Shown here: positions 1 to 47,194 of the stretch, one piece after another
Numbering within the stretch: position 1 is the first letter of the stretch
Layout: each line of letters opens with the position of its first letter
Assembly: GCA_015066225.1 (NCBI GenBank)
Contig: SVOT01000012.1
Coordinates: 1 to 47,194 of the forward strand
From: Oscillospiraceae bacterium
GTDB lineage: Bacteria; Bacillota; Clostridia; Oscillospirales; Acutalibacteraceae
Direction of reading: 5' to 3'
DNA length: 47,194 nucleotides
Made by a program: the position numbers and the translations under genes
The notes under the pieces: model-generated
Seen by the model: only the letters and a program-made list of their open reading frames with translations
Told to the model about the DNA's origin: nothing
Database searches by the model: none

Positions 1-39
1 TGTTTCATATTGCTTAATGTGACTATACTTTTTTGGCAT
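1..39 (-). CDS. IS3-like transposase OrfA, N-terminal fragment cut by the window edge
   Basis: Reading leftwards from the ATG at 37-39 the first 13 codons give MPKKYSHIKQYET and then leave the window. This resembles the beginning of the small helix-turn-helix OrfA proteins of IS3-type elements in Clostridia, which bind the element ends and are followed by an OrfB integrase. Only the start is visible, so the family call rests on a short stretch and could be wrong. A hairpin lies between the start codon and the putative element end at about 121, which could dampen read-in transcription. Confidence 0.45.
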   Translation of the reverse strand, partial: MPKKYSHIKQYET

Positions 40-121
40 GAAAAATCCCCCTATGATAGTTTCTTTAATTCTACCATAGAGGGCTCTTTTTTTCATTGTC
101 CGTTTTTACTGGTTCTGTTCA
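40..121 (-). mobile_element. Putative insertion-sequence end and leader, with hairpin
   Basis: Read on the minus strand this segment starts TGAACAGAACCAG (121 downwards) and contains AAAAAGAGC and CTATGGTAG blocks that also occur, same order, at 47083-47133 on the plus strand. An inverted repeat at 47-59 and 71-83 forms a 13-bp stem just upstream of the OrfA start. On the plus strand it is followed by a T-run (86-93), so it can act as a terminator for transcription entering the region. TGAACTGC-like ends are common in IS3 relatives; the exact boundary is inferred. Confidence 0.4.
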
Positions 122-387
122 AAAACGAACGTTTTTTACAGCTCCTTTTCAGGGGATAGGAAAAAAAGATGCAGAACGGACAAACCGAGCAAAAACAAGG
201 CTTCAGACTTGTTTTTGTTTGCCCGAAGGCGTACAAAGGTACGTCGAGTGGCGAGGTTTGTTTGTAGCACAAAACACAAGTATTTCGTTCTTTATTAAAA
301 AATAGGACTTTTATAGGCTTTAAACCTAATAAAAGTCCCTTTATTTATATAGTTTTGTGCGGTCTGCGCTTTTTTTACAGCCCCTTT
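122..387. other. Intergenic region with repeat remnants, no convincing gene
   Basis: No gene is supported here. The minus strand reads AAAAGGAGCTGTAAAAAA near 131-150, the same phrase that precedes the putative element end at 47078. A related GGGGCTGTAAAAAAA followed by GCGCAGACCGCACAAAA lies at about 352-383. These look like decayed copies of one dispersed repeat. The 69-codon open frame at 96-305 has no ribosome binding site and crosses the putative element end, so it is not called. Confidence 0.4.
296..338 (-). terminator. Intrinsic terminator of the nuclease-fold gene
   Basis: The stem GGACTTTTAT pairs with its complement across a loop (305-317 with 325-338, one bulge). On the minus strand it is followed by TATTTTTTAA. 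It sits about 50 bases beyond the stop codon of the gene at 388-1233. Confidence 0.7.
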
Positions 388-1233
388 TTATAACTCAAAA
401 TCTGCAATTATTGGGTAATGGTCCGAATATACGTTGCAAATGGTTTTTGAGCCCACACATTCAAGACCTTTATAAAAAATATAATCAATTTTTATTTTGG
501 GAGCGTATGATGGGTATGTAGCCAAAGCGGGTACTTTCGCCTTGCAATCAGCATCCTCGAGCCTTTCATAAATAGGCTCAAGCACCTTTGAAGCGGGGGT
601 TGTGTTAAAATCCCCCATCAGAATCAGTGGCATATTTATCTCGTCAATAATCCCGCAAAGTGTATTCACTGCATTTTTTTGCTCATCCTTGTTCAGCCCC
701 ATATGGCACACAAGAAAACAAACTCTTTCGCCATCAACATCCACAACTGTTTTTATAACACAGCGTGTTTCGTGTTTTTGCTTTCCCTTAGGTTTTTCGG
801 GGTCGGGAATTATAAAAGTTTCAGAAGAAATCACAGGATATTTAGTTACAAATGCGTTACCGTAGGGGTTTTCACCGCCAACCTTTATTGCCTCACCGAA
901 ATATCGGTTAAAGCACAAGGAATCACCCAAAGCATTAGTCTGGTCGGTGTAATCCTCATAGGTACCATCACCACGGACCTCGTTAAGACCGCAAAAATCA
1001 ACCTTATTTTCTTTTACTACCTTCGCAAACAATTCTGTATCAATAACCTGATTGTTATAATCCAGAAAATGTTGAACGTTAAAGGTCATAACCTTCAAGC
1101 CAATCACCTTTTCTTCCACATCTGTTGTTTCACTACTTTCAGCGAGAACATCCGTTTTTCCGCCGTTTTTTGTGGGCATTGCCAGATTACAAAGCATTAA
1201 AACAACCAACACAAGAGCCATAAGCTTTGTCAC
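388..1233 (-). CDS. Secreted or membrane-anchored endonuclease/exonuclease/phosphatase-family protein
   Basis: About 281 residues. An N-terminal hydrophobic segment of about 20 residues is followed by a short polar linker and an exonuclease III-like fold. Visible motifs in order are TFNVQ, GLNEV (metal-binding Glu), YGNAFVTKYPV, CHMGL, LMGDFNTTP (catalytic Asp and Asn) and SDHYPI (terminal Asp-His). Family members cleave phosphodiesters in nucleic acids, sphingomyelin or phosphoinositides; the substrate cannot be told here. The GTG at 1233 is preferred because GAGGTG lies six bases upstream; the GTG at 1242 overlaps that site. It lies 25 bases after the SGNH gene and is probably co-transcribed with it. 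Export is inferred from the N-terminus. Confidence 0.75.
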   Translation of the reverse strand: MTKLMALVLVVLMLCNLAMPTKNGGKTDVLAESSETTDVEEKVIGLKVMTFNVQHFLDYNNQVIDTELFAKVVKENKVDFCGLNEVRGDGTYEDYTDQTNALGDSLCFNRYFGEAIKVGGENPYGNAFVTKYPVISSETFIIPDPEKPKGKQKHETRCVIKTVVDVDGERVCFLVCHMGLNKDEQKNAVNTLCGIIDEINMPLILMGDFNTTPASKVLEPIYERLEDADCKAKVPALATYPSYAPKIKIDYIFYKGLECVGSKTICNVYSDHYPIIADFEL

Positions 1234-1258
1234 AAGCAACACCTCAAATCACAAATAC

Positions 1259-1906
1259 TCAAAACTCAAAATCACAATATTTCAAGAATTCCTTAGCCAT
1301 CAGCATAGCACCGATCTGATTGGGATGAACTCTGTCCCAAGCAATAAACGCCGAATGCTTGATTTTGAAAAAATCTTCATACATTTTTTGGAAATCAACA
1401 AACACGCAGCCGTATTTTTCTGCTAACTCCTTGCAAACGGCAACGTATTCATCCATTTTCTTTCGCATTGTATCATCGCGGTTAGGCTCCATAATATAGG
1501 GCGAAAGGATAAAAACACCTTTGACATTGTCTTTAACCTTGAGAATCATTTTCTCGACATTGTCTCTGTATTCATCAATGTAAACGTGACTCTCTGTGAT
1601 TGCGGGTGAATCGAACTGACGCCAAACGTCATTGATGCCGATACAAATTGAAACCCATTGAGGCTCAAAGCTGAGAACGTCTCTGTCAAAACGCTCTAAA
1701 AGGTCACGGCTTGTATTCCCTGAAATACCGGAATTTATTACCCTGATGTTTCTCTCGGGATAGGTTGACGCCAAAAGGCTGTCGATAAGTCTGACATAGC
1801 CAACACCAATGCAATCCGAATGACCCTCACCAACAGGGTTCACGCTACCCATATCGGTAACAGAATCACCGGCAAACACAATTTTTTCCATATTTTCAAA
1901 TATCAT
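1259..1906 (-). CDS. SGNH/GDSL-family hydrolase (acylesterase)
   Basis: About 215 residues with all four SGNH blocks: GDSVTD near the start (nucleophilic Ser), SGISGNTSRDL (block II Gly), GINDVW (block III Asn) and DRVHPNQIG near the end (catalytic Asp and His). Such enzymes remove acetyl or other acyl groups from carbohydrates or lipids; many in glycan-using Clostridia are sugar deacetylases, which would suit the glycosidases elsewhere in this window, but that is inference. The start at 1906 is chosen over upstream codons because GAGGTG lies five bases before it. There is no signal peptide, so it is probably cytoplasmic. It is the first gene of a two-gene unit with the downstream nuclease-fold gene. 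Confidence 0.85.
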   Translation of the reverse strand: MIFENMEKIVFAGDSVTDMGSVNPVGEGHSDCIGVGYVRLIDSLLASTYPERNIRVINSGISGNTSRDLLERFDRDVLSFEPQWVSICIGINDVWRQFDSPAITESHVYIDEYRDNVEKMILKVKDNVKGVFILSPYIMEPNRDDTMRKKMDEYVAVCKELAEKYGCVFVDFQKMYEDFFKIKHSAFIAWDRVHPNQIGAMLMAKEFLKYCDFEF

Positions 1907-1993
1907 ATCAACACCTCGTGAAAGTTTTTTATTGCGAAAAGCAGCATAACGGTGCGTAAATTGGGGTAAGAAAAGCAATTAGGTACGCAATAA

Positions 1994-2323
1994 TCAAATA
2001 ACCTCAATTTTACCAATAATATGACGATTAAACTCTGCTAACCGTTCTGCGGGAATCCAAAACTCTTGGTGATAACTTGCTCCTACTGTTTGAATATTAA
2101 ATTGAGAGATGTAAGCATCGTCAATTTCAAAGGTTGTAACATATCCTGCGTAACCCGAATCGGCAGATTTCTTATTCCATTTTTCTGCGATTTCACGAGC
2201 GTATTTTTCATTTAGAACAGGATAAAAGATAGGTTGTTCGGGAAGTCTTGGAGGATATTCCGTGTAATCCGTCTTTGCGATTAAATCCAATTCTGCCTGT
2301 CCAACGGGTCTATATAATCTCAT
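1994..2323 (-). CDS. Small conserved protein, ADP-ribosylation/crystallin J1 family
   Basis: A 109-residue protein beginning MRLYRPVGQAELDLI, with the conserved blocks PPRLPEQPIFYPVLNE, VTTFEID and IPAERLAEFNRHIIGKI. This matches small stand-alone proteins usually annotated as ADP-ribosylation/crystallin J1, whose biochemical role is not established. A strong AAAGGAGGT lies six to seven bases before the ATG. It has no signal peptide or membrane segment. It lies 87 bases upstream of the SGNH start and on the same strand, so it could be the first gene of that unit. Confidence 0.8.
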   Translation of the reverse strand: MRLYRPVGQAELDLIAKTDYTEYPPRLPEQPIFYPVLNEKYAREIAEKWNKKSADSGYAGYVTTFEIDDAYISQFNIQTVGASYHQEFWIPAERLAEFNRHIIGKIEVI

Positions 2324-2339
2324 AAACAGACCTCCTTTT

Positions 2340-2698
2340 TAACAATTATATCACAAATTAAACGTGTTTGCAAATAAGTGATAAGTGATGCAGCAGCGCC
2401 GTGATAGGTAACGCGATGCGTTCTGCCCCGCACCGAAGGTGTGCATCACATCAAGCCGCAGGGTTTTATACACGGCTTTGCCGTGATGATATACAATCAC
2501 AAGGCGATGGATTATATACAGCCCCGTCAGGGCTGATGATATGCCAAGCCTGCGGCTTGGATAAAAAAAGAAGTAACTTTTGGTAGACACAAATTATTTC
2601 TTTTTTGCGAAAGAGCTACTAAAAGTAGCGTAGACCCGGGAAAGAAAAACTAAAAGTACGGAAATTTCACAAAAATAATAACGTTTTCTCAAAACCAC
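2340..2698. repeat. Palindrome-rich intergenic spacer with tri-nucleotide-loop hairpins
   Basis: Between 2401 and 2562 there is a run of short perfect palindromes: AACGC-GAT-GCGTT, CACC-GAA-GGTG, CACGGC-TTT-GCCGTG, AGCCC-CGTCA-GGGCT and CCAAGCC-TGC-GGCTTGG. Several are separated by the phrase TGATGATAT. Further on, GCTAC-TAAAA-GTAGC (about 2612-2626) lies between T-rich and A-rich tracts. Open frames on both strands here are products of the palindromes and are not called. No gene is seen. Confidence 0.7.
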
Positions 2699-2727
2699 TT
2701 GACCGCTGCCTTTTCGGGTGATAAAAT
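2699..2727 (+). promoter_or_regulatory. Sigma-A-type promoter of the TetR-ABC exporter operon
   Basis: TTGACC (2699-2704), a 17-base spacer and TAAAAT (2722-2727), 42 bases before the TetR start codon. The likely transcript start falls inside the inverted repeat described next. Confidence 0.65.
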
Positions 2728-2758
2728 AACATATGATATATAACAAGAGATATGTTAT
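2726..2758 (+). promoter_or_regulatory. Inverted repeat, likely TetR operator
   Basis: ATAACATAT (2726-2734) and ATATGTTAT (2750-2758) form a perfect 9-bp inverted repeat with a 15-base centre. It spans the end of the -10 box and the transcript start region and ends just before the GGAGGTG ribosome site. TetR repressors typically bind such repeats to control their own operon. Confidence 0.6.
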
Positions 2759-2769
2759 GGAGGTGTATC

Positions 2770-3330
2770 ATGCCACCAAAAATCAAAGTGACAAAAGATG
2801 ATATTATAAATGCCGCCGTTGACATTGTGCGTAATAGCGGAGCACCGGCAATTAACGCAAGAACCATAGCTTCTGTACTGAATTGCTCAACACAGCCGGT
2901 TTTTTCCAACTTTGCTACGATGGATGAGCTGCGTCTTGCCGTTGTAGAAAAAGCTGACATTTTGTGTCAAGAGTATATGCAGCGAGAAGTTGATAGTGGG
3001 GAGTTTCCTGCCTATAAGGCAAACGGTATGGCTTACATACGATTTGCTAAAGAAGAAAAAGAATTGTTCAAACTTTTATATATGCGTGACCGTTCAAGCG
3101 AAATAATTCCCGAAGCAACAGAACAAACTGACAAAATGGAGTCAATTGTCCATAATAATACGGGACTTAGTGGTATGGATGCAAAATTGTTCCACCTCGA
3201 AATGTGGGCATATGTTCACGGAATTGCAACTATGTTTGCCACAAGCTTTGTTGATCTTAATTGGGAACTTGTCAGCAAAATGCTCACGGATTCATATCAG
3301 GGACTCCGAAAACAATATGGAATGGAGTGA
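2770..3330 (+). CDS. TetR/AcrR-family transcriptional regulator
   Basis: About 186 residues. The N-terminal 55 residues form the TetR helix-turn-helix (DDIINAAVDIVRNSG, then INARTIASVLNCSTQPVFSNF). The C-terminal part is the helical ligand and dimer domain. The ATG at 2770 is chosen because GGAGGTG lies five bases upstream. It is followed after six bases by an ABC exporter ATPase and then a permease, so it most likely represses that transporter and senses its substrate. A perfect inverted repeat over the promoter is a good operator candidate. The effector is unknown. Confidence 0.9.
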   Translation: MPPKIKVTKDDIINAAVDIVRNSGAPAINARTIASVLNCSTQPVFSNFATMDELRLAVVEKADILCQEYMQREVDSGEFPAYKANGMAYIRFAKEEKELFKLLYMRDRSSEIIPEATEQTDKMESIVHNNTGLSGMDAKLFHLEMWAYVHGIATMFATSFVDLNWELVSKMLTDSYQGLRKQYGME

Positions 3331-3336
3331 TAAATA

Positions 3337-4065
3337 ATGGACGCTATTAGAATTGAAGGTTTAACAAAAAAGTATAAAGATGTGGTTGCTGTAGATAAAC
3401 TTAGCCTTTCGGTTCAAAAGGGTGAACTGTTCTCTCTACTTGGTGTAAATGGTGCGGGAAAGACTACCACTATTAAAATGCTGTCGTGCCTTACACACCC
3501 AACAAGCGGAGATGCTTTTCTTAACGGAAAAAGTATTAACAAAGATGCTGCCGCTGTGAAATCGCTTATAGCCGTTTCTCCGCAGGAAACTGCGGTTGCA
3601 CCCGGACTTTCGGTTCGGGAGAATCTTGAGCTGATGTGTGGTGTTCACGGTTTTACAAAAGAAAAGCAAAATGCGAAAATTTCAGAGCTTACTGACCTGC
3701 TCGGTCTTGAATCTGTTAGTAAGAAAAAGGTAGGTAAACTGTCTGGCGGCTGGCAAAGACGACTAAGCATTGCTATGGCGCTTATCAGCGAACCGGAAAT
3801 ATTGTTTCTTGACGAACCTACGCTTGGTCTTGACGTGCTTGCCCGAAGCGATCTGTGGGATTTGATTCGCTCTCTTAAAGGAGAAGTAACCATTATTCTT
3901 ACAACACATTATATGGAAGAAGCAGAAGCCTTGTCTGACCGTATCGCTATTATGAAAGACGGCAAACTGCTTATCTGTGATACTGCTGACAAGATAAAAG
4001 AAGCAGCCGATACGGATAATTTTGAGCAAGCCTTTGTACGCATTGTTAAGGGGGTAGCAAAATAA
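3337..4065 (+). CDS. ABC exporter ATP-binding protein (ABC-2/DrrA type)
   Basis: 242 residues with Walker A (GVNGAGKTT), Q-loop, an LSGGWQRRLSIAMAL signature, Walker B (ILFLDEPTLGLD) and the switch His in LTTHYMEEAE. This is the DrrA/NatA-like arrangement of drug, bacteriocin or lipid exporters. The signature has Trp where Glu or Gln is more usual (SGGWQ), a variant seen in this class. It is followed by its permease after two bases. The TetR gene immediately before it suggests substrate-induced efflux. Confidence 0.9.
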   Translation: MDAIRIEGLTKKYKDVVAVDKLSLSVQKGELFSLLGVNGAGKTTTIKMLSCLTHPTSGDAFLNGKSINKDAAAVKSLIAVSPQETAVAPGLSVRENLELMCGVHGFTKEKQNAKISELTDLLGLESVSKKKVGKLSGGWQRRLSIAMALISEPEILFLDEPTLGLDVLARSDLWDLIRSLKGEVTIILTTHYMEEAEALSDRIAIMKDGKLLICDTADKIKEAADTDNFEQAFVRIVKGVAK

Positions 4066-4067
4066 AA

Positions 4068-4793
4068 ATGCTTACATTTGCAAACAGAAATACAAAAGAA
4101 ATATTACGAGATCCACTAACTCTTTTCTTTGGACTCGGATTTCCCCTCGTCTTAATTTTATTGTTGAGTGCTATACAAGCAAATATCCCCGTAGAGATGT
4201 TTGAAATACAACATCTGACTCCGGGTATAACCGTTTTCGGGTTAGCATTTATGACTCTATTTTCGGCTACCATTATCGCAAAGGACAGAGGTAGTTCGTT
4301 ACTTCAGCGTTTATATACAACGCCACTGACTCCGATAGACTTTATTCTCGGTTACACTTTGCCTATTATTCCGATATCTATCGCTCAATGTGTTATTTGC
4401 TATATCGTTGCAATCCTTCTCGGACTAAATATTACAGTAAATATTTTATATGCTGTCGTATTCATTATTCCCATATCCATCCTTTACATTGCTTTAGGAC
4501 TCCTTTGCGGAAGTGTGTTTACCGATAAACAGGTTGGCGGCATTTGTGGTGCTTTGCTTACCAACCTTTCCGCATGGTTGTCCGGTATTTGGTTTGACCT
4601 TGACCTTGTTGGCGGAGCATTTAAGAAGATTTCCTACTCACTTCCCTTTGTCCACGCCGTGGATATGGAACGAGCTGTATTGGCAGGAAATTTTGCAGGG
4701 GTTTTTCCTCACATATGGTGGGTACTTGGATATGCCGCCGTTCTGCTAATATTAGCGGTATTACTGTTCTTGCGGCAGATGAGGAAGCAGTAA
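4068..4793 (+). CDS. ABC-2 type transporter permease
   Basis: 241 residues with six predicted membrane segments: near 15-35, then a pair from about 55-75 and 90-115, two from about 125-165, and the last near 215-237. The region between 150 and 185 holds the conserved ABC-2 loop (LCGSVFTDKQVGGICGALL). It presumably dimerises and pairs with the preceding ATPase. It is the last gene of the TetR-controlled operon, which ends at the terminator near 4890. Confidence 0.85.
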   Translation: MLTFANRNTKEILRDPLTLFFGLGFPLVLILLLSAIQANIPVEMFEIQHLTPGITVFGLAFMTLFSATIIAKDRGSSLLQRLYTTPLTPIDFILGYTLPIIPISIAQCVICYIVAILLGLNITVNILYAVVFIIPISILYIALGLLCGSVFTDKQVGGICGALLTNLSAWLSGIWFDLDLVGGAFKKISYSLPFVHAVDMERAVLAGNFAGVFPHIWWVLGYAAVLLILAVLLFLRQMRKQ

Positions 4794-4889
4794 AAATGTA
4801 TAGTATTCAAATCCGGACGGGTGCTGTTTTGCCAACTTCTTTGCTCTGTAAAGAAATGCAAAAAGTTTGACTACCGTAAAACAAAAACA

Positions 4890-4929
4890 GGGGCTGGCAT
4901 AGCCTAAACAACCATACCAGCCCCTATTT
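4890..4929 (+). terminator. Intrinsic terminator of the exporter operon
   Basis: GGGGCTGG (4890-4897) pairs with CCAGCCCC (4917-4924) and is followed by TATTT. It lies 97 bases after the permease stop. Confidence 0.6.
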
Positions 4930-4978
4930 CAGCGGTATTTGCTAAAATTGAGAGTTCTTTTGTTCCCAAATGTACAAA

Positions 4979-5010
4979 AACCTCTTTTGTCTTGATAGAC
5001 AAAAGAGGTT
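4979..5010 (-). terminator. Terminator of tRNA-Ala
   Basis: A perfect 14-bp stem, AACCTCTTTTGTCT with its complement around a 4-base loop, ends eight bases from the encoded CCA. U-rich flanks on both sides make it bidirectional. Confidence 0.75.
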
Positions 5011-5017
5011 TCTTTGT

Positions 5018-5093
5018 TGGTGGACCCGAAGGGGGTCGAACCCTCGGCCTTACGGATGCGAACCGTACGCTCTCCCAACTGAGCTACGAGCCC
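5018..5093 (-). tRNA. tRNA-Ala(CGC)
   Basis: A 76-nt cloverleaf on the minus strand: acceptor GGGCTCG with CGGGTCC, a D arm with AGCTCAGTTGGGAGAGC, anticodon loop TTCGCAT (anticodon CGC), T loop TTCGACC, and an encoded CCA. It decodes GCG. Unlike the Arg, Leu and Lys tRNA genes in this window it has a single terminator and no repeated tail. Confidence 0.9.
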
Positions 5094-5211
5094 ATTTTTA
5101 TAAATTATACCACGGCATACGGATTTTTCAAGAAAAAACTTATCTTGCGCCATACAAAATAAAAGCAGCACAACCAAAGAGGTTAGTGCTGTTTTTATAT
5201 AATCTGATTTT

Positions 5212-5823
5212 TTAATCCTTGCTGATTACTTTTTTCTGCCAGGATTTTTTACCACACCGGGGGCATTTCATATACCTTGTTCTTCCCATATGCATAGCCA
5301 GAAAAACCGCTTTAAATGTGGGCACATATTTGTGCCCGCATTCCTTACATTGGTAATATCCCGCAACCTGCTCTATTTTCACAGCGAAAGAGATGCCCAC
5401 AAGCCCGGGTATAAAGCCCGAAAGCGCAACTGTTACTTGTTGCCACTCTTCCAATAGCAAAAACTTTCCGACGAAAGCCGGCACAACTATAATAATAACA
5501 GAAAGAATACCGATAACCCATTCAAGTGTGAGCAATCTCTTGTCGCTTTCCTCTTTCTGTTTTACCATTTCGAGAAGCTTGTTTTCCATTTCTTTATTGT
5601 AATTATCCACCATAATTACCTCCCCACTTAATAAATCATTCACTGTAATTTTCAGAATACCGCACAGCTCCAGCATAATTGCGGAATCGGGCAAAGATTT
5701 GCCCCGCTCCCATTTTGATACTGCTCTGTCGGTAATATTCAATTTTTCCGCTAACTGCATTTGAGTTAAACTTTCTTTTTTTCTGCACTCGGCGATAAAC
5801 TTTCCGATTTTTATCTGGTCCAT
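5212..5823 (-). CDS. XRE-family regulator with membrane segments and C-terminal zinc ribbon
   Basis: About 203 residues in three parts. Residues 1-60 form an XRE helix-turn-helix (ECRKKESLTQMQLAEKLNI, then DRAVSKWERGKSLPD). Residues from about 95 to 150 contain two hydrophobic segments. The C-terminus has a two-CXXC zinc ribbon (CKECGHKYVP and CPRCGKKSW). This layout is common among Clostridia regulators of unknown target and suggests a DNA-binding protein held at the membrane. The ATG at 5823 follows AAAGGAGGAG. It appears monocistronic, so its target is not obvious. Confidence 0.85.
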   Translation of the reverse strand: MDQIKIGKFIAECRKKESLTQMQLAEKLNITDRAVSKWERGKSLPDSAIMLELCGILKITVNDLLSGEVIMVDNYNKEMENKLLEMVKQKEESDKRLLTLEWVIGILSVIIIVVPAFVGKFLLLEEWQQVTVALSGFIPGLVGISFAVKIEQVAGYYQCKECGHKYVPTFKAVFLAMHMGRTRYMKCPRCGKKSWQKKVISKD

Positions 5824-5935
5824 ACGCTCCTCCTTTCGATTACAGTATAGATTAAAACAAGAACAAAATACACACACCGTTGGTTGAGTGGGGATAAATC
5901 AACCCTTTGTGTTGTGTTTTTTCGGGTTAAGGCTT

Positions 5936-8284
5936 TCAATTATTGAGCGTTTTTTCAACAATCTCAACGTTACCTGTTTCGGTGTTTACATATTCACCGT
6001 TTTTGTAAAAGCACTCTGAGTTTACGTTTACTAAAGCACCTGTCGGTATGTGTAAAACAGCCTTTGTGTCTTGCGGAAGAGTGAGATTAATAATATAATT
6101 CTCATCCGCCTTTTCATAATTAATAGTGATTAGCCCCTTTACACTCGGAACCGTACAGCTCAACCGGGAGGACAAGGTGTATTGCGGGTCAATCTCAACC
6201 TTTTCATAGCCCGCCTCAAGCGGCGTAACACCCGCAAAATGCTTGCTCATAATAACAAGGGGGCCACCACTCCAAGCGTGATTCTTGGTGCCCTGCCAGG
6301 CATCCCAGAATTCCCAAAGAGTGGAGTAATTCTTATTCACCATATCCTCGTATCTGTCCTTGATTCTGTCTTTTGCGACGTCATATTCACCCATTTTACA
6401 AAGAGCTTCAAGAACATAGTATTCCATATAGGGGCTTGAATTTTTAGTGGTTACGAGTACGTTTTTAACGGTGTCATACTGCTCTTCTTCTGCAAGCCCC
6501 GACAAAACGGCAAGAGCATTTGCTCTGTCATCGGGATTTTTTACATCATTACTTTTAAAACCGTTTTCCGTCCAAAGAGCCTTATAGCCCTTTGAGATAG
6601 TCTCTTTTCTTTCGGTAATAAAAGGAATATCCTCATCCTTACCCAAAAGCTCAGCCATTCTTTCTGTGGCAGAAAGAGCGTAATAAACCCACGCATTTTC
6701 GATAGATGTCATATCTGCCTTGCTGCCCCAATCAGGCCAATCCCAAGAGCCCTCACGGTGAACCACAAGATTATTTTCACTAATTTTCCAAAGCTTCAGG
6801 TAATTAAGAGAAGCGTCATACACCTTTTCAATAAAAGCCACGTCACCGGTATATTCATAATAAGTGAGGAAGCCCACAATTCCCGCAAGCTGTTGCACCG
6901 GAAGCTCAAAATAATCACCGTTTATAGGCACAACCGTCTGGAGCACCTTTGTATCGTCAACGTGTGAAAGCATCGCCTCAACGCCCTTTTGATACAACAG
7001 GTAGGAATTGCTGTCCATAGAATACATTGTCATAATCATTTCGCTTGTAGCATCACCCCACCATTGGGCTCTCTCTCTGTCGGGGCAATCCATAAAATTG
7101 TCACGCATGGTAACGTAGAGTGTTCGCAAGGATTTTTGCCACAAGGAATTAAGAAAATCATCATCGCACTTGAAATCGCCGCAAAATGAGCTGTCATAGC
7201 CCGTTTCACGGTATTTCAAAGAAACAACAGTTACACCTTTGGGTATTTCATAGGTAATATGTTCCCCATTAAACCAACCCAAGGACTCAAACTCCTGCTC
7301 GCCCTCTTTGGTTATATATGTGGTTGAAACCGCACCGATTAAAGTATTTTCTGTTGTTATACGGATAGTTTTTCCGGCAGGTGCCACAACTTTAAGATAA
7401 GGTGTAAGCTGTGCGTTGTATGGAATATCTACTGTGATTTTTTCACCGAAAAGGTTTTTCACGGTATAATTCTCGTAGTTGTGAGAATTTTCGTAATCTT
7501 TAAGACCGTAATCCTTCAAAAAAGGTATTCCTCTATAGTACAGCCTGCCGTATGCACCCTCTCCGCCAACTGCATATTCGGTTGCAAATTCCCACGATGA
7601 GGTATCATAAGCTTCATTCAGCCAAGCGCCCATTTCATCTCTTGCGTCGAAATAAATGCTGTATTCGGGGAGTCTGTAGTTGGGCTGGTGACGAGAGCTG
7701 TCAATATATGCAGTGTTTCTTTTTACCTTCCAGCTTTTGTCGGAAATTATGGAAACATCTTTGTTAACAGCTTCAAAAATGAATCCGCCCTGACCGCTAC
7801 CACTATATGAATAGCTTTTTTCATTATCCCAGAACCAGACTAAGGCACAAATTGAATTTTCGCCCTTTTTGAGATAAGGTGCAATATTTATACTGTCATA
7901 ATAGCCACTGTTTTTATCGGGTCCACGTTTGACACTCCCCTCAAATACAACAGTTTCACCGTTAATATAAAGCCAATATTTTGAGTCGGCAGAGATATGA
8001 GTAATAAGCTCTTCGGGAATATTTTTGAGAGTTACCTTTTTATTAAAGCACATCCAGACGTTTTCTTCTGTCAGATTATCTTTATCCCAAATCCATTTAG
8101 CTTTCCAATTGGTTTTTTCCTTTGTTGAGAGCACTCTGTATTCGGGAATATTTTCGGGGATTTTGTAATCGTTTGTATATGGCAGAGTTTCCGGACCCAC
8201 TAATAAAAAAAGTGGTGAAAAATGTGAAAAAACAAGTGCCAACACTATTGTAAGACAAGATAAGACTATCTGTATTTTTTTCAT
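5936..8284 (-). CDS. GH78-like alpha-L-rhamnosidase, probably membrane-anchored
   Basis: 782 residues. The N-terminus has a lysine pair followed by about 25 hydrophobic residues, a signal anchor or uncleaved signal. Beta-sandwich domains follow to about residue 365, and then the (alpha/alpha)6 catalytic barrel. The GH78 motif DCPDRERAQWWGDA (399-412) carries the general acid and substrate-binding acids; the later SWDWPDWG and NHAWSGGPLVIM blocks also fit the family. It would hydrolyse terminal alpha-L-rhamnose from pectic or glycoside substrates outside the cell. Many GH78 enzymes are larger or lack a membrane anchor, so exact specificity is uncertain. GGGAGG precedes the ATG. Confidence 0.8.
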   Translation of the reverse strand: MKKIQIVLSCLTIVLALVFSHFSPLFLLVGPETLPYTNDYKIPENIPEYRVLSTKEKTNWKAKWIWDKDNLTEENVWMCFNKKVTLKNIPEELITHISADSKYWLYINGETVVFEGSVKRGPDKNSGYYDSINIAPYLKKGENSICALVWFWDNEKSYSYSGSGQGGFIFEAVNKDVSIISDKSWKVKRNTAYIDSSRHQPNYRLPEYSIYFDARDEMGAWLNEAYDTSSWEFATEYAVGGEGAYGRLYYRGIPFLKDYGLKDYENSHNYENYTVKNLFGEKITVDIPYNAQLTPYLKVVAPAGKTIRITTENTLIGAVSTTYITKEGEQEFESLGWFNGEHITYEIPKGVTVVSLKYRETGYDSSFCGDFKCDDDFLNSLWQKSLRTLYVTMRDNFMDCPDRERAQWWGDATSEMIMTMYSMDSNSYLLYQKGVEAMLSHVDDTKVLQTVVPINGDYFELPVQQLAGIVGFLTYYEYTGDVAFIEKVYDASLNYLKLWKISENNLVVHREGSWDWPDWGSKADMTSIENAWVYYALSATERMAELLGKDEDIPFITERKETISKGYKALWTENGFKSNDVKNPDDRANALAVLSGLAEEEQYDTVKNVLVTTKNSSPYMEYYVLEALCKMGEYDVAKDRIKDRYEDMVNKNYSTLWEFWDAWQGTKNHAWSGGPLVIMSKHFAGVTPLEAGYEKVEIDPQYTLSSRLSCTVPSVKGLITINYEKADENYIINLTLPQDTKAVLHIPTGALVNVNSECFYKNGEYVNTETGNVEIVEKTLNN

Positions 8285-8427
8285 AGTAACCTCCCTACGA
8301 CTATTAAAATATAAAGCGTAGTGTATTTAAAACAAACTGTTATTAAATTATTCTATAACAATCGGCTGATAATTTCAACTTTAACTTGTGTAAGACACAA
8401 AAAATCATTTGAGTAATATACACCCAT
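8285..8427. other. Upstream region of the rhamnosidase gene
   Basis: On the minus strand TTGTTT and TATATT with a 16-base gap lie about 30-60 bases before the rhamnosidase start; this is only a weak promoter candidate. Nothing else is visible before the repeat that begins at 8428. Confidence 0.3.
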
Positions 8428-8489
8428 TCTCCGCCAAGGCGAACCGATGCGAGATGGACTATGGGGTTCGAATCCCACCGCAACTAAAA
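8428..8489 (+). repeat. 62-bp direct repeat, left copy (T-arm-like tail)
   Basis: Identical to 9184-9245 except for one base (T at 8462, C at 9218). It contains a GCC-AA-GGC palindrome, then GATGCGAGATGGACTA and a tRNA T-arm-like block GGGGTTCGAATCCC followed by ACCGCAACT. It ends 10 bases from the stop codon of the four-helix-bundle gene. Confidence 0.9.
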
Positions 8490-8499
8490 TAGCAACAAG

Positions 8500-8853
8500 T
8501 TATTTTTGATTTGATTTAGCGGTGTTTATTGACTTTATAAGCAATACTCGTATTGTTGAACATAACCTGTCAAGTTTTTTACACTCTGCTAAATCTATAT
8601 ATTCAGTTTTATATAACATCTCTATCCATTTTCCTGTTTCGTTTGCTTCTTTTAAAGCGATCTGTAGTTTTGCAATAAAATCAGCTCTACCGTGAGCATA
8701 TTTACTTTCAGCTATGTTTGCACATATACTCGAAGCGCTTCTGCCGATTTGGTTAGAAATAACTGTTTCTTTTTGTGCTTTAAGTTTTTTACAAAGATTC
8801 AACACATCAACAGATAATTCCATTGATAAATTTCCAAGTTTATCTTCCTTCAT
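8500..8853 (-). CDS. Four-helix-bundle protein of the 23S rRNA intervening-sequence (IVP)/Avd family
   Basis: 117 residues, the usual length. The family pattern is clear: GRSASSICANIAESKYAHGR, then FIAKLQIALKEANETGKWIEML and a leucine-rich last helix. Members form pentameric helical barrels with a basic surface. They are encoded in intervening sequences of 23S rRNA, or serve as the Avd partner of reverse transcriptase in diversity-generating retroelements; stand-alone copies have no settled function. No reverse transcriptase or rRNA is present here. The ATG at 8853 follows GGGGTG at five bases. The gene lies inside a 757-bp repeat-flanked cassette next to tRNA-Arg, with a stem-loop array starting about 65 bases upstream of its start. 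Confidence 0.85.
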   Translation of the reverse strand: MKEDKLGNLSMELSVDVLNLCKKLKAQKETVISNQIGRSASSICANIAESKYAHGRADFIAKLQIALKEANETGKWIEMLYKTEYIDLAECKKLDRLCSTIRVLLIKSINTAKSNQK

Positions 8854-8918
8854 AATATCACCCCAATTTATTTTACAACCACAAACCTTAAAGGTCAAAT
8901 CCGTTTACCCATAGGGCA

Positions 8919-9078
8919 ACTTCATTGTGCCGTTAGGCACACTTCATTGCGTAAGCACTTCATTTGCCGTAAGGCAACTTCGTTTTATGTCCGCAAGCGG
9001 AATGAAGTTAAGCTACGCTCAAATGAAATTATCTGCTAAAGCAGATAAACGAAGTTATGTCCTACGGACATAAATGAA
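8919..9078. repeat. Array of short hairpins with mirrored ACTTCATT spacers
   Basis: Seven short palindromes in about 150 bases: GTGCC-GTTA-GGCAC, TGC-GTAA-GCA, TGCC-GTAA-GGCA, TCCGC-AA-GCGGA, AGC-TAC-GCT, ATCTGC-TAAA-GCAGAT and ATGTCC-TAC-GGACAT. In the left half they are separated by ACTTCATT (8919, 8941, 8957) and ACTTCGTT (8977). In the right half the spacers are the reverse complement: AATGAAGT (9001), AAATGAAATT (9021) and AACGAAGT (9048). The whole array is therefore a large inverted repeat centred on the fourth hairpin. It lies directly upstream of the four-helix-bundle gene. Confidence 0.85.
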
Positions 9079-9107
9079 AAATTCCAAGTCGGAAGACTTG
9101 GAATTTT
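9078..9107 (-). terminator. Terminator following the extra tRNA-Arg tail
   Basis: AAAATTCCAAGTC (9078-9090) pairs perfectly with GACTTGGAATTTT (9095-9107) around GGAA. U-rich ends on both strands make it bidirectional. It follows the truncated tRNA-Arg tail at 9109-9129, just as the real tRNA is followed by its own terminator. Confidence 0.75.
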
Positions 9108-9108
9108 T

Positions 9109-9129
9109 TGGCCCGCCCAAAGGGATTCG
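9109..9129 (-). pseudogene. Detached tRNA-Arg 3' tail (half T arm, acceptor strand, CCA)
   Basis: Read on the minus strand this repeats the last 21 bases of tRNA-Arg(CCG): CGAATCCC of the T arm, the acceptor 3' strand and CCA. It is preceded not by a tRNA body but by hairpins TCGTGC-TCC-GCACGA and GTTTGC-TTC-GCAAAC. The GGGATTCG at 9122-9129 is an inverted repeat of CGAATCCC at 9225-9232. Confidence 0.85.
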
Positions 9130-9183
9130 TGCTCCGCACGAGTTCGTTTGCTTCGCAAACCGTCGCATTTTATGTCCCTCGCA

Positions 9184-9245
9184 TCTCCGCCAAGGCGAAC
9201 CGATGCGAGATGGACTACGGGGTTCGAATCCCACCGCAACTAAAA
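9184..9245 (+). repeat. 62-bp direct repeat, right copy
   Basis: The right partner of 8428-8489. An outer TCGCATC/GATGCGA stem (from 9179) encloses GCC-AA-GGC. The T-arm-like end runs straight into the tRNA-Arg terminator, so this bidirectional terminator closes both the plus-strand T-arm-like tail and the minus-strand tRNA. Confidence 0.9.
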
Positions 9246-9280
9246 CAGAACACCAACCGCAAGGGTTGGTGTTCTGTTTT
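9242..9280 (-). terminator. Terminator of tRNA-Arg
   Basis: A 17-bp stem from AAAACAGAACACCAACC (9242-9258) and its complement (9264-9280) begins immediately at the encoded CCA. A T-rich end on each strand makes it bidirectional. Confidence 0.8.
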
Positions 9281-9357
9281 TGGCCCGCCCAAAGGGATTC
9301 GAACCCCCGTTCTTCAGAATCGGAATCTGCTGCGTTATCCAACTGCGCCATGGACGG
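9281..9357 (-). tRNA. tRNA-Arg(CCG)
   Basis: A 77-nt cloverleaf: acceptor CCGTCCA with TGGGCGG (one G-U pair), D arm with AGTTGGATAA, anticodon loop TTCCGAT (anticodon CCG), T loop TTCGAAT, discriminator G and encoded CCA. It decodes CGG. Its last 21 bases are repeated at 9109-9129. Confidence 0.9.
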
Positions 9358-9425
9358 AAATATGTTATTTTCACAATAATTAATTATAACTATTTTTACT
9401 CAAATTTTCAATAGTTTATTTTAAC

Positions 9426-9454
9426 TTGAAAAGGCGTGTTATTAGTGTTATAAC
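9426..9454 (+). promoter_or_regulatory. Promoter of the CE15-like esterase gene
   Basis: TTGAAA (9426-9431), a 17-base spacer and TATAAC (9449-9454), 21 bases before the ATG at 9476, leaving a very short leader that holds AAAGGAG. Confidence 0.7.
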
Positions 9455-9475
9455 TTTAATAAAGGAGTTGAGATT

Positions 9476-10510
9476 ATGTTAAAAGAAATGCTCAGGGACA
9501 GAAACGTTCCCGAACTCAAATCAAGAGAAGAAATGCTCGAATTGGTTTACACCGAGCTTTTTGGATATATGCCACCAAAACCCGAAAGCATCACTTTCGA
9601 GGTTGAAGAAGCGGTCATCCCCAAATTTTGTGCCGGCAAAGCAGTTTGTAACAGAGTAACCGCTAACTGTGTTGTAAACGGCAAGGAATTTTCATTCCCC
9701 TTTCTTGCCACACTCCCAACAGACAACAAAAAGCACCCTTTTTTCATCCACGTAAATTTCAGACCCGATAACCCCGACAGATATATGCCCACAGAGGAGC
9801 TCATCGACAATGGCTTTGCGGTATTATCTTTATATTATGATGATATCACGAGTGACGATAATGATTTCACAAACGGCCTTTCAGGCATTTTGTACCCCGA
9901 CGGCAAAAGGGGCGCAACCGATTGCGGTAAAATTGCCATGTGGGCTTGGGGTGCTCAAAGAGTTCTCGACTATGCATACACTATCCCCCAAAGCCTTGAC
10001 CTCGAATGTGCAACAGTCTGCGGTCATTCAAGGCTTGGCAAAACCGCGCTTTTGGCGGGTGCAACTGACGAACGATTTGCGTTCTCATATTCAAACGACT
10101 CGGGCTGTAGTGGTGCGGCTATTGCAAGAGGTACCGCGGAGGGTGGCGAAAGGGTTGCAGATATTTGCCGCAACTTCCCCTTCTGGTTCTGCGAAAATTA
10201 TAAAAAATATTGCAACAATGAGCAAAAAATGCCCTTTGACCAGCACTATCTTGTGGCATCAATTGCACCGAGAAAAGTGCTTATAGGCAGCGCCGCACTT
10301 GATAAATGGGCAGACCCGCTTTCAGAAATGCTTTGTTGCGTTGCTTCAAGCGACGCATTCAACAACGGCTTTAAATACAAAGACAGACCCCCACAGGTTG
10401 ACGATAAATTTTTCGATGGTGACATCGGCTACCATATGAGAGATGGTCTTCACTATTTCAGCCGTCTTGATTGGTTGAGGTTGATTGAATTTATAAATCT
10501 GCACAGGTGA
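9476..10510 (+). CDS. CE15-like alpha/beta-hydrolase (glucuronoyl esterase-type or acetyl xylan esterase)
   Basis: 344 residues. The nucleophile elbow GHSRLGKTALLAG puts Ser at 185. It is followed by SNDSGCSGAA, FPFWF and LPFDQH-like (MPFDQHYLVASIAPRKVL) blocks typical of bacterial carbohydrate esterase family 15, with the catalytic His in GYHMRDGLHYF near 320-326. CE15 enzymes cleave glucuronoyl esters between xylan and lignin; related proteins deacetylate sugars. No signal peptide is visible, so it probably acts on imported oligosaccharides. AAAGGAG precedes the ATG and a good promoter lies upstream. The next gene begins four bases after the stop. Confidence 0.75.
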   Translation: MLKEMLRDRNVPELKSREEMLELVYTELFGYMPPKPESITFEVEEAVIPKFCAGKAVCNRVTANCVVNGKEFSFPFLATLPTDNKKHPFFIHVNFRPDNPDRYMPTEELIDNGFAVLSLYYDDITSDDNDFTNGLSGILYPDGKRGATDCGKIAMWAWGAQRVLDYAYTIPQSLDLECATVCGHSRLGKTALLAGATDERFAFSYSNDSGCSGAAIARGTAEGGERVADICRNFPFWFCENYKKYCNNEQKMPFDQHYLVASIAPRKVLIGSAALDKWADPLSEMLCCVASSDAFNNGFKYKDRPPQVDDKFFDGDIGYHMRDGLHYFSRLDWLRLIEFINLHR

Positions 10511-10514
10511 GAAA

Positions 10515-11051
10515 ATGGCAAATAAATATAAAAGAAAACCAGAACCATTAAACAGATGGGTTGCTTTGGTAATGGCTTTAATCTCAATTTTTATGGGTAC
10601 GGTATTTTCATCCACATTGCTTCCAAATCAATCTATATCCAAAGAAGAAGCAACTCGATTAACTTGCACCTACAAAGAATTTACAGGTCATAAAAAACTC
10701 AAAGGCGGATTTACTGAAATCAAGCTGCTTTTTTATGATAGTTCGGCACAATATATCGATTCTTCTTGCATTACTGACGAGATTTTTAAAACCATTGAAG
10801 AGACTGCACCAGGAACTAAATTCAATATGTTAGTAAATCCCAATAATGATTATATTGTTGAATTAGTTGTAAATGATGTGGTTATACTTGATTTTAAAAC
10901 TGCACAAAAATCCTTAGAAATTGATGGTGTTGGATTTTTTATTTTTGGCATTGTTATGTATGTTTTTGCAATTTTCTTCATTGCTCAGGCTGTACTTGAT
11001 TTTAGAAAGAAAATTAAGAGAACGAAATTCAAAAAATCACAGAAAAATTAA
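10515..11051 (+). CDS. Two-TM membrane protein of unknown function (DUF3592-like)
   Basis: 178 residues. Hydrophobic segments at about 14-36 and 136-163 flank an extracytoplasmic domain of about 100 residues with PGTKFNMLVNPNNDYIVELVV, which resembles the G-x-x-v-x-v-x-y-x-P turn of DUF3592-type proteins. The C-terminus is a short lysine-rich tail. GGTGAG overlapping the preceding stop serves as ribosome site, so it is probably translated together with the esterase gene. No function is assigned. Confidence 0.65.
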   Translation: MANKYKRKPEPLNRWVALVMALISIFMGTVFSSTLLPNQSISKEEATRLTCTYKEFTGHKKLKGGFTEIKLLFYDSSAQYIDSSCITDEIFKTIEETAPGTKFNMLVNPNNDYIVELVVNDVVILDFKTAQKSLEIDGVGFFIFGIVMYVFAIFFIAQAVLDFRKKIKRTKFKKSQKN

Positions 11052-11582
11052 AGTAAAAAGATAAAGTTGTTGCCATTTATATGCCTTCCTTCAAAGGAAG
11101 GTGTCACGGAAAATCTTGATTTTTCGTGACGGAAGGTTCTTTGTTGCGAAGCAACATTTCACCGAAGGTGAAAATGTAATAAACTTATTTTTCTGAATTT
11201 ATTCGTTCAACGGTACAGGCAAGCCAGTACCCTACGCTACATTCCAATTGAAGCTTACGCTTCAACGACGCTCACAATTCTCGCGTCGAGAACTCTCCAC
11301 CATTCCGCTTTAATATATTCTAAATTTAAACAATAGGCTCGCTTAGTACTATGTTCTATTAATTTACATATACAAGATGGTCCCCCTCTCTTCGAAGAGA
11401 GGTAGAACCACCAACAACTTTATTCCTTTAATCAACAAAGTAAAAAGGCAACGGGGCAACCCACCACCGCTAACGCGGTCCCCCTCCCTATTAGCCTAAA
11501 GGCTAACAGGGATGATAGGCTTCGCAATGCTTTTACATACTGGCATCTGGCATCTGGCATCTGGCGACCGGCATCTAAAAAA
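11052..11582. repeat. Non-coding region rich in palindromes, with a 7-bp tandem repeat
   Basis: No gene is seen in these 530 bases. From 11080 to 11170 perfect hairpins follow one another: CCTTCCTT-CAA-AGGAAGG, a TCACG...CGTGA stem, GTTGC-GAA-GCAAC and TTTCACC-GAA-GGTGAAA. Later ones are GAAGC-TTAC-GCTTC, the 16-base perfect palindrome CTCTCTTCGAAGAGAG, CCGC-TAAC-GCGG and TAGCC-TAAA-GGCTA. At 11540-11574 there are five 7-bp units, CTGGCAT three times and then CTGGCGA and CCGGCAT. Short GAA-loop hairpins of the same style occur at other intergenic sites in the window. Confidence 0.75.
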
Positions 11583-11615
11583 CAGCTCCCCTTGCGAAAG
11601 CAAGAGGAGTTTGTT
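11583..11615 (-). terminator. Terminator of the GH2 gene
   Basis: CAGCTCCCCTTGC pairs with GCAAGAGGAGTTTG around GAAA (G-U pairs allowed). On the minus strand it is followed by TTTTTT. It lies directly beyond the GH2 stop at 11618. Confidence 0.7.
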
Positions 11616-11617
11616 TT

Positions 11618-13861
11618 TTACTTTTTAATTCTGTTAAGTGCTGCGTTAAGCTGTAAAAGCTCTTCTTTTGTGAAGTGGAGATTTGCCGCACCCATAAGGT
11701 TCAAAAGGCGTAAAACAGTGAAGCCACCCATCATCTGCATCATGGGGCCCGAAAGCATTTCTGCCCCCATATCGCCCATCATAGATTTATCGCCGTGGTT
11801 TTTCATAGCATTTGCCATCAGCCCCATAAAGAGCTGTTTACCCTCTTCGGATGCCATGATATCGCTCATTTTATCGTTAAGCGAGAAATATCCGTCGGGT
11901 TCCGTGATATCAAACCAGTTAAGAACCGCACCTGTTTCACGAAGTCTGTAAGAATCGTTGAAAACATCAACCTTGCGGATTACCGATGTATCTGTAAACT
12001 CACCCGCAACCGCTTTTAGCTCTGTTTCACCATTATTGGGAACATCAAAATAGAAGAAGTGAACATCACTTGTTTTCTTGCCGAGACTCTTGCCGTTTGC
12101 AAAAAGCTCAACCTCGGGAAGATTTGAATAAACTGTTACCTTTGTTACATCCTCGACTCTGTCAACATACCTCTTTCCGCAGATGTGAACAAATTTCTCA
12201 TCTGAAAGCCAAGCCTTATACGCATAGAAGGAATCCTTCTTATACTTACGGTCAAAGGTTACAAGACCTTTATGGTTCTGTCCGTTTTCGCCACCCTCAT
12301 TACGGCTGTCCGCACCGAAATCGAACATATTCCAGACGTGAGTTGCCCACATATATTTTCTTCCGAAGAACTGCTTGATAAGCTCTTCGTGGTAATACGC
12401 CTGGTATTCCTCTGTGTAGTCGCCCTGCCTGGGGTCTGAGGTGTGCCAGTTAAGCGCTTCACAACCGTATTCGCTGCAACCGATTGGAATATTCGGGTAT
12501 TTAGCGTGGAAATTGTCAAACCACGGGCCGTTCATTGTTGTGTCACCGCCGTACCAACCGAAATAGTGGTTATATGAAACAACGTCGGGAATCTGAATAT
12601 ACGGGCTGTCAATATCGCACATTGAAACAGCGGCGATGGTTGTGAGCCTTGTTTTATCCATTTCGTGGGCAAGGCTGTTGAGAATTTCGTGGTTTTCAAG
12701 CAAATCGGGGTCACTGTCGCCCTTCATTGTGATTTCGTTTGAAAGCCCCCACACAACGATTGAGGGATGGTTATAGTTCTGAACAATAAGCTCCTTCATC
12801 TGAGAAATTGTGTTTTCTCTGCCACCGGGCATATGGTTTGAAATATATGGGATTTCTGCCCAGATTACAAGACCTCTTTCGTCGCAAAGGTCATAAAAAT
12901 ACTGATCATGCTGATAGTGCGCAAGGCGGATTGTTGTTGCCCCTACCTCGCAGATTAAATCCATATCCTCTCTGTGGTGCTCGGGAAGAAGAGCGTTACC
13001 GAAGCCCCATCTGTCCTGGTGGCGTGAAACACCACGAAGAGGATATTCCTCACCATTAAGAATGAAGCCGTTTTCAGGGTCAATTTTAAAGGTGCGGCAG
13101 CCAAAGCGTGATGAAATGTTATCAACTACATTTTCGCCATCAACAAGTTCAATTTCTGCTGTATAAAGATAGGGGTCTTTTTTACCGTGCCAAAGGCGAG
13201 CGTTGTTGATTTCAAGGTTAACCTTGGTGTCAGTTGTTTCTTTTTCGGCAACAACCTTGCCGTCAGCGGCTTTGATTACATAACGAAGCTTCTGATTTTC
13301 TTTAAGGTTAACCACCCACGTTTCAATTTCAACATCTGCATTAACGCCGTTGATTTCAGGTGTAATTTTGAGCCCAGGTCCACCGTGGTGCATAAGCTCA
13401 AAGTGAGAATCATTTACACATATAATATTAACGTCTCTGTAAAGACCGCCATAGAAGGTAAAGTCTGCCATTTGCGGATAAACCTTATCATTTGGCGCAT
13501 TATCCACAGCAATTACAAGAAGATTTTCTTCCTTGATGCCGTTTGTTATATCAACTCGCCAGGTAGAATAGCCGCCATCGTGGTGCGCAAGAACCTTACC
13601 GTTAAGGTAAACATCTGCAGAAGAGTTTGCACCATTGATTTCAAGATAATATTTTTCTGCTTCGGGAAGCTCAAATTTTTTAAAGCTTTTAACGTAATGG
13701 CACGTACCGCGGAAATAGTCATTGTCACCGTCTTGACCGTCAATGGCGTTCCACGAATGGGGAAGATTCACAAAACACCAATTTGAAGGCATTTCTGAGG
13801 GTACGGTTGTTGACTGCTTTGAAAAAGCCCATTTTCTGTTGATATTTAAAACTTTTCTCAT
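11618..13861 (-). CDS. Glycoside hydrolase family 2 (beta-galactosidase/beta-glucuronidase type) with extra C-terminal domain
   Basis: 747 residues. The jelly-roll sugar-binding domain covers about 1-155 (DYFRGTCHYVKSF, YGGLYRDV), the immunoglobulin-like domain about 160-260, and the TIM barrel about 265-560. Acid/base Glu376 lies in VVWGLSNE and nucleophile Glu464 in GCSEYG. It should release a terminal beta-linked sugar; the exact sugar cannot be told. After about 560 there is an Ig-like domain and then a Met-rich tail of about 85 residues (DKMSDIM, GGFTVLRLLNLMG, TKEELLQLNAALNRI) that is not part of classical LacZ. There is no signal peptide. It lies downstream of two GPH symporters, which likely import the substrate. 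Confidence 0.88.
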   Translation of the reverse strand: MRKVLNINRKWAFSKQSTTVPSEMPSNWCFVNLPHSWNAIDGQDGDNDYFRGTCHYVKSFKKFELPEAEKYYLEINGANSSADVYLNGKVLAHHDGGYSTWRVDITNGIKEENLLVIAVDNAPNDKVYPQMADFTFYGGLYRDVNIICVNDSHFELMHHGGPGLKITPEINGVNADVEIETWVVNLKENQKLRYVIKAADGKVVAEKETTDTKVNLEINNARLWHGKKDPYLYTAEIELVDGENVVDNISSRFGCRTFKIDPENGFILNGEEYPLRGVSRHQDRWGFGNALLPEHHREDMDLICEVGATTIRLAHYQHDQYFYDLCDERGLVIWAEIPYISNHMPGGRENTISQMKELIVQNYNHPSIVVWGLSNEITMKGDSDPDLLENHEILNSLAHEMDKTRLTTIAAVSMCDIDSPYIQIPDVVSYNHYFGWYGGDTTMNGPWFDNFHAKYPNIPIGCSEYGCEALNWHTSDPRQGDYTEEYQAYYHEELIKQFFGRKYMWATHVWNMFDFGADSRNEGGENGQNHKGLVTFDRKYKKDSFYAYKAWLSDEKFVHICGKRYVDRVEDVTKVTVYSNLPEVELFANGKSLGKKTSDVHFFYFDVPNNGETELKAVAGEFTDTSVIRKVDVFNDSYRLRETGAVLNWFDITEPDGYFSLNDKMSDIMASEEGKQLFMGLMANAMKNHGDKSMMGDMGAEMLSGPMMQMMGGFTVLRLLNLMGAANLHFTKEELLQLNAALNRIKK

Positions 13862-13935
13862 AATTTTCTCCTAAAATAAGTATTCAAAATAATTCTTTAC
13901 GGTTTTATTTATTTTATTCGTATATAATTGCCAAA

Positions 13936-13961
13936 GAAAGCACCCCAAAAACTTGGGATGC
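13936..13961 (-). terminator. Hairpin between the GPH symporter and GH2 genes
   Basis: AGCATCCCAAG pairs with CTTGGGGTGCTT-like sequence on the minus strand and is followed by TTCTTTGG. The moderate U-tract suggests partial read-through into GH2. Confidence 0.5.
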
Positions 13962-13974
13962 TTTAATGTGATAA

Positions 13975-15387
13975 TCATTTGTTAGCAAATTCTGCTTCTT
14001 CTTTCTTGCCGATGTTGTAGATGAACTTCATTGAAAGGAAAGCAATAAGCGAACCGACTGCAAGAACTATAAAATACAATGTTTTTACGTTGTCACCAAA
14101 GTCTGCATTCTGAACAGCATTCTCGCCCTCTTTAAAGCCGATAGCAACAAGACCCATTGAAACAACAGCCTGACCAATACCCTGTGCAAGCTTGCGGAAG
14201 AATGAATATAAAGCATAAAGTGAGCCCTCTTCGCTCTTGCCTGTTTTTCTGTAGCTCATTTCGATGCAGTCTGCAACAATTGCCCACACAGAAATTTGGA
14301 AGACAGTGTTGCCGAGGTTAAGACCCATCAGGCAAATGATGTAGATAATCATACCTGTCATATTGGCTGAAATGGGCACAAAAATCGAAATTATGCCTGA
14401 AACAGCACCAATAAGCATTGTTGAAACAATAACGTTTTTCTTGCCGAATTTTGCGGTCAGCTTGCCAATAAATGCCATAAACACAATCATAGGCAAATAG
14501 CTGCCAACCAATGCAATACCAACTTTATCAGCATCCTTGAAGAAATACTGGAACACCATATTGTTAAGTGACATTGTGGAGTTGAAAAGTGCAACAGAAG
14601 CTACGGTTGCAATGGTGGCGCCAACCATGGCACGGTTGGTAAAAAATGATTTAACTGATGAAATAATTGCACCGAAGCCCGTGGCGGATGCATCTGTTTG
14701 GTGGTGAACACGCTCTTTAACAAGCCTTGTTGTTCCCCAAAGAACCGCCAAAGCAAAGATAGATAAAACAATCGCAACCGGAAGAAGTGTTTCACCTTTA
14801 AGTGTCTGCACTTCCTCGCCTAAACTATTGGTGCTGGTGCTGTAAACGATTTTGGGGAGCACCATCATAATAACAATAGCAGGAAGTGCCGCACCGATAC
14901 TACGGAAGGTTGAGAGTGATACTCTCTGCTGAGGATCGTCTGTTATAACAGAATGGAGCGAACCATAGGGAACGTTTACCATTGTGTATGCAATTGACCA
15001 CAAGCAATATGAGCCAAGGCACCACGCCCATTTACCGAAATCGGGCAAGGATTTTACAGGGAAGAAGATTGTTACATTAAAGAAAACAAGGGCAACACCG
15101 CCAAGAAGAATCCAAGGCATATATTTGCTCTTTTTACCGATTTTTTTAGTGTCAACAAGGTTACCGATAACAATATCGTTAACAGCGTCAAAAACCTTTG
15201 AAATCATGATAATGATTGCATAAACCTCAGGCTTTATTCCTATGTATTGCAAATAGAAAAGCTGCATAAAGGTTGCAACAAGCTGAAACGAAAAACCGCA
15301 ACCCATATCACCCATGGCGTAGCCAAGTTTATCCTGCCAACCGAAGGGTCTGATTGCTCCCGTTGCATTTTTTACTTTTGTACTCAT
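13975..15387 (-). CDS. GPH-family (MelB-like) sugar:cation symporter
   Basis: About 470 residues with twelve predicted membrane segments. Family landmarks are the N-terminal GWQDKLGYAMGDMGCG, the loop after helix II with DIVIGNLVDTKK, NVPYGSLHSVITDDPQQRVSLSTFRS in the cytoplasmic loop, and the late DCIEMSYRKTGKSEEGSLYALYSFFRKLAQGIG block. GPH proteins carry glycosides or glucuronides with Na+ or H+. The ATG at 15387 is used because AAAGGAGATG lies just upstream; an upstream in-frame extension lacks a ribosome site. It lies between a second GPH gene and GH2, so a beta-galactoside or beta-glucuronide is the likely cargo. Confidence 0.85.
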   Translation of the reverse strand: MSTKVKNATGAIRPFGWQDKLGYAMGDMGCGFSFQLVATFMQLFYLQYIGIKPEVYAIIIMISKVFDAVNDIVIGNLVDTKKIGKKSKYMPWILLGGVALVFFNVTIFFPVKSLPDFGKWAWCLGSYCLWSIAYTMVNVPYGSLHSVITDDPQQRVSLSTFRSIGAALPAIVIMMVLPKIVYSTSTNSLGEEVQTLKGETLLPVAIVLSIFALAVLWGTTRLVKERVHHQTDASATGFGAIISSVKSFFTNRAMVGATIATVASVALFNSTMSLNNMVFQYFFKDADKVGIALVGSYLPMIVFMAFIGKLTAKFGKKNVIVSTMLIGAVSGIISIFVPISANMTGMIIYIICLMGLNLGNTVFQISVWAIVADCIEMSYRKTGKSEEGSLYALYSFFRKLAQGIGQAVVSMGLVAIGFKEGENAVQNADFGDNVKTLYFIVLAVGSLIAFLSMKFIYNIGKKEEAEFANK

Positions 15388-15476
15388 ATTACATCTCCTT
15401 TGTAAAGATACTGTGATTATATAATAACTTATTTCCGCACTAAATTCAAGTTGATAAAATATGTTAATAACAAAAA

Positions 15477-15499
15477 ACACAACGGCGTGTGTGCCGTTG
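15477..15499 (-). terminator. Hairpin between the two GPH symporter genes
   Basis: CAACGGC and GCCGTTG close a GTGTGT loop (15480-15499). On the minus strand it is followed by TGTTTTTTG. It lies directly after the stop of the upstream symporter gene, so the downstream genes may be transcribed at a lower level. Confidence 0.65.
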
Positions 15500-15501
15500 C
15501 A

Positions 15502-16905
15502 TTATTTTCGTTTATCTTCAAGTATTCTGACATTTTCTTCAACCTGTTTTTTGTGAAGCGGGTACCAGAACCACATAACAATACCCAGAAGAGCAAAGCC
15601 CACCGCAGGCACAAGTGTGGAGATGTTGAAAATCCCTTCTAAGACATTTTCCGTCTGTTGCTCACCGCTTGCTGCAGCATTTTCATTGTAGCCGATTGCC
15701 GTGAGAAGCCAGCCCGAAAGCCCCGCCGCAAGAGCCTGTCCAAGCTTTCGTGCGAAAGAATAAATGGCATAAACTGAGCCATCCTCACGGATACCGTTTT
15801 TTATTTCTGAATAGTCTATAACATCAGTAATAAGTGCCCAGTTAACCATTGAAAACATTCCGAGACCAAGCCAGCACAAGGATTGCAAGGCGATGTAAAC
15901 CCAAACGTTTTGCGGACGCAAAATGAAAATAGCGAAACACACAGCCGCCGCAAAAATATTCGAAACAGCACTGACCTCGGCTTTGCCAAACCTTCTGACC
16001 AACGGCTTTGAAAGGGTTGCGGCGACAATCATCCCGCCCATCATTGAAACTGTCGAAACAGATTGAGCGGTGGCGTTGTTATAATAATCGGGAAAAACAT
16101 AAGCCGCCATATTCTGCATTGTAAGCTGTGCAAGAAGCATTACGACAGATGCGGCAATTATTGAAACCAAGGCTCTGTTTTTCAAGGAATTCACAAGCAT
16201 TTGTGAAACAGAGTTGTTTCTGACAGAATTTTTTGGCATTTCAATCTGTACCCTTTCGGTGACAAGCTTGTAGCAAAGCAGATAACACACAACTGCAAGA
16301 ACCGAAAAAATACCCGCAAGTATAGTAACCTTTTCGCCGACAATAACTTCCCTGCCCTCAATTTTTTCATAGGCAATAACAGGCAAGCCGATACCGATTA
16401 TTGCACCCGCAAGCATACCGCCCATTGTTCTGTAGGTTGAAAGAGACTGTCTGTCGCCGGGGTCAGAGGAAATCGCCGAAGCCATTGAGCCGTACGGAAT
16501 ATTGATTGACGTGTAAAAAACCGAGCCCCAGAGTATATACGTTACAAACAAATATACTATTTTTAAAACAGGTGAAAAATCTGCAACAAAGGTCTGATAC
16601 ATCAGAAAGGATGCGCCTGCAACGGGCACAGCCATTTTGAGAATCCAGGGCTTGAATTTACCCGTTTTTTTCTGCCTGCTTCTGTCGCATATACGCCCCA
16701 TTGTCACGTCTGTGAATGCGTCAACGAAACGGGCAACCATCATAATCGTGCCAACGGCGCCGGGAGTCACACCCACAACGTCGGTATAAAACTTCATAAG
16801 AACCATTGTTGAAAGTATAAAGGTGAAATCATTGCCGAAATCACCAAAAAGATAACCGAGTTTATCTCTTATTCCGAAAGTCGGAAAGCTTTTTCTGTTT
16901 TCCAT
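15502..16905 (-). CDS. GPH-family (MelB-like) sugar:cation symporter, second copy
   Basis: 467 residues, twelve membrane segments. It shares all GPH landmarks with its neighbour (GIRDKLGYLFGDFGND, DVTMGRICDRSR, NIPYGSMASAISSDPGDRQSLSTYRT, DVIDYSEIKNGIREDGSVYAIYSFARKLGQ) but is clearly diverged, so this is an old duplication or separate acquisition. GAGGTG precedes the ATG at 16905. It is the first gene of the symporter-symporter-GH2 series. Two symporters suggest two related glycosides. Confidence 0.85.
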   Translation of the reverse strand: MENRKSFPTFGIRDKLGYLFGDFGNDFTFILSTMVLMKFYTDVVGVTPGAVGTIMMVARFVDAFTDVTMGRICDRSRQKKTGKFKPWILKMAVPVAGASFLMYQTFVADFSPVLKIVYLFVTYILWGSVFYTSINIPYGSMASAISSDPGDRQSLSTYRTMGGMLAGAIIGIGLPVIAYEKIEGREVIVGEKVTILAGIFSVLAVVCYLLCYKLVTERVQIEMPKNSVRNNSVSQMLVNSLKNRALVSIIAASVVMLLAQLTMQNMAAYVFPDYYNNATAQSVSTVSMMGGMIVAATLSKPLVRRFGKAEVSAVSNIFAAAVCFAIFILRPQNVWVYIALQSLCWLGLGMFSMVNWALITDVIDYSEIKNGIREDGSVYAIYSFARKLGQALAAGLSGWLLTAIGYNENAAASGEQQTENVLEGIFNISTLVPAVGFALLGIVMWFWYPLHKKQVEENVRILEDKRK

Positions 16906-16961
16906 AAAAACACCTCTTTACACTCTATATTTTGCCTTATTTTTTTAATTATTCTTTCTAT

Positions 16962-16990
16962 TTGATTTTATTATTGTTTTGTGATATTAT
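16962..16990 (+). promoter_or_regulatory. Promoter of the DUF4345-like gene
   Basis: TTGATT (16962-16967), a 17-base spacer and TATTAT (16985-16990), 19 bases before the ATG. Confidence 0.6.
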
Positions 16991-17009
16991 TGTCGAAAGG
17001 AGGAATATT

Positions 17010-17429
17010 ATGGAATTAATAAAAGAAATTTTATCTGTTAACATCCCCGCCTCTGTTGCGGTAATCTGCCTTATCGGTTATTTTTGGGGAATGGCAATAG
17101 TCTTTATTTCAAAGCCCTTGAAAAATGCCGAAAGCTTCTCAATAAAACCTGTTGACAATGCCGGTAAAACAGAAATCAGGGTTTATTACGGTGGTATTTC
17201 ATTTGCACTCGGTGCATTCCTTTTGTATCTGACTTTGGCATTGAAAACCCCTGTTTATTCACTTGTGGGCGGTCTTTTCTTTGCAACAACGGTTTTAGTT
17301 ACAAGAACAATTTTCCTTTGTGTTGACAAAGGCTGGAAATGCCCGTACACAAAGCTGGCTATCCCCGCTGAAAGCTTTTTTGTAATCGCTCTTTGGGTGT
17401 GCTTTGTGCTCTCTAAAGTTTTGTATTAA
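17010..17429 (+). CDS. Small membrane protein, DUF4345-like
   Basis: 139 residues with four hydrophobic segments at about 12-35, 58-80, 82-102 and 115-137. The segment TEIRVYYGGISFALGAFLLYL matches the R-x-x-Y-G-G-x-x-x-x-x-G signature of DUF4345-type proteins, whose function is unknown. The ATG at 17010 is chosen over an upstream in-frame start because AAAGGAGG lies six bases before it. It is followed 23 bases later by a zinc-ribbon membrane protein on the same strand. Confidence 0.7.
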   Translation: MELIKEILSVNIPASVAVICLIGYFWGMAIVFISKPLKNAESFSIKPVDNAGKTEIRVYYGGISFALGAFLLYLTLALKTPVYSLVGGLFFATTVLVTRTIFLCVDKGWKCPYTKLAIPAESFFVIALWVCFVLSKVLY

Positions 17430-17452
17430 ATTTTTTAAAAAGGAGAAAAAAT

Positions 17453-18031
17453 ATGAGCAACCAAAAATTCTGCCCCAACTGCGGAACAGCAAACGAAATG
17501 AATGCTGCATTCTGTTCTTCATGTGGCAACAAATTCCCCGAAGCTGCCGCACCTGCACAGCAGATGCCAACCGGCTTCCCTGCAGCCGCACCCACAACCT
17601 TTGCACCTGCGGGCGCAATTAAACAAAACGCAAACGTTTTTCTTTTCTTGCCCTTGATTTGTGCAGTAATCTCAGCAATTGCGGTTTTCTTTTTACCTTG
17701 GTTCGAAATTAATTTCTTTGTATCAGTTTCATTAAACTTATTTGAAATTGTTGACAAAATTGGCGAAGAACTCACAATATTCCTTGTGGCAATAATCCTC
17801 TTCCTTGTAATGACTATTGCATCATCTGTGCTTTTGATAGTGAAGAAAAAAGCAAATAACTTGGGTCTTGTTTCTAACGCACTTCTCCTTCTTGCGGCTC
17901 TTATTTTCATTATATATGTCAGCGCTGAAGGTGACGGCTATGTGGATATCGGTTTCGGTGCAATCCTTACTGTTATTGCAGGCATTGGCGGCGTTGTTGC
18001 ATCATCAGTGGCTAAAAAGAATTTGGCATAA
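17453..18031 (+). CDS. Zinc-ribbon membrane protein
   Basis: 192 residues. The N-terminal zinc ribbon (FCPNCGTANEMNAAFCSSCGNKF) has two CXXC knuckles. An Ala/Pro-rich linker of about 30 residues follows, then four hydrophobic segments between about 60 and 187. Such short zinc-ribbon membrane proteins are common in Clostridia and have no assigned role. The linker is richer in GC than its surroundings. AAAGGAG precedes the ATG. It probably shares the promoter at 16962. Confidence 0.75.
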   Translation: MSNQKFCPNCGTANEMNAAFCSSCGNKFPEAAAPAQQMPTGFPAAAPTTFAPAGAIKQNANVFLFLPLICAVISAIAVFFLPWFEINFFVSVSLNLFEIVDKIGEELTIFLVAIILFLVMTIASSVLLIVKKKANNLGLVSNALLLLAALIFIIYVSAEGDGYVDIGFGAILTVIAGIGGVVASSVAKKNLA

Positions 18032-18080
18032 TATTTGATTTCATAAGCACTATTGCATAAGCATAATATTTAATAAAAAT

Positions 18081-18116
18081 AACGCCTCTTGTAAAGAAAA
18101 TTCTTGACAAGAGGCG
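18081..18116. terminator. Hairpin overlapping the tRNA-Leu -35 box
   Basis: ACGCCTCTTGT pairs perfectly (11 bp) with ACAAGAGGCGT. On the minus strand the hairpin is followed by TATTTTTATT. On the plus strand the second arm contains most of the tRNA-Leu -35 box. It is a candidate end for the zinc-ribbon transcript, though no U-tract follows on that strand. Confidence 0.4.
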
Positions 18117-18132
18117 TCGTTATGATTATAAT
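18104..18132 (+). promoter_or_regulatory. Consensus promoter of tRNA-Leu
   Basis: TTGACA (18104-18109), a 17-base spacer and TATAAT (18127-18132) are a perfect sigma-A match. The tRNA starts at 18145, consistent with a very short 5' leader. Confidence 0.85.
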
Positions 18133-18144
18133 TTATAAAGATGT

Positions 18145-18231
18145 GCCGCTGTGGCGGAATAGGCAGACGCAAGGGACTTAAAATCCCTCGGTGGCAACAC
18201 CGTACCGGTTCAAGTCCGGTCAGCGGCACCA
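18145..18231 (+). tRNA. tRNA-Leu(TAA)
   Basis: An 87-nt type II tRNA: acceptor GCCGCTG with CAGCGGC, anticodon loop CTTAAAA (anticodon TAA), long variable arm GGTGGCAACACC, T arm CCGGTTCAAGTCCGG, discriminator A and encoded CCA. It decodes UUA and UUG. The last 22 bases are repeated at 18363-18384 and again about 10 kb away at 28169-28190. Confidence 0.95.
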
Positions 18232-18237
18232 AAAAGG

Positions 18238-18269
18238 GAATCTACACTTTTGTGTGGATTCTCTTTTTT
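18238..18269 (+). terminator. Terminator of tRNA-Leu, copy 1
   Basis: GAATCTACAC and GTGTGGATTC form a 10-bp stem (one G-U pair) around TTTT, followed by CTCTTTTTT. Near-identical copies are at 18391, 28044 and 28197. Confidence 0.85.
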
Positions 18270-18430
18270 ATATTGTATGAAAAAGCAGGACTTGAACCGC
18301 CTCGCCGAAGGCGAACATAATCGGGCGTTCGCAAGGCACTTGCGAATGATGGGCAGAGCCCATCAAGTCCGGTCAGCGGCACCAAAAAGGGAATCTACAC
18401 TTTTGTGTGGATTCTCTTTTTTATTTCCAC
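18270..18430 (+). repeat. tRNA-Leu tail repeat: antisense T arm, hairpin cluster, detached tail, terminator
   Basis: After the first terminator comes an antisense T arm (GGACTTG at 18288-18294). Three perfect hairpins with 3-nt loops follow: TCGCC-GAA-GGCGA (18302-18314), TTCGCAAG-GCA-CTTGCGAA (18328-18346) and ATGGGC-AGA-GCCCAT (18349-18363). Then the last 22 bases of tRNA-Leu with CCA (18363-18384) and a second terminator (18391-18414). The outer GGACTTG and CAAGTCC (18364-18370) are inverted repeats. Open frames here are spurious. Confidence 0.9.
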
Positions 18431-18443
18431 CCCTAAAGGGACC

Positions 18444-18477
18444 AAGAAAAAGTGGTGTCGGTTTTCACCGACACCAC
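18444..18477 (-). terminator. Terminator of the HEPN-containing operon
   Basis: GTGGTGTCGGT pairs perfectly (11 bp) with ACCGACACCAC around a 4-base loop (18452-18477). On the minus strand it is followed by TTTTTCTT. It lies 85 bases beyond the last stop of the operon. Confidence 0.8.
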
Positions 18478-18561
18478 AGAAAGTAATTATAAAGTTTTTA
18501 ATTCATCGTAAACATTATTTTATAAGATACATGGTTGTTCGTTGCAATGAAAATATTTGCC

Positions 18562-19293
18562 TCAAATCAAGCCATCCGTACTCAGTTTTTCCTTAATTTG
18601 CTGCAAAAATGGTTGCATCCTTCTATAAGCTATTTTGGAAAGAGTTAAGTGGTAGTCTATCTCCTTTTTTAACTCAGCATGCAAATGTATAGCGTTACGT
18701 ACTTCATAAATTCTAATTAATTCTGAACAAAAGATCGGCATATCAGGTGATATTTTTATCTCTGGCAAAATATCAGCAGTTGAAATACTTTGTTGAGGAA
18801 TATCTTTTAATATTCCAAGCTGAAAGGCTGCAACGCACTTTTCATCAAATCTGATTTTTGTAATATCCCTCTTTTGCGTAGTTGCGAAATACGGTATGAT
18901 ATTTTTTCCATCGTGAGATAACAAACTATTTATCTTTTCTGATTGCTTTGTGGGAATAGAAAAGGGTTTGGTGACATTCTGAGTAAGCATTTTTTGAACT
19001 ACAGGGTCATTTTTATAATATTCATCAAATAATACATAATGAATAGTTGCTTCATAAATAGATGCATACATTAATACTTGCATTTTAACCTCAGCAAGTT
19101 TTAATTCTTCTTCGGCAGATATTCCCTCAAAAAACTTGTACACAAATCGTGCATTTTTAAACTCTGCTATTAATCTATTTTTCAGTGTATTATCTTTTAT
19201 AAAATCAAATGCATCCTCATACCATTCATCATTCGGTAAGTCACGAGTGCAATATGTTATGATACTATCCTTAAGTTCTTTTTCAAACGGCAT
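18562..19293 (-). CDS. HEPN-like helical protein, third gene of an unrecognised operon
   Basis: 243 residues, predicted all-helical. Two features suggest a HEPN domain: the helix ASIYEATIHYVLFDEYY, typical of the first HEPN helix pair, and EVRNAIHLH near residue 205, an R-N-x4-H form of the R-x4-6-H catalytic motif, preceding another long helix. HEPN proteins are often metal-independent RNases in toxin-antitoxin, abortive infection and CRISPR contexts; some lack activity. AGGAG precedes the ATG at 19293. It lies 72 bases after the middle gene. The sequence is markedly more AT-rich than neighbouring metabolic genes, consistent with transfer. The HEPN call is by eye and could be wrong. Confidence 0.55.
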   Translation of the reverse strand: MPFEKELKDSIITYCTRDLPNDEWYEDAFDFIKDNTLKNRLIAEFKNARFVYKFFEGISAEEELKLAEVKMQVLMYASIYEATIHYVLFDEYYKNDPVVQKMLTQNVTKPFSIPTKQSEKINSLLSHDGKNIIPYFATTQKRDITKIRFDEKCVAAFQLGILKDIPQQSISTADILPEIKISPDMPIFCSELIRIYEVRNAIHLHAELKKEIDYHLTLSKIAYRRMQPFLQQIKEKLSTDGLI

Positions 19294-19365
19294 TTTTTCA
19301 CTCCTAAAAATTTTTAATACTAAATCATTCCATCTCTCATATAAACAATTTTAAGTATGCTTGTA

Positions 19366-20451
19366 TCATTTTATAAAATTGTAAAATTTTTCTAATTCCT
19401 CAGTGACAAGTTGCTTAATAGAAAACTTGGTAAAATTAGTGTAATTTATTCCTTGTGTTTCAAAAGCGCCTAATAACTTTGAATTAAAGTCATATTCATT
19501 AATTTTATCAACATATTCTTTTGTATTTAAAACATTCAGTCTTTGCTTATCAGTAAGATTATACAAAACAAATGCAATGCTCATTTTATACAACATTATT
19601 TCAATAAATTGGTTTTCACTAAGGTTTTGTGCTATGAGTGTTACATATCGTAAGGCCAATGGATACCTAATGTAAGGATAACATTTGTATGCCATACATG
19701 TAACTATGATATCAACAGCTTGCTGAATATAACCATAAACTAGCATCAAAAACTTATTGGCATCAGAACTTGAACTATCAATAAGTTTTTCATTTTCCCA
19801 AACAGCCTTTTGAAATCTTTCTTTAAAATCTTCTGATTCTGTATCTGTTTCAGAAAACGTAATAATTTTATGAATATCTTTACGGGCATATTTCATAATG
19901 TCGTCTATGCTATTACATTTGTGAAAGTATTCTTCAAAGTTATTGATACCATTAAAAAGCCCCAAAAATATTTTTTCTCCTAAGTCTAATATTTCTTCAT
20001 GACTTTCAGTTTGACTTAATATTCTTAATGGTAATATGGTTATGCTGTTATTACAATTTTCTATTATTTTAACATTGTCTTCAGCCGTTTTTATTATTTG
20101 TTCATACAAGGGTTTTGATATTTTTTCTTCCGGCATCTTAGCACAAATTCTTGAATATGCACATAAAGGATCATCAAGAATATGTAAATCACCAATTAAC
20201 AAAAAGGGAAGATGCTCTCCATCATCATAATCCATAAATGTCGAGGCAGTAAAAGCATAGGAATCATTGCCGGAAAAATAAGAATTTAAATACAGTCGTA
20301 CAATATCCACCCTTCTATGCCAAAAAATATTAATTTCATCTAATGCTTGATGAGAATATCCTGATTTTAAAATAGGCAATAGTGTGCACAATAACTCTTT
20401 ATACTCTGACTGTATATTAATTATCTGTTTCTGCAATAGGTTCAAGCTCAA
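19366..20451 (-). CDS. Unrecognised helical protein, middle gene of the HEPN-containing operon
   Basis: 361 residues, rich in Leu, Ile, Asn and Lys, predicted helical throughout, with no signal peptide, membrane segment or recognisable motif. The start is the TTG at 20451, supported by GAGGTG seven bases upstream inside the last codons of the preceding gene. No ATG occurs in this frame near the beginning. The gene therefore overlaps its upstream neighbour by 35 bases in another frame, which indicates strict co-translation and a shared function. I do not recognise the family. Confidence 0.7.
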   Translation of the reverse strand: MSLNLLQKQIINIQSEYKELLCTLLPILKSGYSHQALDEINIFWHRRVDIVRLYLNSYFSGNDSYAFTASTFMDYDDGEHLPFLLIGDLHILDDPLCAYSRICAKMPEEKISKPLYEQIIKTAEDNVKIIENCNNSITILPLRILSQTESHEEILDLGEKIFLGLFNGINNFEEYFHKCNSIDDIMKYARKDIHKIITFSETDTESEDFKERFQKAVWENEKLIDSSSSDANKFLMLVYGYIQQAVDIIVTCMAYKCYPYIRYPLALRYVTLIAQNLSENQFIEIMLYKMSIAFVLYNLTDKQRLNVLNTKEYVDKINEYDFNSKLLGAFETQGINYTNFTKFSIKQLVTEELEKFYNFIK

Positions 20452-21901
20452 AATTCATCACCTCATTTAACAATTGTTGTGGGATGTCATACAATTCATT
20501 AAGAAAAGCTATTGTTTTGTTCATTACCATAATACAATCTGGTAAAACAGATTTTAAAATTATTTCATCATCAATATCGGGAATGCAGTGATATTGATGA
20601 GCGGGATTGTTACATTTTAACATCGTAGATTCTCGAATTGCACCCCATAATCCATGTTCAAAAGATGAATCGTAATCATAATATAAACCATAAAGTATTT
20701 TTTCATCAACTTTTTCAGCTTTTACTCTTATGGCATCTTTATTAAAGTAATTTGTATCAATGTTAATAAACTGCTCTTCTTTAAATTCATTAACCAACAT
20801 TTCAATATAATTTGAATCAAAATGAGGCTCACCGGTTATATCATTTTCACGATGTTTACTTAATATCAATTTATAAGCACCAAGCCCATATAGCTGATAG
20901 TCTTGCCATATATTATCACAGGAACTTTCGTTTACAATTAAATATTTCAACATAATATAGTTTTCAATTAAGCTTCGAATACAATTTCTTCCAGAGATGT
21001 TGTTAAACAAATTGCACACATAAGCTTCTTTAAATCGTTTGTACGAGTATGTGGCAATACCTAATATTACCTTCATTTTAGCATCAATTGGTGATGTGGA
21101 GGTATAGAGTTGCGATAAATATTGAAAAATTTCATACAAATTCTCCAAGTACAAATCAATTTTTCTATTCTCTAAAGGAAAATTAACGCTATAAAGTGAA
21201 CATTCTGTCATCTCGCTTACGCACCTCCAAAAAGCACTTATATAAACTTCGTTTGGTTCTTCCAATTGTAATATTGACATTTCCATAGAACGTACTGTAG
21301 GCCGTACCATACGCATTTCTACAGAATCGTGTGATAGTCGTGGATATGAGCAAATAATATCTATTTGTTCTTTTTGTAACACCATTTTTCCTGACAAGAG
21401 ATAGAAATACAATGCTACAAAACGAATATCTGTAGATTCATAAGACTGATGCCCCATAATATCTTGCATAACTTGGGTTATTGCATCGCATCTTTCTTGA
21501 ATACTTAATCCTTTAATATGAAAATATTTGTTAAACGTTGGTTGATTGCTTACTGAAAAAATCACAGTAAGTGGAGCTAATGGTTCTTTTCCTATAATGC
21601 CAATAATAAATGAATAAAAAGCCACCTGTGTATCGATATCCAATTTAAAAATATCAGATAATCTGAGTGTATGTAGGTTAGGTGCCAAGACATGAAGCTG
21701 CATTACAATTTCATTTAACTTTTGTAGCCCTTCTTCGCGGCCATAAAATTTCAAAATCAAACCAACCCAAATATATTCAGGCATTCTGCCGTATGTCCAA
21801 GATTTTTTATCACTCAATTCATGCATAAGTGGGATAGAGTTAATAGGTGTAACAAACACACCTTTTTTAAATACATGACTTGATAATTTATCTGGTTGCA
21901 T
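20417..21901 (-). CDS. Large protein with DUF5677-like C-terminal part, first gene of the HEPN-containing operon
   Basis: 494 residues. The N-terminal third has NSIPLMHELSDKKSW and MPEYIWVGLILKFYGREEGLQKL, a block I associate with DUF5677-linked proteins. Around 300-350 GRNCIRSLIENYIMLKYLI, and near 420 YDYDSSFEHGLWG, resemble the R-x-L-x-E and S-x-x-x-H elements of DUF5677, a family without known biochemistry. No transmembrane segment is evident. GGAAGTGA precedes the ATG at 21901. The leader upstream has a promoter and an attenuator-like structure. AT-rich base use matches the two downstream genes. Confidence 0.6.
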   Translation of the reverse strand: MQPDKLSSHVFKKGVFVTPINSIPLMHELSDKKSWTYGRMPEYIWVGLILKFYGREEGLQKLNEIVMQLHVLAPNLHTLRLSDIFKLDIDTQVAFYSFIIGIIGKEPLAPLTVIFSVSNQPTFNKYFHIKGLSIQERCDAITQVMQDIMGHQSYESTDIRFVALYFYLLSGKMVLQKEQIDIICSYPRLSHDSVEMRMVRPTVRSMEMSILQLEEPNEVYISAFWRCVSEMTECSLYSVNFPLENRKIDLYLENLYEIFQYLSQLYTSTSPIDAKMKVILGIATYSYKRFKEAYVCNLFNNISGRNCIRSLIENYIMLKYLIVNESSCDNIWQDYQLYGLGAYKLILSKHRENDITGEPHFDSNYIEMLVNEFKEEQFINIDTNYFNKDAIRVKAEKVDEKILYGLYYDYDSSFEHGLWGAIRESTMLKCNNPAHQYHCIPDIDDEIILKSVLPDCIMVMNKTIAFLNELYDIPQQLLNEVMNFELEPIAETDN

Positions 21902-21936
21902 ACTATCACTTCCTTACAGCTTTTATAATAGAATAC

Positions 21937-22045
21937 AAAAAAACTCTCCACCACAAGGCAGAGAGATTAAACTTTTTTCTGCCAAAAACAACATCGCTTT
22001 GACAGCGTTGTATTAAATTATACTCTTATTTGACAAATTAATCAA
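21937..22045 (-). promoter_or_regulatory. Promoter and attenuator-like leader of the HEPN-containing operon
   Basis: On the minus strand TTGATT (22045-22040), a 17-base spacer and TATAAT (22022-22017) form a good promoter. The roughly 110-base leader holds a first weak hairpin (CAAC...GTTG), then GGCAGA (21983-21978), then a terminator: CTCTCTGCC (21965-21957), loop TTGT, GGTGGAGAG (21952-21944) and seven U (21943-21937). TCTGCC of the terminator arm can alternatively pair with GGCAGA, making an antiterminator. The two U-G pairs in the terminator stem would be A-C mismatches on the plus strand, so it is built for the minus strand. Confidence 0.65.
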
Positions 22046-22187
22046 TAGCACATACTAAACTGCCTTTAAAACATACAAAAACGCAGAGGTAGTTAAAGAT
22101 TACGGAATGTTATAATAGCAAAAAACCATGTTAGTGTAAGGTCAATACAATATCAGGGTGCTATTTATTACTCATCCGTCACAAATG

Positions 22188-22216
22188 TTGATTTTGCTAA
22201 TGTTTTTATATATAAT
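22188..22216 (+). promoter_or_regulatory. Promoter of the two-component system
   Basis: TTGATT (22188-22193), a 17-base spacer and TATAAT (22211-22216), 30 bases before the response regulator ATG. Confidence 0.75.
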
Positions 22217-22246
22217 CATTACATACCCACCGAAAAGAGTGATATT

Positions 22247-22918
22247 ATGATTAAAATACTTATCATAGAAGATGATGTTAGCATTGTCAAAAATTTAAGT
22301 GAGCTTCTTCGTCAGGAAGGCTTTGATACAGACAGTGCTCTAAGCTGTAAAGAAGCAGAGACTAAAATTGAAACTGCACAGTTCGACCTTGTTCTATTAG
22401 ATGTGCTTCTGCCTGACGGAAACGGATTTTCTCTTTGTAACAGAATCAAAAGTGTGACCGATTGTCCTGTAATTTTCCTTACTGCTTCAGCGGATGAGTT
22501 CAGTGTTGTTACGGGCCTTGATATAGGTGCTGATGATTATATTGAAAAGCCTTACCGTCCGAGAGAGCTTATATCCCGCATTAAATCTGTTCTTCGAAGA
22601 ACAGGCAAAAGTCAGAGTATGCTCACTCTTGGCAATGTAAGTGTTGATATGGATAAAGGAATTGTCACTAAAAACGGCAAAGATGTTTTTCTTTCAGCTT
22701 TGGAGTACAGACTCTTTCTTGTTTTTCTTAATAATCCCGGTGTTACTCTTACAAGGAATAAACTGCTTTCTGAAATATGGGATATTGCAGGTGACTTTGT
22801 CAACGACAATACTCTTACAGTATATATAAAAAGGCTCAGAGAAAAAGTGGAAGATGATATACAAAATCCCAAAATCATTCTTACCGTAAGAGGTTTGGGA
22901 TATAAATTAGGTGAATAA
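22247..22918 (+). CDS. OmpR-family response regulator
   Basis: 223 residues. The receiver domain (1-118) has the acidic pair ED at 8-10, phospho-acceptor Asp52 in LLDVLLPDG, the conserved Thr/Ser in FLTAS and Lys in IEKPYRP. The winged-helix output domain (about 127-222) ends RGLGYKLGE. It is followed by a short histidine kinase, an ABC ATPase and an FtsX-type permease, the usual set of antimicrobial-peptide sensing and export modules, so it probably controls those transporter genes. The start has only a weak ribosome site (AAGAGTG). Confidence 0.92.
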   Translation: MIKILIIEDDVSIVKNLSELLRQEGFDTDSALSCKEAETKIETAQFDLVLLDVLLPDGNGFSLCNRIKSVTDCPVIFLTASADEFSVVTGLDIGADDYIEKPYRPRELISRIKSVLRRTGKSQSMLTLGNVSVDMDKGIVTKNGKDVFLSALEYRLFLVFLNNPGVTLTRNKLLSEIWDIAGDFVNDNTLTVYIKRLREKVEDDIQNPKIILTVRGLGYKLGE

Positions 22919-22919
22919 A

Positions 22920-23924
22920 ATGAAACTTTCAAATAATCCCGAAATAAGAAAATTTTTAGCAGTAACAGTGATACCCTCACTGTTACTATGCTTTATTACA
23001 GCTTTTTATTCTAAATTTACTGCTGTATGTATTTTGATTTTAAGTACATTTTTGATATGCAGCTTTCTTGCGTTTACAAAGAAAAGATATAACAGAATTA
23101 ATAATCTAGGTGAAAGTATAGATAAGATTCTTCACGGAAACGACACAATAAACATTAAAGGCTTTGATGAGGGCGAACTTTCAATTTTAGAAAGTGATGT
23201 GCAAAAAATGCTTGTACGCCTTCGTGACCAAAAGGATATTTTAGAAAAGAAAAGAACTTTTCTTGCAGACTCAATTGCTGACATTTCTCATCAGTTAAGA
23301 ACTCCGCTTACAAGTATTAATCTTATTCTGTCTCTTATTGAGTCGCCTGACATATCAGAGGAAAGAAGAGAAGAACTTTTAAGAGAGCTTTCGTCACTTA
23401 TTACCAAAACGGAATACCTTGTTTCGGTTCTTCTTAAAATTTCAAAGCTCGATGCAGGAACCGTACAGTTCGAAAAGAAACCGACAGACCTCACATCTCT
23501 CATTAAAAAATCTGCCGAGCCTCTGCTCGTTCCGATGGATATTAAAAATCAGAAGCTTATTATAAACACGGATAATGTTTGTCTTGATTGTGACTCCTCT
23601 TGGTGCATTGAAGCCTTCGGAAACATATTGAAAAACTGTGCTGAGCATACACCTGGAAACGGAGAGATAACGGTAACTGCTGAGGACACGCCCATTTTCA
23701 CAGAGATTATCATTACTGACACAGGCAGCGGCATTGGGGAAGAGGACTTGCCTCATATCTTTGACCGCTTTTATAAAGGTAAAAACTCATCAAAAGAAAG
23801 CTTTGGTGTAGGCCTTAATCTTGCCAAAATGATTATTTCGGGTCACAACGGAACAATAAAAGCTGAAAACGGTCAGTTCTGCGGTGCAAAATTTACAATA
23901 AGATTTTACAAGCAGGTTGTGTGA
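22920..23924 (+). CDS. Small-sensor (intramembrane-sensing type) histidine kinase
   Basis: 334 residues. Two membrane helices (about 13-31 and 33-52) with almost no external loop are followed by a short linker, the HisKA dimerisation region with His124 in DISHQLRTPLTS, and the ATPase domain (ILKNCAEH N-box, DTGSGIG, GVGLNLAKM). The lack of a sensor domain is characteristic of BceS-like kinases that sense through a partner ABC transporter. The ATG at 22920 is preferred to the overlapping GTG at 22911 because AGGTGA lies five bases upstream. It begins one base after the regulator's stop. Confidence 0.9.
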   Translation: MKLSNNPEIRKFLAVTVIPSLLLCFITAFYSKFTAVCILILSTFLICSFLAFTKKRYNRINNLGESIDKILHGNDTINIKGFDEGELSILESDVQKMLVRLRDQKDILEKKRTFLADSIADISHQLRTPLTSINLILSLIESPDISEERREELLRELSSLITKTEYLVSVLLKISKLDAGTVQFEKKPTDLTSLIKKSAEPLLVPMDIKNQKLIINTDNVCLDCDSSWCIEAFGNILKNCAEHTPGNGEITVTAEDTPIFTEIIITDTGSGIGEEDLPHIFDRFYKGKNSSKESFGVGLNLAKMIISGHNGTIKAENGQFCGAKFTIRFYKQVV

Positions 23925-23929
23925 CGTTT

Positions 23930-23958
23930 TTGTAATAATAGAGTCACCGAAGTGTAAT
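23930..23958 (+). promoter_or_regulatory. Possible promoter of the ABC-FtsX genes
   Basis: TTGTAA (23930-23935), a 17-base gap and TGTAAT (23953-23958) in the 84-base gap after the kinase gene. It could be the response regulator's target, but no clear repeat was recognised. Confidence 0.4.
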
Positions 23959-24008
23959 TTTTGATTGGTAAAATGAAGCTGCAACAAAAAGAAAAGGAGC
24001 AATTCAAT

Positions 24009-24692
24009 ATGGATATTTTAAAAATTGAAAACCTTTCAAAAATTTACGGTGAGGGTGAAAATCAGGTTAAAGCTCTCGATAATGTAAGTTTCAGCGTACC
24101 TAAAGGTCAGTTTGTGGCTATCATCGGTCCGTCAGGCTCGGGAAAAAGTACACTTCTGCATATTCTCGGCGGTGTTGATAAGCCCACAAGTGGCAAGGTT
24201 TACCTTGACGGGCAGGATGTTTACGCACAAAACGAAGACCAACTCGCCATATTCCGTCGCAGGCAGGTAGGTCTTATTTATCAGTTTTATAACCTCATCC
24301 CTGTTCTCAATGTAACGGAAAACATTTCTTTGCCCGTGCTTATGGACGGCAAAAAGGTGGACAAAAATTACCTTCGTGAGCTTATTGACCTTCTTTCTCT
24401 TACCGGAAGAGAAAAGCATCTTCCCAATGAGCTTTCAGGCGGTCAGCAACAGAGAGTTTCTATCGGCAGAGCACTTATCAACAATCCTGCCGTTATGCTT
24501 GCCGACGAGCCGACGGGTAACCTTGACTCGAAAAACAGCCACGAAATCGTTGAACTTCTTAAACTCTCTAACAAAAAATACGGTCAGACACTTATCGTTA
24601 TCACTCACGATGATTCGATTGCTTTGCAGGCAGACAGAATTATCACCATAAACGACGGTAAAATTGCGAGTGACAGACTTCTCGTTAAGTGA
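24009..24692 (+). CDS. ABC transporter ATP-binding protein (MacB/BceA type)
   Basis: 227 residues with Walker A (GPSGSGKST), Q-loop YQFYNLIPVLNV, signature LSGGQQQRVSIGRAL, Walker B (VMLADEPTGNLD) and switch His in VITHD. This is the LolD/MacB/BceA class that works with FtsX-type permeases by mechanotransmission. AAAGGAG lies eight bases before the ATG; an upstream in-frame ATG is not needed. The permease begins 10 bases after the stop. Adjacent two-component genes suggest a role in antimicrobial-peptide resistance. Confidence 0.92.
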   Translation: MDILKIENLSKIYGEGENQVKALDNVSFSVPKGQFVAIIGPSGSGKSTLLHILGGVDKPTSGKVYLDGQDVYAQNEDQLAIFRRRQVGLIYQFYNLIPVLNVTENISLPVLMDGKKVDKNYLRELIDLLSLTGREKHLPNELSGGQQQRVSIGRALINNPAVMLADEPTGNLDSKNSHEIVELLKLSNKKYGQTLIVITHDDSIALQADRIITINDGKIASDRLLVK

Positions 24693-24702
24693 GGTGACCG
24701 CA

Positions 24703-27519
24703 ATGAATATCTTTAAACAGTTTACCAAACGCTCACTTAAAGAGAACAAAACAAGAACTCTTGTTACAATCATCGGCATTATCCTTTCCGTCGCAATGTT
24801 TACTGCCACAATAGAGGCTTTTGTAACCGTTCAGGATTACCTTATAAACTATGCCGAAATGTATAACGGCAAATATCATGTCGGCTTTTATGATGTTGAA
24901 TATGATGATATTTCAAAAATATCCGAGGATGAACGGGTTGAAAAATATACTTATGTTCAGGAAATAGGCTATGCCGAAATCGGTTCGTCAAATGAATACA
25001 AGCCGTATCTGTATATCGCAGGTATTCCGACCGATTTTACGGATATAATGCCGATACATCTTACCGAAGGCAGATTGCCGCAGAACAGTAACGAAATCGT
25101 AGTTTCCGACCATCTTTATTCAAACGGCGGAGTACATCTTAAGCTCGGACAGAAAATCACTCTTGCAGTCGGACAAAGACAATGGTCTGAGCTTGTGAAC
25201 ATTACAGATGAAGAATATAAAAAACTTGACGGTGACTCCTGGGCAAAGCTTACTCAGGAATATCCGTTAAGAAAAACCGAAGGCGAAGAAGCAACAGAAT
25301 ATCTCGTTAATACAAAAGAGAAAACATATACTGTTGTAGGCTTTTGTGTAAGACCTGAACAAACCACTATTGAACCCATTTCGGCACCCGGCTATACAGC
25401 TTACACAATAAACGAAAAGGGAAATACAAGACTTTCTTCTGTTTACACCGTAATTTCTCAACCCTCAGATTACAGCCGATTTAACCTTGATATCGTTAAA
25501 AAGATTGAAGTTAATTCCTGCATAAACTATGACCTGCTTATGTATACCTTCAACAGCTTTGATTCGGCATTTCCCTTCCTTGTTATCGGCTTGCTTTCTC
25601 TTCTTATAGGACTCATTGTTTTCGGCTCGGTTTCGCTTATTTATAATTCGTTTTCAATTTCCGTCAGTGAGAGGACAAAGCAGTTCGGTATTCTTAAAAG
25701 TATAGGTGCCACTAAAAAGCAGATAAGAAAATCTGTTCTTTACGAAGCATCGGTGCTTTGCAGTATCGGCATACCGATAGGTCTCATCTCAGGTTGCTTG
25801 GGCATTGCTATAACATTCTACTTCTTAAGTGATTCAATCGCAACCTTCCTTGCAGAGCTTACAGACCTTAAAATGCGGTTTGTGTTCTCGCCCGTGGCAA
25901 TCATTGCCGCAAGCGTAATAAGCTTTGTGACGGTAATCATCTCAGCATATATTCCTGCGAAAAAGGCAATAAAAATTAACCCCATTGAATCTGTCAGACA
26001 GTCAAATGAGATTAAGGTCAACCGTCGAAGTGTTAAGGTATCTCCGCTTACCGAGAAGCTTTTCGGCTTTGAAGCAACACTGTCGTCAAAGAATTTTAAA
26101 AGAAACAAAAAGAAATACCGTGCTACAGTTTTTTCACTTTTTGTTTCCGTTGTCCTGTTCATTTCCGCTTCTTCACTTTCGACGTATTTTACCGATATTG
26201 TTGCAGCCGAAAGTCAGGATATGAATTATGATGTTGCCGTAAACATTTTTAATTACGACGATGACTATAATCCTTTATATGAAACAGATGAATTCAGAAA
26301 CAAGTTGTATAACGGATTGAAATCCGTTAAAGGAATTGATGAGTTTACACTTACCGAAAAGATGGGCACAGAATATAACCTTGATAAAAAATATATTTCG
26401 GAAGAATACATTGATATGATGAACAAAGAGGTCGAAAGATATTCGGACGAAGTTGAAAGTCAGTATTACGGAATGTTCAAATATAACTTCATTGATGATG
26501 ACGCTTTCAGAAGACTTCTTAAAGCGGAAGGTCTCAGCGAAGAGGGATATTTTGACAAAGAAAACCCGAAAGCCCTTGTTTATGATATGGGCACCTATAT
26601 CTACCAGAATGACAACAAAGAAAAGGTTTATATAATACCCTTCCTTAACACGGACGATATTTCTTCAAACATTGAGATAACAAATATCCTTCCTCGTTTT
26701 ACAGAGAATGATGTGGACTACCATTATATAGGGGAAACAACGGTAAAAGACGGTGTAACATATTATGTTTATGATATCGGCCGTGACGAGGGCGAAGAAT
26801 TTGACGAGTCAACAAAGCGTTACCTGCCCGAAGAAAAGGCCGTACAGAACATTAAGATTTCAATCGGTGCGGTTATCGACGAAAAGCCGTATTTTGCAGA
26901 CCATAACACAAACCTTATTTACCCTGAATCTGTAAGAAAAGGCATAATGCTTGATGAATACAGCCAGACACACGCTTTTATTCTTTGCGAGGACCACAGC
27001 AAGGTTGCAAGTGATGTAAGCCGACTTGTCAGGGATATTGGTGGAGATTCAAATCATGTCAGTGTAGTAGATTATGCGGCGGAAATTGAAAGCATCCGAG
27101 CACTTGTAACAATTGCAAAGGTTCTTGCTTATGGCTTTATCGTTCTTATATCTATGATTGCCGCAGCAAATGTTTTTAACACAATCTCAACCAACATTTC
27201 TCTCAGAAGAAGAGAATTCGCAACACTCAAATCTGTGGGTCTTACAAGTAAGGGTATGAGAAAAATGATGACATTTGAATCTATCCTTTACGGAGTAAAA
27301 AGTCTTTTATTCTCACTTCCGGTTTCATTAGGAATGACATATCTAGTATATCTTGTAGCGTCAGATAGCGGTTATGAAATGGCATTCTATGTACCGTGGG
27401 ATAAATTCATTATAGCGATTGCAAGTGTATTTATAATTGTGGTGCTGAGTATGATATATTCAATCAAAAAAGTAAACAAAGAAAATACAGTTGAAACACT
27501 CCGAAACGAGAATATATAA
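24703..27519 (+). CDS. FtsX-type ABC transporter permease with two FtsX domains
   Basis: About 938 residues. The first membrane helix at about 20-42 is followed by an external domain of about 250 residues, three helices (about 290-420), a basic cytoplasmic linker, a second TM (RATVFSLFVSVVLFISAS), another large external domain rich in Asp, Glu and Tyr, and three final helices from about 800. This doubled FtsX arrangement is larger than BceB (about 650 residues, one large external domain). The ATG at 24703 follows GAGGTG overlapping the ATPase stop. It may both expel a peptide and signal to the kinase. Confidence 0.88.
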   Translation: MNIFKQFTKRSLKENKTRTLVTIIGIILSVAMFTATIEAFVTVQDYLINYAEMYNGKYHVGFYDVEYDDISKISEDERVEKYTYVQEIGYAEIGSSNEYKPYLYIAGIPTDFTDIMPIHLTEGRLPQNSNEIVVSDHLYSNGGVHLKLGQKITLAVGQRQWSELVNITDEEYKKLDGDSWAKLTQEYPLRKTEGEEATEYLVNTKEKTYTVVGFCVRPEQTTIEPISAPGYTAYTINEKGNTRLSSVYTVISQPSDYSRFNLDIVKKIEVNSCINYDLLMYTFNSFDSAFPFLVIGLLSLLIGLIVFGSVSLIYNSFSISVSERTKQFGILKSIGATKKQIRKSVLYEASVLCSIGIPIGLISGCLGIAITFYFLSDSIATFLAELTDLKMRFVFSPVAIIAASVISFVTVIISAYIPAKKAIKINPIESVRQSNEIKVNRRSVKVSPLTEKLFGFEATLSSKNFKRNKKKYRATVFSLFVSVVLFISASSLSTYFTDIVAAESQDMNYDVAVNIFNYDDDYNPLYETDEFRNKLYNGLKSVKGIDEFTLTEKMGTEYNLDKKYISEEYIDMMNKEVERYSDEVESQYYGMFKYNFIDDDAFRRLLKAEGLSEEGYFDKENPKALVYDMGTYIYQNDNKEKVYIIPFLNTDDISSNIEITNILPRFTENDVDYHYIGETTVKDGVTYYVYDIGRDEGEEFDESTKRYLPEEKAVQNIKISIGAVIDEKPYFADHNTNLIYPESVRKGIMLDEYSQTHAFILCEDHSKVASDVSRLVRDIGGDSNHVSVVDYAAEIESIRALVTIAKVLAYGFIVLISMIAAANVFNTISTNISLRRREFATLKSVGLTSKGMRKMMTFESILYGVKSLLFSLPVSLGMTYLVYLVASDSGYEMAFYVPWDKFIIAIASVFIIVVLSMIYSIKKVNKENTVETLRNENI

Positions 27520-27524
27520 AGTGA

Positions 27525-27552
27525 ACCCCACAGGCTGAAAAGTCTGCGGGGT
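27525..27552. terminator. Bidirectional terminator between the permease and tnpV
   Basis: ACCCC and GGGGT with an inner CAG/CTG segment close a hairpin between two converging genes, with ATTTAT on the plus side. Confidence 0.55.
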
Positions 27553-27560
27553 ATTTATCT

Positions 27561-27923
27561 TTATGTATAGATGAGTTCGTTACAAACTATTTCACTTGCT
27601 CTTTGTTGGATATTATTCATCTTCTGAATCCATTCCAATTGGTTGTCTTCTTTCATTTTTTCAGTAACACCTTCAGCTTCTTTCATCTGCGCGACAAGTG
27701 TATCAAGCATCTGTTGTGCCTGATTTTCAATCTCTGCACAGTGCTGATAAAGCTTACCTTGAGTAAGCAATGTGTTGAAAAACACCTTTTTATGCTTTTC
27801 AAGATAAGTTTTGTACATCATTCCCCATTTGCCAAGTCTGACACTTGCTTCTTCGAGTGGTAAGATGAGGTTAGGAATATTATAGTCGCCAACTCGTCTG
27901 TAAGTAATATAATTAGTTTTCAT
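27561..27923 (-). CDS. tnpV: TnpV-family transposon-encoded protein
   Basis: 120 residues. It starts MKTNYITYRRVGDYNIPNL and contains LGKWGMMYKTYLEKHKK, GKLYQHCAEIENQA and MNNIQQRASEIVCNELIY. This is the pattern of TnpV, a small protein carried by clostridial mobilisable and conjugative transposons and of unknown mechanism. The ATG at 27923 follows AAAGGA at seven bases. No integrase or resolvase accompanies it here, so it marks a remnant or a cargo island rather than a complete transposon. It lies just inside the right boundary repeat of the tRNA-Leu-flanked island. Confidence 0.8.
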   Translation of the reverse strand: MKTNYITYRRVGDYNIPNLILPLEEASVRLGKWGMMYKTYLEKHKKVFFNTLLTQGKLYQHCAEIENQAQQMLDTLVAQMKEAEGVTEKMKEDNQLEWIQKMNNIQQRASEIVCNELIYT

Positions 27924-28031
27924 AGTATTATCCTTTCTTTTCACTCTATTTAATCAAGGTGAGCAAAGTGAAGAATACTATGTTTGAAGCCGGTTTTACA
28001 TATATTTTGAGTAAATCCCTTATGAACACTC

Positions 28032-28267
28032 GCACCAAAAAGGGAATCTACGCTTTTGTGTGGATTCTCTTTTTCGTATTGTATGAAAAAGCAGGACTTG
28101 AACCGCCTCGCCGAAGGCGAACAAAATCGGGTGTTCGCAAGGCACTTGCGAATGATGGGCAGAGCCCATCAAGTCCGGTCAGCGGCACCAAAAAGGGAAT
28201 CTACACTTTTGTGTGGATTCTCTTTTTTTGTATTGTATGAAAAAGCAGGACTTGAACCGCCTCGCCT
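28032..28267 (+). repeat. Orphan tRNA-Leu tail repeats, right boundary of the island
   Basis: No tRNA gene is present, yet the segment opens with GCACCA and the tRNA-Leu terminator (28044-28067). It continues with the same antisense T arm (28094-28100), the three-hairpin cluster, a 22-base tRNA-Leu tail (28169-28190), a second terminator (28197-28220) and the start of a third insert that stops at about 28267. Over about 195 bases it differs from 18226-18425 at only a handful of positions. AAATCCCTT and AACACT just before 28032 may be remains of a tRNA-Leu body. Confidence 0.9.
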
Positions 28268-28314
28268 CAGTACGTGAAGACTTTTGTATTAATTACATAT
28301 TTTTAAAATGTAAT

Positions 28315-28349
28315 ACACCCCCGAAGCTTCAAATGAGCTTCGGGGGTGT
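28315..28349. terminator. Terminator of the GH4 gene, bidirectional
   Basis: ACACCCCCGAAGCTT and AGCTTCGGGGGTGT form a 14-bp stem; GTTCTTTTCTTT follows on the plus side and TATTACATTTT on the minus side. It lies 13 bases beyond the GH4 stop. Confidence 0.7.
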
Positions 28350-28361
28350 TCTTTTCTTTAC

Positions 28362-29678
28362 TTAAAAGTATTTGGGAAGATAATCGCCATGGGCTTCGAT
28401 AAGGTCGTCAACCATCTTTTTAATGGTGTCGATATCAAGCTCGCTGCCTGTGTGGGGGTCAAGCATTGCTGCCTGGTAAATATGCTCAAGCTTTCTTGTT
28501 TTCGCTGCTTCAATTGTGAGAAGCTGAACGTTGATGTTTGTCATATTCATTGCCGCACACTGCACGGGAAGAGCACCGACGTAAGTGCCGTGAACACCCT
28601 TGCCGTCAACAAGGCAGGGTACCTCAACGCATGCCTCAGCGGGCAGGTTTGTGATAAAGCCTCTGTTGAGCACGTTACCACCGATTTTGTAGGGGGTGTT
28701 GGTAACAACAGACTCCATAATGTGGGAAGCGTATTCATTTGAACGCTTATGTTCTTTAACACCGTTCTGAAGCAACTCCTGATATTCCTTTTTCCAGCCT
28801 GCAATCTGATTTACACAGCGACGGGGATATTCATCAAGAGGTATGTTGTATTTTTCAATAAGCTCGGGATATTTGCTTTTTATGTAGAACATATTGTATT
28901 CTGCATTATGCTCACTTGACTCTGTGCAATAATATCCGAAATGCTTGATGTAGTCGAGTCTGACTTTATTTGTGAATTCGGGGTCATCAAGCTTTTCTTG
29001 AACCTTGCTTTTAATTTCGGGGTAAAGGTCGTTACCGTCTTTATCTTGAATTTCAAGGAGCCAGCCCATATGGTTGATGCCGGCAATAAGCTCTCTTCTG
29101 CCCTCAAGCTTATCCTGCATACCTAACTGATTGAATAAATCCTCTGAGCAGGTCTGAACGCTGTGGCAAAGACCGACTGTATTTACACCGGTGTATCTCT
29201 GCATATAGCCCGAAAGCATTGCCATTGGGTTTGTATAGTTAAGGAAAAGTGCATCGGGGCAAACCTCTTCCATATCCTTTGCAAAATCATCCATTACGGG
29301 GATTGTACGGAGTGCACGCATAATACCGCCGATACCGAGTGTGTCGGCAATAGTCTGACGAAGACCGTATTTCTTGGGCACCTCAAAGTCGATTATTGTG
29401 CAGGGGTCATAAAGACCAACCTGAATTGCGTTAACAACAAAATTTGCACCACGCAGAGCAGCCTTGCGGTTTTCAACACCGAGATAGCATTCAACCTTGC
29501 CATAGCCACCCATTGTCTTCTGCATTGCTTCGATAATTGTTTTGCTTTCTTCGAGACGCTGACCGTCAATGTCATAGAGAGCAAAAACGCTGTCACGGAG
29601 CACCTCCGATGCCATACAGTCACCGATAACGTTTCTTGCGAAAACCGTGCTGCCTGCACCCATAAATGTTATTTTCAT
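28362..29678 (-). CDS. melA: GH4 alpha-galactosidase (MelA type, NAD- and Mn-dependent)
   Basis: 438 residues. The Rossmann start KITFMGAGSTVFARNV binds NAD. The family motifs NYTNPMAM and GLCHSVQ are present; the Cys-His of CHSVQ holds the metal and separates alpha-galactosidases from the CHN/CNVP forms of other GH4 branches, and a metal His follows in GINHMGW. GH4 enzymes cleave through oxidation at C3 and elimination, in the cytoplasm. A good AAGGTGG site precedes the ATG. It is 17 bases downstream of an SDR gene on the same strand. Confidence 0.88.
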   Translation of the reverse strand: MKITFMGAGSTVFARNVIGDCMASEVLRDSVFALYDIDGQRLEESKTIIEAMQKTMGGYGKVECYLGVENRKAALRGANFVVNAIQVGLYDPCTIIDFEVPKKYGLRQTIADTLGIGGIMRALRTIPVMDDFAKDMEEVCPDALFLNYTNPMAMLSGYMQRYTGVNTVGLCHSVQTCSEDLFNQLGMQDKLEGRRELIAGINHMGWLLEIQDKDGNDLYPEIKSKVQEKLDDPEFTNKVRLDYIKHFGYYCTESSEHNAEYNMFYIKSKYPELIEKYNIPLDEYPRRCVNQIAGWKKEYQELLQNGVKEHKRSNEYASHIMESVVTNTPYKIGGNVLNRGFITNLPAEACVEVPCLVDGKGVHGTYVGALPVQCAAMNMTNINVQLLTIEAAKTRKLEHIYQAAMLDPHTGSELDIDTIKKMVDDLIEAHGDYLPKYF

Positions 29679-29695
29679 ATTAATCCCACCTTTTT

Positions 29696-30430
29696 TTAAA
29701 TAACAAATCCGCCGTTGACGGATATTATCTGCCCCGTTATAAAATCAGCTTTTGAAGAAGCCAGGAAAGAAACCATCCCGGCAATATCGTCAGGCTCACC
29801 CAACCTGTTAAGGGGTGTTTCTTCTTTTAAAGCTTCCTTGTCTTCTTCGCTGAAGGATGCCATCATATCGGTCATAATCACACCGGGAGACACCGCGTTT
29901 ACGGTTACACCCGAAAGCCCGACTTCTTTAGCCAAAGCCTTTGTCAGACCGATCACACCCGCCTTTGTTGCAGAATAGTGCACCTCCATAGAAGCACCGA
30001 CCTCACCCCACATTGAGGTGACGTTTATGATTTTTCCGTTTTTTTTGTTAACCATGGGCTTCAACGCTCTGCGGCAACAGTAAAAAACGCCTGACAAATT
30101 CACACCAAGCATTTTTTGCCACATATCATCCGAAATATCTGTGAAAAGGCTTTGCTGTGCAATGCCCGCATTGTTAACAAGAAGGTTAACCTCACCCAAG
30201 GTGCTTTCAACCGCCGAAAACATTTCTTCAACCTGCGCTGAATCGGAAACATCTGCTTTGAATATTTCAACCTCAGCAAACTGAGAAAGCTCTTCTTTGA
30301 GGCTCTGTGCCGCTGTTTCGGAGGAGTTATAATTTATAGCTAACGTGTAACCCTCGCGGGCTAATTCGCGGCATATAGCGGCGCCTATACCCTTTGCCCC
30401 GCCTGTTATAAGTGCAACTTTATTCTTCAT
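29696..30430 (-). CDS. ymfI: SDR-family oxidoreductase, probably elongation factor P 5-aminopentanone reductase (FabG-like)
   Basis: 244 residues. The NAD(P) motif TGGAKGIGAAI, NNAG, and the catalytic Ser-Tyr-Lys in NVTSMWGEVGASMEVHYSATKAG are intact, and the end SVNGGFVI is typical. The SMWG-x-VGAS-x-EVHYSA block matches the YmfI group that reduces the 5-aminopentanone on EF-P, rather than fatty-acid FabG (usually S-x-x-G-x-x-G-N). It overlaps the preceding lipoprotein gene by 11 bases, so translation is coupled. A general 3-oxoacyl-ACP reductase remains possible. Confidence 0.75.
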   Translation of the reverse strand: MKNKVALITGGAKGIGAAICRELAREGYTLAINYNSSETAAQSLKEELSQFAEVEIFKADVSDSAQVEEMFSAVESTLGEVNLLVNNAGIAQQSLFTDISDDMWQKMLGVNLSGVFYCCRRALKPMVNKKNGKIINVTSMWGEVGASMEVHYSATKAGVIGLTKALAKEVGLSGVTVNAVSPGVIMTDMMASFSEEDKEALKEETPLNRLGEPDDIAGMVSFLASSKADFITGQIISVNGGFVI

Positions 30431-31358
30431 GGCTGTGACTATGCTCCGTAGTGGTAAGTGCGGCTAAATCCTCAGCGGTTATTACAGTTTCGGTGTAACC
30501 CATCGGGGGAAGGAACAAGCCCGGGGTAACCTCGTTACTGATTTCGTCATAATAGGTTATTGCACCGCTTGGTGCTACGGTTTTTATCAATGTTTTGCCT
30601 CTGAGATAATCCTTGCTTCCGTCCTCGTAAACATAAACCTTATATTTCGCGCCGTACTCTTCCTCGGTGGTTTCGGAAACCTTGTTTCTTTCAATATTCA
30701 GTGCATCACCAGACATAATTGATTGAAAGGTTTCATCGCTGCCCAATTCCTGTTCCATAAGAGATATTGGAATTGTAATATACGTTTTTTCGCTGACGCT
30801 GACAAAGTACATATTATCGTCGCCGATTATAACGGCAGTTTCTTCGCCGTTGTAGTTCATAACGCCGGAATATTTTTTGCCGTCACGAGCAACTCTGAAG
30901 GACTCAATTCTGCCTTCAAATTCTGTTCTGCCCTCAATAACGTATTTGTCGGAATAAATAATATCGATTTCACTGGGCTTACCTGCCACAGGCTTTTCGG
31001 GCTCGGTCACTCTGTCAGGAGAAACACCTGTAGGAAGCTCCGCTTGTGTTTCATCCTTTTCAAAGAAATCCTGAACATCTTTAATCTCATCGGGTGTGAG
31101 AGTCACCTTTTCGGTAGCGATTACCTCACCCTTTTTGTCTGTAACTGCGACAGTAACAAAGGGAACGCCGTTGGGATCGGTTTCAATAGGCTTTTTCTCG
31201 CCATTCATAAGAATATCTAACGGATTGAGTGTTGTTTCATCACCCGCTTTTGTTGTATCGGGGTCTTTGGCTCTGTCTATGGATATTTCACAACCGTTGA
31301 AAACCATTACAACAGCAAGCAAAAGAACAAACATTGCTATTAACGGACTTTTTTTCAT
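30420..31358 (-). CDS. Predicted lipoprotein of unknown function
   Basis: 312 residues. The N-terminus MKKSPLIAMFVLLLAVVMVFNGC looks like a lipoprotein signal ending at Cys23, although the lipobox (FNGC) is imperfect. A Thr/Asp/Glu/Pro-rich segment of about 100 residues follows, then a beta-rich domain (SEIDIIYSDKYVIEGRTEFEG, then NMYFVSVSEKTYITIPISLM) reminiscent of outer-surface lipid-binding or LolA-like folds. The end is His-rich (HSHSHEE). The ATG at 31358 is preceded by GGAGG; upstream in-frame codons lack one. Its overlap with the SDR gene is probably regulatory rather than functional. Family not recognised. Confidence 0.65.
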   Translation of the reverse strand: MKKSPLIAMFVLLLAVVMVFNGCEISIDRAKDPDTTKAGDETTLNPLDILMNGEKKPIETDPNGVPFVTVAVTDKKGEVIATEKVTLTPDEIKDVQDFFEKDETQAELPTGVSPDRVTEPEKPVAGKPSEIDIIYSDKYVIEGRTEFEGRIESFRVARDGKKYSGVMNYNGEETAVIIGDDNMYFVSVSEKTYITIPISLMEQELGSDETFQSIMSGDALNIERNKVSETTEEEYGAKYKVYVYEDGSKDYLRGKTLIKTVAPSGAITYYDEISNEVTPGLFLPPMGYTETVITAEDLAALTTTEHSHSHEE

Positions 31359-31489
31359 AGTATCCTCCGAGGATTTTTTTATATAGTTGAAGCACGTACG
31401 CCTAAAATTCAAATCTTTCTGCTATTCTAACACACAAAAAAACTAAAAACAACAACGTTACAAAATAAGTAAGCTTTATTTACACAATG

Positions 31490-32038
31490 TTAATTGTTTT
31501 TCTGTTTTTTGTCATTGGCAACCAGCACACGAAGATATCTGAAGGTTTCATCCTCACCCTTTTCGGCAAGCATACGCAAAAGGCTTTCGAGCAAATCCGA
31601 GGTTTCGGGGTGAATCACTCTTCTGTGCTTGGCTTTCATAAAATATTCCAGTGGCGAATCGTCTGTGTATTTGTCGCCGTTATAGATTTTACCGGCGGCA
31701 ACCCTGTCACAAAACATTTCAGCCACGTATTTAACAGGCATTTTTACGGGCTCGATTTTCTTTGAAACGGGGCTGTAATCCGTCCAGTATTCAAAATGGT
31801 GCTTGTTTCTGCCCTTGTGGTGCATCCACGCTGTTGAAAAGCCGAAGTCAGCACGCTCACCCTCGTTAGGGCTACGCTGACCCGTGTAATATTTTATACC
31901 GGGCAAAAATTCCGTGAGAGAGTATTTTGACAAATCGTGTCGCAAACCCTGGCACAGAATACCCGCCTTTTTACAATGCTTTATAACCACATGCCTGTGC
32001 TTTGTTATTGTCTTGAAATGACCTATTATTTTATTCAT
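31490..32038 (-). CDS. DUF5662-family protein
   Basis: 182 residues, basic and His-rich. GLRHDLSKYSLTEFLPGIKYYTGQRSP and AWMHHKGRNKHHFEYWTDY are the DUF5662 signature; the repeated His and Asp residues resemble HD-type metal sites, but no activity is known. The ATG at 32038 is four bases after the fucosidase stop and has no ribosome site, so it is probably translated by reinitiation. It is the last gene of the nrdR-rlmA-GH29 unit. Confidence 0.75.
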   Translation of the reverse strand: MNKIIGHFKTITKHRHVVIKHCKKAGILCQGLRHDLSKYSLTEFLPGIKYYTGQRSPNEGERADFGFSTAWMHHKGRNKHHFEYWTDYSPVSKKIEPVKMPVKYVAEMFCDRVAAGKIYNGDKYTDDSPLEYFMKAKHRRVIHPETSDLLESLLRMLAEKGEDETFRYLRVLVANDKKQKNN

Positions 32039-32042
32039 ATCG

Positions 32043-33353
32043 TTATTTTGAGATTTTGAAAACGTAAAGATGCTCGCAAGCAACGTCATCAGGTGCACAG
32101 ATATCTGCCCTGAGAGAAAGCTTGCCATTGTTTGTAGAGGCAATCACCTTGCCATTTGAACCAAGAAGAGAAATCTTATAATTCTCATCAAAAGGTATCT
32201 CTTCAAAAACTGTTTCTTTTGAGGGGAATTTTTCAGTGATTGCATAAATATTGCCGTCGCGCTGTGTGTAATAAACGCCGTCGCCACTCTTTTTTGAATA
32301 AACTTCACTTTCATAAATAGCCTCGCCGTTTACCTCAAGCCACTTGCCCATACCGAGAAGGCGCTCCTCCATAAGGGGGGGGATTGTGCCGTCGCCATCG
32401 GGACCGATGTTAAGAAGGAAGTTGCCACCCTTTGAAACAAGGTCACAAAGCGTTGTGAGAAGCTCTTTAACTGAAAGATAGTTTTCACAGCCCTCTTCTT
32501 TATTGATACCGAAAGAACGACCGATACCACGGCATTCTTCAAAGGGTCTGTCAAGCTCAACGTCCTCAATGCGTCTTTCTGTGCCGAGATAAACGTCGAT
32601 AATGCCGTATTCGGTAGTAAAGTTGCCACCCTTTCTGCCACGTGTTTCCTTACCCCAACGGTCATTGGGGACGATGAAATCTTTTACTGAGGATTCATTA
32701 TAGAGCCACTGTAAGAATTCTGTTGAATGCCACACAGAGCTTTCGTGCTCCCACTCACCGTCTGTGAAAAGGGTGTTGGGCTGATATTTCTCAACAAGCT
32801 CCTTGAGCATAGGGTGAAGATGCTCCAAGGCATATTTCTCGGGGTCTTCAAGGTAATAGGGATGCCACCATTCATAAACAGAGTGATAAACACCAAACCT
32901 TACTCCTGTGCCCTCCATCGCATTTTTAAGCTCCATAAGAAAATCTCTCTTGGGAGCACACTCCACTGAGTTGAGCCCGGGAGCATATTTTGTTTCATAA
33001 AGGCAATATCCGTCGTGATGCTTTGAAACAAAGTTGATGTATTTTGCACCGGAGCGTTTAAAAAGCTCTGCCCATTTGTTGGCATCAAAGCGGTGACCCG
33101 TGAATTCATCCTTGAAATCATAGTAGGGTCTTGAGTTATAATGCTCCTCATGGAATGCTTTATATTTTTTTTGCGCATCTGTTTCCGGGTTTTCCATATT
33201 ACAGGCGTAACCGTACCACTCAGCATAATCCTTGATAGGTGCATATGCAGGGATACTGTAAAGACCCCAATGTATGAAAATACCGAACTTGGCTTTGCCG
33301 AACCATTCGGGCACTTTTCTGGAATTTAATGATTCCCAATTATTTTCGAACAT
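32043..33353 (-). CDS. GH29 alpha-L-fucosidase
   Basis: 436 residues. WFGKAKFGIFIHWGLYSIPAYA near the start, YINFVSKHHDGYCLYE, and FTDGEW (Asp198 as nucleophile) are GH29 hallmarks, and the C-terminal part is the beta-sandwich. There is no signal peptide, so it removes fucose from imported oligosaccharides. The ATG at 33353 has GAGGT upstream and lies four bases after the rlmA stop; upstream in-frame codons run through rlmA and are not used. Placement behind nrdR and rlmA looks incidental. Confidence 0.88.
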   Translation of the reverse strand: MFENNWESLNSRKVPEWFGKAKFGIFIHWGLYSIPAYAPIKDYAEWYGYACNMENPETDAQKKYKAFHEEHYNSRPYYDFKDEFTGHRFDANKWAELFKRSGAKYINFVSKHHDGYCLYETKYAPGLNSVECAPKRDFLMELKNAMEGTGVRFGVYHSVYEWWHPYYLEDPEKYALEHLHPMLKELVEKYQPNTLFTDGEWEHESSVWHSTEFLQWLYNESSVKDFIVPNDRWGKETRGRKGGNFTTEYGIIDVYLGTERRIEDVELDRPFEECRGIGRSFGINKEEGCENYLSVKELLTTLCDLVSKGGNFLLNIGPDGDGTIPPLMEERLLGMGKWLEVNGEAIYESEVYSKKSGDGVYYTQRDGNIYAITEKFPSKETVFEEIPFDENYKISLLGSNGKVIASTNNGKLSLRADICAPDDVACEHLYVFKISK

Positions 33354-33357
33354 AGTA

Positions 33358-34164
33358 TTACCTCTTCTCGTATATCTCAACCCCGAAATGAACCGTTGTT
33401 TCAAGAGTTGAAAGCGATAGCAGTTTTTCTGCATCGCTTCTGCCCGTTTTGTAATAATACGGTGTCATTTTGAAAAGATTCTCAATATCTTCTTTTTCGG
33501 TAAGAATAATTTTATATTTAATTTCCTCTTGTGAAACAAGTCTGAAAAGCTCATCATTTCTTTTTTCGGGCTTGTTTTTATACGGCTTTTCATACAGGGC
33601 ACACTTCAGCTCCCAGAGGTGGTCCTCAAGCGGGATTGCTTTTATGAGCTTGCCGTTCTCACGGAGCACTCTGTGAAACTCCTCGTATGCTGATGGTGCA
33701 AAAACACTCAGAACACAGTCAGCACTCTCGTTTTCAAACGGTAACGAAAAAGCACTGGCAACGGCAAAGCTGCTTGTTTTGTCGCTACCCGAAGCGTATT
33801 TTAAAGCATCCTTCGAAATATCTATGCCAAATATTTCAAAACCGCTTTTTTCTGCAATTTTTGAGGTGTAATAACCCTCACCACAACCAACGTCAACAAC
33901 TGTTGAATCCTCTGAGAGCGAACGACACACCACACGACAAAGCGATTCACGAAGCTCGTTATAGAACCCTTTACCCAGAAAGTCACGCCTCGCGCGGACC
34001 ATCATTTTATCGTCACCGTGGCGTTTAAGTGAGGATTGCTGTGACATCAGAAGGTTGACGTAACCCGCCTTTGACAAGTCAAAGGTGTGGTTATTTGCGC
34101 AAACATATGATTTGCCGCAAAGAGAAAGCCTTTCACGGCAAACGGGACAAATAAAACCGGACAT
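33358..34164 (-). CDS. rlmA: 23S rRNA (guanine-N1)-methyltransferase, RlmA family
   Basis: 268 residues. A zinc knuckle at the start (CPVC, then CANNH) is followed by the characteristic FDLSKAGYVNLLM, which reads out the rRNA hairpin. Then comes a Rossmann methyltransferase core with VVDVGCGEGYYT for SAM, DISKDALKYA and a VFAPSAYEEFHRVLRENG motif. RlmA-type enzymes methylate G745 or G748 in 23S rRNA and can affect tylosin-type macrolide sensitivity. It lies 14 bases after nrdR and four before the fucosidase gene. Confidence 0.88.
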   Translation of the reverse strand: MSGFICPVCRERLSLCGKSYVCANNHTFDLSKAGYVNLLMSQQSSLKRHGDDKMMVRARRDFLGKGFYNELRESLCRVVCRSLSEDSTVVDVGCGEGYYTSKIAEKSGFEIFGIDISKDALKYASGSDKTSSFAVASAFSLPFENESADCVLSVFAPSAYEEFHRVLRENGKLIKAIPLEDHLWELKCALYEKPYKNKPEKRNDELFRLVSQEEIKYKIILTEKEDIENLFKMTPYYYKTGRSDAEKLLSLSTLETTVHFGVEIYEKR

Positions 34165-34178
34165 ATATTACTCAGAAC

Positions 34179-34640
34179 TTAATTTTTATCTTCAATAAGA
34201 AGCTTCTTTACCTCGTTCATAAAGGTGTTGATATCTTTAAATGAACGGTAAACAGAAGCAAAGCGGACATAGGCAACCTCGTCAATATCCTTGAGCTTAT
34301 CCATAACAAGCTCGCCGATTTTTACAGAGGTAACCTCACGGTCAAGAGAATTCTGTATTTCTGCCTCAATTTCGTCAACAGCCCTTTCAACAACACTGAC
34401 GGAAACGGGACGTTTTTCACAAGCACGCATAATACCGCTGAAAAGCTTATCACGGTCAAAGGGCTGACGTGATTTATCACGCTTGACAACCATTATCGGC
34501 ACGCTTTCGATAATTTCATACGTTGTAAATCTTTTACCGCAACTGATACACTCTCTGCGGCGGCGGATACGTTCACCCTCGTCAGTGGGTCTTGAATCGA
34601 TAACCTTGCTTTCTTCAAAACTGCAAAAAGGACATTTCAT
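34179..34640 (-). CDS. nrdR: Transcriptional repressor NrdR
   Basis: 153 residues, the normal length. The zinc ribbon [18 protein letters not shown] and [17 protein letters not shown] is followed by an ATP-cone ([19 protein letters not shown] and onward). NrdR represses ribonucleotide reductase genes when dATP is high, binding AT-rich NrdR boxes. GGAGGTG precedes the ATG at 34640. A NrdR-box-like stretch in its own promoter suggests autoregulation. First gene of the nrdR-rlmA-GH29-DUF5662 unit. Confidence 0.95.
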
Positions 34641-34671
34641 TTTCGGCACCTCCGAATTTATATATGGTGAA

Positions 34672-34700
34672 ATTATACCAAATATAGTGCTGTAATTCAA
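34672..34700 (-). promoter_or_regulatory. Promoter of the nrdR operon with a NrdR-box-like element
   Basis: On the minus strand TTGAAT (34700-34695), a 17-base spacer and TATAAT (34677-34672). Inside the spacer GCACTATATTTGGT agrees partly with the NrdR box consensus, consistent with but not proof of autorepression. Confidence 0.65.
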
Positions 34701-34779
34701 GTGTTTTCGCAACATTTCGTGGTTGCATTTACCATTGAAACACAATGTAAATCAATGTATTATTGTGTTGGTGACGAAA

Positions 34780-35019
34780 ATGAACAAAACACTAAAAACA
34801 TTTCTTGAATTTTACGGCACATTATGCCCAAAAACACAATTTTTTATTAAAACATCCGTAATCACTTTTCTGACGTTATTGGTTACGGTAATAGTTATAC
34901 CCTTCACCCAAAACTATTATCTTCTTTTGCTTTTTGAAGACGTTCTTCTGGCATCACGAAGCCTTTTAGCCTGTGGCATCACTCTGGCAATATTTTTTGA
35001 GTATTTGGGAAAAAAATAA
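34780..35019 (+). CDS. Small two-TM membrane protein, unknown
   Basis: 79 residues with two hydrophobic stretches (about 22-42 and 47-72), a lysine-rich end and no recognised motif. The ATG at 34780 has only GGTGA five bases upstream. Its stop is 12 bases before the first tRNA-Lys tail repeat. It is transcribed away from nrdR. A real but unassigned gene is likely; family not recognised. Confidence 0.5.
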   Translation: MNKTLKTFLEFYGTLCPKTQFFIKTSVITFLTLLVTVIVIPFTQNYYLLLLFEDVLLASRSLLACGITLAIFFEYLGKK

Positions 35020-35030
35020 AGCAAGTCAAA

Positions 35031-35408
35031 GACCTGCTTCGCCGAGTGGGGTTCGAATCCCCTATTCAAAGACAAAAAAGAAGAAGCTACACCAATGTGT
35101 AACTTCTTCTTTGGTGAGTTATCGGGGATTCGAAGGGCTCTGCCCTTCGCACTCGCTACGCTCGTTGACCCGATTATGTTCGGCTTCGCCGAGTGGGGTT
35201 AGAATCCCCGAATTCAACATTCAAAAAAAGAAGAAGCTACACCAATGTGTAACTTCTTCTTTGGTGAGTTATCGGGGATTCGAAGGGCTCTGCCCTTCGC
35301 ACTCGCTACGCTCGTTGACCCGATTGTGTTCGGCTTCGCCGAGTGGGGTTCGAATCCCCTATTCAAAGACAAAAAAGAAGAAGCTACACCAATGTGTAAC
35401 TTCTTCTT
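35031..35408 (-). repeat. Tandem tRNA-Lys tail/terminator repeats (about 150-bp units)
   Basis: In the tRNA-Lys direction the order is: tRNA, terminator (35408-35375), antisense T arm, hairpins TCGGC-TTC-GCCGA and CGAAGGGC-TCT-GCCCTTCG, detached 22-base tRNA-Lys tail (35283-35262), terminator (35261-35228), the same insert again, second detached tail (35133-35112), terminator (35111-35078), and a partial third insert. Copies are spaced 150 and 147 bases. GGGGATTCGAA (35274-35284) and TTCGAATCCCC (35349-35359) are a perfect 11-bp inverted repeat. Open frames here are artefacts. Confidence 0.92.
35375..35408 (-). terminator. Terminator of tRNA-Lys
   Basis: AAGAAGAAG-c-TACAC pairs with GTGTA-a-CTTCTTCTT (one mismatch) around CAAT, immediately after the encoded CCA; on the minus strand CTTTTTTG follows. 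Copies are at 35228 and 35078. Confidence 0.8.
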
Positions 35409-35484
35409 TGGTGAGTTATCGGGGATTCGAACCCCGGACACCCTGCTTAAAAGGCAGGTGCTCTGCCTACTGAGCTAATAACTC
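35409..35484 (-). tRNA. tRNA-Lys(TTT)
   Basis: A 76-nt cloverleaf: acceptor GAGTTAT with ATAACTC, D arm with AGCTCAGTAGGCAGAGC, anticodon loop CTTTTAA (anticodon TTT), T arm CCGGGGTTCGAATCCCCG-like, discriminator A and encoded CCA. It decodes AAA and AAG. It lies 24 bases downstream of secG on the same strand and may share its transcript. Confidence 0.95.
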
Positions 35485-35490
35485 ATATAT

Positions 35491-35509
35491 AACCCTGAAA
35501 TTCAGGGTT
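35491..35509 (-). terminator. Hairpin between secG and tRNA-Lys
   Basis: AACCCT and AGGGTT close a short hairpin right at the secG stop codon, with no U-tract after it, so it is probably a weak terminator or processing site. Confidence 0.35.
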
Positions 35510-35769
35510 TATTTACTTAAAAATGTGAAAACCACGCCGGCTACAAGAGCTAATACAAAGAAAATGCCTGCAAAGATTTTTGTGATTTTAGCAAGCTTTG
35601 CCTCTGTTGTTCTGCCCTTATTCTTATCAAAGAAAGAATCGGAGCCACCGGCGATTGCACCGGAAAGACCCTGTTGCTGACTCTGCTGAAGCATAACAGT
35701 AACGATGATTACGATTGAAGATATGATAAGAATTGCACCAACAAGGTAGTGATACCATTCGAAACTCAT
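35509..35769 (-). CDS. secG: Preprotein translocase subunit SecG
   Basis: 86 residues. Two hydrophobic helices (about 6-29 and 63-83) flank the conserved cytoplasmic loop with LQQSQQQGLSGAIAGGSDSFF and KNKGRTTEAKLAKIT, the SecG signature. It stabilises SecYEG in the membrane. The ATG at 35769 follows AAAGGAAAG; upstream in-frame codons add an unrelated tail. A promoter TTGCTT-N17-TACTAT lies at 35848-35820 on the minus strand. In some Bacillota secG precedes rnr and smpB; here it precedes tRNA-Lys instead. Confidence 0.93.
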   Translation of the reverse strand: MSFEWYHYLVGAILIISSIVIIVTVMLQQSQQQGLSGAIAGGSDSFFDKNKGRTTEAKLAKITKIFAGIFFVLALVAGVVFTFLSK

Positions 35770-35819
35770 AAGTAACTTTCCTTTCATCTCTGAACATATT
35801 TCGTTCACGACGCCCGAAT

Positions 35820-35848
35820 ATAGTAACATATACATTCAAAAAAAGCAA
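35820..35848 (-). promoter_or_regulatory. Promoter of secG
   Basis: On the minus strand TTGCTT (35848-35843), a 17-base spacer and TACTAT (35825-35820), about 50 bases before the start codon. Confidence 0.5.
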
Positions 35849-35921
35849 GTGTTTTTTTGATTTTTTCTTAAAAATTTTTATGTGTGTGAATTTTAGACAA
35901 TTTCGTGCATATAATACTGTC

Positions 35922-36047
35922 AGCGGATGAACAATTTTACGCGTTTGTACCGTATCGGAGGTCTCGTGTTAACGGTCGCTTCTGCGATTATTCATCCTTT
36001 ACGGTTTTTCATCCGCCTGCCCACCTTTCGGTGGGCAGTTGTTTTTT
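35922..36047 (+). ncRNA. Candidate structured small RNA of about 125 nt
   Basis: TATAAT (35910-35915), with a weak -35 at 35887, leads into a segment closed by a perfect 9-bp helix: GCGGATGAA (35923-35931) with TTCATCCGC (36008-36016). Inside, ACCGTA pairs with TACGGT and TCGC-TTCT-GCGA forms a hairpin. An intrinsic terminator follows at once: GCCCACC-TTTC-GGTGGGC (36019-36036), then a T-run. The T-run is on the plus strand only, so it does not serve parC on the other strand. No open frame of note is present. I do not match it to SRP RNA, 6S, tmRNA or a riboswitch. Confidence 0.6.
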
Positions 36048-36048
36048 T
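36019..36048 (+). terminator. Terminator of the candidate small RNA
   Basis: A 7-bp GC-rich stem GCCCACC/GGTGGGC with a 4-base loop, then AGTTG and seven T. The T-run overlaps the parC stop codon region from the other side. Confidence 0.8.
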
Positions 36049-38284
36049 ATTCGAGTGTTAATTGCTCCGCTGTATCCTCTGCGCTGAGAAGTGCACCTGC
36101 GGCAGGCAACGTCTTTGTTCTGTATCTGTGGGGCTTCTGAAACTCCCCTTCTTTGTAAAGAGTTGCACTTTGGAGCTTATGATATTTTTTCAGTGTCATA
36201 ACATTGACACCTGCAGTATCCTTAGCGGCTTTTGCAGAAATTGCACCTGTGTTTACGAGAAGCTTTCTTCCCGCTGTTGAGGTCAACACAATCTCTGTAT
36301 CCTCCGCAATATACATAACATCAACAATGGGGGCTTTATCGCTATAGGCTTTAATGAGCTTTTTGCGGTTGGTTTTTGTTTCATAACCACTCATATTGAC
36401 CTTTGCAACCTTGCCGTTTTCAAAGAAGAAAAGCATATACCCCTTATAATCTGATGTAACCGCCATATAAATGGGCTTTTCATCCTTTTCAAATTCAAGC
36501 TTAGCGGGTATAAAGTCACCAAGCACACTTGCCTTGTGATCTTCAAAATCAGAAGCCTTTGCTTTATAGACCTGACATTTATCGGTAAAAAACAGAAGCT
36601 CTGCCGAGTTTTTGGAGTTGATAGAAGCAACTATTTCGTCACCCTCCTTGAGCTTATGCTCGCCACCCATACGAAGTGACAGGGGTGTTATCTTTTTGAA
36701 ATAGCCATCTCTTGTAAAGAAGAGATTTGCCTCGTAATCGGGAATTTCCTCTTCAATTGTTTCTTCAGAATCGGTATCGTAGATAATCTCACTGCGTCTG
36801 TCTTTGCCGTATTTTGCGGCAATTTTTGTGAGCTCTTCAACGATAATCTTCTTGACCTTTGCCTTGCTCGAAAGAATATCCTCCATTTCGGCAATATTCT
36901 TCTTCAGCTCTTCAATATCGGCAATTCGTTTAAGAATATATTCACGGTTAAGGTGTCTGAGCTTGATTTCCGCAACGTATTCAGCCTGAATTTCATCAAT
37001 GCCGAAGCCAATCATCAAGTTGGGAACAACCTCGGATTCCTCCTCAGTTTCTCTGACTATTTTAATAGCCTTGTCAATATCAAGAAGAATCTTTTTAAGA
37101 CCGAGAAGAAGGTGGAGCTTTTCTTTGGATTTTGCTAAATCATAGCCAACCCTTCTGCTGACGGATTCGACTCTGAAGGCAATCCACTCGTCGAGAATTT
37201 CGGCAACGCCCATAACCATAGGAGTGCTGCCAACAAGAATATTGAAGTTTGCACCGAAGGAATCCTCAAGAGGCGTCATTTTATAAAGGCGCTTCATTAA
37301 CTTCTCAGCATCAGTGCCACGCTTGAGGTCGATTGTGATTTTAAGACCGGACTTGTCTGTTTCGTCGCGGATATCGCTGATTTCTTTAAGAGAGCCCGCT
37401 TTTACCTTTTCGATTATTTTGTCAATAATCGCTTCGCAGGTTGTGGTGGGCGGAATTTCTGTTATATCAATACAGTTATTCTTTTTGTCATAGGTATATC
37501 TTGCACGGATTTTTATTGAACCCCTGCCGGTATTATAAACCTCTTCAAGCGCCGCCCTGTCATAAACGATAAGACCGCCGCCGATGAAATCGGGGGCTTT
37601 GAGAGTTTCAAAAACGTCAAAATCGGGATTTTTAATCAGACCGATAGTTGTTTCACAAATCTCTCTGAGGTTAAATGAGCAGATATTGCTTGCCATACCG
37701 ACAGCGATACCGCTGTTCATATTGATAAGAATGCTGGGGAATGAAACAGGGAGAAGCTTGGGCTCCTTCATTGTGCTGTCGTAGTTGTCAACAAAATCGA
37801 CCGTATCTTTATCGATATCGCCGAAAAGCTCTGCACAGATGCCCTCGAGCTTCGCTTCCGTATAACGGGATGCCGCATAAACCATATTTTTGGAGTATGC
37901 TTTACCGAAGTTGCCCTTGCTGTCAACGTAGGGATGAAGAAGTGTTTCGTTACCCTTTGAAAGACGCACCATTGTTTCATATATTGCAGCATCACCGTGG
38001 GGGTTAAGCTGCATTGTTCTGCCCACTATGTTGGCTGATTTTATTCTGCCGCCGTTAAGCAAACCCATTTTATACATTGTATAAAGAAGCTTTCTGTGAG
38101 AGGGCTTGAAGCCGTCGATTTCGGGAATAGCACGTGAAACTATAACGCTCATTGCATAGGGCATAAAGTTTGTTTCAAGAGTGCTTGTGATTTGCTGTGA
38201 AACCACCTCACCTGCACCGATAATATTGGCTTTTACGTCATCCTCTTTTATAATCTCGGGATTATCTTTTTTCTTTCTTGCCAT
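36047..38284 (-). CDS. parC: DNA topoisomerase IV subunit A (ParC-like, divergent type)
   Basis: 745 residues. The winged-helix domain contains RAIPEIDGFKPSHRKLLYTM; the catalytic Tyr is in YAASRYTEAKL (near residue 140). The tower and coiled-coil regions follow (DIDKAIKIVRE), and the C-terminal part has degenerate beta-pinwheel blades (LFFTRDGYFKKI, LLFFTDKCQVYK, ELVLT-like repeats) without a GyrA box. With the adjacent ParE-like gene it forms a type II topoisomerase, probably a decatenase additional to gyrase. The start lies nine bases after the partner's stop. Confidence 0.85.
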   Translation of the reverse strand: MARKKKDNPEIIKEDDVKANIIGAGEVVSQQITSTLETNFMPYAMSVIVSRAIPEIDGFKPSHRKLLYTMYKMGLLNGGRIKSANIVGRTMQLNPHGDAAIYETMVRLSKGNETLLHPYVDSKGNFGKAYSKNMVYAASRYTEAKLEGICAELFGDIDKDTVDFVDNYDSTMKEPKLLPVSFPSILINMNSGIAVGMASNICSFNLREICETTIGLIKNPDFDVFETLKAPDFIGGGLIVYDRAALEEVYNTGRGSIKIRARYTYDKKNNCIDITEIPPTTTCEAIIDKIIEKVKAGSLKEISDIRDETDKSGLKITIDLKRGTDAEKLMKRLYKMTPLEDSFGANFNILVGSTPMVMGVAEILDEWIAFRVESVSRRVGYDLAKSKEKLHLLLGLKKILLDIDKAIKIVRETEEESEVVPNLMIGFGIDEIQAEYVAEIKLRHLNREYILKRIADIEELKKNIAEMEDILSSKAKVKKIIVEELTKIAAKYGKDRRSEIIYDTDSEETIEEEIPDYEANLFFTRDGYFKKITPLSLRMGGEHKLKEGDEIVASINSKNSAELLFFTDKCQVYKAKASDFEDHKASVLGDFIPAKLEFEKDEKPIYMAVTSDYKGYMLFFFENGKVAKVNMSGYETKTNRKKLIKAYSDKAPIVDVMYIAEDTEIVLTSTAGRKLLVNTGAISAKAAKDTAGVNVMTLKKYHKLQSATLYKEGEFQKPHRYRTKTLPAAGALLSAEDTAEQLTLE

Positions 38285-38293
38285 TTTCTATCC

Positions 38294-40294
38294 TCACGAA
38301 ATATCTGCAAGGTCAATATACAAATGACCATTTTCTGCAATAAAATCTTTTCTGTCCTGCAAATTGTCGCCCAAGAAAAGCTCAAACTTTTCAGCAATCA
38401 ATTCCTCGATATTATCGGGCTCAACCTTTATGAGTCTGCGTGTTTTGGGGTTCATTGTTGTCAGCCACATCATATCGGCATCGTTTTCACCAAGACCCTT
38501 CGAACGCTGGATTGTGTATTTTGCGTTACCGATTTGTTCAAGTGCATCTGCCTTTTCTTTTTCAGTATATGCAAACCACGTTTCACCCTTTGATGTTATT
38601 TCATACAGGGGTGACTCCGCAATAAACACCTTGCCCTCTTTAATAAGTGTGGGCATCAACCTGTAAATCATAGTAAGAATCAAGGTTCTGATATGGAAGC
38701 CGTCAACGTCGGCGTCGGTACAGATAATAACCTTGTTCCAACGAAGATTTTCAAGGCTGAAAAGCGAAAGCTCCTTGTGGGATTTAGAAGAAACTTCAAC
38801 ACCGCAACCAAGAACCTTTATAAGGTCAACAATTATTTCACTTTTGAAAATTCGGTTATAGTCACATTTCAGACAGTTGAGTATTTTACCCCTTACGGGG
38901 ATAACAGCCTGGAAGGCGGAATCTCTCGCCTGCTTGCAAGCACCTAAAGCCGAATCACCCTCAACTATAAATATTTCACGTTCATTCTTATCCTTACTGC
39001 GACAATCAACGAATTTTTCAACACGACTTGTCATATCATTGGATGAGGTAAGAGTCTTTTTAAGGTTCAGCCTTGTTGTTTCTGCCTTGACCCTTGAACG
39101 CATATTTATAAGAACCTGTTCGCAAAGCTTATCGGCATCAAGTTTATTTTCAATAAAATAAATCTCAAGCTGATGCTTTATGAACTCTGTCATTGCATCC
39201 TGAATAAACTTGTTTGTGATGGCTTTCTTTGTCTGGTTTTCATAAGAGGTTTGCGTTGAAAACGAAGAAATAACAAGAACAAGGCAATCCTCAATATCCT
39301 GAAAGCTGATTTTCGAGTCTGACTTTGTATATTTACCGTTTTGCTTGAGATATGCGTCTATCTGCGAAACAAAAGCACTTCTTGTGGCTTTATCGGGAGC
39401 GCCGCCGTATTCAAGAAAGCTTGAGTTATGATAATACTCTTTAAGCTGTTTTTTGTTAGAAAAGCAAAGGGCGACGTTCATCTTTACTTTGTAATCGTCC
39501 TTGTCTGCTCTGTCCCTGCCCTTTCTTTCTGCCTGCCAGAACTGAACGGTTGTGAGACCGTCATCACCGATAAACTCGTTTACGTAGTCAACAATACCGT
39601 TTTCATACATAAACTCAAAGGTTTCGAACCTTGTCTCGGTAAGCTGATTTTTAAGAATGAATTTTATACCCGGGTTAACAACCGACTGCCTTTTTAATGT
39701 CTCCTGAAAATATTCAAGAGAAACGTCGATATCTGTAAACACCTCAAGATCGGGGCGCCATTTAATACGTGTGCCTGTATCCTTTTTATCGTAGGGCGTT
39801 TTTTTCATTGAACCGTCAATTTCACCCTTTTTGAAATGAAGCTCATAACAGAAGCCTCCGGAGTGAATCTCCGCCTCCATATACTCTGAAGCGTATTGTG
39901 TAGCGCACAAGCCGAGACCGTTAAGACCGAGAGAATATTCATAGTTTCCGCCATTATTGGTGTCGTATTTACCGCCGGCATACAAATCACAGAAAACAAG
40001 CTCCCAGTTGTAGCACTTTTCGTTGTTGTTATAGTCAACGGGAAGACCACGGCCAAAGTCCTGCACTTCAACAGATTTGTCGAGAAAACGTGTAATTACA
40101 ATCTTTTTACCGTAGCCTTCACGAGCCTCGTCAATGGAGTTTGAAATGATTTCAAAAACTGAATGCTCGCAACCGTCAAGACCATCGGAACCGAAAATAA
40201 CCGCAGGGCGCTTACGTACTCTGTCCGCACCCTCCAGCTTTTTTATGCTTTCGTTACCATACTCTTTCGGTGTTGTGGTTTTTGCTTTAGCCAT
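38294..40294 (-). CDS. parE: DNA topoisomerase IV subunit B (ParE-like, divergent type)
   Basis: 666 residues. The GHKL ATPase domain has NSIDEAREGYG (catalytic Glu region), DFGRGLPVDYN and GLNGLGLCATQYAS; the TOPRIM domain has IVEGDSALGACK, CTDADVDGFHIRTL; the end has RSKGLGENDADMMW. Compared with standard GyrB/ParE, several motifs are altered: GRGLPVDYNNN instead of GRGIPVD and LNCLKCDYNRIFKSEII after the first TOPRIM block. This indicates a separate branch found in Clostridia. First gene of the parE-parC operon. Confidence 0.87.
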   Translation of the reverse strand: MAKAKTTTPKEYGNESIKKLEGADRVRKRPAVIFGSDGLDGCEHSVFEIISNSIDEAREGYGKKIVITRFLDKSVEVQDFGRGLPVDYNNNEKCYNWELVFCDLYAGGKYDTNNGGNYEYSLGLNGLGLCATQYASEYMEAEIHSGGFCYELHFKKGEIDGSMKKTPYDKKDTGTRIKWRPDLEVFTDIDVSLEYFQETLKRQSVVNPGIKFILKNQLTETRFETFEFMYENGIVDYVNEFIGDDGLTTVQFWQAERKGRDRADKDDYKVKMNVALCFSNKKQLKEYYHNSSFLEYGGAPDKATRSAFVSQIDAYLKQNGKYTKSDSKISFQDIEDCLVLVISSFSTQTSYENQTKKAITNKFIQDAMTEFIKHQLEIYFIENKLDADKLCEQVLINMRSRVKAETTRLNLKKTLTSSNDMTSRVEKFVDCRSKDKNEREIFIVEGDSALGACKQARDSAFQAVIPVRGKILNCLKCDYNRIFKSEIIVDLIKVLGCGVEVSSKSHKELSLFSLENLRWNKVIICTDADVDGFHIRTLILTMIYRLMPTLIKEGKVFIAESPLYEITSKGETWFAYTEKEKADALEQIGNAKYTIQRSKGLGENDADMMWLTTMNPKTRRLIKVEPDNIEELIAEKFELFLGDNLQDRKDFIAENGHLYIDLADIS

Positions 40295-40348
40295 TTATTT
40301 ACCTATCCTTTCGGGATTTGAAAAAATACAAATGTTGGGGATTTTACT

Positions 40349-40382
40349 CAATATATTATACAATATATTGTGATTTAGTCAA
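40349..40382 (-). promoter_or_regulatory. Promoter of parE-parC with NrdR-box-like palindromes
   Basis: On the minus strand TTGACT (40382-40377), a 16-base spacer and TATAAT (40360-40355). The spacer contains the perfect palindrome CAATATATTG (40361-40370), which equals the core of the NrdR box consensus; a second near-copy, CAATATATTA, is at 40349-40358, over the -10 box. Confidence 0.65.
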
Positions 40383-40418
40383 GAATTTTATTTTCGATAA
40401 AGGGGTGTTCTTGGTACT

Positions 40419-40994
40419 ATGATGAATTATATATGGCCCCTTATGCTGGTTTTTTCATTTTTTTGTGCTTTGGCAACGGGCAAAATCAGCTCACTATCCT
40501 CTGCAATCATTACAAGCGGGAACGACACAATAGCTCTCCTGCTGAAGCTTGCGGGGATAATCTGTTTGTGGAACGGACTTTCTGCCGTTGCGGAAAAGAG
40601 CGGGTTAACAAACAAGCTTTGCAGATTGTTGTCACCCGTTTTGAATCTGCTTTTTCCAAGCCTCAAGGACAAAAGAACCAAAGAAGCAATTTCAATGAAC
40701 ATAACGGCAAATCTGCTGGGGCTGGGAAACGCGGCAACACCTTTGGGTCTGGAGGCAATGCAGCGCCTTCAAAAAAACAACCCGCATCCCGACAAAGCAA
40801 CAAACGATATGGTTCGGTTTGTGGTTATCAACTCCGCAGCCTTGCGGATTATTCCAACGAGCATTGCCATGCTCAGAAGCGAGCACGGCTCAGAAGCACC
40901 TATGGAAATACTTTTGCCTGCACTTTCAACCTCAGTTTGTGCGTTATGTGCAGGATTATTTATGACTTGGTTTTTAAAGAGGTTTTTTAAATGA
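40419..40994 (+). CDS. spmA: Spore maturation protein A
   Basis: 191 residues with four to five membrane segments and a nucleoside-recognition (Gate) domain: LWNGLSAVAEKSGL, then MNITANLLGLGNAATPLGLEAM and NSAALRIIPTSIAMLR. SpmA with SpmB is needed for spore-core dehydration in Bacillus. It is a marker that the organism sporulates. The start is ATG 40419 (another ATG follows directly); the ribosome site AAAGGGGTG is rather distant. The gene overlaps spmB by four bases. Confidence 0.92.
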   Translation: MMNYIWPLMLVFSFFCALATGKISSLSSAIITSGNDTIALLLKLAGIICLWNGLSAVAEKSGLTNKLCRLLSPVLNLLFPSLKDKRTKEAISMNITANLLGLGNAATPLGLEAMQRLQKNNPHPDKATNDMVRFVVINSAALRIIPTSIAMLRSEHGSEAPMEILLPALSTSVCALCAGLFMTWFLKRFFK

Positions 40995-41512
40995 ACGTGA
41001 CAGATTTGTTTTTGCCCCTGATTGTTATATCAATAGTTCTGTTCGGTGCACTCAAGGGCATAGACGTTTTCACCGTATTTCTCGACGGTGCAAAAGGCGG
41101 CTTCAAAAACATTCTGAGCATTGCGCCCTCTCTGATTGCGCTGATGCTTGCTGTTTCTATGCTCCGCGAATCGGGAGCTTTAAAAATCCTTTGCGATACA
41201 CTTTCACCCGTTGCTTCGTTTCTGGGAATCCCCTCGGATATTGTGCCGCTCACAATACTTTCCCCCATTTCGGGAAGCGGGTCACTGAGCATATTTGAAG
41301 CTGTAATGAAAGAACACGGCCCCGATAGCTTTGTAGGGCAATGCGCCTCGGTAATAATGGGGTCAACCGAAACAACCTTTTACGCAATAACCCTATATTA
41401 CGGCTCTATCGGAATAAAAAAAAGCCGGCACACATTGCCGAGCGCATTGTGTGCCGATTTTACAAGCTTTATTATTTCACCGAAAATGGTTCGCCTTTTC
41501 CTCAGAAAATAA
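40991..41512 (+). CDS. spmB: Spore maturation protein B
   Basis: 173 residues, five predicted membrane segments, with the Gate-domain blocks IDVFTVFLDGAKGGFKNILSIAPSLIALMLAVSMLR, SPISGSGSL and IMGSTETTFYAITLYYG typical of SpmB. The ATGA overlap with spmA indicates coupled translation. A 9-bp inverted repeat, CGGCACACA with TGTGTGCCG (41426-41456), lies inside the last third of the gene. Confidence 0.92.
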   Translation: MNVTDLFLPLIVISIVLFGALKGIDVFTVFLDGAKGGFKNILSIAPSLIALMLAVSMLRESGALKILCDTLSPVASFLGIPSDIVPLTILSPISGSGSLSIFEAVMKEHGPDSFVGQCASVIMGSTETTFYAITLYYGSIGIKKSRHTLPSALCADFTSFIISPKMVRLFLRK

Positions 41513-41524
41513 TATACGAAAAAT

Positions 41525-42235
41525 TTACATAAACAGTTGTTTGAATCTGGGGTCTGAGCGCATTGAATAAACGGCGCTGTCCTTCCCGACAATAACGTGG
41601 TCAACGAGAGCATAGCCGAGATTCCTCAACATAACGCATACCGCCCTGGTGGCGTCAATGTCGCTGCCTGACGGCGACGCTTCTCCAACCGGATGATTGT
41701 GGGCAATAACCGCAAAAGAGGAATCGCTTTCCATTATGCATGCAACAATTTTGCGTGTTTCAAAATTAGCAGAAAACTCGTCGCCCTCACAAAGAACAAT
41801 ATGCTTTTTCAGGCGATAATCACCGCTGAAGCAAAAAAGCATTGCTTTTTCTTTGTTTTCATTTTTAAGAAACGAAACCGCAAGCTCACAAATAGCGTCC
41901 TTGCTTTTATAAAACCTTCGTTTGACGGATGACGTATCCGCCTTTTTGTGTGCCTCTCCGATTGCTGAAAGCAGAATAGCCGTGTTCTCGCCCACACCCT
42001 GAACGTGTTGAAGCTGTTTTATATCCGCAGAAAAAACTCCGTTTAATGAACCAAACTCCCCGATAAGTCGGTGTGCCAGTTCATTTGTGTCGTTACGGGG
42101 AATGGAGTAATAAAGAATCAGTTCAAGAAGCCTGTAATCCTCAAGATGAGAAAAGCCATGCTCAACAACACTGCTCTTCACGCGCTTTCTGTGCCCCGCG
42201 TGAAGGTTTTTAGAATCTGCATTGCTGCTACTCAT
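41525..42235 (-). CDS. radC: RadC-family JAB/MPN domain protein
   Basis: 236 residues. An N-terminal helix-hairpin-helix-like region (LEDYRLLELILYYSIPRNDT, LQHVQGVGENTAILL) precedes a JAMM metal-binding domain: Glu in CEGDEFSANFET and the AHNHPVGEASPSGSDIDAT motif with both His and the Asp. The family was named after a DNA-repair locus, but its activity is unsettled. It lies nine bases after metK on the same strand; the ribosome site (GAGTGG) is weak, suggesting coupling. Confidence 0.88.
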   Translation of the reverse strand: MSSSNADSKNLHAGHRKRVKSSVVEHGFSHLEDYRLLELILYYSIPRNDTNELAHRLIGEFGSLNGVFSADIKQLQHVQGVGENTAILLSAIGEAHKKADTSSVKRRFYKSKDAICELAVSFLKNENKEKAMLFCFSGDYRLKKHIVLCEGDEFSANFETRKIVACIMESDSSFAVIAHNHPVGEASPSGSDIDATRAVCVMLRNLGYALVDHVIVGKDSAVYSMRSDPRFKQLFM

Positions 42236-42244
42236 AAACCACTC

Positions 42245-43429
42245 TTATAAAGACACTGCATTTCTGAGCGTGTCTGCCATATCTGTTTTTTCCCACTTGA
42301 CGTCAAGGTCAATTCTGCCCATATGGCCGTATGCGGCAAGAGCTCTGTACTGAGGCTTTCTCAATTCAAGCTTTTCGATAATTGCGGCAGGTCTGAGGTC
42401 AAAGTATTTATTTACAAGCTCATCAAGCTGAGCATCTGCAATTTTACCGGTGCCGAAGGTGTCAACACGAACGGAAAGCGGACGCGCAACACCGATAGCA
42501 TAAGCAAGCTGAACCTCGCACTTGGAAGCAAGACCTGCAGCAACAATGTTTTTTGCAACGTATCTTGCGGCATAAGCGGCGCTTCTGTCAACCTTTGTGG
42601 GGTCTTTACCGGAGAATGCTCCGCCGCCGTGACGAGAATAACCGCCGTATGTATCAACAATTATCTTTCTGCCCGTAAGACCACTGTCGCCAACGGGACC
42701 GCCAACTACGAAGTTGCCTGTGGGGTTAACATAAATGTGGGTGTTTTCATCAAGATATTTTTCGGGAATAACGGGTTTTATAACGTGTTCGAAAATATCC
42801 TTACGAAGAACATCAATGTCCATAGGGTCGTGCTGTGACGAAACAACGACAGCTTCAACCCTTACAGGCTTGTCATTATCATCATATTCTATCGTAACCT
42901 GGCTTTTGCCGTCGGGGCGAAGATAGGAAAGAGTGCCGTTTTTTCTGACCTCTGTAAGGCGCAAAGCAAGCTTATGAGCCAATGAAATGGGCAAGGGCAT
43001 AAGCTCCTCTGTATCGTCACAGGCAAAGCCGAACATCATACCCTGATCGCCTGCGCCGTGAAGATTGTATTCATCGTCAGCGCCGCCTTTGAGCTCAAAA
43101 GACTTATCAACACCCATTGCAATATCGGGTGATTGTTTATCAAGAGTGGTGAAAACAGCACAGGAATTGCCATCGAAACCGCATTCGGGATTATCGAAGC
43201 CGATATCACAAACCACTTCCCTGACAATTTTGGGAATATCCACCTGAGCAGTTGTGGTAATTTCACCCATTACCATAACCATACCTGTTGTGCAGGTTGT
43301 TTCGCAAGCAACACGTGACATAGAATCCTGCTCAAGCATAGCATCAAGAATCGCATCGGACACCTGGTCACACACCTTATCGGGATGGCCCTCGGTAACA
43401 GATTCAGATGTAAAAAATCTTTTAGACAT
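42245..43429 (-). CDS. metK: S-adenosylmethionine synthetase
   Basis: 394 residues. [16 protein letters not shown] starts the protein; [54 protein letters not shown] hold the ATP and methionine sites in the usual order. It makes SAM from methionine and ATP. GGAGG lies nine bases before ATG 43429. No SAM riboswitch is visible in the short leader. Confidence 0.97.
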
Positions 43430-43469
43430 AAAAAAAGCCTCCGTAGAGTTGTATAATAAATCGATATAA

Positions 43470-43498
43470 ATATTACACCACATTCGGTCAATTGTCAA
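43470..43498 (-). promoter_or_regulatory. Promoter of metK-radC
   Basis: On the minus strand TTGACA (43498-43493), a 17-base spacer and TAATAT (43475-43470), about 40 bases before the metK start. The leader is too short for a riboswitch. Confidence 0.75.
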
Positions 43499-43585
43499 GT
43501 TTTGTCGATGCTCGAATCTATTTTTAACAATACTTTAACAACACCTTAACAACTCTTTATATTTCGCGGTCTGACCACAAAAAAA

Positions 43586-43608
43586 GAGTGCACCGTAAGG
43601 TACACTCA
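43586..43608 (-). terminator. Terminator of the MazF-like gene
   Basis: GAGTGTACC and GGTGCACTC pair around TTAC; on the minus strand TTTTTTTGTGG follows. Confidence 0.8.
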
Positions 43609-43616
43609 AAAGCAGG

Positions 43617-43982
43617 TTAATACGTTTGCTTTGGTTCTTTTTCAAGACCAATACTCAAGGATAACGCGCCGTTGATTCTGCTCATATCCGCTTCGGGCAG
43701 ATTACCCATTTTTTCTCGCAGACGTTGCTTATCAAGGGTGCGTATTTGTTCAAGCAAAACCACCGAATCCTTTGAAAGACCGCAAACAGCCGCATCCACG
43801 CTTATATGGGTCGGAAGCTTGGTTTTAAACTGTTGGCTTGTTATAGCCGCCGCAATAACAGTGGGGCTGTATTTATTACCCACGTCATTCTGAACTATAA
43901 GTACAGGTCTCACACCACCCTGCTCAGAACCAACAACAGGGCTCAAATCGGCATAGTATATATCGCCTCTTTTAATATTCAA
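43617..43982 (-). CDS. ndoA: Type II toxin, MazF/NdoA (PemK-like) mRNA interferase
   Basis: About 121 residues from the TTG at 43982 ([33 protein letters not shown]). This N-terminus coincides with that of NdoA proteins and GGAGAG lies seven bases upstream; an ATG at 44000 would add six residues but has no ribosome site. [17 protein letters not shown] and [16 protein letters not shown], with the later [12 protein letters not shown], are intact, so activity is likely. MazF enzymes cleave mRNA at short motifs. No antitoxin gene is found on either side, although Bacillus ndoA directly follows ndoAI. Confidence 0.9.
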
Positions 43983-44102
43983 GCTATCACTCTCCGGCAT
44001 AAGTTTTTCATACTTATTTTTGCCCGTTTTAATTAAAAATAATCACATTGAAAACTTTTTACTACCCTTTATTATTATATACAAGCAACCCTCTGAAGTT
44101 AA

Positions 44103-44134
44103 AAACCCGCCTCCGATTTTTATCGGAAGCGGGT
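44103..44134 (-). terminator. Terminator of the LRR protein gene
   Basis: AACCCGCTTCCGAT and ATCGGAGGCGGGTT pair (with G-U) around four A; TTTAAC follows on the minus strand. Confidence 0.75.
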
Positions 44135-44143
44135 TCAAGATTA

Positions 44144-45136
44144 TTATTCTTCTATAATTTCAATTTTTGCATTATATTGCGTTGCTTTTTGGTAAGCGAC
44201 AGAATCTTTATCGCATTTAACAACAATGTTACTTGAATCACCGTCTTTACCTGCGCCTGAGAAAATGCCCGTACCTATTGTTTCAACGCTTTTGGGTATA
44301 GTAACTGTTTTAAGGCTTGTGCAGAACTGGAAGATCTCGCTTCCCATAGCTTTTGTTCCGTCGGTAATGGTTATTTCCTCAAGTGAAGTACAGCTTCTGA
44401 AAACACCCGAGCCCATACTATCAACAGGGGGAAGACCGATATACGCAAGGCTTGTGCAACCTTCAAAGACGTCGTCACCCATTACCACCGCGTGGGGAAC
44501 ACCTTTATATGTAAAGCTCTTGAGCTTTGTGCAATCTTTAAATGCCTTGCTGCCAATATTTTTTATGTTTTCGCCAAGAATAACAGAAGTCATCTTTTTA
44601 CCCAAAAAGCATTTGTCGGCAATTGCTGTAACAGGGTTGCCGTTTATTTCATTGGGAACTTCAACCAAAGATGTGCTTGTGCCGTAATATTTGGTAAGAG
44701 TAACCTCGCTTGTTTCTTCGTTAACAGAGTATTTGTACTCTGAAAATTCAGGTTCTTTGTTATTATTGCCGTTGCCGTTCTGGGTGTTATTATTGCTACC
44801 GCTGTTTTGTGTGGTTGGCTCGTCACCTGTAATGTAGATATAGCTCACGATTACGTGGGTAACGCTGGCAGAAACAGATTCGGTTACCGTAGTGTCTGTT
44901 GAGGTATCACTTTCGGTGGCAGTTGCAAGATCGTTTGCAATCTGATCCATATTCACCCAAGCCTCAGTATCGGGAACCACAACAACACTGGGAGCTGTTG
45001 TTGACTGGCGTGAATAACCGGGCTTTGTAGATTCGGCATCCTTATTTGCTTTATCTATGAGGCTGACTGTAAGAACAGAAGCCGCAATAACAATCACAGC
45101 CGCAAGTGCTATTATTATCTTAACGCTTTTTTTCAT
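44144..45136 (-). CDS. Secreted or membrane-anchored BspA-type leucine-rich-repeat protein
   Basis: 330 residues. KKSVKIIIALAAVIVIAASVLTVSLI is a signal anchor. A Ser/Thr-rich and then Asn/Gly-rich low-complexity linker spans about 30-140. Four to five LRR_5 (BspA) repeats follow, with the pattern I-x-x-x-x-F-x-x-C-x-x-L-x-x-(I/V)-x-(I/L), e.g. IGSKAFKDCTKLKSF and MGSGVFRSCTSLEEI. Such repeats mediate surface binding in gut bacteria. AGAGG lies before ATG 45136; a TTG just upstream overlaps and is less likely. Confidence 0.82.
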   Translation of the reverse strand: MKKSVKIIIALAAVIVIAASVLTVSLIDKANKDAESTKPGYSRQSTTAPSVVVVPDTEAWVNMDQIANDLATATESDTSTDTTVTESVSASVTHVIVSYIYITGDEPTTQNSGSNNNTQNGNGNNNKEPEFSEYKYSVNEETSEVTLTKYYGTSTSLVEVPNEINGNPVTAIADKCFLGKKMTSVILGENIKNIGSKAFKDCTKLKSFTYKGVPHAVVMGDDVFEGCTSLAYIGLPPVDSMGSGVFRSCTSLEEITITDGTKAMGSEIFQFCTSLKTVTIPKSVETIGTGIFSGAGKDGDSSNIVVKCDKDSVAYQKATQYNAKIEIIEE

Positions 45137-45139
45137 CAA

Positions 45140-45390
45140 TAAAATCCTCTCAAGGGTTCATAACATTTAAAGCTATTATACAATACAAAACCCGAAAAGT
45201 ACATAGTAAAATTTAACATAACTATGAATTTTTTGTGATTTTTCTGTTTCATAGTTAACAAAACAATAATATTTAACAAAACAACACCCCCACAATTCAA
45301 CAATGTTACCATATTTTGGCAGAGATATTGTATTCGTGAAAAGTCTGTGCTAAACTTATAAAGATAAAACATTAAAAGTGAGGTTTTGTT
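45140..45390. other. Divergent intergenic region upstream of the GH13 gene
   Basis: AT-rich. A weak plus-strand promoter (TTGTAT near 45329 with a 17-base gap to TAAACT) precedes the GH13 start by about 40 bases. Nothing else was recognised. Confidence 0.35.
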
Positions 45391-47058
45391 ATGCAAAAAT
45401 CCTGGTACAAAGAAATGGCGGTATACCAAGTATGGCCCCGCTCATTCTGCGACGGCAACGGTGACGGAATCGGCGACCTTAAAGGTGTTCTCGGCAAGCT
45501 TGACTACATAAAGAGCCTTGGCGTTGATGCTATATGGTTCTCCCCCCTTTATAAATCCCCGCAGAAGGACTACGGCTACGACATAGCCGATTACAGAAGC
45601 ATTCAGCCCGAATACGGCACAATGGAGGATTTCAAGGCAGTTCTTGACGGTGCTCACGAAAGAGGGCTTCGTGTTATTATGGACCTTGTTGTTAACCACA
45701 CCTCAGACCAGCACGAGTGGTTCCTCAAGGGTATTGAAGACCCCACAAGCAAATACCACAGCTATTATCACTGGTACAAGGGCAAGGGCAAACGCAGACC
45801 CAACAACTGGATGTCTACCTTTGCAGGCCCCGCTTGGGAATACAATGAAAAGAACGATGAATATTATCTCCACCTTTTCGCTGTTGAGCAGCCCGACCTT
45901 AATATGGATAACCCCGAGGTCCGCCGGGAAGTTAAAGATATTATGAAATTCTGGCTTGATATGGGTGTTGACGGCTTCCGAGAAGACGTTATCACGTTCA
46001 TTTCCAAAAAAGAAGGACTTCCCTCAAGCCCCTATTGGTTCCCCGTTGCAACAGGTATCGAAAACTATATGCACGGCCCTCACCTTGACGAATACCTTCT
46101 TGAATTTAAAAATGACGTGCTTTCAAAATACGACTGTATGACAGTTGGCGAAGCACCTATGATGACAACTAAAAAAGCACTCAAGCACATCACGGAAGGT
46201 CCCAATCAGCACCTTAATATGATGTTCCATTTCGAGCATATGGCGGCTGACTGCCTCTTCTACAGCTGGTTCAAAACAAAATTCAGCCTCAAGAGACTCA
46301 AAAAGGTTTTCACAAGATGGCAGAATGACCTTTACGGCAAAGCGTGGAATGCCCTTTATATGGAAAACCACGACCAGCCCCGTGTTATCAACCGCTACGG
46401 CAGTCTCAAATACAGAGTTGAAAGTGCAAAAATGCTTGCTGTTACCTACATTTGCCAGAGCGGTACGCCCTTTATCTATCAGGGTCAGGAAATAGGTATG
46501 GTTAACTACCCATTCACAAGCATCGACCAATACACAGATGTTTCAACCGTCAACAACTATGGTGTTGCAAAATCTCTTTTGGGTGCAGAAAAAGCATTGA
46601 ATCTTGCAAACTATGCTTCTCGTGATAACGCAAGAACTTGTGTGCAATGGAATGCCGAGAAAAACGCAGGCTTTACAACTGCTGACGAGCCCTGGTTCTG
46701 GGTCAACCCCAACTACACCGAAATCAACGTTGAAGCTGCAGAAAAAGATCCCAACAGTATTCTTAACTTCTACAGAAAGCTTCTTAAATTCAGAAAAGAA
46801 AACGAAATTGTTATCTACGGTGACTATAAAGAACACCTCAAAAGAAGCAAGGACCTTTATGTTTACGAAAGAAACTATGAGGGTCAGAGACTTCTTGTAA
46901 TCTGTTCATACACAGAAAAACCCGTTCAGTTCACCGCACCCGCAGGCTTCGACCTTACAAAAGGCGAATGCGTTCTTTCAAACTATGACGACACATCTGT
47001 TTGCACTAACGGCTTTACAACAAAGCCCTATGAAACAAGAGTTTATCTTTTTAAATAA
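45391..47058 (+). CDS. malL: GH13 oligo-1,6-glucosidase / alpha-glucosidase
   Basis: 555 residues, the full family length. Conserved regions: MDLVVNHTS (region I), GVDGFREDVI with nucleophile Asp199, TVGEAP with acid Glu254, MENHDQPR with Asp328, and QPDLNMDNP before region II. Val200 after the nucleophile is the residue associated with alpha-1,6 specificity (isomaltase), whereas maltases carry Thr. It releases glucose from isomalto-oligosaccharides in the cytoplasm. GTGAGG precedes the ATG. It appears monocistronic and is read towards the right window edge. Confidence 0.9.
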   Translation: MQKSWYKEMAVYQVWPRSFCDGNGDGIGDLKGVLGKLDYIKSLGVDAIWFSPLYKSPQKDYGYDIADYRSIQPEYGTMEDFKAVLDGAHERGLRVIMDLVVNHTSDQHEWFLKGIEDPTSKYHSYYHWYKGKGKRRPNNWMSTFAGPAWEYNEKNDEYYLHLFAVEQPDLNMDNPEVRREVKDIMKFWLDMGVDGFREDVITFISKKEGLPSSPYWFPVATGIENYMHGPHLDEYLLEFKNDVLSKYDCMTVGEAPMMTTKKALKHITEGPNQHLNMMFHFEHMAADCLFYSWFKTKFSLKRLKKVFTRWQNDLYGKAWNALYMENHDQPRVINRYGSLKYRVESAKMLAVTYICQSGTPFIYQGQEIGMVNYPFTSIDQYTDVSTVNNYGVAKSLLGAEKALNLANYASRDNARTCVQWNAEKNAGFTTADEPWFWVNPNYTEINVEAAEKDPNSILNFYRKLLKFRKENEIVIYGDYKEHLKRSKDLYVYERNYEGQRLLVICSYTEKPVQFTAPAGFDLTKGECVLSNYDDTSVCTNGFTTKPYETRVYLFK

Positions 47059-47076
47059 AGCCTAAATAAAGGAGCT

Positions 47077-47140
47077 GTAAAAAATGAACTGCCCCAGATT
47101 GTGCAGACAGTACAAAAAGAGCTCCTATGGTAGGCAAGAT
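47077..47140 (+). mobile_element. Repeat resembling the left-edge insertion-sequence end
   Basis: AAAGGAGCTGTAAAAAATGAACTGCCCCAG and the following blocks GCAGACAGTAC, AAAAAGAGC and CTATGGTAG recur, in order, on the minus strand at 121-69. The short frame starting ATG at 47084 (19 codons) has a good ribosome site but is probably part of the element end. No transposase frame is visible before the window stops. Confidence 0.4.
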
Positions 47141-47154
47141 TAAATTTTAGCAAC

Positions 47155-47194
47155 AAACTGATTTCGTTTTTCAAGCGGAGTCAGTTTTGTTTTT
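47155..47194 (+). terminator. Intrinsic terminator at the right edge
   Basis: AAACTGATTTCG pairs with CGGAGTCAGTTT (G-U pairs allowed) around about nine bases; TTTTGTTTTT follows to the end of the window. Confidence 0.7.

Follow-up and report, generated by a model that had tools for sequence, protein, structure and literature searches.

In an Oscillospiraceae bacterium (assembly GCA_015066225.1, genome G000), the last ~21 bases of 15 of the 42 tRNA genes recur one to four times downstream of the gene, mostly within ~150-bp non-coding units. A unit begins with the tail, from the T loop to the CCA end. Next come a terminator and a spacer, then an antisense copy (T') of the T loop and stem and finally a hairpin module, behind which the next tail begins. 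We give about an even chance to the view that each unit is an att-like repeat cassette, non-autonomous and positioned at the T loop of a tRNA or tmRNA gene, and that such cassettes sometimes flank gene islands; they would be inherited at each tRNA and multiplied by recombination. Since the copies flank predicted anti-phage genes in two cases, they may perhaps be landing pads for mobile DNA.

The window, a stretch of 47,194 nucleotides (contig SVOT01000012.1), contains four such loci, and the coordinates at all four confirmed an earlier note that had described the same architecture downstream of tRNA-Arg, tRNA-Leu and tRNA-Lys. As that note also stated, tRNA-Ala(cgc) (5018-5093) has no such structure. 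On the plus strand, tRNA-Leu(taa) (18145..18231) is followed by a first terminator (18231..18268), T' (18288..18299), module A (18301..18363), composed of H1, the conserved linker GAACATAATCGGG, H2 and H3, a tail copy from base 56 to CCA (18364..18384), and a second terminator (18385..18423) identical to the first. The distal Leu part (28032..28266, plus strand) begins with a tail remnant and a terminator and continues with T' (28094-28105), module A, a tail (28170-28190), a terminator, T' (28248-28259) and a truncated module. The copies reported earlier at 28032 are thus present, but a 9.6 kb stretch with genes (18424..28031) separates them from the first part. On the minus strand, tRNA-Lys(ttt) (35409..35484) hosts three units: unit 1 (35262..35408) with a terminator, T' (35345-35359), module A and a tail copy (35262-35284); unit 2 (35112..35261) with a terminator copy, T' (35195-35209), module A and a tail copy (35112-35134); and the truncated unit 3 (35036..35111) with a terminator copy, T' (35048-35062) and the start of module A. 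Also on the minus strand, tRNA-Arg(ccg) (9281..9357) is followed by T' (9219..9232), a hairpin module B that differs from module A (9130..9218; read from the sequence, with a fold that is not significant), a tail copy comprising half of the T loop, the acceptor strand and CCA (9109..9129), and a terminator-like hairpin of other sequence (9079-9108). The proposed copying of the terminator therefore holds at Leu but not at Arg, where the second terminator has a different stem. Nor is the hairpin module the same everywhere: Leu and Lys share one, and that of Arg is different and longer. By eye, module B is similar to what follows Glu(ttc) and to the insert of the second Pro(ggg) unit.

The recurrence of tails behind the tRNA genes of G000 is not a chance effect. 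The own tail was found again within 1.5 kb for 15 of 42 tRNAs, compared to 35 of 1484 tRNA/other-tail pairs, a control that also includes real neighbouring tRNA genes. The direct tail copy is 21-23 nt long and begins at base 54-56 in 57 of the 64 units scored, in agreement with the T-loop border proposed earlier; scoring covered 64 of 74 units, the others being mostly truncated and lacking a tail copy within one mismatch. By eye, the Asn and Pro(tgg) copies of G000 seem to begin near the variable loop. The tail-to-tail distance in this genome is 147-155 bp, except for one 178-bp unit with module B and one 421-bp Tyr interval, and some consecutive units are unlike each other (0.35 in Tyr; 0.69 and 0.77 in Pro). 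In addition to the antisense T loop, T' comprises about 3 bp of stem. It spans bases 53-51, which are missing from the tail copy, and reverse-complements a site that lies ~70 bp off and has the T loop at its centre. The insert ends do match the local tRNA, as had been claimed: over 72 units, T' agrees with its own tRNA at a mean of 14.65 of 17 bases, compared to 11.2 for the best match to other isoacceptors, and 2.7% of 1224 control comparisons attain the own-tRNA mean. In Arg(acg) and Leu(gag) of G000, T' stays complementary to the T arm even though the tail copy has lost this match. L082 is a chimera, a unit with the tail of another tRNA-Leu and a switch point within T'. The survey, in which all genomes compared are drafts, yielded 101 candidate units; two are unrelated hairpins (L034, and L082 on the minus strand) and 27 have no upstream tRNA or tmRNA in the examined stretch, often at contig ends. 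Stem pairing was scored on 83 complete units, all of which point one way, and inversion between T' and the tail was rejected on account of this single orientation.

Module A (~60 nt) is homologous in the 83 complete units, including those of Leu and Lys in the window, so that most units form one family adapted to each tRNA; for the Leu and Lys hairpins, this contradicts the earlier view that the structure had arisen several times. Modules were compared, after removal of the last 12 bases (H3), in 58 units that have both a tRNA upstream and an entire module; their similarity tracked tRNA identity with no effect of genome, and no homogenisation of modules within a genome was seen. Because similarity follows the tRNA and not the genome, one shared module is, as judged from the sequences, fitted to each tRNA, rather than several having been invented. 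The stems are strongly maintained. Four of the five pairs of H1, whose loop reads GAA in the alignment, are Watson-Crick in all 83 units and the remaining one in 82 of 83; one pair is either G-C or C-G, a mismatched cell occurring once in 83. H3 pair 8, formed between a module base and tRNA base 57, is Watson-Crick in 69 units, G.T in 11 and A.C in 3 (n=83), the G.T cases being spread over about seven host genes as read from the tails. The linker GAACATAATCGGG is strongly conserved. The H3 loop is a purine-N-A triloop in 82 of 83 units and the H2 loop is C(purine-N-A)G in 54 of 84 (19 not parsed), a loop class that includes the GNA DNA mini-hairpins described as very stable (PMC4686876). A triloop census found no GNA excess among all hairpins of the window (5/31), which limits this hint of DNA hairpins to the modules. 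From T' to the tail, the Leu unit folds with z = -3.0 as RNA, -3.6 as DNA and -4.4 on the other DNA strand, and the corresponding Lys stretch with z = -3.4 and -3.0 as DNA; the Arg module reached z = -1.6 (RNA) and -1.5 (DNA), which is not significant. The 286-nt Leu transcript including the tRNA and terminators gave z = -11.1. Other modules stand between similar borders at Arg, Glu, Asn and Pro(tgg), and modules can be mixed within one array, as in Pro(ggg) of G000 (A, B, A, A) and in the relative G020, where module A is followed by another module.

The earlier note had asked whether the repeats exist solely at the loci of the window and had proposed a scan for extra tail copies; the scan showed that they occur genome-wide in G000 and throughout the host genus, which consists of uncultured gut bacteria. 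Module A was found in 17 of 22 genomes of the genus, behind 18 kinds of tRNA and also behind the tmRNA. The tmRNA carries units in G008 and G013, and hence the T arm, not decoding, seems to matter. At Val(gac), G000 has no unit, G008 has one and that of G013 is truncated. A tail copy follows Ala(cgc), Leu(caa) and Gln(ctg) in G020 but not in G000, and the reverse applies to Leu(taa), Lys, Ser(cga), Leu(cag) and Tyr. Relatives also have tRNA fragments that begin further upstream in the tRNA. A strict border pattern, which matches 10 of 22 genus genomes and would miss longer modules, revealed no unit outside the genus: the single match in 126 non-genus genomes is not unit-like, and in a phylum sample it matched G000 and 7 of 397 others, mostly antisense tRNA bodies by eye. 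A wider taxonomic spread was rejected on these grounds. The search word of another long module, ACAAGGAGNATCNCGAAGCG, occurred in G000 and G010 alone among 148 genomes. A phage origin of module A was likewise rejected, as 20 viral-contig stretches match its 16-base core and none, by eye, has the remaining module; the hairpin GAAAACAGTCC..GGACTGTTTTC of another module is present in 8 viral-contig stretches, in which no tRNA was found. Rfam matched only tRNA in the window, with no unit matched at the gathering score, and at 7 further loci it matched tRNA, tmRNA, rRNA and Gut-1, none over a unit. Our literature search found no description of such tRNA T-loop units.

G000 has intervals longer than the unit spacing at Leu(taa) and at Met, and G008 has one at Leu(gag). 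The Leu(taa) stretch of the window (18424..28031) encodes DitA/DitB-like defence genes, a two-component system, an ABC transporter with an FtsX/MacB-type permease, and TnpV. The Leu(gag) array of G008, whose distal copy begins at the T loop, encloses AIPR, GmrSD/HNH restriction endonuclease, EcoRI-type methylase and AbiD-like genes. A PF00589 search of G000 and G008 found no tyrosine integrase in either defence-gene interval, and no recombinase was found among the proteins scanned there. The single PF00589 protein of G000 is Xer-like and lies on a contig other than that of the window; its best model is XerC (222 bits; cut-off 335), it falls below the curated XerC/XerD cut-offs, and it does not reach the integron integrase cut-off (83 bits; 265). 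Both PF00589 matches of G008 lie off the contig of its Leu(gag) array. G000 has no match to the Y1 transposase (PF01797) and none to the IS110 transposase (PF02371), which is present in 2 of 22 genus genomes; an IS110 bridge-RNA element, suggested by the two-sided T-arm match, was rejected since G000 lacks this transposase. Minimal integrative elements, as suggested earlier, are possible in form, and the arrays look like att-type duplications, but among the enzymes searched for, G000 has a lone Xer-like tyrosine recombinase and neither Y1 nor IS110.

As att-like cassettes, the units would insert or duplicate at the T loop and regenerate an intact tRNA with its terminator, because each opens with a complete 3' end. 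T-loop repeats could have recombined or replicated unequally, thereby giving rise to the units and multiplying them. The near-identical ~150-bp units would let homologous recombination expand the arrays, and by the same process gene islands could be gained and lost with no need to encode an integrase. Template-switch correction, selection or both may keep T' and the perfect hairpins exact, and the original inserting enzyme may have been lost from G000. This reading is favoured by the border, the match to the host tRNA, the shared module, the arrays of 1-4 complete copies, the patchy presence, the module lineages that go with the tRNA and the two unit-bounded gene stretches. Against it, there is no candidate inserting enzyme among the tyrosine recombinases, Y1 and IS110 proteins checked in G000; module similarity by tRNA is what old vertical inheritance, or transfer specific to a given tRNA, would produce, and not what recent mobility would; a functional RNA could account equally well for the conserved linker and covarying stems; and some consecutive units (Tyr, Pro) are unlike. 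To our knowledge, an antisense T loop has no role in ordinary att sites. An extended proposal, which we hold to be improbable, is a tRNA-based cassette platform, in which the T-loop units would be recombination sites that stack gene cassettes including anti-phage systems behind tRNA and tmRNA genes. The inverted T-loop core and hairpins would fold as single-stranded DNA, the sites would be specialised for each tRNA and the recombinase supplied in trans, making the platform the functional equivalent of an integron distributed over the tRNA genes of a genome.

We consider it somewhat unlikely that the units act as a tRNA-linked regulatory or decoy RNA, in which RNA reading through the first terminator would form two pairings, one between T' and the T arm and one between the 5' acceptor strand and the distal tail, controlling tRNA maturation or serving as a tail decoy. 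The predicted fold of the Leu transcript contains these pairings, H1 and H3 are conserved with covariation in the 83 units, the linker is conserved, and T' complementarity outlasts that of the tail copy in Arg(acg) and Leu(gag). H3 pair 8 also has more G.U than A.C, as expected for RNA of the tRNA strand and behind about seven host genes, but the surplus may merely reflect T as the older module base. The Leu module folds equally well on both DNA strands, and the H2 and H3 loops belong to the class with stable DNA mini-hairpins. Moreover, terminators stand ahead of the units; when the Leu and Lys arrays were scanned for promoters, one weak match (9/12, with shuffles averaging 0.9 sites per region) lay inside the Leu array and the Lys units had none; very different modules occupy the same place; and related species manage with the same tRNAs without units.

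Replication template switching and slippage alone, by which T' and the hairpins would be copied at stalled forks and the arrays would grow with nothing mobile, is in our view unlikely. Such switching creates and maintains perfect hairpins (PMC8794818), and the units do contain a reverse-complement copy of nearby sequence with perfect stems: T' copies a site ~70 bp off centred on the T loop, and the G-C/C-G pair of H1 has its one mismatched cell in 83. Template switching, which had been proposed previously, could explain the antisense piece and the stems, but not one ~60-nt module at 18 kinds of tRNA and at the tmRNA in 17 genomes, which requires dispersal, nor the constancy of the T-loop border, shared by 57 of 64 units; the gene stretches between units and the L082 chimera suggest exchange. 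Remnants of ordinary integrase-type islands, the tail copies being displaced attR sites of successive islands, are very unlikely. T-loop crossover and displaced 3' fragments on the same strand as an intact tRNA, found here, are the island signature (PMC4383910), longer gene stretches lie between copies, and relatives hold fragments that start further upstream. However, the two defence-gene intervals contain no tyrosine integrase and G000 has only a Xer-like one. Within 1.5 kb of G000 tRNAs, tails are spaced 147-178 bp apart with one interval of 421 bp, short of the 2 kb or more of an island. Decayed islands of mixed origin would not be expected to show a near-fixed spacing of 147-155 bp, a single module or an antisense T loop.

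The 3' ends of tRNA genes are a classic entry for mobile DNA, at which an integrase normally leaves one displaced fragment. In E. coli, the 178-bp tyrT repeats (rtT RNA) are tandem downstream repeats that each open with the last ~19 tRNA bases; they occupy one locus, whereas here 15 of 42 tRNAs have a shared module with an inverted T loop fitted to each. REP/REPIN palindromes with RAYT and integron attC sites are short non-coding hairpins that recombine or spread without coding capacity. The units resemble them as short non-coding hairpin elements, but G000 has no Y1 transposase and no integrase reaching the integron cut-off, and the units are fixed at T loops with ends that match the local tRNA. 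With tRNA and tmRNA genomic islands (Islander; PMC4383910), they share an intact tRNA followed by a same-strand 3' fragment, the T-loop crossover and, in some intervals, accessory genes, here defence-like. They differ in lacking a tyrosine integrase in the interval (Xer-like only in the genome), and in being ~150 bp, non-coding and tandem at near-fixed spacing. Further differences are the antisense T loop and the recurrence of one module behind many tRNAs within a genome. Template-switch hairpins (PMC8794818) share the perfect homogenised stems and the local reverse-complement copy, and leave the dispersal of the module and the duplication of tail and terminator unexplained.

Here, most species of a genus have short repeat-forming cassettes at many tRNAs, and two species have them at the tmRNA; they are tuned to the host gene and lack an integrase of their own, and two arrays enclose defence-like genes. 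If the units are landing pads, they would show how islands can move without an own integrase and would clearly mark the turnover of defence genes. Should they instead be RNAs, they would represent antisense elements specific to individual tRNAs, of a type not known to us from bacteria. Gut-1 RNA (RF01706; PMC2864571) is likewise non-coding in uncultured gut bacteria and is a separate family; it lies downstream of the tmRNA unit in both G008 and G013.

The source genome (G000) is a 2.04 Mb draft in 18 contigs, of which the window is contig 15, and among the genomes of the collection its nearest relatives by protein are Oscillospiraceae/Clostridia MAGs, many of ruminant gut origin. The window carries four tRNA genes. 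An earlier note had described one architecture downstream of tRNA-Arg, tRNA-Leu and tRNA-Lys and its absence at tRNA-Ala; we found it on the tRNA's own strand behind Arg(ccg), Leu(taa) and Lys(ttt), three of the four genes, and Ala(cgc) is indeed without it. Read on the tRNA strand, each unit runs from a copy of the tRNA tail (approximately base 56 to CCA) through a terminator, an AT-rich spacer, an antisense copy of the T loop with about 3 bp of stem (T′) and a hairpin module to the next tail copy. Long open reading frames cross tRNA genes and units on both strands at window positions 9055-9383 and 34973-35473; these are probably spurious and could be misannotated as proteins.

Stretches were taken around all 43 tRNA matches in G000, from which ARAGORN recovered 42 genes, and a tail copy was scored where a gene's own last 20 bases, including CCA, recurred in the 1.5 kb downstream with no more than 2 mismatches. 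The extra tails reported from the window extend across the genome, with at least one own tail copy behind 15 of the 42 genes. An antisense T arm also lies behind 15 of the 42, in a set that is not identical: Asn(gtt) and Pro(tgg) have a tail copy and no detected T′, and two Gln genes have an antisense T arm and no tail copy. As a control, foreign tRNA tails were found in 35 of 1484 tRNA/tail pairs, a figure that also counts genuine neighbouring tRNA genes. The pattern recurs in the relative G020, with a tail copy behind 10 and an antisense T arm behind 12 of 44 genes (45 Rfam matches; some stretches cut by contig ends); in G010, where the stretches taken hold 40 genes (45 Rfam matches; some stretches again cut by contig ends), the corresponding counts are 2 and 1. 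The genomes are drafts, arrays frequently lie at contig ends and some module comparisons were made by eye. The first tail copy in G000 lies 127-137 bases from the tRNA end in 11 of 15 cases, and 152, 164, 219 and 235 bases in the remaining four. Successive tail copies are spaced by 147, 149, 150, 151 or 155 bases, apart from one 178-bp unit and one 421-bp interval. Successive units are 0.86-0.99 alike in the Lys, Arg(acg), Ser(gct), Met and Ser(cga) arrays, 0.69, 0.77 and 0.99 alike in the Pro(ggg) array, where the modules differ, and 0.35 alike in the Tyr array.

Across the 72 units compared, T′ matched its host tRNA at a mean of 14.65 of 17 positions, against an average of 11.2 for the best match to other isoacceptors (1224 comparisons), and its central 9 bases matched the host fully in 67. 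The tail copy is 21-23 nt long, starting at base 54-56, in 57 of 64 scored units and 18-20 nt in the other seven. Most often the contiguous T′ match extends from base 63 as far as base 51 or 50, which places the break point at the centre of T′ and means that T′ covers bases absent from the tail copy. In G000, T′ still fits the tRNA in units at Arg(acg) and Leu(gag) whose own tail copy has lost the loop bases.

The Leu, Lys and most other arrays share a common hairpin module, module A, comprising a hairpin H1 with a GAA loop, the conserved linker GAACAYAATCGGG, a variable hairpin H2 and a hairpin H3 whose outer pairs extend into the host tRNA (bases 56 and 57). Among 83 complete units, H1 is Watson-Crick paired in all cells but one, with one inner pair being either G-C or C-G. 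Where the module pairs with tRNA base 57, the pair is Watson-Crick in 69 of these units, G.T in 11 and A.C in 3; the module mostly has T opposite an A of the tRNA and C opposite a G, and in the 11 exceptions it has T opposite G. H3 loops read purine-N-A in 82 of 83 units and H2 loops C(purine-N-A)G in 54 of 84, with 19 not parsed. GNA and GNNA loops are reported to form unusually stable DNA mini-hairpins (PMC4686876). Since a hairpin census of the whole window, with 5 GNA among 31 triloops, displayed no such excess, we treat the stable-DNA-loop signal in module A as a hint only. The isolated Leu stretch folded with a z of -3.0 as RNA, and of -3.6 and -4.4 as DNA, one per strand.

A different, longer module (module B) was recognised by eye at Arg(ccg), Glu(ttc) and the second Pro(ggg) unit; the fold of the Arg copy was non-significant (z -1.6 and -1.5). 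Further longer, different modules, again judged by eye, occur at Gln(ctg) and in the second units of Pro(ggg) and Ser(gct) in G020, at Pro(tgg) and Asn(gtt) in G000, and at Ser(gct) and Ala(cgc) in G010. By eye, the break at Asn and Pro(tgg) is near the variable loop and not in the T loop. As different modules stand within the same borders, the border structure is more general than the module.

With up to 1 mismatch, the core of module A occurs at 24 places in G000, compared to 4 for the pattern read backwards: 20 in tRNA arrays, 1 chance match inside a gene and 3 distal copies, located 2.4 kb past the Met array, at 28 kb in the window (Leu) and ~380 bp past Gln(ttg). With 0 mismatches, this 14-base core was found in 18 of 22 same-genus genomes, of which 17 remain after exclusion of G019, where the match lies inside a 353-aa open frame. 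Outside the genus, 5 of 126 genomes from the family and order have single matches, four in open frames of at least 298 aa and one in a 123-aa frame, and the rest of module A is absent at all five. The strict border pattern was found in 10 of the 22 genus genomes versus 1 of the 126 others; in the phylum sample it was found in G000 and 7 of 397 others, whose matches read mostly as antisense tRNA bodies. Host genes within the genus comprise 18 tRNA kinds, labelled by the nearest upstream gene, and tmRNA in G008 and G013. Downstream of the tmRNA unit, these two genomes carry the Gut-1 RNA (RF01706; L156 1257-1331, L149 999-1073 and 905-979), which its 2010 description gives as 'human gut only'.

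We compared module identity, with H3 excluded, among 58 units with a known upstream tRNA. Identity was 0.828 for the same tRNA in different genomes (119 pairs), and for different tRNAs 0.781 between genomes (1349 pairs) and 0.780 within one genome (173 pairs). The tRNA effect was equalled in 1 of 1000 label shuffles and the genome effect was nil, with no homogenisation of modules within a genome in this comparison. Spacers at the same tRNA are recognisable between species, for example at Leu(gag) of G005 and G008. Judged from these sequences, this means old module lineages bound to each tRNA, through descent or same-tRNA-restricted transfer. Presence is patchy: G000 and G020 differ in both directions at various tRNAs, and at Val(gac) G000 has no unit, G008 a complete one and G013 a truncated one. 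By eye, a unit in G012 (L082) has the tail of another tRNA-Leu, and within the loop its T′ passes from the local sequence to the foreign one. At Thr(cgt) in G018 (L152) and G002 (L081), displaced tRNA-Thr fragments start near the variable loop and are followed by a T-loop unit; they seem to share one flanking island end in the two species.

Some array parts enclose genes. In the window, the Leu(taa) array is split by 9.6 kb, within which two neighbouring genes on the minus strand (19366-21901) match DitB and DitA, a predicted anti-phage system (PADLOC models, 1.7e-99 and 1.8e-194); the DitA protein was found in G000 only among the 22 genus genomes. The interval also encodes a response regulator, a histidine kinase, an ABC ATPase, an FtsX/MacB-type permease, a 243-aa protein without match and, at its distal end, the transposon-encoded protein TnpV (27561-27944, minus strand; PF14198, 1.8e-43). 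Two Leu(gag) units of G008 lie 5.8 kb apart, the distal tail copy starting at the T loop, and enclose (L319 1602-6526) genes for an AIPR protein, AbiD (1.1e-95) and matches to two PADLOC type II models, a GmrSD/HNH protein for the REase (3.9e-126) and an EcoRI-type methylase for the methylase (4.6e-137). A third interval, of 2.2 kb behind Met in G000, contains a DUF4760 protein and an amidase. No recombinase was found among the proteins scanned in the three intervals. G000 has one tyrosine recombinase, on contig 3, with XerC as best NCBIfam match (222 bits, below the cut-off of 335) and a score far below the cut-off of the integron integrase model; neither Y1 nor IS110 transposases were found in this genome. 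PF00589 has 1-10 matches each in 21 of the 22 genus genomes.

For tRNA genes serving as att sites, crossover is described in the anticodon loop, the T loop or a junction, with a displaced fragment left behind (PMC4383910). Given the build of the unit, joining at the T loop would leave the tRNA intact, as in this att-site logic, and we read the units as att-like, non-autonomous cassettes. A real alternative is that the unit acts as RNA transcribed with its tRNA: RNA folding of the Leu transcript predicts pairing of T′ with the T arm and of the distal tail with the 5′ acceptor strand. However, terminators stand ahead of the units, and promoter scans of two arrays yielded little. For att-like cassettes, homologous recombination is the simplest present-day engine, since no dedicated integrase was seen in the searches for tyrosine recombinases, Y1 and IS110; acting between near-identical copies of ~150 bp, it would grow or shrink arrays and could swap unit-bounded islands. 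T′ and the stems could be held exact by template switching, which is reported to generate and preserve perfect hairpins (PMC8794818). Neither process accounts for how a module first came to sit at a new tRNA with its two ends matched to that gene.

We found no description of such units in the literature searched, which lay outside most subscription journals. The E. coli tyrT repeats are one of the nearest precedents. The other is the tRNA islands (PMC4383910, with PMC9897764 on tRNA gene fragments).

Several families of short perfect-hairpin clusters stand behind tRNA terminators, with or without T-loop units (for example at window 8900-9080); their linkers include CTTCATT/AATGAAG and TGAAAT. 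One hairpin of longer T-loop modules, GAAAACAGTCC..GGACTGTTTTC, is present in eight viral-contig stretches (L287-L294), one of which has four copies.
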